Positions 1-39,432 of a stretch of DNA of 39,432 nt are shown here, one piece after another. The position numbers and the translations under genes are program-made. The DNA is from Bacteriovoracaceae bacterium (GTDB lineage Bacteria; Bdellovibrionota; UBA1018), in NCBI GenBank assembly GCA_947463705.1, contig CANHSO010000006.1, positions 1 through 39,432 on the forward strand, read 5' to 3'. A model generated the notes under the pieces. The model had not been told where the DNA came from, did not search any database, and worked only from the letters and a program-made list of their open reading frames with translations. The stretch's first letter is position 1; each line of letters opens with the position of its first letter.

Positions 1-357
1 AAAGAAAAGGGTTACGTCACCTCTTGTTTGGGGCGCAAGCGAAAGCTGCCGGATATTCACTCCAAAAATCCAGCGATTCGAGGGAACGCTGAACGGATGG
101 CGATGAATACTCCGATTCAATCTACGGCGGCAGACTTAATGAAGTTGGCCATGATTGAGTTGGATCGACGACTCGAGACCGAAGGCTATCGTTCTCGTTT
201 GACCATCCAAGTGCATGACGAAGTTGTGCTCGACTGTCCAAAAGACGAAGTGGAAGCGGTGAAAAAGCTACTCACCGAAGTGATGGAGAATGCGATGACA
301 CTTTCAGTTCCTCTGAGAGTGAATGCTTCGTCGGGTGAAAATTGGATGCAGCTCTAG
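1..357 (+). CDS. polA: DNA polymerase I, C-terminal part (5' end outside window)
   Basis: Frame 1 is open from base 1 (KEKGYVTSCLGRKRKLPDIHSKN...RGNAERMAMNTPIQSTAADLMK...IQVHDEVVLDCP), matching the family A polymerase palm/finger motifs; stop at 355-357. Confidence 0.95.
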   Translation, partial: KEKGYVTSCLGRKRKLPDIHSKNPAIRGNAERMAMNTPIQSTAADLMKLAMIELDRRLETEGYRSRLTIQVHDEVVLDCPKDEVEAVKKLLTEVMENAMTLSVPLRVNASSGENWMQL

Positions 358-408
358 GCTGCTCTGAAATCGGGAGCCGGTGGCTCTGAAAGAAATGGAA
401 TTAAAACT

Positions 409-1722
409 ATGAGTCAACATCAAACCCCACTGCGTGGATTTTACGAAGAGCTCGAAGCCCGAGGTATTGTTTATCAAGTGACCGGCCCCGAGCTGCGGGA
501 CGAAATGGAAAAAGAGTCCATGACCTTGTACTGCGGGATTGATCCTACAGCCGATAGCCTCCACATTGGGCATATGATGGGCTTGATTACGATGCGCCGT
601 TTTCAATTGGCAGGGCATCGAGTGATCGCAGTCGTTGGTGGGGCAACTGGGCTGATCGGTGATCCGAGCGGCAAATCTCAAGAGCGTAATTTGCTGGACC
701 GGGAAAGGATCGAGCATAACGTTCGCGGTATATCTAAGGTGGTCTCTCGATTTTTGGATTTTGAAGGTTCTAATTCTGCAATTTTGACGAACAATATGAA
801 TTGGTTCGAGTCGATGAGCATTCTAGATTTCCTTCGGGATGTGGGCAAGCACTTCACGATTAACTATATGATTGCCAAAGATTCAGTGAAGTCTCGCCTC
901 GAAGACCGCGAGAATGGACTTTCTTACACTGAGTTTTCTTACATGCTCTTGCAGGGGTATGACTTTTATCATTTAAATCGTGAACATCAGTGTCGTCTGC
1001 AGATTGGCGGAGCTGACCAGTGGGGAAACATTACGGCAGGCACGGAGATGATTCGCCGCCATGGTGCTTGGGAAGGTAAAGCCGCTGAGCACGTCTGGGG
1101 GCTCACTTGGCCGCTGCTGACCAAATCCGATGGGACTAAGTTTGGAAAATCAGAGAGTGGAGCCGTTTGGTTGACTCCCGATAAGACGAGCCCTTATCAA
1201 TTCTATCAGTTCTTAGTTCGGACGCCGGATGCGGATGTGATGTCGCTGATTAAGTACCTCACCTTCCTTAATCTGACTGAAATTGGGCGCCTAGAGGCGT
1301 CTTTAAAAGCTTACCCTGAAAAACGAGAAGCCCAAAGTGCACTGGCTCGTGAACTAACCACACTGGTTCATGGCGAAGCAGAATACCTCAAAGCAAAAGC
1401 TGCCACTGAGGCTCTGTTTGGTCAGGACCTCAGTGTCCTGGACTCCAAGACATTACTCGAAGTCTTTGCCGATGCTCCGTCAACGGATTGTGAGATGGCT
1501 GAGGTTGAGAAAGGCTTCCCTGTGGTGGATCTTATGGTTCGAACTCGGCTGTCGAATTCTAAGGGCGAGGCCCGCAAAGATATTCAAGGCGGCGGCGTCT
1601 ACGTCAATAATGTTCGTGTGACTGACGGCGCAGCTCTAGTTAACTTGACTCAGCTGATTGATCGGAGCTATGTCGTCCTTCGAAAAGGAAAGAAAAACCA
1701 TCATTTAGTCGCGTTTCGGTAG
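409..1722 (+). CDS. tyrS: Tyrosyl-tRNA synthetase
   Basis: 437 aa; HIGH motif (LHIGHMMG), KFGKS motif, C-terminal S4-like region (GGGVYVNNVRV). Confidence 0.96.
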   Translation: MSQHQTPLRGFYEELEARGIVYQVTGPELRDEMEKESMTLYCGIDPTADSLHIGHMMGLITMRRFQLAGHRVIAVVGGATGLIGDPSGKSQERNLLDRERIEHNVRGISKVVSRFLDFEGSNSAILTNNMNWFESMSILDFLRDVGKHFTINYMIAKDSVKSRLEDRENGLSYTEFSYMLLQGYDFYHLNREHQCRLQIGGADQWGNITAGTEMIRRHGAWEGKAAEHVWGLTWPLLTKSDGTKFGKSESGAVWLTPDKTSPYQFYQFLVRTPDADVMSLIKYLTFLNLTEIGRLEASLKAYPEKREAQSALARELTTLVHGEAEYLKAKAATEALFGQDLSVLDSKTLLEVFADAPSTDCEMAEVEKGFPVVDLMVRTRLSNSKGEARKDIQGGGVYVNNVRVTDGAALVNLTQLIDRSYVVLRKGKKNHHLVAFR

Positions 1723-1738
1723 CAACTGGAGTTTTTGG

Positions 1739-2266
1739 TCATAATGAGTTGAGCGGTCTAGCGCCCAGTTTTTTCATGATCTCGCTTTGGAACCGAATCC
1801 AAGGAGTCATTCCCAGGGTGATGACCCGTTCTGCGTGTATGGGATGGACTGGGAGACTGCTTAACCACGATTTTGCCTGAACCAGAGCTTCCTGGACTGT
1901 GAGTGAACCACCTTGTGACGTGGGATTGATTGTTGCCCTGAGATCGACTGAGCTTTCAATCCATTCGCGGTAAAAAGGGTAGGCCCAGAGATGGAATTCA
2001 AGCACTGCGGGTAAGTTGATTTCTCTTACTGTTCCGTCGAGTTCGGCGTATGGGGATGTCTTGGCGATCTTGAGAGGTGCTTGGATAAACCAGTCTTTTT
2101 GAAATTGATACGGGCTTTTTGGTTTTTTTTCCTGTTGTTCTTCCCGAATTTCACTGGCTTTTTCGAGAAGTTCGAACAGCTCCTCTTCTCCAAAATAGGC
2201 GGCGAGTCGTTGCAGAACGTGAGCATGAGTGATGAGGAGCTGCGTTAAAAGTTCAGCAACAGTCAT
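1739..2266 (-). CDS. Conserved hypothetical protein
   Basis: ORF 1739-2365; ATG at 2266 (MTVAELLTQLL...) is a more likely start because it lies just after the upstream ORF stop at 2274. Confidence 0.6.
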   Translation of the reverse strand: MTVAELLTQLLITHAHVLQRLAAYFGEEELFELLEKASEIREEQQEKKPKSPYQFQKDWFIQAPLKIAKTSPYAELDGTVREINLPAVLEFHLWAYPFYREWIESSVDLRATINPTSQGGSLTVQEALVQAKSWLSSLPVHPIHAERVITLGMTPWIRFQSEIMKKLGARPLNSL

Positions 2267-2273
2267 AGAATGA

Positions 2274-2615
2274 TTACTTCGGTGATGCCTTGAGGATTGT
2301 AGTGCATTGGGAAGGGGCTCTGCGAAATGATCTCCCCGTGTTCCGGAGTGCCTGCAGTGCTTCAATGACCTTGACCATTCCAGTGTCGGGTTGGCGTGAT
2401 CTGCGAGTTGCTAGAGGACCGGTCCCCGTGGGTTTCTGGGAGGGAGGGGTGACGGGAGCGGGCTTTTGGATGAAGTGGTCTTGAAGTGCTCTGCGCGTCA
2501 ACTCTCCAAGTTGAGAAAGGATCCCGAGTGAATAGTAGGGGTTCTGAACCGAGTTCGGTAGCTCGGTCTCAAATGTAGCTGAGGTCGCTAATAGATTTCG
2601 GGTCGGAGGTGTCAT
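2274..2615 (-). CDS. Hypothetical protein (about 113 aa), probable operon member
   Basis: Long ORF 2274-2876; internal ATG at 2615 falls just after the stop of the upstream gene at 2633 and avoids the overlap. Coding status supported only by spacing. Confidence 0.4.
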   Translation of the reverse strand: MTPPTRNLLATSATFETELPNSVQNPYYSLGILSQLGELTRRALQDHFIQKPAPVTPPSQKPTGTGPLATRRSRQPDTGMVKVIEALQALRNTGRSFRRAPSQCTTILKASPK

Positions 2616-2632
2616 GAGTTCTGGTGGTTGGT

Positions 2633-3079
2633 TTAGCGACTGATCCACAACGGGACTCCTTCGAGCTGAGAGGTGAGGGTGTTCTGGGTCTTGACGCCGA
2701 AATCTTCCATCGAAATCCCCACTGATTTCCATTTGAGAGAAACTAAATTTTTCTTCAGGGTTTGCACCTGTGCTGGCTGAACCGTTAATCTTTGTCCTGG
2801 AGTTTTGGTTTCGCCACAGCCGAGCAGAAGGAGGTGATAAGTGGCTTGGTTTTTCTGAACTGGCAGGTAGACGCACTCTCCTGGTAATCCCGAGATAGCC
2901 CCATTTTGAAGCTGGTTCGAGATCGCTCCTTGAAAATACCAGTCTAAGCGGCCAATTAGACCTCTGGGGGGGCGTTCATTCTGGAAAAAAGTAGCGATCA
3001 GGCACTGGACTTGTCCTGAAAAAAGGGCTTGCTCAGCGGACGAGATCTCTAATTCGGATGAGGTTGGCGTCATGATCAC
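2633..3079 (-). CDS. Leucyl-aminopeptidase (M17) N-terminal-like domain protein, no catalytic domain
   Basis: NERPPRGLIGRLDWYFQGAISNQLQNGAISGLPGECVYLPV...LLLLGCGE resembles the macro-like M17 N-terminal domain; only 148 aa. Confidence 0.5.
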   Translation of the reverse strand: MIMTPTSSELEISSAEQALFSGQVQCLIATFFQNERPPRGLIGRLDWYFQGAISNQLQNGAISGLPGECVYLPVQKNQATYHLLLLGCGETKTPGQRLTVQPAQVQTLKKNLVSLKWKSVGISMEDFGVKTQNTLTSQLEGVPLWISR

Positions 3080-3246
3080 TGTTTTTAGTTTAACTAAATT
3101 TGGGTCCTATGCGCAAGATCTTTACAAAGAGCCTGAGTTGAAGATTGGGCTACCAAATTTGTCCATCTTATGCTAGAAATTGGGCCTTTCTTAAAATTTT
3201 AGACACGCACGCTTAACCCATATTACTCAGTGAGATCAGGTGACCC

Positions 3247-3690
3247 ATGACATCCCGCCATCGAGCCCGAGAAATTGCTCTTCAAATTCTTTATCGCTAT
3301 GATCTGGCGCAACGTATTCCGTCTGGACATGGACAGCCTCGGTGGGTCAATGAACTGATCGACCACTATAATCACTTTCAAGTTCCTGCGGAAATCCGCC
3401 CTTTCGTTGGCGAACTCGTTGCGGGCACCTTGACGTCCCTATCCGACCTGGATGCGCACCTTGAAAAGCATACTGCTAACTGGAAAGTTTCCCGTCTGAG
3501 TTCCGTAGACCGTTGCATCCTGAGGATGGCGGTTTATGAGATGCTGCATGCTCCTTTGATGCCGAGAGCCGTGATCATTGACGAAGCAATCGAGCTAGCT
3601 AAATCTTTTGGATCAGATGATAGCTCTGGTTTTGTGAATGGAATTTTGGACCGTGTGTTGATTCCTGAGACTGAGAAAACTGGTACCTGA
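3247..3690 (+). CDS. nusB: Transcription antitermination protein NusB
   Basis: MTSRHRAREIALQILYRYDL...VSRLSSVDRCILRMAVYEM...VIIDEAIELAKSFGSDDSSGFVNGILDRV. Confidence 0.93.
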   Translation: MTSRHRAREIALQILYRYDLAQRIPSGHGQPRWVNELIDHYNHFQVPAEIRPFVGELVAGTLTSLSDLDAHLEKHTANWKVSRLSSVDRCILRMAVYEMLHAPLMPRAVIIDEAIELAKSFGSDDSSGFVNGILDRVLIPETEKTGT

Positions 3691-3771
3691 CAAATGATTG
3701 ACGATTTTTCTTTTTTTGATTCTATTTAAAATATTTAACTTTTTATCAAGTTCAACTTAGACTGATAGAGA

Positions 3772-4551
3772 GTGAAATTAAAAGAGAAATCCTCTCACCG
3801 CTTTTGTCTAATTCTTTTTGGATGCTTTTTTGTGGCGCTCACGGCGCTCACAATTTCTTCAGAAATGGTCTGTGCTGCATCTGCTGTTAAGCGTTCTCCC
3901 CAATCTGAAAAAATTGACCTAGACGCCTTGAGTAAAGTCTATGGCTCCGATACTGGGAGCAAAGGCAGTGTCGTCCAAAACCGTACCTTCAAAAAGGAAG
4001 GTAAGCTGAGTTTTGAGGTACTTGGAGGCGTCACGGGACATGACCCATTTCTCTCTGGGAAGTATGTTGGCGGACTTCTGGGATATAATTTTAATGAGTA
4101 CCTTGGCGTAAATCTCTTTTATTGGAAGGTTTGGGATGTGGACTCGTCCGCAATGAAAACTCTGAGAGATCAAGCTCAATTAACTTCGCAGGATTTCTAT
4201 GGAGTGAACGTCAATCGAATTTCCACCAATCTTGGACTTGAGGTGAACTGGTATATCTTATACGGTAAGCTCAGTCTTTTGGGGCTTTCAATTCTTCATT
4301 TTGATTTGTTCCTCACCGGAGGGGTGGGGCGCTTGGGTACTCAAAATGGGATGATTTATTCGCCATGGATAGGGGTTGGGCAGCAGGTCTATGCGAGCCA
4401 AAAATTGGCAATTCGGCTCAACTATCGATTCCTCTATTATTCTGAAAAAATACTCGAGCAAAATGTGCCCGGCCTAAATGGTAAATACCTTTTTTCGCAA
4501 GAAACATTGAATCATGCCCTGGATTTGGGATTGGTTTTTTATTTATTTTGA
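3772..4551 (+). CDS. Outer-membrane beta-barrel-like protein with signal peptide (GTG start)
   Basis: N-terminal hydrophobic segment (FCLILFGCFFVALTALTISSEMVCA), then alternating aromatic/Gly strands (LSFEVLGGVTGHDPFLSGKYVGGLLGYNFNEYLGVNLFYWKVWD ... LDLGLVFYLF) with a terminal aromatic F. Confidence 0.65.
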   Translation: MKLKEKSSHRFCLILFGCFFVALTALTISSEMVCAASAVKRSPQSEKIDLDALSKVYGSDTGSKGSVVQNRTFKKEGKLSFEVLGGVTGHDPFLSGKYVGGLLGYNFNEYLGVNLFYWKVWDVDSSAMKTLRDQAQLTSQDFYGVNVNRISTNLGLEVNWYILYGKLSLLGLSILHFDLFLTGGVGRLGTQNGMIYSPWIGVGQQVYASQKLAIRLNYRFLYYSEKILEQNVPGLNGKYLFSQETLNHALDLGLVFYLF

Positions 4552-4566
4552 AATGCGGAGAGAGAC

Positions 4567-5061
4567 ATGACAGTCAGTGAGAATCAAGTTTATCTAAGCC
4601 GAGGTAAAAAAATCTACGGACCATTTTCTGAGGAACAAATCCGTCAGTTTGAGATCTCGGGTGAGCTAGAAAAATATTCTTGGATCTGTCGGAATCGAGA
4701 AGTCGGATGGAAACCTACGGTTCCTCCTCCACCTTCCTTGCCGCCGCTGCCCTCGCCAGATTTAAAAAACTCTCAACCTAATAAAATATCCCAAAAATCA
4801 TTGGCTCTTTGTTATTCTCGAGATCAAATCTTGTCTGGAGAGTTGAAGAATTTTACCTCTACAGGCTGTGCCTTTCTCCAGGTTCAGCCTGCGCAATCGA
4901 CCCTTCCTTTGCTGACGGTGGGCCTGAAGGTGAGAGTGAATATTTTGAATCTAGACGCCTCACAAACGGAGACGATTGACGCCAGTGTTCAAGATTTTAA
5001 GAAAATCGGAGGATCTTGGGAGTATCAACTGACTTGGAGAAAATCTGATCAATCGGCATGA
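4567..5061 (+). CDS. GYF_2-like domain protein with C-terminal PilZ-like region
   Basis: VYLSRGKKIYGPFSEEQIRQFEISGELEKYSWICRNREVGWKP is GYF_2-like; a Pro-rich linker follows, then SGELKNFTSTGCAFL...GLKVRVNILNLD with PilZ-like character. Confidence 0.6.
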   Translation: MTVSENQVYLSRGKKIYGPFSEEQIRQFEISGELEKYSWICRNREVGWKPTVPPPPSLPPLPSPDLKNSQPNKISQKSLALCYSRDQILSGELKNFTSTGCAFLQVQPAQSTLPLLTVGLKVRVNILNLDASQTETIDASVQDFKKIGGSWEYQLTWRKSDQSA

Positions 5062-5062
5062 G

Positions 5063-6751
5063 TTAGTCTTTACACTGATTGGTTAAATCCACCTGGATGG
5101 CACCAATCTCATCTTCCCAAATCTCCTTGTTCTCGTTGTCCGAAAGTGTGTACCTGCCCCAATCTAGGACTGGCAGCTTGGAATCACTTGAAAGAGATCC
5201 TTTGACCGCAGTGACTTCAGTATTTTGACTCAATGCTTGAAGTAATTTAGCAGTTTTAGCTGAGGTAAAAATTTCAATTTCAATCATCCTGCTGTTTTCA
5301 TAGGCTCTTAGCCATTTTTCGATCAGCGATTCATTGATCTTTGATAGTTCGCCGTTGATCTTTTGGATCAGTGAGGCGGTCATATTGTTTAAATTAGTTT
5401 GGTATTGGCTCAGACCATTGGATAAGTTGATATTCATACCTGCGAGAGAACGCTTGAGAGGATCCTCGCTATTTTTACCTGGAGATTCGGATCGTATTTT
5501 TTCTCGAATTTGATCAGTAGCGATGTCCTCGTCAGAGACGAGATTGAGTTCTTTTTGTGCTTGAATAAATGCGATTGAATTGAGCCACTGGGAAATCACC
5601 TTTTCAGGAACGAGCTTTTGACTTTTGTCTTTCATTTGCATTTTCAGCATCTGATGAAGATTATAAGCTTGAGCCGAATTTTTTTGATTTTGATGCCAGC
5701 GATAGAGCCAGCCGTAAACTCCATCATACTCCTTGTGAAATATTTTAAGAGCGTCAATTGCAGACGCGTAGTTACAGCTTGAGATTGCTGACATGGCAAC
5801 AATTAACGGAACTTCGGGTTGAAAAGAGTTTTTCATAGAGAAGGCAAGAAGACCATAGGCCTGGTCAATCGCATGTTTATAGTCTTCTTTCTTGATAAAA
5901 GACCAGCCCTTCCCGAGCAAGCTGTCGATGAAGACGGGTGATTTCTGATCCACCTTTGAAAACCAGGAAATGGATTGATCATACTGACCCAGGTTGTAGT
6001 AGGCTCGACCTAGATTCATTTGAATACGAGACCGATTCCTTTTAATTTCTGGAGGTAGATAAGGGGCCTTTTCTAATTTAGAGAAATAAGTCACCACATT
6101 CGATTCATTACCTTGGAGAGAATACTCGGAGCCTACAATGAGGCTTTCGTAAGGGCTTCCGTGGGGTATGAGTGCTAGCTCTTGGGGGTGCTGGGTAATT
6201 GAGCTGGTTCGAGTAAGCTTCCTCAATGCGAGGGAGGTGAGTGCTGAGTAGGCCTTTTGAGCTTGGTCCGGTCTCAGTAGCCTGAGGTTCAGTGTTTTTA
6301 ATACTTGAAGTGAATCTGCTGGATATTCCATTGACTGGAATTTCTGATGAATTTCGTAAAGACAGTCGAGAGATGCAAGTTTTATGTGCGAGAGATTGGG
6401 TGGCGTGCTTCGCCAGAGATTGGAAAATCCGTTGAATGCAAGGTGCACCAAACCAAGTCGAAGTGCTGAGCGATTAAATAGATACAAGGCGATTCTTTGA
6501 GTTTCTGGGTTTTTGGATGTTGATTTGATTTGATGAGCGCTTGTTAAAGTTTCAAGATCATCGGATTCGTTGCTCTTTGAATCGATCATTCTTTGAAGGT
6601 TTTCGGGGTAACGAGCAATTTGCGTCCATTTTTCTCGATCTGTGCAACTTTCGTAGACCTGAGGGAGAGAGGCGGCCTCCACTCTTTGAGTGAGATAGAG
6701 TAAAACTATCCCGATAGTCCATACGAGACCCACCCTCGACTCTGGTGCCAT
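5063..6751 (-). CDS. Exported TPR/alpha-solenoid protein
   Basis: ORF 5063-6808; ATG at 6751 gives a signal peptide (MAPESRVGLVWTIGIVLLYLTQRVEAA). TPR-like segment: NLGRAYYNLGQYDQSISWFSKVDQKSPVFIDSLLGKGWSFIKKEDYKHAIDQ. Confidence 0.75.
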   Translation of the reverse strand: MAPESRVGLVWTIGIVLLYLTQRVEAASLPQVYESCTDREKWTQIARYPENLQRMIDSKSNESDDLETLTSAHQIKSTSKNPETQRIALYLFNRSALRLGLVHLAFNGFSNLWRSTPPNLSHIKLASLDCLYEIHQKFQSMEYPADSLQVLKTLNLRLLRPDQAQKAYSALTSLALRKLTRTSSITQHPQELALIPHGSPYESLIVGSEYSLQGNESNVVTYFSKLEKAPYLPPEIKRNRSRIQMNLGRAYYNLGQYDQSISWFSKVDQKSPVFIDSLLGKGWSFIKKEDYKHAIDQAYGLLAFSMKNSFQPEVPLIVAMSAISSCNYASAIDALKIFHKEYDGVYGWLYRWHQNQKNSAQAYNLHQMLKMQMKDKSQKLVPEKVISQWLNSIAFIQAQKELNLVSDEDIATDQIREKIRSESPGKNSEDPLKRSLAGMNINLSNGLSQYQTNLNNMTASLIQKINGELSKINESLIEKWLRAYENSRMIEIEIFTSAKTAKLLQALSQNTEVTAVKGSLSSDSKLPVLDWGRYTLSDNENKEIWEDEIGAIQVDLTNQCKD

Positions 6752-6758
6752 AGGCCTT

Positions 6759-7922
6759 CTAGCCTTGGCCCAGCATTTTGAAAATAAACGGGTAGTCCAC
6801 GGATACATCTATACCGCCTTTGGGCTTTGGAAAGCGAAATGTACTGAGCTTTCTCATGATACAGTTTGATAGCTGGTCACTGGGGAGAGTTGAGCTGGTT
6901 ATAGAAACTTTTTTAACGCTTCCGCTCCCGCCAATGACAAATCGAACCACAACCCTACCGCTGATATTGGGTTGAGCAATAATTGCTGCTTCATGGCAAT
7001 ACCGAATTGAGTCCATATGTTTGTGAATAATTTGTCCGACCTCGTCAGCTAGGAGACCTTTTTCACTCATCGAGGGCATCGCAGTGTTATCAATAATGTC
7101 ACCACTCAGCTTCCCTTTGATACCCTTGTAATTCTCGAGACCTTCAACAGATGAGATTTGTCTAGTTGAGGGTTTCCCTGAATTTTTCTGAGAGAGATTA
7201 AGATCTGCTTCCTTTGAAATGGACTGAGCCTCTGTTTTGAAAAGATTACTTTGCTGTAGGGACTTATTTTGAGTCGGGCGACTGGGGTTTTTTGTAAGAG
7301 TAAGTGCTGAAGAAAAGAGCTGAGCGAGCGAGGCCGGAGCTTGCGTGCGAGCCTTAGGTTGGGTTTTCTTGGTCGGTCTGGTTGGATTCCAAGCGGGCGG
7401 AGGTGCTGCAACCACTACAGGTGCAGGTGTCTGAGCGACGGGACGCTTAACGAAGTACTTAACTGTGGGGGCTACTTCTTTCTCTATCACTACACTCGTC
7501 TGTTTTTGAGCTTCGGGAGAGAATAAAGCAAAAAGAGCGAGGATTGCGAGAGTTCCTACTGAAAGTCTCCCAAAGAAAGTTTCTTCTAAGGGACGTTTGG
7601 GAGTTGTTTGTTGAAAGAGGAGAGACGCTCCCAGTTGAAAAAGATGACTTGCCGATGAAAGTCGTTTGAGAGATATTTTTAAATTTGGCTCTAGATCGAC
7701 ATGAATAGCTGTATTTTTTGATTGATTTTCAAGGTAATAAAACGAAGGTTTTTGATCTCGAGATGGATTGGGGTCGAGTAAGCGGATGAGTGGTCCTGTA
7801 GGCGTATTTTCGAGTGCCCAGCGAGAAGTATCGCCAAGCAAAAGCGGTTGATCGGGATTCCAGATTTGGACCCTCACGATTTGACCTTGCTGGGTGATGA
7901 CTTTAAAGTGAGATTCTCTCAT
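6759..7922 (-). CDS. AgmX/PglI C-terminal (TonB-CTD-like) domain membrane protein, GltG/GltJ-like
   Basis: Soluble N-terminus, single TM (LSVGTLAILALFALFS), Pro/Ala-rich linker, then IIHKHMDSIRYCHEAAIIAQPNISGRVVVRFVIGGSGSVKKVSITSSTLPSDQLSNCIMRKLSTFRFPKP, typical of AgmX/PglI C-terminal domains. Confidence 0.75.
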   Translation of the reverse strand: MRESHFKVITQQGQIVRVQIWNPDQPLLLGDTSRWALENTPTGPLIRLLDPNPSRDQKPSFYYLENQSKNTAIHVDLEPNLKISLKRLSSASHLFQLGASLLFQQTTPKRPLEETFFGRLSVGTLAILALFALFSPEAQKQTSVVIEKEVAPTVKYFVKRPVAQTPAPVVVAAPPPAWNPTRPTKKTQPKARTQAPASLAQLFSSALTLTKNPSRPTQNKSLQQSNLFKTEAQSISKEADLNLSQKNSGKPSTRQISSVEGLENYKGIKGKLSGDIIDNTAMPSMSEKGLLADEVGQIIHKHMDSIRYCHEAAIIAQPNISGRVVVRFVIGGSGSVKKVSITSSTLPSDQLSNCIMRKLSTFRFPKPKGGIDVSVDYPFIFKMLGQG

Positions 7923-8305
7923 TGCTCTAAACTCATTTTTCTCGCTTCTTCAATCATCTCATGCCTCAGATTGTCGCGGATTTTGTAAAAAATCTTTCTC
8001 TTGGAGCCCTTTCGAGCTGTCGAAAGCAGGAGGTTGTAAGGGTTCTTGTCTGCTCCTTCTACGAGTTCTTCATCAAACGACAGGGAGGTATTTCTTTTAC
8101 CCTGGACTGGAGGTTGGATAGGCTTTCCCGGGGCTGCCGTGGGAGGGGACAATTGCAAGCGAGCGGGCTGTGACATGATGGCCCTGCTGGGCGGGATGGT
8201 TTTCTGCTGTGCGCCAAATGCTTGGGTGGCTACACCCAACCCGACAAGTAGAGTGATAACCAAGCTAGCCATCCTTCGTATTCTGGTCAACTTTGTATCA
8301 AGCAT
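7919..8305 (-). CDS. Small exported Pro-rich protein of the motor operon
   Basis: 128 aa; hydrophobic N-terminus (MASLVITLLVGLGVATQAFGA), Pro-rich linker, then LSFDEELVEGADKNPYNLLLS; 4-bp overlap with the downstream ORF (7919-7922). Confidence 0.65.
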   Translation of the reverse strand: MLDTKLTRIRRMASLVITLLVGLGVATQAFGAQQKTIPPSRAIMSQPARLQLSPPTAAPGKPIQPPVQGKRNTSLSFDEELVEGADKNPYNLLLSTARKGSKRKIFYKIRDNLRHEMIEEARKMSLEQ

Positions 8306-8378
8306 CCGTCTTATGGATCGGTATTATGCGTTGAATCTTAAGTCGGATCTCTCGTCATCAGAGAAATTAGCCGTGAGT

Positions 8379-11300
8379 CTACCTCTGAGCGGCCTCTTTC
8401 AGTTGTTGGAGTTGTCCGTTCTCTAGCGTTGCAGGAGGGGCATTCATTTTCAGTGCTTCGTGAAGCTGTTCGGGTTGACGGGTTAAAAAGTAGTATTGAA
8501 TGAGAGCTGCCTTGGCAATGGATCTCAAATTTTCAGGGGCGTTCTTGTTCAGTTGGGATAGGGTCTGAATCGACTCTGGGTGTGCACCTATGCGACTTAA
8601 AATCAAAGCTCTTGCGAATTGGATTTCATCCTCGGTCCAGATCTTCCGAACGGTGATCATTTGTAGGAGATAAAATGCATGGTTCCATTGTGATTTTTGG
8701 AGAGCCTGGGCTAATTTTTGTTCTACACCTTGAGCGCTTTTCAAGAGAATGAGCCACCTCGGGTCGCTGAGGATCATTGGAGTCTTAGGCGAAACAGCGC
8801 TTACCTTGGCGCGAACAGAGAGAGCCTGAGCCTGTTTTTCAGTCTCAAATGCCGTTTTTAAAAATGGATCTGCGATGCTATGGAGTGACTTTATATAGTC
8901 TTCATGGGACATCTGCCCCAGCTTTTTAGAGTAGGGAATTGCTAAAATGTCGTCCGAAAAATCCCTAAAAATTTGACTCCTAAACTGGAGACCTGCAGCC
9001 TTAAGATACGACCATCCGAGAATCTCAAGTGAAGTGCTGAGTGACTCATAGGTCTTGATGAGCTGCACACGAGCCTTAATTTGTGCGGGATTGAGTTGGA
9101 GTTGAGCCGAGTTTCGAATTTGAGATCGAATCGACTGGAGTGCGCCTGGCAAAACGGAAAAAAGTCGTTTAAGAATTGAAAACTGAGAAAGATGATCCAC
9201 AGACTCCCAGTTTGCAATTATTGCCCTCAGTGCCTGATCATTGGCTTTTAGTCCGACGGAGGCTGAATTTTCTAAAACCAGAGTAGCCCAAAGGGGACGA
9301 ACATTCGGTGAGGCTGTTCGAACCAGTTGCAAGGCTTGAGTTAGCTCTTTTGCATTGAAGGGCTGCGGCCTGTTGAAGTTCAACCATGCTCGATAGTGCT
9401 CGCAAGTCTGATGGAAAGAGTGATCGCAAAAGTGAGAGTCATTCAGGACCTCTTGGCTGAGTTTACTGAGTCCAAAGATCCAACTAAATTTTAATAAACG
9501 TTCTTTTACTCCCCGATAAGTCTCATTCGGTAGTTCGCGACTCTTGAACTGAATTTTAACGATTTCTTTTAGTTTCTCGAGAGCAGTGTCTAATTCAAAA
9601 CGATCTTCTGCAAGTTTCGAGTCAATCAACGCCACTTGAATTGGACTCCCGAGTGAATAGTGGCCTAAGATTTCTCGCCATTTTTGACTGGATTCTGTAT
9701 CCTTATGAGCCAGGGCTTCTTTGAGTCCGAGGCCGACTAGTTCAGCGGCGTGGACGTGACTGGGCATGCTATCTTTTAAGTAGTTGATTGCCAAGCTGAG
9801 TAACAAGTCCTGATTAGCAGATTTGACCTGCGAACGAAATTTCTCAAAATAGGCGTCGTCTAAAAGCTGTTTGATCTGATTGACGATGGTTATGTTTTGA
9901 GTGGAGAAATTAGGCTGAGCCTGATGCGACTCGACAATGACATCTTCCCACTTTCCTTCATTGGTCAGAAATTCAATGAGTCGAGCTTCTGCTAGAGCAG
10001 CCGCTTGTGTTTTTGGATAGGTTTTAATCAATTCTTTGAGTTGTTTTTGATAGTTTTCTCGATCACCAATTCTTAGTAATAAGTCACAGATCACAAGAGC
10101 AAAGTGTTCGTGGTCGGCTGGAGTAAGATTGGACTTGCTTCCTTCAAAATCCTTGATCCAGAGGTTCACCTGGTTTTTTAATAAATCACTGACGACTGGA
10201 TGCTCTTTTGACTTCGATGCTGTTCGGTCGCTGCCCTTGCCTGGAATTAGCAGGTATTTTGTCTGGAGAATTTGGGCCCGAAGTTGAGATTTCAGAGTCT
10301 GAAACTGGGGCGTTGCGTCTAAATATTCTTCTGATTTTGTATAAAATTTAGCAGCCTCATTAAGTCTGTTTCTTTGAAAAGCATCCTCCCCTTGTTTCAT
10401 GTAAATCGTTGCTAGGACCTTGCGGCCTGATGGATCTATTTTTATCAATTCAATGCATTGATTGTGTAGATTCTCACCTTTTTCAGGAGTGTATCCAGTA
10501 AAATTTTTCAGTTTCCCTTGTCGTATTTGTCTGAAAATTCCGACAAGCGTAGATGCGATCTCTTCTGTTATTGAGTTTTTTTCGTTTTCTTTTTTTTTGT
10601 AATCGAGTCTAGAACGAATCAAAGAAATATTGAAATACAAGGATTGAAAATCTCGTTTTTCCAGTGATCGGATGATCAGCTTGTTGATGATTTCTTGTTG
10701 AATTTCTGATTTAATTATAGGATTGAGGGTGATGTTTTTTGAAAATTGGTAAATTAGTCCCTCATTTCCATTTGATCTGAGTAAATTCATGAGCTGCTTG
10801 ACCATGGATTGAATATGGGATCCAGATTTTAGACTGACGAAATAGGGGATGGCCGCGTCGATATTAAAGCCAGGTGTCTTTTTCGAAATGCCATGAAAAT
10901 AAAAAAGTACGATATTGTTTAGAAGCTGTTGCTCCAATTGGTCGGATTCAACTGTGATTAAAGGATTTTTTTTTGTTCCTTGATTTCGAGTTAAGCTAAG
11001 TTCTTTTTCAAGATACTTAATAGCCTGATTAGTCTGGTCTAGGTAGTAATATCCAAAACCAATATGATGCAATATGATGCTTTCGGATTCGGTTGATCGA
11101 GTCAAGACTTCGAGAGAAAGTACAGTATTTAATGCTTCATTGTACCTTTTTTCTGAAACGAGCAATTCGTAGAGCTTAATATTTGAGCTGAGATAAAGAT
11201 CGGACCTTGGATAAGTCTTGATGAGTTTTGCAAGCGTTTCAATAGCCTCTTTATTCTTTTTGAGTTCAGAAAAAGCTTTGGCTCGGTAGGCTAAGATCTG

Positions 11301-11684
11301 ATCTAATTCACGATAATTTTTGTAACTTTTTTGAAATGAAGCTGATTCTAACAAAATGAGATCAAGAGTTGATTGGTAGTCTTGTGTGCGTCTATTGATT
11401 TCATTTGTTGTGGTCGAGCTGTGGATTAGCCGAAACTGAGAAGTACTCAACTGGCTCATTGCCTCGATGATTTTGAACTTAAACTCAGCATCAGACGATG
11501 AATCTGGATGTGAGTTGAGATGATCTCGAAGCAATTGAATCTTGCTGATTTGTGCTGAAGTCACTTGAAGATCAAGCTGCCTTAGATCATCCTCAGACGA
11601 CGACTCATTTTGAGCAAGGGCGAATCGGGTCAGAATCGTAAGAGTCACAACAGCCGTTAGAGCAAATGATTTGATCTGGCCCAC
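8379..11684 (-). CDS. Large exported TPR/alpha-solenoid protein (1101 aa), GltD/AgmU-like by architecture
   Basis: Signal peptide (SFALTAVVTLTILTRFALAQ) and repeated helical TPR-type segments (ALAYRAKAFSELKKNKEAIETLAKLIKTYP-like; HHIGFGYYYLDQTNQAIKYLEKEL). Confidence 0.75.
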   Translation of the reverse strand: MGQIKSFALTAVVTLTILTRFALAQNESSSEDDLRQLDLQVTSAQISKIQLLRDHLNSHPDSSSDAEFKFKIIEAMSQLSTSQFRLIHSSTTTNEINRRTQDYQSTLDLILLESASFQKSYKNYRELDQILAYRAKAFSELKKNKEAIETLAKLIKTYPRSDLYLSSNIKLYELLVSEKRYNEALNTVLSLEVLTRSTESESIILHHIGFGYYYLDQTNQAIKYLEKELSLTRNQGTKKNPLITVESDQLEQQLLNNIVLFYFHGISKKTPGFNIDAAIPYFVSLKSGSHIQSMVKQLMNLLRSNGNEGLIYQFSKNITLNPIIKSEIQQEIINKLIIRSLEKRDFQSLYFNISLIRSRLDYKKKENEKNSITEEIASTLVGIFRQIRQGKLKNFTGYTPEKGENLHNQCIELIKIDPSGRKVLATIYMKQGEDAFQRNRLNEAAKFYTKSEEYLDATPQFQTLKSQLRAQILQTKYLLIPGKGSDRTASKSKEHPVVSDLLKNQVNLWIKDFEGSKSNLTPADHEHFALVICDLLLRIGDRENYQKQLKELIKTYPKTQAAALAEARLIEFLTNEGKWEDVIVESHQAQPNFSTQNITIVNQIKQLLDDAYFEKFRSQVKSANQDLLLSLAINYLKDSMPSHVHAAELVGLGLKEALAHKDTESSQKWREILGHYSLGSPIQVALIDSKLAEDRFELDTALEKLKEIVKIQFKSRELPNETYRGVKERLLKFSWIFGLSKLSQEVLNDSHFCDHSFHQTCEHYRAWLNFNRPQPFNAKELTQALQLVRTASPNVRPLWATLVLENSASVGLKANDQALRAIIANWESVDHLSQFSILKRLFSVLPGALQSIRSQIRNSAQLQLNPAQIKARVQLIKTYESLSTSLEILGWSYLKAAGLQFRSQIFRDFSDDILAIPYSKKLGQMSHEDYIKSLHSIADPFLKTAFETEKQAQALSVRAKVSAVSPKTPMILSDPRWLILLKSAQGVEQKLAQALQKSQWNHAFYLLQMITVRKIWTEDEIQFARALILSRIGAHPESIQTLSQLNKNAPENLRSIAKAALIQYYFLTRQPEQLHEALKMNAPPATLENGQLQQLKEAAQR

Positions 11685-11686
11685 AC

Positions 11687-12181
11687 CTAGTTATCCTCTG
11701 CTACAATCAACTTGTAGGTTTCAAAGCCGCTCAGTGACGCGGTTGCCAGTACTTTTTTGACGAGATCTACCGGAGCGTCTCGATCTGCTAAAATCATCAG
11801 CGGAGTCTTTTTCCGCAGTTCAGGTTCTTTTTCTTTAATTCCCAACAGTGACTGACGGAGTGTGTGCAAACTGCCATCCTGGGCTAGATCTTCTGGTTTG
11901 TATTTGAACTGATTGAGTGGAATGACTTCATGATGGTCGAATTTGATCGCATCCTTTAGGATCTCAATTCCCAATGTATCCATCACTGGCTTGAGGCTAC
12001 TCACTTCTGGGAGTTGAATTCCTGCATCGGGCGTAAATGGGGCAGCCTCTGAACTAAAACTTTTGAGTAGAAAAACGAGTAGAATAACAAAAACGTCGGC
12101 CATAGACGTGATTTGAAGTGCAAAATCCTCAGAAGGTCGTTTCCTCTTGAGGAGCGATTTTCGTTTTTTTTGTGAGCTCAT
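11687..12181 (-). CDS. ExbD/TolR-family protein (second paralogue)
   Basis: Short cytoplasmic basic N-terminus, ALQITSMADVFVILLVFLLKSFSS with TM Asp, periplasmic TolR-like domain (PLMILADRDAPVDLVKKVLATASLSGFETYKLIV). Confidence 0.85.
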   Translation of the reverse strand: MSSQKKRKSLLKRKRPSEDFALQITSMADVFVILLVFLLKSFSSEAAPFTPDAGIQLPEVSSLKPVMDTLGIEILKDAIKFDHHEVIPLNQFKYKPEDLAQDGSLHTLRQSLLGIKEKEPELRKKTPLMILADRDAPVDLVKKVLATASLSGFETYKLIVAEDN

Positions 12182-12642
12182 GGTCCACCTGCCTCCGTAT
12201 TGAAAGCAACTGAACCAAAATTTGATTCAGCCTTCTGGATGGCTTTGACCAACTGATCATAAGAGCCCTTGTCGCTGCCAGCGACTAGAATTGAGTCAAG
12301 CGTAGGGTACTTTTGCTTGATCTGCTTGAGCTCAGAGTCAAGCTTGGCTAGTGCGACTTTCCCACCCTCATCAGGGATATCGATTTCTTGAGAACTCATT
12401 CCAGAAATCTTAAGATGAGCTTGGCCGTGGTCACCGATGTTGAGCTCTAATGAGACGAGGGGAGGATTCGGTATTTCGCCTGCAGTCTGGGTGGCTAAAA
12501 CGATATCAATTCCACCTAGATTGAGAAATGACGTAGAAATCAAAAGATAAGTGATCAAAACCGTAAAGCAGTCAATAAATGAGGAGAGATTGAGCTCGAC
12601 CTCGTAAGAGCCTGATGCGTCTCCCTGCTCGGCTACGTTCAA
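12178..12642 (-). CDS. ExbD/TolR-family protein (first paralogue)
   Basis: VELNLSSFIDCFTVLITYLLISTSFLNLGGIDIVL with TM Asp, then DSILVAGSDKGSYDQLVKAIQKAE; 4-bp overlaps with both neighbours. Confidence 0.83.
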   Translation of the reverse strand: MNVAEQGDASGSYEVELNLSSFIDCFTVLITYLLISTSFLNLGGIDIVLATQTAGEIPNPPLVSLELNIGDHGQAHLKISGMSSQEIDIPDEGGKVALAKLDSELKQIKQKYPTLDSILVAGSDKGSYDQLVKAIQKAESNFGSVAFNTEAGGP

Positions 12643-13316
12643 GCGATACTCCTTCCTGAATTGGAGTTCGTCGATTCTGTGTCTAATTCGTAGTAGCGCT
12701 GTTTGAGCAAGGTCATCATTCGGGCTGCTGAGCGTTCGATCTCTCCGACGAGTCGATTTGTCTTATTCATCAGATAGCTGTAAGCCACCATGCAGGGAAT
12801 GGCTACGAATAGTCCGAGCATCGTGGTATTCATGGCAGTCGAGATCCCTGAGGCTAAGAGCGCAGATCGCTGCTGAGCGCTTGCAGATCCTAAAGCCTCA
12901 AACGATTGAATCAAGCCCACGATGGTTCCAAAAAGTCCCATCAGCGTCGAGACGTTTGCAATCGTGCCGAGATAAGCCGTGCGCACCTGGATTCTGGCAC
13001 TGGCTTCGCTGACTAAAATTTCTATACAATCTTGAATTAAGTCTTCGGGTTGATTCGCTCTGACTAGTGCTTCACGAATCACTCGAGTGACGGGTTTAGA
13101 TGCATTTTTGTCGCAGAGTTCTAGTGCGTCTCGAAATCGATTCGCCATTACCAACGTTTTAATTTGGTTCATGAATCCGGCCAAGTTCTTCATCGGGTAA
13201 TAGAAGCTGAGTGCAAAGGCCCGCTCCAACGTAATGATCAGGGCGAGTGCCGCTGAGACGATAATCGGTCCAGTGTGTCCTAAGTTACTGAGAATAAAAT
13301 CAATCATTTTAGTCAT
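12639..13316 (-). CDS. MotA/TolQ/ExbB proton channel family protein (AglR-like)
   Basis: TLERAFALSFYYP...IANVSTLMGLFGTIVGLIQSFEALGSASAQQRSALLASGISTAMNTTMLGLFVAIPCMVAYSYL is diagnostic of MotA_ExbB. Confidence 0.93.
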   Translation of the reverse strand: MTKMIDFILSNLGHTGPIIVSAALALIITLERAFALSFYYPMKNLAGFMNQIKTLVMANRFRDALELCDKNASKPVTRVIREALVRANQPEDLIQDCIEILVSEASARIQVRTAYLGTIANVSTLMGLFGTIVGLIQSFEALGSASAQQRSALLASGISTAMNTTMLGLFVAIPCMVAYSYLMNKTNRLVGEIERSAARMMTLLKQRYYELDTESTNSNSGRSIA

Positions 13317-13432
13317 AGTCGTACTGGCGCATACGCGCCCCTCTCTTTGGCGTAACGGTATTGTGAGTCAAGAACTTGAGTTGGGAATTCAAGTTGTTTT
13401 ACATGAGCAGGACATATTGCCGAAATGATTGG

Positions 13433-14209
13433 CTATGGCCTGTAAGTGCAGCGAATTCCGTAGTAGGTAGAGGGGGTGGTTCCCTTAAGGACATTGGTAC
13501 CATTGACTCCATAGGTGATTTCCCGCTGTGCTGCACCTGTCCACTGGGTAATAGGATTAAGAGCCAAGGCTCCGTTAAATCCATAAATCGTTTGGCCGTT
13601 TTGTAGGTCTCTGCCCGTCTGGCTGGCTGCGTCACCTGCGAGATTGGAGATATTATTCCATTCAGCGGCTGTTAGCAGAGCAAAATTTGAATAGGTGCTG
13701 GTGCCGAAGTTCAGCCTATCACCGTAACCTTTGCAGGCAAAGTCCGCAGCGGTTGCCTCGAACTCTTGAGTGCAAAATGCAAAGTTAATGTCTCTGCCTA
13801 AAAACGATATGGTTCTGTCTCCGGACGAAGGGTAACTTGTACACTGTGCTGAATTCGTTGCTGAGAGATCATTGTAAGTTTGGCCACATCTGTAGCCACT
13901 AAATGAACTAGCTAAAAAAATTCCAGATATAAATTCTCCTGATCCAAGACTGATTCTGAGCGGGGGTTCTATGCTCGTGGTTCCAAAATTCCCAGAAGTA
14001 TTGTTAAAGAGATTACCCCATGAACCTTTAAAAAATGGTCTTGTAGAATAGGCGATATAGTTATCTCTACATGTGACTTGTGAGCTAGTCCTACCAAATT
14101 CATGGTATTCACCGCTGCTTTGATAGGTCATTTGGTACTGAGAAACACAGAAATCAGCGACTGATGCGTTTATATTTTTTGATGGAACTCCCACGAATCC
14201 AGTCGGGCA
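13433..14209 (-). other. FGE/SUMF1- or C-type-lectin-like C-terminal domain of giant protein
   Basis: CPTGFVGVPSKNINASVADFCVSQYQMTY ... ADFACKGYGDRLNFGTSTYSNFALLTAAEWNNISNLAGD ... YYGIRCTYRP; AC..yG..L.taaEWn.I pattern typical of FGE-related domains. Confidence 0.5.
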
Positions 14210-17200
14210 TGAAAAGTTATTGTTAAAGTAATAAATTTTAATTGAGGAATTATTCCATCGATCAGTTGACTTGATATTAATCGTGAATGGTACATTCGAG
14301 TTGTCTTTGAGATTCGCGGTAACCGTTAGAATCCCTGCCGTATTATCAAAGTTAAAAGTAGATCGTCTGTTGCGGAATTCACTACTGGTCTCAGAGAAAG
14401 TACTAGTACTAGTCTTGCTGCAGGTAGCGCTTAGGTTCTTCACATGATCTGAAGAGGATTGAGCTATTGTCGCCCCTTCGGTGACGGTCACTTCGGTGTT
14501 TGCGCTTCCGCCGGCTTGACTAGTTGTAAAAGCGTCGCAAGTGCCCGTGAGTTTCAATGAGAGGGTCTTCATTTGGAAGGGGCTTCCACTGGTTCCACTT
14601 CCAGAGATGAGACCAAAAGCTGGCCGAGCAGACGGTTGGGTCGGGGGGGAGTTGTAAAGCCAGAGGTAGGGCAATGTTGGAGTTGTGCTTCCGCTTGGAT
14701 TGACTAGTGTCCCTTGAACGTTATAGGTCGTTGGGTCATTTGCGGTAGCTACCCTAAGTTGATATTGAATCAGGGTGTCTGTCGGTTGGGCTTCGTTCGA
14801 TAGCCCAGAGGAATCCTGGCAGAAGAGACCTTTAGATGCGTCAGTGGTGCAGGTAGTTCCAGCTCCAGGTTGGGCGAAGCTGTAGGTGTAAATTGGACTT
14901 CCATAATTGCCATTGCAGGTCGGAGCTGTGAAAGTAAATTGGGGTATTGTACTGATCGTGCCGATCAGACTCGGGTTATCTTCTCCTACTTTTCTCCAGA
15001 CCTGAATCCCGGTAATCGGAATAGCTGAGGTGATTTGGTCGAGCTTCAGTCTCCATCTCCATTTTGCTTTAGCCGCGGCCGAATCGTCGCCGTCAGGATC
15101 CCGAGTGGGAGTGATTGCAAGTGTGGGGTTAAACGTAGGTTGGATGCTACTCGAGTAAGTAGGCACATCTAATTCTTGAATCGAGCCAGTCCGATTGGTG
15201 CATGTGCTGTCTGCGGCACCCGTGCACGCGTCCACTTGGACACAAAGGGGTCGGTGTTTATCGAAGCAACTTCCTGCACCTGAGTTAATGGTGAGGTTTC
15301 TCGATGTAGATGAGCCGGCTATCCAACTCGTCAAAATTGGGGAGGGGGTAAAAGAGCCTGAAGGCGTGCAGGTTCCCCCACTGACACTCGATTTATTCCA
15401 GAGTTGCGCTCGATAACTGGCAACTGGCGCCGGGGAGTTGACGACCATGGGTTTAGCCGTGCCTGTTGACAGATTCACAGTGACCGAATTGCTAGATGGC
15501 CAGGTTGCAGTTGGGTTAAATTGAGGCTCAATGGTGAAGGTGCGGCAAATATAGTGATCTAAGGATGTAGAATTGACCAAGGTGGCTCTGATCTTATAGC
15601 ATATCCTTGGGGAGCGAACTGTTGCACCGTTATCTGACCACAGCCCGGTAGATCGACCGGTTAGGGTGGCAGAGTAGATGTAGTTCTGCTGGCACCCACT
15701 GGGTAGGGTATCTGAAGGGTTTAGGGGCGACAAAGTCACCTGGGTTGCGCTGGCCCAATCGCTAGGTACGGTTGTGCCGTTCGAGTCGGCAATAGGAGCC
15801 CCAGGGGTGTAGAATACGCGCTGAAGAGTTAAGTCGCCATTCAGTCTGCTTGGAGCACTCACGGTGATCGGGATTCTCCAGTTCCACGTGCGGGAATCAT
15901 CAGACGAGCCGGGCGAAAAACTGACGGCAGGAGTATGAAAGGTTCCGATGGCGCCCCCGGGGGTAGCTGTTATGCTCAGAGCGTTACTGCGAGTCCGAAA
16001 AAAGGATGAAATCGCCTGCCCCCCAGACGCATTCTTGGCAAAGGTGCAGATACCAGTCCCGGCGGCGTTGTTACAAGCTTGGAGAGCAGTACAATAGTTT
16101 TGTTGAAAGTCATCTTGAGTTGCAGTGCACGTATTAAAAAAGTTACCGATTGGAATTCCAGTGGGGAGCGGACTTGCTGAACTTGCGGGCAAGGGAGATG
16201 CGACGACTGGATTGGCTCCGCTTGATGCGGGAACTGAAGTCTGACACCCCGCTCCGGTTTGTTTCCAGACGTAAATTTTGTAAGAACGGATCCCGCTCGC
16301 GCGCATCGCTTGACCGCTGAAGGCGATCTGGTCGGTAGCTGATGTGTAAGTGACACCGCTGACGGTAAATGAGGGAATCGGTGTGATCGTTGCTAAGGAA
16401 CGGTCGGATGCTGTGAGGGGTTGAGACGTTGGGCCGCTTGATGCTGGGAGTGCCGCGAGTAAGCGGTATTGGATCTGGCGTGTGTGACTTGGATCGTACG
16501 AATAAGTCGTGTAAGTGTCGGAGTTTCCAAGAAAATCAGACCCTGTGTCGAGGTGGCCCGATTCACCGCTATTAGCGAATGAGTTATCAGCTGCGGTGAG
16601 CTTGTAGCACCAAGGATTGCTGGATGATGATGTTGTAGTGAGATCACTGCAACTCACCGGGGTTAGGGTGGGGGATGGACTCGATGCGATGTTGACATCG
16701 GCTGAGGTCGTACTTGCCCCTGATATCAGTCCGGTTACATTCCGCTTTAGGGTGACGTCGCCGGTAGTGAGACTGCTGGTCCATGACTGGATCGTAGCGT
16801 TGAGTGTCCAGCCGAACTGAAATTTACCGAACTGATTAAAGTCAGAAGTCACCGGCGAAAATGAATACGAGGGCGCCGGCGCATCGTTGTGGAAGTTCTG
16901 ACAAATGGTCCCGAGAGTAGGACTTGCTGTTGGATCGGTCGGAGTAGCTTTGATTTGGTAGCACACTCGGTTGTAGTCAAAGTTAGAAGCGTCGTTCCAC
17001 CCTAATCCATTCTGTTGTCCAGAAGGAGTTGTGACGGAGCCGTCAGTCCAATCTCCTGTGTAGAAAGGTGTCGTGGAATTTCTTTGGTTGGTAGTGAGGG
17101 TGTCGCTGCTTCTAAGATTGAGAGTCATTTCATTGAGAGCGTTAGCGGGGGACGAAGGAGTCGGGGAGGCATATATACTCAGATTAGTGCAGCCGGAACA

Positions 17201-20200
17201 GTTCGAATCGGGAGAACTCGAAGGCGCTGGAATGGTGGGACTTGATGCGAAGAAGCGCTTCACTTCGACTGTGCTGAGAGTGTAAGGCGACTTGACTGTA
17301 AACGAAGGATTCCAAGTAAAATGCCTGACGTTCCTGCCTCCGATCGGGGAGACATAATTCGAGTAGTCAAATTCACGAGGGGCACCTGTGATGCTACCTG
17401 CTGCAATCGTGACATCAGGCGTTCCAGTTCCTCTGCGGTAAACAGTTTGGGGAGATGAGGCAACCCAAAAATCATCACTGCCGGTGCCGGCGTGATGAGC
17501 CCTGACATTCACACAATAGTCAGCGATTCGATCTGCTGTTGAGGTGAGCCCGGCAGTTGCACTGTTTTTAAGGTCGGAGAAAGTGATTGGAATTGAGGTT
17601 CCATTTTGAATGTCGGAATAACTCAGTGCAGCCGAAGGCCTAAAAATATCAGCGTCTGCAACGGAGGATCGACTGCAATTCCCGCTCCCTTTTCTCCAAA
17701 CCTCGATTTGGTAGGCGGGAGATCCGAAGCGACTTGAAGATACAGGCATCGGTGAAGCTAAAACTCCGAACCGGTCGTTGCCTGGCGTTGTTGCGTCTGG
17801 CGTCACTGTAGGGGAAGCGAGTGGACCAAACGGCGTGCCATTGCGGACTTGGACGGTCGCAAGGTTGGCTAGGTCTGTCCCACCGAGAAGTGAAGCCTGA
17901 TAGTTGAAATATCGGTCACCGGGTGCAAACGGACTATACGTCGCATTGGGCCAGGTACCTGAGTCGACATTGGCTTCATTCCCTAATTGAGACGTGCTGT
18001 CGGGAATCTGCATCTCATAGCACCAGCCGTAGGTGGCGCCTGTATTACAACTGGCCACAGAAACTGGAGAGGGACTGGGCGAAGCCACTGTGTTTTGTGC
18101 GATCGAGCTCCAATTTGGAGTGGAAGCCGAAGCTACTTTCCGCTTGAATATCACGTCGCCTGGAATCAGTGAGCCGCTTGGCGAAAACACTCGAGCAGCG
18201 AGAGCCCAAGTCGATCGGGTTTTTCCGGAGGAGTTGAAATCAGTGACAGGCGAAGGGCTTGGACTGATGAGGGTCAGGGTCGGTTGATCGTTAGAGAGAT
18301 CCACTGTGCCACAGTAGTCTTGTGTGGTGCTCACTCCTCGCGAGGTCGCTGTGACCCGATAACAAATTTTATGGAAATTAAAGTAGTCAGCGTCTGACCA
18401 GTTGCCGATTGCGCTTGAGGACTCAGCTGTGCCGTCTGTTTTTGCGTGCATTGTGATTACGTCATTTTGAGCTCCAGAAGCTCGTACGATGAAGTTGCCA
18501 GGACCGGTCGAGGGTAGGCTGTAAATGCTACTGATTGGGCTATAGGACGCTGTAGGTGTAGCAAAGTTTGCGTCGGTCGGAGCAGTGTTGCTGAGTAAAT
18601 GGGCCCTTGTGACAGTGATGGATTGCACCAAGTCATCTGAGCTGATGCTAAATTTTGGATTCCAAATCCAGGTATAGCGGTCACGCCCACTGACTGTGGT
18701 CACCGAGGGTGATGGCGAAGGATGGACTAAGGCAGTGACAGTGGGTGCATTTGTGCTGATATAACGATGGACTGCTCGAGTTCCTGTGGCTGACGTACAG
18801 ATCTCAGTACCGCCAGAGGACCCTGGTCGGCACGCTTTGAGATCAAAGCAGAAATCGCCAATCCGGTGAGCAAATGAGGTTGCTGAAGTAACACTCGTAA
18901 AATCCGAAAAATTCGGAGTAAAGGAAGTCGTGTCACTCGGATTAATGCTCGTGAAGGTCTTGGTCTTGATGCTTGGGCTGTCGCCGGGGCCGGGGCGATT
19001 GGTGCAGTCGGTTGTGCCAGGATTGATTTCCCAGGCCTCAAAGCGGTAGCTGTGAGAGCAAGTGGCTTGGAGGCGTGTTGCGCTGAATGTCAGTTGATCT
19101 GAGGCAGCGTAGGCGCCGCTATCAAGACTGAATGAGAAGCTACTTGGGTTGGTTAAGGAGACCCAAAAGGGATCTGTTGCATCAGTTTTGCCGATTTCAG
19201 TTCCGCCACTGAGAGGCTTGACCGCTAAGCTGTATTGCACCGATCGAGCGCCTGCAAAGGGGATGTAACTTGGGTCGTTTTCGAATGGAGTGGGAGTTGA
19301 GTTCTGGAGATCTGCGAAATTAGCAGAAGCCGTGTTTCCACTTGCCTCTGCGGCGTTGATTGCGGCTGAGTTATCGTCAAAGGATGCGGTGTAGGTCCAA
19401 GGTCCGGTGCAGCTGTCACCTGCCGCCGAGCAATTGTTTGCGCCAGGGCTCCAGGTGACCGAGGGGTGTAACGCAACAGCCGACGATTGTTCCGATGATG
19501 ATCCTCCGCCTTTGATCCATGATCGATAAATATTCAGATCGCCTTCAGTGAGAGATGAGCTGTAAGAGGTGATACTGGCTCGAGCCCCCCATTGCCATTG
19601 GATTTTGCCGGCACTGTTGAAATAAGAAACGGGTGAAGGGCTTGGTGAGGCAAAAGTAATGACTGGGTTTTCACTACTGAAGTCGAAGGTGTGACAGTAT
19701 TCCCGAGTATAAACTGTAGAATCACTTTCCTGGGTTACGTTAATTTTGTAGCAGATTTTTTGGAATTTATGATCTGTGTCAAAACTCCAGTAAGACGCGG
19801 AGGTTTCACCTCTGTCAGTGGCAGGCGCACTGCCTTTGATTAAATGCATCTGATAGGTGTTTCCGCAGGTGTCACCCGCCAGTGGACGTTGAGTTATGTC
19901 GGCTGCAATATAAGAAGCGATGGGGGTAGGTGAATAGGTGGGGGCAACACTATTCAGGTCCGCTAAAGAGGTATCATTGGAAATGTGGGCTCGTTGGATA
20001 GTCACCTCGGTGAGACTAGCAGTTGTTCTCGTAATATTAAAAGTAGGGTCCCATTTCCACAGCCGTTTGAGGTGGGTTGTTGAGAGACTGGAGGACGTGG
20101 GGCTTGGAGTAAAGTTGCCGGGTGAGCCATCTGAGCCATCTGAGCCGAGGGTGATCGCAAGAGTTCCATTCGAAGCTCTCGTAATGGAATCGCCCTCAGC

Positions 20201-23200
20201 GGCGTTAGCGGCAGGGTCGGGGGTGCAGATCTCCTGGCCAGCTGAATTGCGACACATCAAAAGTTTGACGCAATAATTCGCAGGGCGGTCTGGGTTACAA
20301 CTACTATAAGCATTAGAACTATCTGCTTTTTTAAAATCATTGAAACTGAGTTGTTTCGTGGGTTGTCCGGTCTCATTTGGACTGGGTGTCCAAGTAAATG
20401 AGGGAATCGGCGATGGAGACGCCGACGTTCGGACACAGTTACCTCCTGCTGCTGCCTTCCAAACCTCAGTCTTGTAATAGTGTTCGACTGTAGGAGAAGG
20501 AGGTGCTTGCCAGGAAAAAGTGACCTGATCATTGCTGCTGGAATATGTGTGAGTTAGAGAACTGAAAAGGGTCTGGGTGTTATCTAGGGTGAATGGAGTA
20601 CTTGTCCTGCTCAATCCTGAGAGATAGGTAGAACTGGTTTGATATTGAACTGTCTTGCTACCTGAAAACGATGTGTAGGCTGTATCCGCCTCATAGGCCA
20701 AGGCTGAGGTCGGGGTATCTCCTATCTGGCTGAGTGCAGAGGTCTCAGTGGTCGTTGCAGTCACGCGATAGCACCAAGGCCCCTGGGACGGTTCGGTACT
20801 CAGAGTCGTCTGGGGGGAGTTGCAGGAGACAGATGATCGAGTTAAAGTGACCGGTTGAGAGGTACCGCTCACGACACGGTTGAGCGTCAGATCTGAGCTC
20901 AGTAAAGTCGAAGTTTTGGATTGAAGAGTTGCCCCGACAGGCCAACGCCATTGGATTTTTCCAGCTGCATTGAAATAAGCTCGTGGAGTAATCGAATCAA
21001 AAGTCACGGTCGGAGCGTCATTCCTTAGATCCCGGTTTTGGCAATAGGTTTCCGTAATCGGGTCCCTACCACGATCTTCTGGGGTCACTTTGATTTTGTA
21101 ACAAACCCGGTGAAGCTCAAAGTTATCGAGATCATTCCATTCATGGTCAGCAGCGTGGATCACGCTGGAGGACTCTCCTGATCCTGTTGTATTGAGATGC
21201 AGGGTGATTTGGTCGGTATTGGCAGTCGAACTGGCTAGCGTGCGGCTGATTCCACTCGTAGTACTTTCGTAAATGTCAGTAGAATTAAAAATGCCGTTCA
21301 CAATTGGTCCGTAATTTTCGAGGTCTTGATCAGTGTCGGCGTCATGATTAACTCCGCCGACATGAAAGTGAGCCCTTTCGATCTCAATGCTTTCTAGTCT
21401 TAGCCCAGCATGAATTGTGAAGGTTGGATCCCAAACGAACGTTCTAAGAGTACGCGAATTGTCAGAGCGAGTGCTGGATTGAAGGGTAAAGGTTCCTGGA
21501 GTTCCATCCGTTGCTGCACTCTGAGCTTGAAGTGTTAGATTCGTATTTGTTTGTCTCCGAACGAGAGTTGGGTTCTGGGCTTGAGTGCAAATTTGAGTTC
21601 CTGAGGAGCTGGTTCTGCAAACACTTAAACCGATGCAGTAGTTTGCAATCCGATCTCCGCTGCCATTGAAGCCAAAACCATTGAAAAGCACGTCAACGCT
21701 GCAGAATGAGTCTCCGCTGGAGCAAGAGCTCATCACTGTGTCCAGGTTGGGCGAAGTGATCGTCTGACTTTCGATTGTTGTAGCTGCACTCCGAGTGTTT
21801 GAGCAAGACGTGGCGCCAGCGCTCAATTTCCAAGCTTCAATAGAATAGGTGCGTGGGGTGATCGATGCTTTGATAGGAACGCCGCTGACTGTAATCTTTT
21901 CTGAATTAGCGTCCCCTGAAGTGTAAGTAGCCGAGCTCAGTCTGAAGGTGTTGATCCCGCTGCCATCGAATAGATCTGAGTTATCGAGGAGGGTGTCTGG
22001 GAGTATGGAGACGGGAGTTCCGTAGTTTACTCCCCCTGGCCTCGTAAGAGTGATCGTGTAATTGAACGTACGATCGCCAGAGAAGCTCCGGTAGCTCGAG
22101 TTGGTGTCAAATCCATTTCCACCGTGGAGTTCGTCTCCCATTCCTGTGGCTGCCGAGGTCTCAGCTAGACTGACTCGGTGGCACCATGGGCCCGCAGCTG
22201 GGGGAGTGAATCCAGTCACAACAGCATTTGGATTGGCGCAGTCCACGGAGGTTAGATTGGGTGTGAGTGTGTACGTCCCACCTCCTCCGCTGGTCACCGT
22301 GACTGACCGGGCGAGAGACATATTCGACGCTGTCAGCGGGAATCCATCCGATCGGACCGTGGCGCCATAATCCCAACTCCATTGGATTTGACCATTTTGG
22401 TTAAACGATGAAACTGGGTTTGAGATGGTGGGCTCATTTACTACGTGCGGGAGATCGGTGTGAAAGTGTTGGCAGTAATCTTGATAGAATGTCGAAGTTC
22501 CGTCACTGGGGACTGCCTCAATTCGGTAACAGACTTGGTGGTAGGCAAAATCGTTTGCATCATCCCAATTGAGGCCGGAGGCTGTGTTGGATTGATCGCC
22601 TGAAGCCGAAGGAAGAGTGTCGGTATGAGTGCCATTTTTGAGTCGAACCAGGGTTTGATTGGCATCCGTCCCAGAAGTACTGACGGCCGGGGTACTGTAA
22701 GAGGTGATAGGACTGACTGAGTTGTAAACTGCATCAGCAGGTCGGCTTGCAGGGAAAGCTGCATCTTGAGTTTGAACCACTCGATAGACGTTGATCTGAC
22801 TCAAAACGCGAGGAGAGCTGACTCTAAACTGCGGGTCCCAGGCCCAATGTCGAACCGTTGGATTGCCCGAGGCAAAAGGGACCGGGGAGAAGCTCGCTCC
22901 GATGATGGGAGTGATTCCCGTGGCCGCAGCGACTGCCTCAATGGCGTTCGATCCGCTCCCGATGCGATGGACCTCGAGGGTGTTGGTGCGAGCTAGAAAT
23001 GCACTGACAGCTCCCACTGTGGCATGTCGTGCAACCAGATTCGTGCAATAATCTGCGATCCGATCAGCAGTCGACGTGAATCCAAGAGAATTAAAGGTCA
23101 CTGAAGCCGTGAGTTGTCCAGAGGCATTGACGCTGAAGGCTGGAGATTGAGTTTGAACATCTCTTGCTGATGCGTGATCACAGGACGCAGTCGTTTTCTT

Positions 23201-26200
23201 CCAGGCTTCAACTTGATAATCAGGAGAGGCGAACTGACTTGCGGTCGCATGGATCGGCGTGCCGACAAACTCAATGCGGTCAGAAGCAGGGTTATTCCCG
23301 AGATCCCGAACTGGAGTCGCGGAAGCTAGAGCAAAAGGTGCACCATGTGTGAGAGATAAGGCTCCTGGATATCCAGCGGGATCAGAAGCAGCGAAAGCGG
23401 TCGGATTATCAGCTGCGATCGTCGTTGAGGTGCCTGCCACAGGAGTCATCACCCAACGGTATCGAATTTTACGCGAGCCTGTAAAAGGCTGGTAGGTATT
23501 ATCGCTCTGGAACTGACCGCTACCGCCAGTATCGGGTCGGAGGTTCGTGTCTGTGATGTCAGTGGTTTCTACGGTCGTGGCCTTGGAGGTATCCGGTGCC
23601 GTGATTTGATAACACCACGGTCCATTAGCTGAAACGGCTTCCCCTCCACAACCGATTGGGGTGAAATTGAAATTGGCTGAAGGGGTTGCGATGGAATGAT
23701 AATCGGAACGACCCGTGCTTGAAGGATTGGCGTCATTGAGGGCGTTCCAGTTAGTCCCAAAGATCCTTTGGATATCAATTGAGCTTGCTGAAAGTGCCGA
23801 TGCCTCCGATTTAATTTTTGAGCCTACAGTCCAACTCCACTGGACTTTTCCATACGGATTGAAATCCCCGACTGGAGTGTTGATTTGGGTAAACTCAGTC
23901 ACGCTTGGAGCATCGTGATGGAATGTATGGCAGTAAACTTGAAGTTGAGGGCTACCCCCTGCGGTTGCGCTGAGCTGATAACACACTCTGTGATACCGAT
24001 AGTCGGTTGCGACTGTCCAATTTTTCGCACTAGCGATGGAAGCATAAGTTTCCGAAGCGGAGGCTAAGGGAAGGTGATAGGTGTAGCTTCCTCCACTGCA
24101 GCTTGCGTTACGATAAGTTGCCGTTTGGAGATCGCCTTCATTTAAATCCGTTATCGAAGCTGGCGCGGCTGCTGATGAGAAATCAGGCGCCGCGCTAAAT
24201 CCATTGGCTGCTGCGGCAGTATCAACGACTCGCTTGACTTGATAGTTCGTAATCGGTGCAGTGGATGTTGCAGTGAAACGTGGATTCCAGCTGTAATTCC
24301 GGCTGAGTGGGGTGCCTGATGGTGTCGCACCAATGACGGAGAATGTGCCAAGTGAGCTGACTGGAGCCGGATCGGTTGCGGAGGTGTAGGAGCCCGCTGC
24401 TGCCTCAGAAGCGATGGTTACTGTCCCCGTGGGACGTCTACGGATCAGTCGAGCAGGGGGGGCGTAGCAGATCGTTCTACCTGCGTTACAGGCCCGAAGC
24501 CCGATGCAATAATCTCCCGAAATCTGTTCACAGGAACCAAAATCGAGTCCCCCTTCAGCGGTTGGCTTTACAAAATCAATCGATGTAGGAAGTGCTTGGT
24601 TCTTAGTAAATTGGACTGAGTGAATATCTCCGGCCGTTGCAGGTCGGTTGGCGCAACTATCGTTTATTTTTCTCCAGCCTTCAATCTGGTAAGTGTCAAG
24701 ATTCGAGACATTGGTTGGCATGGGGATAATATTTATCGTGGCACTTGAGGTAGTCAGGGTTGATCCTTCTTCAGGTGGATTCGTTCCAAACCCAAAAGAG
24801 TGTGCACCAAAGTCCAGAGTAGTGTCCTCACTAGACGCCTTAGAGTTGTCGGTTCGTTCGACTAAGTCAGTGGGGCTCACGAGTGTGTAGGCGTATGGAT
24901 TCGGACTCGGAACCCCTGCGCCAGAGTTCGCAGCGTGGGAATCGCTGGCAGTGAATGAATATTCGGTACAACCCGAGCGTTGAGTCTCGGCCCCAGTCCA
25001 GCTAGGCAGAGGGCTAGGGTTACTATAGATCGCGAGTTTTTCAGAGATCTTTGTACTGAACAAGATTGAGCTGGGGACTGAGCTCGAAGACGGTTTACAG
25101 TCCCGAATTTTGCCGCCCACTGTCCAGTTCGCGGTGATTAAGCCTGTTGCGCCAAACGTATAAGTTGGAGTTCCGTTGTTCCATTCAATCTTTGTACTGG
25201 GTTGCGCAATGGGTATGGGTGGGGTCTCATTTTGAGGGGGTGTGCAGTCGTTCGACGAATTGCAGGCATCCACCGCGATACAAAGACTCGATGGATAGAG
25301 CTCAGTGAGCTCTGTTGCTTTAAATGCATAAGGAATACTATAACTGTACCCGGAGGGATCATCGGCAGTGGTGATACGCTGAACGGGTGAGGGTGCCGCA
25401 CTCGGATCGTCCAGATTAGAATGGAAAGTTATTGAATCACCGCTACTGGGCCGAATGGTTAAATAATTACGGCTTTGGTGGTCGGCGTTGCAGCGCTGAA
25501 TGGGATTGTCATCGTTCCAATAGTAGGCACGGTAATGGTCCACGGCCCCATATTCAAGTGTGCTGAATTGAATGTTCCCTGGGAGTGTTAAGACGAATCC
25601 TTCCCCATGAGCGTTCTTGTCGATTTGGGCGACGGTTGCGCTCACTTCGTTTACAGGGCGGACGTCGGGCTGCACGAGGAGTGCTGTTCGCTCACTTGAC
25701 CTATTTCCAAAAGAATCGATCGCCCGGACGCATGCGTAGTAATTGGAGTTAGGCTGCCAGGTGATCTTCTCTAGAGCGGATTTGCCTAGATGAATCCGAT
25801 GATCAGATGGGTCTGAGAAAATTAAGTTTTGAGTACCTTGAGTAGGAGTATCTTGGGCAGGATAGCTTAGATCATAGGTGGATTTATGTCTGGTTCTATC
25901 TTCAACGGACCACATGGGTGAAGGACTCGAGCTACAAAGTTGCATCGGTGACGGTGAGGCTCTTGGAGTTCGATACAGCGTGATTTGGTAGGAACTTGCA
26001 AACTCGTAATTTGGGAGTGAACCGCTCGACAGGTTGGGCCAACTGAGATCAGGGTTCAGGTTGGGACCACCGATAAAGATTGGACTCACGCCAGGGGATG
26101 GGCTCACGGTTGCCAGAGTTGCCGAGGATCCAACGGGAAAGGTGGGTGGATTCGTTTTAGGCTTTTGCCCTACGATATAGAGAGAAATCGGTCCAGAGAT

Positions 26201-27268
26201 CGGCATAGAGTTCGACTGATTGAGGATCTCGATCTGCATTTCAAATAGCCCTAGCCCTAAATAAGGTTTGAGGTCGGCGCTAAAAGTGGCTGTCGGATCA
26301 AATCTTAAACGAATCCTGTTCGGCGTTGTCGTGTCTAGACCGGCGAAGCTGAGGGCAGGTGAAAGTGGACAAGGACTGCGATTGCAAGGACTCGGGATCG
26401 AGTTAGCAATTTCGTCGCCAGATATCTGATCTGAAAATTGATATCCCAGCAACGAGGAGTGAGTGATCCACCCTGCTGGTGTGGACGAGCCAAGATAAGT
26501 ATTTTTAAAGGATGTTTTTTCAGGGTCGCTGTCATCAAGGCGATCCCCATTGAATTGGTAGCCAAGAGAGAGGAACCCAGCCGTGTAGTCTGGATTGCTG
26601 AGTATTGGATTACGGTTTGTGACAAACGTCCTCGAGTCTGCGGTTGGCCATGGGATGAGCCGTAAGTAGGGTTGAGGTGCGGATTTTCCTGATGCTGGAT
26701 AACTTGCGGTGAGGATGCGCTCTTCTTGCGTAGAGGGGTCGAGGCCGAGCCCATAAGTCAGGGAGAATTCTCCCGAAAAATTCTTTCCGTCTGGCTTGAG
26801 CTCGCTCAAGCGGTTTGGGGTCGGAGCATGAAAGCGGATTTCAAAGGTGCAGGAGTTATTTCCGCCTACAGCATCAAGTTGCTTTAAATTTTGACAGAGG
26901 TTGCCCTCGCTGGGGATTTCAAACGGATTTGTTGCTGAGTTGATTCTGGGGTGATCTGCTGGAGCGTCTCCTCTGTTGAATAGGGAGAGGGTCGCGCCTA
27001 AAGTGGACCCAAACGGAGCTTCTGGAAAAGAAATACTTTGCGTTGCCGCGTCTACGGTTCCGATGAGTCCGGTGGGTCTGCTTGCCATCTTTCCATCCAA
27101 GCCTACAAAATAGGTGGGGAAAGTGCCGGAGGTCAGCTTCACCTTTGGGCGCGGATACCTCGAAAATACAGCCAAATTAACCACGTTGCCACACCCATTG
27201 AGGAACGGCACTGCGAGGAGCAGAAAGAGTCCGATCTTTGACGTGCTTAATCCGACTAAATTAGTCAT
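13433..27268 (-). CDS. Giant repeat-containing lipoprotein (about 4,611 aa): lipobox, HYDIN-like domain, Fn3-like super-repeats, FGE/C-lectin-like C-terminus
   Basis: Single uninterrupted ORF 13433-27310 (TTG at 27310). ATG at 27268 gives MTNLVGLSTSKIGLFLLLAVPFLNGC|GN, a canonical lipoprotein signal, and is the preferred start. Confidence 0.93.
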   Translation of the reverse strand: MTNLVGLSTSKIGLFLLLAVPFLNGCGNVVNLAVFSRYPRPKVKLTSGTFPTYFVGLDGKMASRPTGLIGTVDAATQSISFPEAPFGSTLGATLSLFNRGDAPADHPRINSATNPFEIPSEGNLCQNLKQLDAVGGNNSCTFEIRFHAPTPNRLSELKPDGKNFSGEFSLTYGLGLDPSTQEERILTASYPASGKSAPQPYLRLIPWPTADSRTFVTNRNPILSNPDYTAGFLSLGYQFNGDRLDDSDPEKTSFKNTYLGSSTPAGWITHSSLLGYQFSDQISGDEIANSIPSPCNRSPCPLSPALSFAGLDTTTPNRIRLRFDPTATFSADLKPYLGLGLFEMQIEILNQSNSMPISGPISLYIVGQKPKTNPPTFPVGSSATLATVSPSPGVSPIFIGGPNLNPDLSWPNLSSGSLPNYEFASSYQITLYRTPRASPSPMQLCSSSPSPMWSVEDRTRHKSTYDLSYPAQDTPTQGTQNLIFSDPSDHRIHLGKSALEKITWQPNSNYYACVRAIDSFGNRSSERTALLVQPDVRPVNEVSATVAQIDKNAHGEGFVLTLPGNIQFSTLEYGAVDHYRAYYWNDDNPIQRCNADHQSRNYLTIRPSSGDSITFHSNLDDPSAAPSPVQRITTADDPSGYSYSIPYAFKATELTELYPSSLCIAVDACNSSNDCTPPQNETPPIPIAQPSTKIEWNNGTPTYTFGATGLITANWTVGGKIRDCKPSSSSVPSSILFSTKISEKLAIYSNPSPLPSWTGAETQRSGCTEYSFTASDSHAANSGAGVPSPNPYAYTLVSPTDLVERTDNSKASSEDTTLDFGAHSFGFGTNPPEEGSTLTTSSATINIIPMPTNVSNLDTYQIEGWRKINDSCANRPATAGDIHSVQFTKNQALPTSIDFVKPTAEGGLDFGSCEQISGDYCIGLRACNAGRTICYAPPARLIRRRPTGTVTIASEAAAGSYTSATDPAPVSSLGTFSVIGATPSGTPLSRNYSWNPRFTATSTAPITNYQVKRVVDTAAAANGFSAAPDFSSAAAPASITDLNEGDLQTATYRNASCSGGSYTYHLPLASASETYASIASAKNWTVATDYRYHRVCYQLSATAGGSPQLQVYCHTFHHDAPSVTEFTQINTPVGDFNPYGKVQWSWTVGSKIKSEASALSASSIDIQRIFGTNWNALNDANPSSTGRSDYHSIATPSANFNFTPIGCGGEAVSANGPWCYQITAPDTSKATTVETTDITDTNLRPDTGGSGQFQSDNTYQPFTGSRKIRYRWVMTPVAGTSTTIAADNPTAFAASDPAGYPGALSLTHGAPFALASATPVRDLGNNPASDRIEFVGTPIHATASQFASPDYQVEAWKKTTASCDHASARDVQTQSPAFSVNASGQLTASVTFNSLGFTSTADRIADYCTNLVARHATVGAVSAFLARTNTLEVHRIGSGSNAIEAVAAATGITPIIGASFSPVPFASGNPTVRHWAWDPQFRVSSPRVLSQINVYRVVQTQDAAFPASRPADAVYNSVSPITSYSTPAVSTSGTDANQTLVRLKNGTHTDTLPSASGDQSNTASGLNWDDANDFAYHQVCYRIEAVPSDGTSTFYQDYCQHFHTDLPHVVNEPTISNPVSSFNQNGQIQWSWDYGATVRSDGFPLTASNMSLARSVTVTSGGGGTYTLTPNLTSVDCANPNAVVTGFTPPAAGPWCHRVSLAETSAATGMGDELHGGNGFDTNSSYRSFSGDRTFNYTITLTRPGGVNYGTPVSILPDTLLDNSDLFDGSGINTFRLSSATYTSGDANSEKITVSGVPIKASITPRTYSIEAWKLSAGATSCSNTRSAATTIESQTITSPNLDTVMSSCSSGDSFCSVDVLFNGFGFNGSGDRIANYCIGLSVCRTSSSGTQICTQAQNPTLVRRQTNTNLTLQAQSAATDGTPGTFTLQSSTRSDNSRTLRTFVWDPTFTIHAGLRLESIEIERAHFHVGGVNHDADTDQDLENYGPIVNGIFNSTDIYESTTSGISRTLASSTANTDQITLHLNTTGSGESSSVIHAADHEWNDLDNFELHRVCYKIKVTPEDRGRDPITETYCQNRDLRNDAPTVTFDSITPRAYFNAAGKIQWRWPVGATLQSKTSTLLSSDLTLNRVVSGTSQPVTLTRSSVSCNSPQTTLSTEPSQGPWCYRVTATTTETSALSQIGDTPTSALAYEADTAYTSFSGSKTVQYQTSSTYLSGLSRTSTPFTLDNTQTLFSSLTHTYSSSNDQVTFSWQAPPSPTVEHYYKTEVWKAAAGGNCVRTSASPSPIPSFTWTPSPNETGQPTKQLSFNDFKKADSSNAYSSCNPDRPANYCVKLLMCRNSAGQEICTPDPAANAAEGDSITRASNGTLAITLGSDGSDGSPGNFTPSPTSSSLSTTHLKRLWKWDPTFNITRTTASLTEVTIQRAHISNDTSLADLNSVAPTYSPTPIASYIAADITQRPLAGDTCGNTYQMHLIKGSAPATDRGETSASYWSFDTDHKFQKICYKINVTQESDSTVYTREYCHTFDFSSENPVITFASPSPSPVSYFNSAGKIQWQWGARASITSYSSSLTEGDLNIYRSWIKGGGSSSEQSSAVALHPSVTWSPGANNCSAAGDSCTGPWTYTASFDDNSAAINAAEASGNTASANFADLQNSTPTPFENDPSYIPFAGARSVQYSLAVKPLSGGTEIGKTDATDPFWVSLTNPSSFSFSLDSGAYAASDQLTFSATRLQATCSHSYRFEAWEINPGTTDCTNRPGPGDSPSIKTKTFTSINPSDTTSFTPNFSDFTSVTSATSFAHRIGDFCFDLKACRPGSSGGTEICTSATGTRAVHRYISTNAPTVTALVHPSPSPSVTTVSGRDRYTWIWNPKFSISSDDLVQSITVTRAHLLSNTAPTDANFATPTASYSPISSIYSLPSTGPGNFIVRASGAQNDVITMHAKTDGTAESSSAIGNWSDADYFNFHKICYRVTATSRGVSTTQDYCGTVDLSNDQPTLTLISPSPSPVTDFNSSGKTRSTWALAARVFSPSGSLIPGDVIFKRKVASASTPNWSSIAQNTVASPSPSPVSVASCNTGATYGWCYEMQIPDSTSQLGNEANVDSGTWPNATYSPFAPGDRYFNYQASLLGGTDLANLATVQVRNGTPFGPLASPTVTPDATTPGNDRFGVLASPMPVSSSRFGSPAYQIEVWRKGSGNCSRSSVADADIFRPSAALSYSDIQNGTSIPITFSDLKNSATAGLTSTADRIADYCVNVRAHHAGTGSDDFWVASSPQTVYRRGTGTPDVTIAAGSITGAPREFDYSNYVSPIGGRNVRHFTWNPSFTVKSPYTLSTVEVKRFFASSPTIPAPSSSPDSNCSGCTNLSIYASPTPSSPANALNEMTLNLRSSDTLTTNQRNSTTPFYTGDWTDGSVTTPSGQQNGLGWNDASNFDYNRVCYQIKATPTDPTASPTLGTICQNFHNDAPAPSYSFSPVTSDFNQFGKFQFGWTLNATIQSWTSSLTTGDVTLKRNVTGLISGASTTSADVNIASSPSPTLTPVSCSDLTTTSSSSNPWCYKLTAADNSFANSGESGHLDTGSDFLGNSDTYTTYSYDPSHTRQIQYRLLAALPASSGPTSQPLTASDRSLATITPIPSFTVSGVTYTSATDQIAFSGQAMRASGIRSYKIYVWKQTGAGCQTSVPASSGANPVVASPLPASSASPLPTGIPIGNFFNTCTATQDDFQQNYCTALQACNNAAGTGICTFAKNASGGQAISSFFRTRSNALSITATPGGAIGTFHTPAVSFSPGSSDDSRTWNWRIPITVSAPSRLNGDLTLQRVFYTPGAPIADSNGTTVPSDWASATQVTLSPLNPSDTLPSGCQQNYIYSATLTGRSTGLWSDNGATVRSPRICYKIRATLVNSTSLDHYICRTFTIEPQFNPTATWPSSNSVTVNLSTGTAKPMVVNSPAPVASYRAQLWNKSSVSGGTCTPSGSFTPSPILTSWIAGSSTSRNLTINSGAGSCFDKHRPLCVQVDACTGAADSTCTNRTGSIQELDVPTYSSSIQPTFNPTLAITPTRDPDGDDSAAAKAKWRWRLKLDQITSAIPITGIQVWRKVGEDNPSLIGTISTIPQFTFTAPTCNGNYGSPIYTYSFAQPGAGTTCTTDASKGLFCQDSSGLSNEAQPTDTLIQYQLRVATANDPTTYNVQGTLVNPSGSTTPTLPYLWLYNSPPTQPSARPAFGLISGSGTSGSPFQMKTLSLKLTGTCDAFTTSQAGGSANTEVTVTEGATIAQSSSDHVKNLSATCSKTSTSTFSETSSEFRNRRSTFNFDNTAGILTVTANLKDNSNVPFTINIKSTDRWNNSSIKIYYFNNNFSCPTGFVGVPSKNINASVADFCVSQYQMTYQSSGEYHEFGRTSSQVTCRDNYIAYSTRPFFKGSWGNLFNNTSGNFGTTSIEPPLRISLGSGEFISGIFLASSFSGYRCGQTYNDLSATNSAQCTSYPSSGDRTISFLGRDINFAFCTQEFEATAADFACKGYGDRLNFGTSTYSNFALLTAAEWNNISNLAGDAASQTGRDLQNGQTIYGFNGALALNPITQWTGAAQREITYGVNGTNVLKGTTPSTYYGIRCTYRP
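15521..16840 (-). repeat. Giant-protein super-repeat unit 7 (440 aa)
   Basis: Begins FNQFGKFQFGWTLNATI; contains YKIYVWKQTGAGC, QNYCTALQACNNAAGTGICT, RTWNWRIPITV, SPRICYKIRATL; a degenerate eighth start (FNPTATWPSSNSVTV) follows at 15520. Confidence 0.7.
16841..18238 (-). repeat. Giant-protein super-repeat unit 6 (466 aa)
   Basis: Begins FNSSGKTRSTWALAARV; contains YQIEVWRKGSGNC, STADRIADYCVNVRAHH, VRHFTWNPSFTV, FDYNRVCYQIKA. Confidence 0.75.
18239..19621 (-). repeat. Giant-protein super-repeat unit 5 (461 aa)
   Basis: Begins FNSAGKIQWQWGARASI; contains YRFEAWEINPGTTDC, RIGDFCFDLKACRPGSSGGTEICT, YTWIWNPKFSI, FNFHKICYRVTA. Confidence 0.75.
19622..20974 (-). repeat. Giant-protein super-repeat unit 4 (451 aa)
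   Basis: Begins FNAAGKIQWRWPVGATL; contains YKTEVWKAAAGGNC, RPANYCVKLLMCRNSAGQEICT, RLWKWDPTFNI, KFQKICYKINV. Confidence 0.75.
20975..22405 (-). repeat. Giant-protein super-repeat unit 3 (477 aa)
   Basis: Begins FNQNGQIQWSWDYGATV; contains YSIEAWKLSAGATSC, GDRIANYCIGLSVCRTSSSGTQICT, TFVWDPTFTI, FELHRVCYKIKV. Confidence 0.75.
22406..23863 (-). repeat. Giant-protein super-repeat unit 2 (486 aa)
   Basis: Begins FNPYGKVQWSWTVGSKI; contains YQVEAWKKTTASC, STADRIADYCTNLVARH, VRHWAWDPQF, FAYHQVCYRIEA. Confidence 0.75.
23864..25156 (-). repeat. Giant-protein super-repeat unit 1 (431 aa)
   Basis: Unit defined from the FGATGLITANWTVGGKI motif to the next F-N-x-x-G-K-x-Q-W-x-W motif; contains GDYCIGLRACNAGRTIC and YRYHRVCYQLSA. 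Confidence 0.65.
26750..27034 (-). other. HYDIN/choice-of-anchor-D-like Ig domain in giant protein
   Basis: ISFPEAPFGSTLGATLSLFNRGDAPAD...FEIPSEGNLCQNLKQLDAVGGNNSCTFEIRFHAPTPNRLSE...FSGEFSLTYG follows the fG...ltltNtG...C...l.ag.sCt.ei.F.P pattern. Confidence 0.6.
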
Positions 27269-27436
27269 ATACTGTAGTTCAAGTCTACCTAGACCATCGG
27301 AATAGCTCAAGAAAATGTTGAACTTAAGAGTTCGAGTGCGTGATCACTTTCAAAGACGTGAAAAAACAAGAACCTAGAGACCGTGTCCTGGATGGCACAG
27401 TCAGAGTTTTGAATGGAATGCAGTTCGGGTGAGAAA

Positions 27437-28705
27437 TTACGTCGAATACAGCGGGAATCTGTGGCACATCTCGCGAACTTCTCCACGGATTTTCTTCAGC
27501 TTCTCAGTGTCTCCGCGGGTCTCAATCGATTGATGAATCCAGTGTGCTACTTGCTTCATTTCCGAGTTGCCCATGCCTCGAGTGGTGATTGCCGGTACGC
27601 CGATTCGAATGCCGCTCGTGACAAACGGACTTCGCTTTTCGTTGGGGATGGTATTCTTGTTTACTGTGATCCCAGATTGATCGAGCCAAGTTTCTGCGTC
27701 TTTTCCAGAAATACTACCGTCGCCTGTAGCGGTAAGATCGACCAGCATGAGGTGGTTTTCAGTTCCATCGGTCACTAGCTTAAATCCGAGTTCCATGAGT
27801 TCTTGAGCGAGTGATTTCGCGTTAGAAATCACCTGCTTTTGGTAGTCGACAAACTGGGGTGTGAGTGCTTCTTGGAAGGCTACAGCCTTTGCAGCAATGA
27901 TGTGCATCAATGGACCGCCCTGAATCCCCGGAAAAATGAGTGAATTTGCGGCTTTAATTCGCTCCTGACTACACAAAATAATCCCACCGCGAGGTCCACG
28001 GAGGGTTTTGTGGGTGGTCGATGTAGTGTAAGTCGCGTGAGGAATCGGCGTTGGGTGAAGCCCCGCTGCGACGAGTCCTGCAATATGGGCCATATCGACA
28101 ACGAGATGAGCCTCAGACTCGCGGGCGATCTGCCCCATGATGTCAAAATCAATGATCCGAGGATAAGCACTTGCGCCTGCCACTAAAACTTTAGGGCGTT
28201 CTTTTCGGACTAAATCACGGATTTGATCATAGTCGAGTCGGTGGGTCTCAGGGTGGAGACCGTAGGAAATGCCTTTAAATAGTTTTCCGCTGAAGTTTGC
28301 TGAGCTTCCATGAGTGAGGTGGCCACCATGACTTAAATTCATCCCGACGAGGGTGTCACCGGGTGCCATGAGGGCCATGTAGACGGCCATATTGGCTTGT
28401 GAGCCCGAGTGGGGCTGTACGTTGGCTGCTTCGGCTTTGAAAATCTGGCAAACGCGTCGGATTGCGAGCGCCTCGACCTCGTCGACGAATTCGCATCCAC
28501 CGTAGTAGCGCTTACCTGGATAACCTTCGGCGTACTTATTGGTGAGGATTGAGCCTTGGGTCTCCATGACGGCAGCGCTGGCATAGTTTTCGGAAGCGAT
28601 GAGTTCGAGACCGTCTTCTTCGCGGGTCCACTCGCGTTGAATGGATGCAAAAACTTCTGGATCTTGGCTAGCTAAGGTTTTTTTTAAAGAAGTGGATGCA
28701 GTCAT
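27437..28705 (-). CDS. glyA: Serine hydroxymethyltransferase
   Basis: [42 protein letters not shown] ... [21 protein letters not shown]. Confidence 0.97.
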
Positions 28706-29154
28706 TTTTTCTCCAAGGCGTGGATTTTTTGAATTCGCTGGGTGTGCTTTGTTTCATCGTTGAAAGGCGTGTTGAGCCAGACTTGAGTGATTTCAACTCC
28801 ATACTCTGGCGCCACAATCCGAGCTCCCAGACAAAGCACATTTGCGTCGTTATGCTCTCGTGAGAGTCGAGCTGAAACTGGGTTCTCCACCAGCGCAGCG
28901 CGGACGCCGTTGATCTTGTTTGCGGCAATACTCATCCCAATTCCGCTTCCACAGATGAGAACTGCGCGGTGGGCCTCACCCGATGAGATTTTTTGACCAG
29001 CGAGCACGGCAAAATCGGGATAGTCCACCGAGTTCGAATCGGATGGGCCTAGGTCTTCCCATTCCCAATTGGGTAGGGATTGGATGAGTGCGTCCTTAAA
29101 TGAAACTCCAGCGTGATCCGAGGCGATCAATACTTTTCTCGACTTCTGGTTCAC
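28702..29154 (-). CDS. rpiB: Ribose 5-phosphate isomerase B
   Basis: [30 protein letters not shown]...[46 protein letters not shown]; 4-bp overlap with glyA. Confidence 0.93.
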
Positions 29155-29173
29155 TGAGGTGTCTCCTGTATCT

Positions 29174-30493
29174 TTAGATTCTTCCTAGAATGAGGCTGGC
29201 GTTAGTTCCACCGAAGCCGAAGCTATTTGAAAGGACATAATCTAATCGTTTTTCAACAGCATGATTGGCGGTAAAGTCCAGACCCAATTCTTTGCAGGAT
29301 GGATCTAGATTTTTGAGGTTGATGGTGGGGGGGATTCTCCCATCGCGAATTGCGAAGAGCGAAAACATCGCCTCGATCGCTCCAGCGGCTCCCAATAAAT
29401 GGCCCGTCATCGACTTGGTCGAGCTGATATGTAGGTGTTGTGGGCCGTTTGTAAAGACTCGAGCAATTGCCCGAGCCTCCTCTGCATCTCCTGCAGGAGT
29501 CGACGTACCATGGGCGTTGATGTAGCCGACCTGCTCAGGGTTGAGGCCTGAATCTTTGAGAGCCATCACCATGGCACGACGCCCACCTTCTCCTTCTGGA
29601 GCTGGAGTGGTCATATGATAGGCATCGCCTGAGAGACCGTAGCCGAGGATTTCTCCGTAAATTCGGGCTCCGCGCTTTTTAGCAAATTCATACTCTTCGA
29701 GCACGAGGACGGCTGAGCCTTCGCCCATCACAAATCCGTCCCGTTCAGTGTCGAAAGGTCGAGACGCTTCGGTAGGGGCGTCATTTCGAGTCGAGAGGGC
29801 CCGCATCGCTGCGAACCCAGCGATCCCAAGTTTGCAGATCACTGCCTCTGCGCCGCCTGCGATCATAACGTCGGCATCTCCACGTTGAATCATTTTCAAG
29901 GATTCGCCCAGGCTATGAGCGCCCGAAGTACAGGCTGTGACGTTGCAGAGATTGGGGCCCTGCAAGTTTAACAGGATGCTGAGTTGACCCGAGACCATAT
30001 TCGGAATCACTTGGGGAATAAAGAATGGGGTAACTCTCTTGTAGCCTTTGGCTAGAAAATCGTTATGGACAGCTTCAATCTCAGGTAAACCACCCATCCC
30101 TGCACCAATGTTGACGCCCATTCTTTCAGGCGAGATTTGGGTGCGGACGGCGTCTAGCCCTGAGTCTCCGTAAGCCTGCAAGCCAGCTACCAATCCGAGG
30201 TGAACGTAGCGTCCAACTCGTCGTGCTTCTTTTGAGTTGGCTGCTTGAGTCACGGTAAGATCCGGGGAGGGATGGAAGGGACCAATCGGCTGGGTGACGT
30301 CGAATCCTCTGACCTCTGCGCTGATTGTCACGGGACAATCTTGAGTGTCAAAATGGGTCGTCTTTCCGACACCCGAGCGGCCTTCGAGAGCATTCCGCCA
30401 AGTCTCAGTAGGATTCATCCCTAAGGGACTCACGCATCCGATTCCTGTTACGACTACTCTCCGCCGATTTTGCCTTAAATTGGACTCCATCAC
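29174..30493 (-). CDS. fabF: Beta-ketoacyl-ACP synthase II
   Basis: RRVVVTGIGCVSPLG...NVTACTSGAHSLGE...INAHGTSTPAGDAEEARAI...STKSMTGHLLGAAGAIEA...SNSFGFGGTNASLI. Confidence 0.96.
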   Translation of the reverse strand: MMESNLRQNRRRVVVTGIGCVSPLGMNPTETWRNALEGRSGVGKTTHFDTQDCPVTISAEVRGFDVTQPIGPFHPSPDLTVTQAANSKEARRVGRYVHLGLVAGLQAYGDSGLDAVRTQISPERMGVNIGAGMGGLPEIEAVHNDFLAKGYKRVTPFFIPQVIPNMVSGQLSILLNLQGPNLCNVTACTSGAHSLGESLKMIQRGDADVMIAGGAEAVICKLGIAGFAAMRALSTRNDAPTEASRPFDTERDGFVMGEGSAVLVLEEYEFAKKRGARIYGEILGYGLSGDAYHMTTPAPEGEGGRRAMVMALKDSGLNPEQVGYINAHGTSTPAGDAEEARAIARVFTNGPQHLHISSTKSMTGHLLGAAGAIEAMFSLFAIRDGRIPPTINLKNLDPSCKELGLDFTANHAVEKRLDYVLSNSFGFGGTNASLILGRI

Positions 30494-30532
30494 TGTATCT
30501 CCCCGGTGCTCTTAAACTTCTCCTAAGCCGAA

Positions 30533-30775
30533 TTAATGGGTGGCTTTGGAGGCGATGTATTTTACGACGTCGCCTACGGTTTTCATTTTCTCTGCATCTT
30601 CATCTGGGATGTCGAGATCAAACTCTTCTTCCATGGTCATGACTAGCTCGACAATGTCAAGGCTGTCAGCGCCCAGGTCGTCAATGAATGACGCGGTTTG
30701 GGTGACTTTTTCTTGTTCGACGGAAAGTTGGTCACAGATAATGGTTTTGACTCTTTCTTCAACGGAAGTGGACAT
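30533..30775 (-). CDS. acpP: Acyl carrier protein
   Basis: [70 protein letters not shown]. Confidence 0.97.
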
Positions 30776-30880
30776 TTGATATCTCCTTTTTTCTCTCGAT
30801 CAATTTTCTAAGTGAGGCAGTCTCTTGCTGCTCACTCAGGACTTCTTCAGTAGAACCGCGACCTTCGTGGTTCACCAAAA

Positions 30881-31624
30881 TTACATGTACATCCCGCCAT
30901 TCACCCCAATCACTTGGCCAGTGATGTATCGACTTCCTGGAGATGCTAAAAATGCGGCCAAAGCAGCCACATCTTCTGCACTTCCAAATACACTCATCGG
31001 TACGGACCGGAGAATCGCCTCTTTTTGCGCTTCAGTCAAGGCCGCAGTCATGTCAGTGCCGATGAATCCAGGGGTGATGACATTAACTCGGACATGGCGG
31101 CTGGCCAGCTCCTTGGCAACACTTTTACTAAAGCCGATCAATCCTGCCTTGGCAGCACTATACGCGCTTTGTCCCGCATTTCCTGATTCGCCGACGACGG
31201 ACGAAATTTGGATAATGCTGCCCGAACGCGCTCGCATCATTTGCTTAGCGGCAGCGCGGGTGCAGTAAATAGCGCCCTTGAGGTCGACGTCTAAAGTGCG
31301 ATCGAGGTCTTCATTTTTCATCCGGATTAAAAGCGAGTCGATCGTGACGCCAGCATTATTGACTAAGACATCGAGAGGTCCGTGAGTTTTAGCGACTCCG
31401 TCCAATTTTTCATCCACCAAGTTTGGATTGGATACGTCAAACCCACAAAGCTCTCCGCTGCCCCCGGCAGCACGGATTTGATCCAAGACTTCTTGTGCTT
31501 TGCTTTCGTTTGATGTGTAGTTGATCAGCACAAAAAATCCATCCTGAGCGAGCTGAATGGCTGTGGCAGCTCCGATTCCTCGGGACGCTCCGGTGACTAG
31601 TGCGGTTTTTTTCTTCTGGTTCAC
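30881..31624 (-). CDS. fabG: 3-oxoacyl-ACP reductase
   Basis: TALVTGASRGIGAATA...VLVNNAGVTIDSLLIRM...YSAAKAGLIGFSKSVAKE...GQVIGVNGGMYM. Confidence 0.95.
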   Translation of the reverse strand: MNQKKKTALVTGASRGIGAATAIQLAQDGFFVLINYTSNESKAQEVLDQIRAAGGSGELCGFDVSNPNLVDEKLDGVAKTHGPLDVLVNNAGVTIDSLLIRMKNEDLDRTLDVDLKGAIYCTRAAAKQMMRARSGSIIQISSVVGESGNAGQSAYSAAKAGLIGFSKSVAKELASRHVRVNVITPGFIGTDMTAALTEAQKEAILRSVPMSVFGSAEDVAALAAFLASPGSRYITGQVIGVNGGMYM

Positions 31625-32700
31625 AGGCGTAGTTCTCCTTCGGATGTTTTGCGATGCTGAGCCAAGAACCCCTCGAGTGCAGCGATGGCTTTGGAGTCAC
31701 CTACTGAGCTTAGGGCGCAAGTTCTTTCAGCGACTGATGCAATTCTCTTAATCAGTCCGGACAAAACTTTACCCGGACCAAACTCAATCGCAGCGTTGAA
31801 GTCAGCGGCCAAAAGGTATTGAATGGATTGTTTCCAGAGGACAGGGTGGTCTACTTGTTCAATCAGAAAGTCCAAGACGAGCTCGGGCTCCTGATTGAGT
31901 CTGCCTGTTCGATTGGCTACGTAGGGGATGCTTAAGGCCTTGGGTTTTTGGGCCGAGGAAGCCTGGGTAAAGATCTCTGCCATTTTTTCTCGTGCAGGCC
32001 TCATGAGTTGACAATGGAATGGAGCACTGACTTGAAGTGGAATCGCCTTGCCTCCGGCGAAATCGCCTCCAGCTTTAATGAGTGCGACGGCCTCTAGGAT
32101 TGCATCGGCAGAACCTGCGATCACAATTTGTCCTGGGGCATTAAAGTTGGCGGGTGACACGGTGGCGCTCACTGTGGTTTCAGTTTCGCTAACTGTTGCT
32201 CGGGCTTGGATCGCATTTTCGGTTGCTCGAGCGCAAAGAGAATCAATCAACGAATCATCGAGTCCTAAGATGGCGGCCATTCCACCTTGTCCCGCGGGCA
32301 CCGCTTTTTGCATCGCAGTACCTCGTTCGCGAACCCATTGCACTGCAGTTCCTAAGTCAAGACATCCGACAGCAACGAGGGCGGAGTATTCCCCTAAGGA
32401 GTGACCGGCGACGGCTGCAGGTTTAAATTCGAGTTCTTTTTGCGCTACTCGAAACGCCGCGACGGACGCGGCGAGTAAGCAGGGCTGAGTGTTCTCAGTG
32501 AGAATCAGGTCCGACTCAGGGCCTTCGAAGCAAAGTTTTTTCAGGTCGATTCGGATGGCGTCAGAAGCTTCTTCGAAAACTTCTCGTGCGACGGCAAATT
32601 GTTCGAACAGGTCTTTGCCCATTCCGACATGCTGAGATCCCTGCCCTGGAAAAACGGCAAAGAGTTGGTGAGAAGTAGGAAGCTGAGGTGCGGTGCTCAT
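31621..32700 (-). CDS. fabD: Malonyl CoA-acyl carrier protein transacylase
   Basis: FAVFPGQGSQHVGMGKDL...AVAGHSLGEYSALVAVG...PANFNAPGQIVIAG...VSAPFHCQLM. Confidence 0.95.
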   Translation of the reverse strand: MSTAPQLPTSHQLFAVFPGQGSQHVGMGKDLFEQFAVAREVFEEASDAIRIDLKKLCFEGPESDLILTENTQPCLLAASVAAFRVAQKELEFKPAAVAGHSLGEYSALVAVGCLDLGTAVQWVRERGTAMQKAVPAGQGGMAAILGLDDSLIDSLCARATENAIQARATVSETETTVSATVSPANFNAPGQIVIAGSADAILEAVALIKAGGDFAGGKAIPLQVSAPFHCQLMRPAREKMAEIFTQASSAQKPKALSIPYVANRTGRLNQEPELVLDFLIEQVDHPVLWKQSIQYLLAADFNAAIEFGPGKVLSGLIKRIASVAERTCALSSVGDSKAIAALEGFLAQHRKTSEGELRL

Positions 32701-32793
32701 TTCAGTGATAGCTCCTTCGGTAGAGTGAAAGTTAAAATTTTGATTTTAGAGTGTCAACGCATTTTTCCTGTCTTCGCAGGAGTCTAGTCGCGC

Positions 32794-33819
32794 CTACCAG
32801 CGAACCAGAATCGATCCGTAAGTGAGTCCTGCGCCAAATACGTCGAGCAGGAGCGTTTGTCCTTTTTGGATTCTTCCGTCTCGAACTGCTTCGTCCATGG
32901 CCGTAGGAACAGTTGCGGAGGAGGTGTTACCAAACCGATCGATGTTCACGAGTACTTTACTCATCGGGAAATTGAGCCGTTTCGCGACGGCTTCAATAAT
33001 TCTCAAGTTGGCTTGGTGTGGAATGAGCCAGTCAATTTCTTCAGGCTTGAGTCCATTTGCTTCAATCGCCATGACTGCGTAATCAGAGAGAGTTCTGACC
33101 GCAGATTTAAAGATCTCCTTGCCCTTCATATTCATTTTATGGAGGTTTTTGCTGTAAGCTTCTGGGGTGACTTCCAGATTAGATCCACCCGCAGGGATGT
33201 GAAACACTTCCCAGAGGTCGCCGTCTGATCCCAAGTGACTGGACAAAATCCGGTGAGGCGATTGAGCATGGGTTTGCTCTACGATAAAAGCACCCGCGCC
33301 GTCGCCGAATAAGATACACGAGCTTCGGTCAGACCAATTTGTAACGCTACTGAGAACGTCCGCACCAACAACGAGGGAGGTTCTAACCTGACCACTTCGG
33401 ATGAATTGGTCTGCCGTGGCGAGAGCGTAGACAAAACCAGAGCATGCAGCGTTTAAATCCATTGCCCAAGCCCGACGGGCACCGAGTTTATGCTGGAGCC
33501 AGCACGCTGCAGATGGGATGAGTGTATCTGGTGTGACGGTTGCGTAGATAATTTGGTCAATTTGATCCGGAGTTTTTCCGGCCATTTCGAGAGCCTTGAG
33601 GGCAGCTGCGTAACCGAGCGAAGAGTTTTGTTCGCTCGGGTCGCCCGGGCGAACAATCCGGCGTTCTCGAATTCCCGTTCTATCGGCGATCCACTCGTCT
33701 GATGTGTCGACCCGTTTTGCGAGGTCATGATTGGTGAGTCGATTTTGAGGAAACGCTGATCCTGTTCCTGTGATTCTAGAAGAGTATGGAGAGTGGCTGT
33801 TTTGAGTCACGGTGTTCAA
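32794..33819 (-). CDS. fabH: Beta-ketoacyl-ACP synthase III (TTG start)
   Basis: ITGTGSAFPQNRLTNHDL...DLNAACSGFVYALATA...WLIPHQANLRIIEAVA...DRFGNTSSATVPTAM; GGAGAT Shine-Dalgarno-like sequence ahead of TTG at 33819. Confidence 0.95.
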   Translation of the reverse strand: MNTVTQNSHSPYSSRITGTGSAFPQNRLTNHDLAKRVDTSDEWIADRTGIRERRIVRPGDPSEQNSSLGYAAALKALEMAGKTPDQIDQIIYATVTPDTLIPSAACWLQHKLGARRAWAMDLNAACSGFVYALATADQFIRSGQVRTSLVVGADVLSSVTNWSDRSSCILFGDGAGAFIVEQTHAQSPHRILSSHLGSDGDLWEVFHIPAGGSNLEVTPEAYSKNLHKMNMKGKEIFKSAVRTLSDYAVMAIEANGLKPEEIDWLIPHQANLRIIEAVAKRLNFPMSKVLVNIDRFGNTSSATVPTAMDEAVRDGRIQKGQTLLLDVFGAGLTYGSILVRW

Positions 33820-33853
33820 TGCGGATCTCCCTATGATGATTCAGTGGTTTTTA

Positions 33854-34492
33854 TTAGAGTTTGAGGTCCTTGAGAGCTGAGAACGGATGACTAGATTTGA
33901 TCTTCGAGCACGCGCAGCGCCCTAAATTGAGGTCGGTGCCGCAGTGGGTGCACATCCCTTTGCAGGCGTCGCTACAAAGCGGCTGAAAAGGGACCTGGAG
34001 CTGGAGTTGTTCGGTGGTCACGTCGCTTAAGTCAATAGAGTCTTCAGAGAGGTAGGTGATATCTAAGTCTTGGCCACTGGAGACCGCTTCATCCTCAGCA
34101 TAGTTGTGTGCGTGTCGAGCAAATCCTTGGTTTTGACCCATCGGGCGACCCCGTTCACGAGAGTCGGGTTTTCGCTGAAGATGTGCAACGCCAGCCATGA
34201 CTGGATCTTTACAGAAGAGACCTGAAAAATGAATCTTGCAGGAACGTTCAAATGAATTCGCGCAACGGCTGCAAAGGAGATGAATATGGGTCTCGATGTT
34301 ACCCGACACCACGACGACATCATCTACTTTTCTCAGAGAGAATGAGGTGGTGATCGGTCGCATTTTTTTTCTCGGAGGGAGGGTTTCGGAGTCTTCGTCT
34401 ACACGACAAACGGCTTCCAGTACCCAAGGCTCATCCTGAGTGAATTCGAGTTCTGTCTCTTGATCTGTAATTTCATGTAAATAGATCTTCAT
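33854..34492 (-). CDS. yceD: YceD/DUF177 family protein
   Basis: LLCSRCANSFERSC ... LQVPFQPLCSDACKGMCTHCGTDLNLGRCAC; upstream of the fab genes. ATG at 34492 preferred. Confidence 0.8.
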   Translation of the reverse strand: MKIYLHEITDQETELEFTQDEPWVLEAVCRVDEDSETLPPRKKMRPITTSFSLRKVDDVVVVSGNIETHIHLLCSRCANSFERSCKIHFSGLFCKDPVMAGVAHLQRKPDSRERGRPMGQNQGFARHAHNYAEDEAVSSGQDLDITYLSEDSIDLSDVTTEQLQLQVPFQPLCSDACKGMCTHCGTDLNLGRCACSKIKSSHPFSALKDLKL

Positions 34493-34531
34493 GGATGCAC
34501 CTAATTCGTTTGATACCAAAGTGGTCGGATA

Positions 34532-35599
34532 CTATCTTGCACTTGAACGAGAGTCAATTGGAATTACTCGCAATTTTCGCTCGTTCCGAATTTCCCAGAC
34601 GACCTTCCTGTCTGCGAGTTGGCGGGGTTTGAGCCCTAAAATTCGAGCGGGGACTCGAGTGAGTTGGTGAACTGATCTGAGCAGAATCTCTCGAATAGAA
34701 CAGCTGAGATCCCGAGCCTCGGCCTCCGCCCAGCGGCAGTAGCTTTCAGGCAGGAGAAGACCGCCTCCTGCAAGCATTCCTGTCGATGTACGGCTAGCTC
34801 CCGCTTGAAAGTGGACTTTTAAGCGACCGAGCGTGCTCCATCGCGGGTTCCTGGAGTGTCCCGCAGCCGCTGCACAATCTGAAATGAGGCAGACCGAGTG
34901 GCTGGGGTGAAGGGCTCGTGTGAGGCGAATCCAGGGCCGGGAAATATGAATTTGATCCACGATCAACTCGAGATAGATCTCTCGGTTGCCTAGGGCAGCA
35001 CCCAATACTCCAGGCTCCCGATGATGGTAGGCGAGCGCATTCCAGGCATGGGTGACCCCTCGGATGCCGAGATCAAAGGCCTTCTTTGCTTGTTCAAAGG
35101 TAGCCTTCGAGTGGCCTGCTGAAAGAAGAATGCCTCGTGGATTGCACCATTTGATCAACTGACGCAGTTTGAGGGTGGAGATCTCTTCAGGAGCTAGGGT
35201 GATGATTTTGAGGGTGCCTTGGCTCGCCACCCAGAGTGCTTCCAGCTCGTCGGGATTGAGCTTCCTGACGAGCGGAGTGGGGTGGGCTCCGCTCATGTGA
35301 GGACCGATCCACGGCCCCTCGAGGTGGATGCCGAAGGGCTTCGCTCCAGGGAATTGATCGGAGCGAATCCATCGCCCCAGGCGCACCACAGTTTCCCTTA
35401 GATCCTTTGGAGTGGTAGTCACTGTGGTAGCGCAGAATCCAGCTAAACCCGATTTCCAGAGTTCGCTAGAGAGTTCGTTGAGTTGTTTGGGCGAGGCAGA
35501 CATGAGGTCAATTCCGAAAGCGCCATGAAAGTGGAGGTCCACCGCACCGACGGTTTCGAGCTCCCTCGGGCCTTCGCCAGGGTTTTTGTTGAGTTTCAT
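34532..35599 (-). CDS. nagA: N-acetylglucosamine-6-phosphate deacetylase-like amidohydrolase
   Basis: VDLHFHGAFGIDLM...GFCATTVTTTPKDL...FGIHLEGPWIGPHMSGAHP...LSAGHSKATFEQAKKAFDLGIRGVTHAWNAL; ATG at 35599 preferred over 35626. Confidence 0.78.
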   Translation of the reverse strand: MKLNKNPGEGPRELETVGAVDLHFHGAFGIDLMSASPKQLNELSSELWKSGLAGFCATTVTTTPKDLRETVVRLGRWIRSDQFPGAKPFGIHLEGPWIGPHMSGAHPTPLVRKLNPDELEALWVASQGTLKIITLAPEEISTLKLRQLIKWCNPRGILLSAGHSKATFEQAKKAFDLGIRGVTHAWNALAYHHREPGVLGAALGNREIYLELIVDQIHISRPWIRLTRALHPSHSVCLISDCAAAAGHSRNPRWSTLGRLKVHFQAGASRTSTGMLAGGGLLLPESYCRWAEAEARDLSCSIREILLRSVHQLTRVPARILGLKPRQLADRKVVWEIRNERKLRVIPIDSRSSAR

Positions 35600-35672
35600 C
35601 TTGACTGTCTGAGTCCCACGTGCCACTTCTTGGTGTTATCATTAAGACGAACTTGAAAAAAGGCAAAATAGT

Positions 35673-36284
35673 ATGGTTAAGTCTCTCTTCCCTTCGTTTT
35701 CAAAATTAACAGGGAAATCAAAATCTAACGCTCCCTCTGCTTCCGGTAAAAAAACAGGGGCTGCTGTATCCCGTTCGAATTCAGGTTCCCGCTCTCATTC
35801 GGGTTCGACGAGCGATTCGAACCATACCTCATCGCACTCAACTCACGCAGCTAAGGCGCCGGCAAAAGCTAAATCAAAGGCCGCCTCGGCACCAAAAAAG
35901 TCCGATTTATTGACCAAGAGAAGCTTGGCAGAAGTTCTGGGCGAAACCGTTTGTCGTGAGGTCGCCTGCGAAGGTCTGGCTACTTCGGGCGGATATTGCC
36001 GCCTTCACTACATTAAAAACTGGAAAAAAATTAAGCGCAAGGAAGTCATTCTTCGAGAGAAAAAGCTCAATCAATACATCGAAGAATTGGTGGCTAAGTA
36101 CCCAGAAAAGTACATCGAAGCCATCCGTCAGGACTTGGCTAGCGATAAAGACTTTGCAAAAGTCATCTACGATCTCGATCTCGATGAGGCAGTCGATGAT
36201 TTTGATGTCGAGGCCTCTGAGTCTGTGGATTCATTGATCGACACCATTAAGCGAGACTTCGAAGACGAAGGTGACGCGTTCTAG
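35673..36284 (+). CDS. Hypothetical protein: Ser/Ala/Lys-rich low-complexity N-terminus plus Cys/His-containing conserved-looking C-terminus
   Basis: N-terminal SGKKTGAAVSRSNSGSRSHSGSTSDSNHTSSHSTHAAKAPAKAKSKAA; then VCREVACEGLATSGGYCRLHYIKNW, putative C-x4-C-x9-C-x2-H metal site. Confidence 0.75.
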   Translation: MVKSLFPSFSKLTGKSKSNAPSASGKKTGAAVSRSNSGSRSHSGSTSDSNHTSSHSTHAAKAPAKAKSKAASAPKKSDLLTKRSLAEVLGETVCREVACEGLATSGGYCRLHYIKNWKKIKRKEVILREKKLNQYIEELVAKYPEKYIEAIRQDLASDKDFAKVIYDLDLDEAVDDFDVEASESVDSLIDTIKRDFEDEGDAF

Positions 36285-36369
36285 TTTGATTTAGGGTGAG
36301 GCAATTCAGCTTAATCGGTTGAGTTGCCTTATGTTTTGATTAGTAGATAGTTGAGTATTTAGAAAAACA

Positions 36370-36407
36370 AAACGCCCACCAGTTCTTGCGAGCTGAAGTG
36401 GGCGTTT
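36370..36407. terminator. Bidirectional intrinsic-terminator-like hairpin
   Basis: aaacgcccac-CAGTTC-ttgc-GAGCTG-aa-gtgggcgttt: 10-bp outer stem, 6-bp inner stem with one G-T pair, 2-nt bulge, 4-nt loop; flanked by A-rich left and T-rich right sequence, between convergent genes. Confidence 0.85.
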
Positions 36408-36444
36408 GCTTTTGTGTGTGTAAGTGGAGAGGGAACTCTAAGAC

Positions 36445-36714
36445 TTAGTGAAGAACTTTTTTCAAAGAAGTCATGCGCTTCTTGAATGCGCCTTCGCTCA
36501 TCGCGATTTCAGGGCTGAGGGCGAAAATGCGGCAGAAAGTGAGCCAAACGTAAACAGAAGGCTTCAGCTTTTCGTTTTCGATTTTGGAGAGAAGACCTTG
36601 GGTGATCTTGAGATCATCGCAAAGGCGTTGTTGGCTGATTTTCTTCGCTTTTCTTTCAGCATACATGAGGTTGCAAATACGACGTGCGACTGCATTTTCG
36701 GTTTCTAATTTCAT
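36445..36714 (-). CDS. XRE-family helix-turn-helix transcriptional regulator
   Basis: ICNLMYAERKAKKISQQRLCDDLKITQGLLSKIENEKLKPSVYVWLTFCRIFAL matches the HTH_3 pattern. Confidence 0.85.
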   Translation of the reverse strand: MKLETENAVARRICNLMYAERKAKKISQQRLCDDLKITQGLLSKIENEKLKPSVYVWLTFCRIFALSPEIAMSEGAFKKRMTSLKKVLH

Positions 36715-37002
36715 AAAACTAACCTTTCGTTTTTTGACGAGTGAGGAACGCGCCCAATTAGCACTTTTTAAGTGGCTGAAAACTAGGTGAACTGTTCCCG
36801 TTGATTTATCCTAGAAGAGAATGATTTAAGCGGAGAGAATAATAATTCTGAATCGCCTATAAGTCAATAATAAAAGATTAAGATATCTCGAATTGATTAG
36901 TGAGCATTTAATAAAGCCGTGGCTTTGGTTTTTTATTCTCAATTAATTAGGTAGAAATAAATTAATGATTTTCTGTATTAAGAAATTTTTAGTTAATTTG
37001 AT

Positions 37003-38187
37003 CTACTCTTCAGTTAGATTCACGATGTCGGTCGCGATTTTTTCAGCAAAGATTTGGCTCGTGTCGATGAATTGTGTTTCGATTCCGAGTTCATTTTTTA
37101 GGGTAAGAGTTAATTCGTTTGCAGCGCCGCCTTTGAGCGCGAGGGGAAGTTCTGTGCAACCGAGGAGGATATTTAGTTTTCCTGTAGGTGTCTGGATGTG
37201 TTTGATTTCTGAAATTAGAATTGCCTTGATCCGTTCGTGTGACTCTTCGAACTGTCCTGCCTTGGCGAGATCAATGGCGTTTTGGAGGGCTTGGGCTTGA
37301 GCGGGAGACGAAATCAGGTGAAACTGTCCCTGCGCGTGCGCCTGGGAAGCGTGAGATTCTGTGACGAGTTTGGCCTCAGTCCATCCTTTTTGAGTGAGGT
37401 AGTGGTCATAAAGGCGAGCATCATAGGTTGCTTTAGAACTGAGTACGAGAAGGGGGGGCTCCGACAGTTCGATCGATTGCGCTGCATGAGCGACCAAGTC
37501 CACTACCGTAAACTCGGAGTGGCGTGGTGCGCCACTGATCCAAGTGCCCCGAACCAAGCTTTTGAAGCCAGTGATGTGAATATGAGCGGTGTTTGAGGCG
37601 AGGTAGTACCGTTGATAGCCCTGCGTGGCAAAGGCTCCAATTCGATGAAGGTAGGTTAGCCCTCGGCCTGTGGTGGCTTGCCAGGATCGGGGAGGAGGCG
37701 CGGACAGGAGGTGTACTGCGAATCGTTTCCAATTGACTGGTTTATGGCTCGCGTGCAGGCGGTTCATGAGGGCCTGAATGAGTTCAGCATCGGCGAGGGG
37801 ACCCATCCCTCCGAGGATGCCAATTCCTGACTCGTTCTCCGGTTCAGGCGATTCAGATAGAGTCAGGAGGAGTGTAGGACGTTTTTCCTCGTCAGGGATG
37901 AGTTCAGCAATTCGCCATTGGATTTCTTGATAAATTGACCACTGTGTCGGCTTTAAATTTAGTTCGATGAACTGGTGCCCGTGATCCTCTCCGTCCTCGA
38001 GTTCATGCTGTGCTATGAGAAGGTTAACGACCGAGATTTCTAGTTCGTGATTTTGAGTTTGGCCAGACGATGGCCGAGCTTGGATCGGATCCTTGAAAAA
38101 AACAGAAAAGTGCTCAGGAGGCTTGGCGTGGCTCAGGGTAAAACCGCACAAAACCAGCAAGATAAGAATCACCCTTCTTTTTTTCAT
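37003..38187 (-). CDS. Exported aspartate/glutamate racemase-family protein
   Basis: Signal peptide (MKKRRVILILLVLCGFTLSHA); IGILGGMGPLADAELIQALMNRL, LASNTAHIHI, LLGCTELPLAL. Confidence 0.8.
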   Translation of the reverse strand: MKKRRVILILLVLCGFTLSHAKPPEHFSVFFKDPIQARPSSGQTQNHELEISVVNLLIAQHELEDGEDHGHQFIELNLKPTQWSIYQEIQWRIAELIPDEEKRPTLLLTLSESPEPENESGIGILGGMGPLADAELIQALMNRLHASHKPVNWKRFAVHLLSAPPPRSWQATTGRGLTYLHRIGAFATQGYQRYYLASNTAHIHITGFKSLVRGTWISGAPRHSEFTVVDLVAHAAQSIELSEPPLLVLSSKATYDARLYDHYLTQKGWTEAKLVTESHASQAHAQGQFHLISSPAQAQALQNAIDLAKAGQFEESHERIKAILISEIKHIQTPTGKLNILLGCTELPLALKGGAANELTLTLKNELGIETQFIDTSQIFAEKIATDIVNLTEE

Positions 38188-38272
38188 GTCTAGGATTCCT
38201 CAGATCCTAGTTCTTTATCCTCCGAGCGGCCAAGAAATGCAAACTCAACCAACCGGCAAGAAGAAGTGCCTT

Positions 38273-38905
38273 CTATCCTCGACTTCTGGCTCGGAAGGCG
38301 CGGGATTTTTGTGCTCTTTGCTTCTGCTGAGTGTTCGCCCCATTCTCGACTCCTAACTCGAGGGCATGACCTGGTCTGTGTTTCATTCGGGGGAGGTCTG
38401 ACCACCAGCGCACACGGAGATAAGGCTCTTCGGTGGAGTGAGAATATTCGGTAAAGCCCTGGAAACTGTTCTCCAGCTCTCGACCCATCTGTCGGGCAAG
38501 GTCAGGGAGGGAAACGTAAACTTTAATCATGTTTTTTAGCTCTTTGACCCAAAGGATCCGCTCCTGATCATTACGGCTTCGCGCGATCGATTCCGTATTT
38601 TTGAGTGTTTTTAAAATCTCCTCTTGGTTCTGCCTCCAGGCTTCGCCTCGGATTTCAATCACTCCTAATGCAAACTGGTCTTCTTTTTGGCGGCAAGCTG
38701 GGCATTTCACCTCCTGGGTAGGTTCAACTGGCGTTTTTTGGTGTTCTAGCTGGCGGCGAGAAAGCCAGCGCCCTCGGATACTCACCGCGCGACAAGACGG
38801 ACAGATGGGTTGACCCTTGGGTTTGAGTGTTGAGCGATAAGGGTCTCGCCGAGCGGTTTCCTTGAAGGGGTGCTTGTATTTGCGGAGGGGGATATAGTTT
38901 TTCAT
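38273..38905 (-). CDS. BCAM0308-family zinc-ribbon-like protein
   Basis: ICPSCRAVSIRGRWLSRRQL...VKCPACRQKEDQFALGVIEIRGEAW...TESIARSRNDQERILWV; ATG at 38905 (MKNYIPLRKYKHPFKETARRDPYR) preferred over 39004. Confidence 0.65.
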   Translation of the reverse strand: MKNYIPLRKYKHPFKETARRDPYRSTLKPKGQPICPSCRAVSIRGRWLSRRQLEHQKTPVEPTQEVKCPACRQKEDQFALGVIEIRGEAWRQNQEEILKTLKNTESIARSRNDQERILWVKELKNMIKVYVSLPDLARQMGRELENSFQGFTEYSHSTEEPYLRVRWWSDLPRMKHRPGHALELGVENGANTQQKQRAQKSRAFRARSRG

Positions 38906-38981
38906 AGGTCTGTTGGAAGCAAGGCTTTCGCCAAACTCAAAAAATGGCGCTGATGATGCACCGAGAATAGGAGAGGTGTCT

Positions 38982-39432
38982 ATGAACGGGAGAGTGCAAC
39001 ACAAGCGAGAGACTGAGGAAAATTTTGTTCAAGAAGTCGAAATTATAGACCATTCCACTCGGCTGCCTGGAACCTTGGTGGTTCCAGTTCATTGTCATGG
39101 CATCGTTATTTTTGCTCATGGGAGTGGAAGCAGTCGACTGAGTCCGAGAAATATTCGGGTGGCTGATCACCTAAATCGGGATCAACTGGGCACCTTGCTA
39201 TTTGATCTGCTGACCTGGGATGAAGCTCAAGACCGGGAAAATGTTTTTGATATTCAATTTTTAGCGAGCCGACTTTTGGCAGCCGTTCGTTATGTGACAA
39301 GTCAGAGCGTATCCAAGGACTTACCCTTGGGCTTTTTTGGTGCGAGTACCGGTGCGGGGGCTGCACTCTGGGCCGCCGCAGATCTTGGACAGTCCATCAA
39401 GGCGGTTGTATCTCGTGGTGGACGACCAGACC
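38982..39432 (+). CDS. Alpha/beta hydrolase (dienelactone-hydrolase-like), truncated by window end
   Basis: Manual translation from ATG 38982: MNGRVQHKRETEENFVQEVEIIDHSTRLPGTLVVPVHCHGIVIFAHGSGSSRLSPRNIRVADHL...FFGASTGAGAALWAAADLGQSIKAVVSRGGRPD; no stop before 39432, so missing from the ORF track. Confidence 0.85.
   Translation, partial: MNGRVQHKRETEENFVQEVEIIDHSTRLPGTLVVPVHCHGIVIFAHGSGSSRLSPRNIRVADHLNRDQLGTLLFDLLTWDEAQDRENVFDIQFLASRLLAAVRYVTSQSVSKDLPLGFFGASTGAGAALWAAADLGQSIKAVVSRGGRPD

Follow-up and report, generated by a model that had tools for sequence, protein, structure and literature searches.

The window, a stretch of 39,432 nucleotides on contig C6 of the draft genome G000 (2.17 Mb), carries eight open reading frames on its minus strand, all of them open throughout and in the order and lengths of the first-pass annotation. 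They begin with a giant lipoprotein gene (13433–27310), which a spacer (13317–13432) separates from a gene for a TolQ/ExbB-type proton channel of the AglR type (12639–13316; PF01618 (MotA_ExbB), 5.7e-29, and trees). ExbD/TolR-like stator protein 1 (12178–12642; PF02472, 5e-13) and stator protein 2, of the AglS/AglQ type (11687–12181; PF02472, 4.6e-12), both have the transmembrane Asp (LSSFIDCFTVLI and ITSMADVFVILL, respectively). The set is completed by an exported 1101-aa TPR protein in the GltD position (8379–11684; TPR matches), a small exported Pro-rich protein (7919–8305), a GltG-type protein (6759–7922; NF033768, 2.4e-28, above cut-off; TonB_C, 6.3e-8) and a GltC-like TPR protein of 581 aa (5063–6808; NF033756, 4e-13, a local match under the equivalog cut-off). 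Profile searches bore out the initial TolQ, double ExbD, TPR and AgmX/PglI assignments, and the 4-bp overlaps claimed at 12639–12642, 12178–12181 and 7919–7922 are present.

The set extends beyond 5063, where it had been supposed to end. Two plus-strand genes are also members, encoding an outer-membrane β-barrel of the OMP_myx_plus family (3772–4551; TIGR04565, 2e-20, above cut-off) and a small GYF_2 protein with a weak PilZ-like match (4567–5061; GYF_2, 8.5e-4, and PilZ, 0.15, both under cut-off). We include both despite their strand because G013, the nearest motor orthologue, keeps the layout of the window, including a GYF/PilZ gene convergent to gltC; its cluster is spread over two contigs, apparently two halves of one cluster. 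Homologues of the barrel lie between GltG and GltC, or adjoin TolQ, in related clusters, and by this likeness we assign it as the counterpart of the barrel gene that ordinary clusters carry between gltG and gltC. Homologues of the GYF/PilZ-like protein are encoded directly 3' of GltC, or next to an outer-membrane protein or TolQ, in many Glt clusters. It is a recurrent partner that no NCBIfam model names, and is probably a cytoplasmic partner or regulator.

Elsewhere, a search of the window for RNA families found none, and the protein encoded at 38273–39004 matches the NMD3 family (1.2e-8, above cut-off). This match is unusual for a bacterium and probably reflects a shared zinc-ribbon-type part.

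Motor proteins

Family matches, gene order and phylogeny support the proposal that TolQ, two TolR proteins, GltG, a GltC-like protein and a TPR protein form a trans-envelope machine of the Agl/Glt type. The GltG-type protein has a cytoplasmic N terminus, one transmembrane segment and a periplasmic AgmX/PglI (TonB-like) C-terminal domain. This domain scores 98 bits against a cut-off of 40 (NF033768), and the full GltG equivalog model yields 95 bits of the 650 needed. The GltC model NF033756 yields 49 bits of 450 with a match that covers only the C-terminal half of the protein, which is 19–29% identical to GltC-position proteins in other clusters. The 1101-aa TPR protein has no match to the GltD model; its similarity to the TPR proteins of other Glt clusters is 18–27%, rising to 32% for G013. 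The small Pro-rich protein is CglF-like by position and weak similarity, with 31–37% matches to counterparts of 88–108 aa, and a counterpart in other clusters itself matches CglF weakly (0.005). Among the window proteins none matched a GltE model and none reached the cut-off of a full-length Glt equivalog model. Relative to the sister species (G001), the motor genes are under strong purifying selection (dN/dS 0.06–0.36).

The TolQ and ExbD family matches would also fit an ordinary Tol–Pal or ExbBD system, but we regard this explanation as extremely improbable. The TolQ, ExbB and TolR equivalog cut-offs are missed by far (TolQ, 81.7 bits against 221; ExbB, 52.2 against 206), two TolR genes are present with GltG and GltC as neighbours, and the operon has no TolA/TolB/Pal set. 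Moreover, TolQ groups with Glt-type TolQ proteins, to which it is 43–56% identical outside the genus, apart from the genome's other TolQ-type genes.

The locus had been offered as an undescribed system. That description fails for the motor because the Agl/Glt core complex of Myxococcus is already described, with four sets counted in Bdellovibrio (Luciano et al. 2011, PMC3169522); Bd0412–0420, Bd0828–0838, Bd1473–1483 and Bd2368–2377 are tonB/agl-like operons (PMC2797640).

In a tree of concatenated TolQ, ExbD and ExbD sequences, the window falls in a separate branch of ten loci (support 97.9/96) and groups with G001 and G013 (100/100). From this placement we classify the motor as a second, divergent ('type 2') Agl/Glt paralogue, the ordinary copy lying elsewhere in the same genome. 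A wider search of genome collections for distant homologues returned mostly unrelated TolQ/ExbB genes. The draft genome itself contains ten MotA/TolQ/ExbB-type genes, and its third AgmX/PglI-domain protein is encoded at G000:C28:15751–16020 within a 710-aa frame.

The position upstream of tolQ in related clusters

We surveyed 39 relatives for the closest TolQ genes and their neighbours. A recurring cluster encodes, in order, a 282-aa protein, a lipoprotein of ~560 aa, TolQ, ExbD, ExbD, a TPR protein of ~1,150 aa, a CglF-like protein of ~95 aa, GltG, an outer-membrane barrel and GltC, often with the GYF/PilZ-like gene next. Over 20 loci from this taxonomic order show the arrangement, among them G000:C30, the ordinary copy.

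In at least 22 related loci, tolQ is immediately preceded by the gene for the ~560-aa MIDAS/VWA lipoprotein, and in almost every case this protein contains a DNSxS MIDAS motif. Two of these proteins were scanned and gave weak, sub-cut-off matches to the MIDAS-adhesin and CglD models; the others were recognized by BLAST to one of these two and by the motif. They constitute a candidate gliding adhesin family, one of the 22 being carried by G000:C30 (L050:8992–10752), and the surface end of the machine in ordinary clusters is probably this lipoprotein. Bd1483 of Bdellovibrio is a MIDAS protein with a lipobox (PMC11003981), and its number closes the Bd1473–Bd1483 operon range (PMC2797640, PMC11003981).

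The MIDAS gene is missing from the window, where the giant occupies its position. Among members of the divergent branch whose upstream side is readable, none carries a MIDAS gene as the immediate upstream neighbour of tolQ. Outer-membrane barrels stand there in G017a, G023b and G054, and an exported 281-aa protein in G013. Other loci have lipoproteins there, including MtsD-like VWA proteins (G017c, and a divergent one in G037), and G017a has a MIDAS-type lipoprotein downstream of gltC.

The giant lipoprotein

The giant was first put at ~4,600 aa, which holds as an approximation. Its frame runs to 4,625 aa from a TTG, but an ATG at codon 15 (position 27268) is followed by a classic lipoprotein signal (LLLAVPFLNGC, with lipobox LAVPFLNGC), and we therefore place the length at ~4,611 aa. 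About seven repeats of ~465 aa occupy residues ~870–4100. The frame is not a chance one, since it is preserved in a congener, where the protein has 4,631 aa and is 76% identical, with a dN/dS of 0.43; dS is similar for the giant and the motor genes.

Searches of Pfam and NCBIfam gave no match for the giant, a sequence search of solved structures gave none of substance, and the protein has no DxSxS (MIDAS) motif. A model of the repeat (mean pLDDT 55) returned weak tandem Ig/FN3-like matches as its only Foldseek hits, from which the repeats are probably all-β and Ig/FN3-like. The model of the C-terminal domain, built from two sequences, was unusable (pLDDT 30). All-β repeats, in a model of low confidence, together with selection that is relaxed yet purifying, would fit a surface-exposed rod. 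The surface is likewise where we would place the protein.

Of 58 genomes of the order, 2 contain homologues of the giant, and these belong to a single genus, so that synteny between giant-lipoprotein and TolQRR genes is largely absent from relatives. Paralogues of 2,029–2,672 aa, members of the same genus-restricted family, are encoded at G000:C50 (L165:7256–13687) and at G001:C4, C5 and C17 (L166–L168), beside unrelated genes and not beside motor genes. The C50/C4 paralogue adjoins a divergent gene whose product is outer-membrane barrel-like in G001.

Junction and chromosomal site

Membership of the giant in the motor operon is not backed by a gene overlap, as 116 bp separate it from tolQ. 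No terminator-like site was found on the minus strand of 13317–13432. In G001 the corresponding spacer is 1.1 kb long and holds an opposite-strand gene for a REP-associated tyrosine transposase-like protein (L031:10735–11547); all that remains conserved of the junction there is ~70 bp ahead of tolQ and ~25 bp beyond the end of the giant gene. The motor genes of G001 stay strongly constrained despite the transposase between giant and tolQ. The giant is probably a transcription unit separate from the motor. The REP-type element is multi-copy, with about a dozen copies in each of G000 and G001, and a '270-aa gene' at the G001 junction, considered as a gene of the system, was rejected as such a transposase.

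In the window, nusB and glyA (SHMT) flank a single 23.5-kb block (3691–27436, both strands) that contains the giant, the motor and the barrel, and the same set stands between them in G001. The block is absent from the congener G002, in which glyA and nusB face each other ~75 nt apart; G002 is only 77% complete, yet its contig runs through the site. The two genes are also close together in other genera examined (G013, G003, G023 and G017). The most economical history is that the block was gained once; it may instead have arisen by two insertions, or G002 may have lost it. No terminal repeats were found at the block ends, each searched on its own.

Two insertions at one neutral nusB/glyA site would be the history if the giant were an unrelated surface lipoprotein, functioning in a coat, in prey contact or in a matrix. 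We give this explanation not quite an even chance. All other members of the family were found at sites without motor genes, and separate transcription is likely. At 0.51, the giant's GC content agrees with that of the chromosome, whereas the motor genes are mostly lower (0.42–0.50). The ordinary Glt copy, however, is also low in GC (0.45–0.48), so GC cannot separate the origin of the giant from that of the motor, and we rejected it as a mark of separate origin. Independence of giant and motor moreover requires two arrivals at the same point.

The competing explanation, under which the giant serves this motor specifically, as its adhesin or as the cargo it moves, and the two form one functional module, is one we take seriously while rating its chances as somewhat below even. 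Giant, motor and barrel share a block that a congener does not have at this site, the position upstream of tolQ holds a lipoprotein adhesin in ordinary clusters, other type-2 loci have VWA/MtsD-like or MIDAS lipoproteins next to them, and giant and motor have diverged to a similar dS. SprB, a giant adhesin of ~6,500 aa moved by a proton motive force (pmf)-driven motor in Flavobacterium, provides a precedent (PMC13104615). Against this, the giant is genus-restricted with motor-less paralogues, other loci of the branch do not have it, a transposase gene sits at the G001 junction and G013 has a different gene there. The original idea of the giant as adhesin or cargo thus stays alive because of the single block, with its congener-empty site, and the slot it fills; the tie to the motor that it presumed is weakly supported.

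Discussion

In the Agl/Glt family, TolQ and TolR turn proton flow into motion, GltG and periplasmic TPR proteins relay it, and an outer-membrane barrel and a surface protein make contact with the exterior. We consider it likely that the locus encodes a type-2 machine of this family (5063–13316 with 3772–5061) with the giant in the adhesin position. The TolQ-like ring and the two TolR-like proteins would take up protons and move. The TonB-like GltG, the TPR proteins in the GltD and GltC positions and the CglF-like protein would carry this motion across the periplasm to the barrel, the GYF/PilZ-like protein probably acting on the cytoplasmic side. The giant, probably a rod-like β-repeat lipoprotein of a genus-specific family, would hold the slot upstream of tolQ. 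This force path is drawn from homology with the known machines. By analogy, the machine may drive gliding motility in this bacterium.

The same class of parts builds the Nfs spore-coat machine, and the Agl/Glt core complex occurs as well in bacteria for which gliding is not known (PMC3169522). An operon for surface assembly or export that moves or exports the giant, without gliding, is nonetheless unlikely in our judgement, since the motor-less paralogues would then have to be exported without a neighbouring machine.

Returning to the Agl/Glt machine with the giant in the adhesin position, a broader idea is that Bdellovibrio-like Glt motors carry exchangeable surface heads. A motor/transducer core would be conserved and the neighbouring lipoprotein adhesin swapped between branches, for a MIDAS, MtsD-like VWA or RCC1 protein elsewhere and for a ~4,600-aa β-repeat rod, pulled along the surface, here. 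We advance this tentatively and think it rather doubtful. In ordinary clusters tolQ and a lipoprotein adhesin gene form a conserved pair that is replaced in the window, and this supplies named genes for testing.

Compared with the Agl/Glt core of M. xanthus (AglR, AglQ, AglS, GltC, GltD, GltE and GltG) and its Bdellovibrio copies, the window has in common TolQ with two TolR proteins, a GltG-type TonB-like protein, GltC-like and GltD-position TPR proteins, an outer-membrane barrel and organization in one operon. It differs from ordinary copies in being ~20–40% identical outside TolQ, in having no recognized GltE, in the opposite strand of its barrel and GYF/PilZ genes, and in the giant repeat lipoprotein that replaces a MIDAS lipoprotein upstream. 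The genome's own ordinary cluster, G000:C30 (L050), matches the window in gene content and order between tolQ and gltC, with TolQ ~50% identical, but it has a 586-aa MIDAS/VWA lipoprotein gene and the 282-aa gene upstream of tolQ, and its barrel lies between gltG and gltC.

In Myxococcus the Glt complex works with the VWA adhesin CglB at the surface (PMC13104615). The giant resembles the MIDAS adhesins Bd0875 and Bd1483, and CglD, as a predicted surface lipoprotein encoded beside a motor. Unlike them it has neither a MIDAS motif nor a sequence match, and it consists of putative all-β repeats and is ~8 times longer. With SprB it would share the pairing of a giant repetitive surface protein with a pmf motor, by analogy only: SprB needs a type IX system, whereas the giant is a lipoprotein encoded beside an AglRQS-type motor. 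If the motor does move the giant, this would be the second independent pmf-powered giant adhesin after SprB. As judged from its genes, then, the locus is a divergent Agl/Glt machine, with a motor of a kind already known, in which the ordinary adhesin is missing and a genus-specific giant lipoprotein stands in its position.
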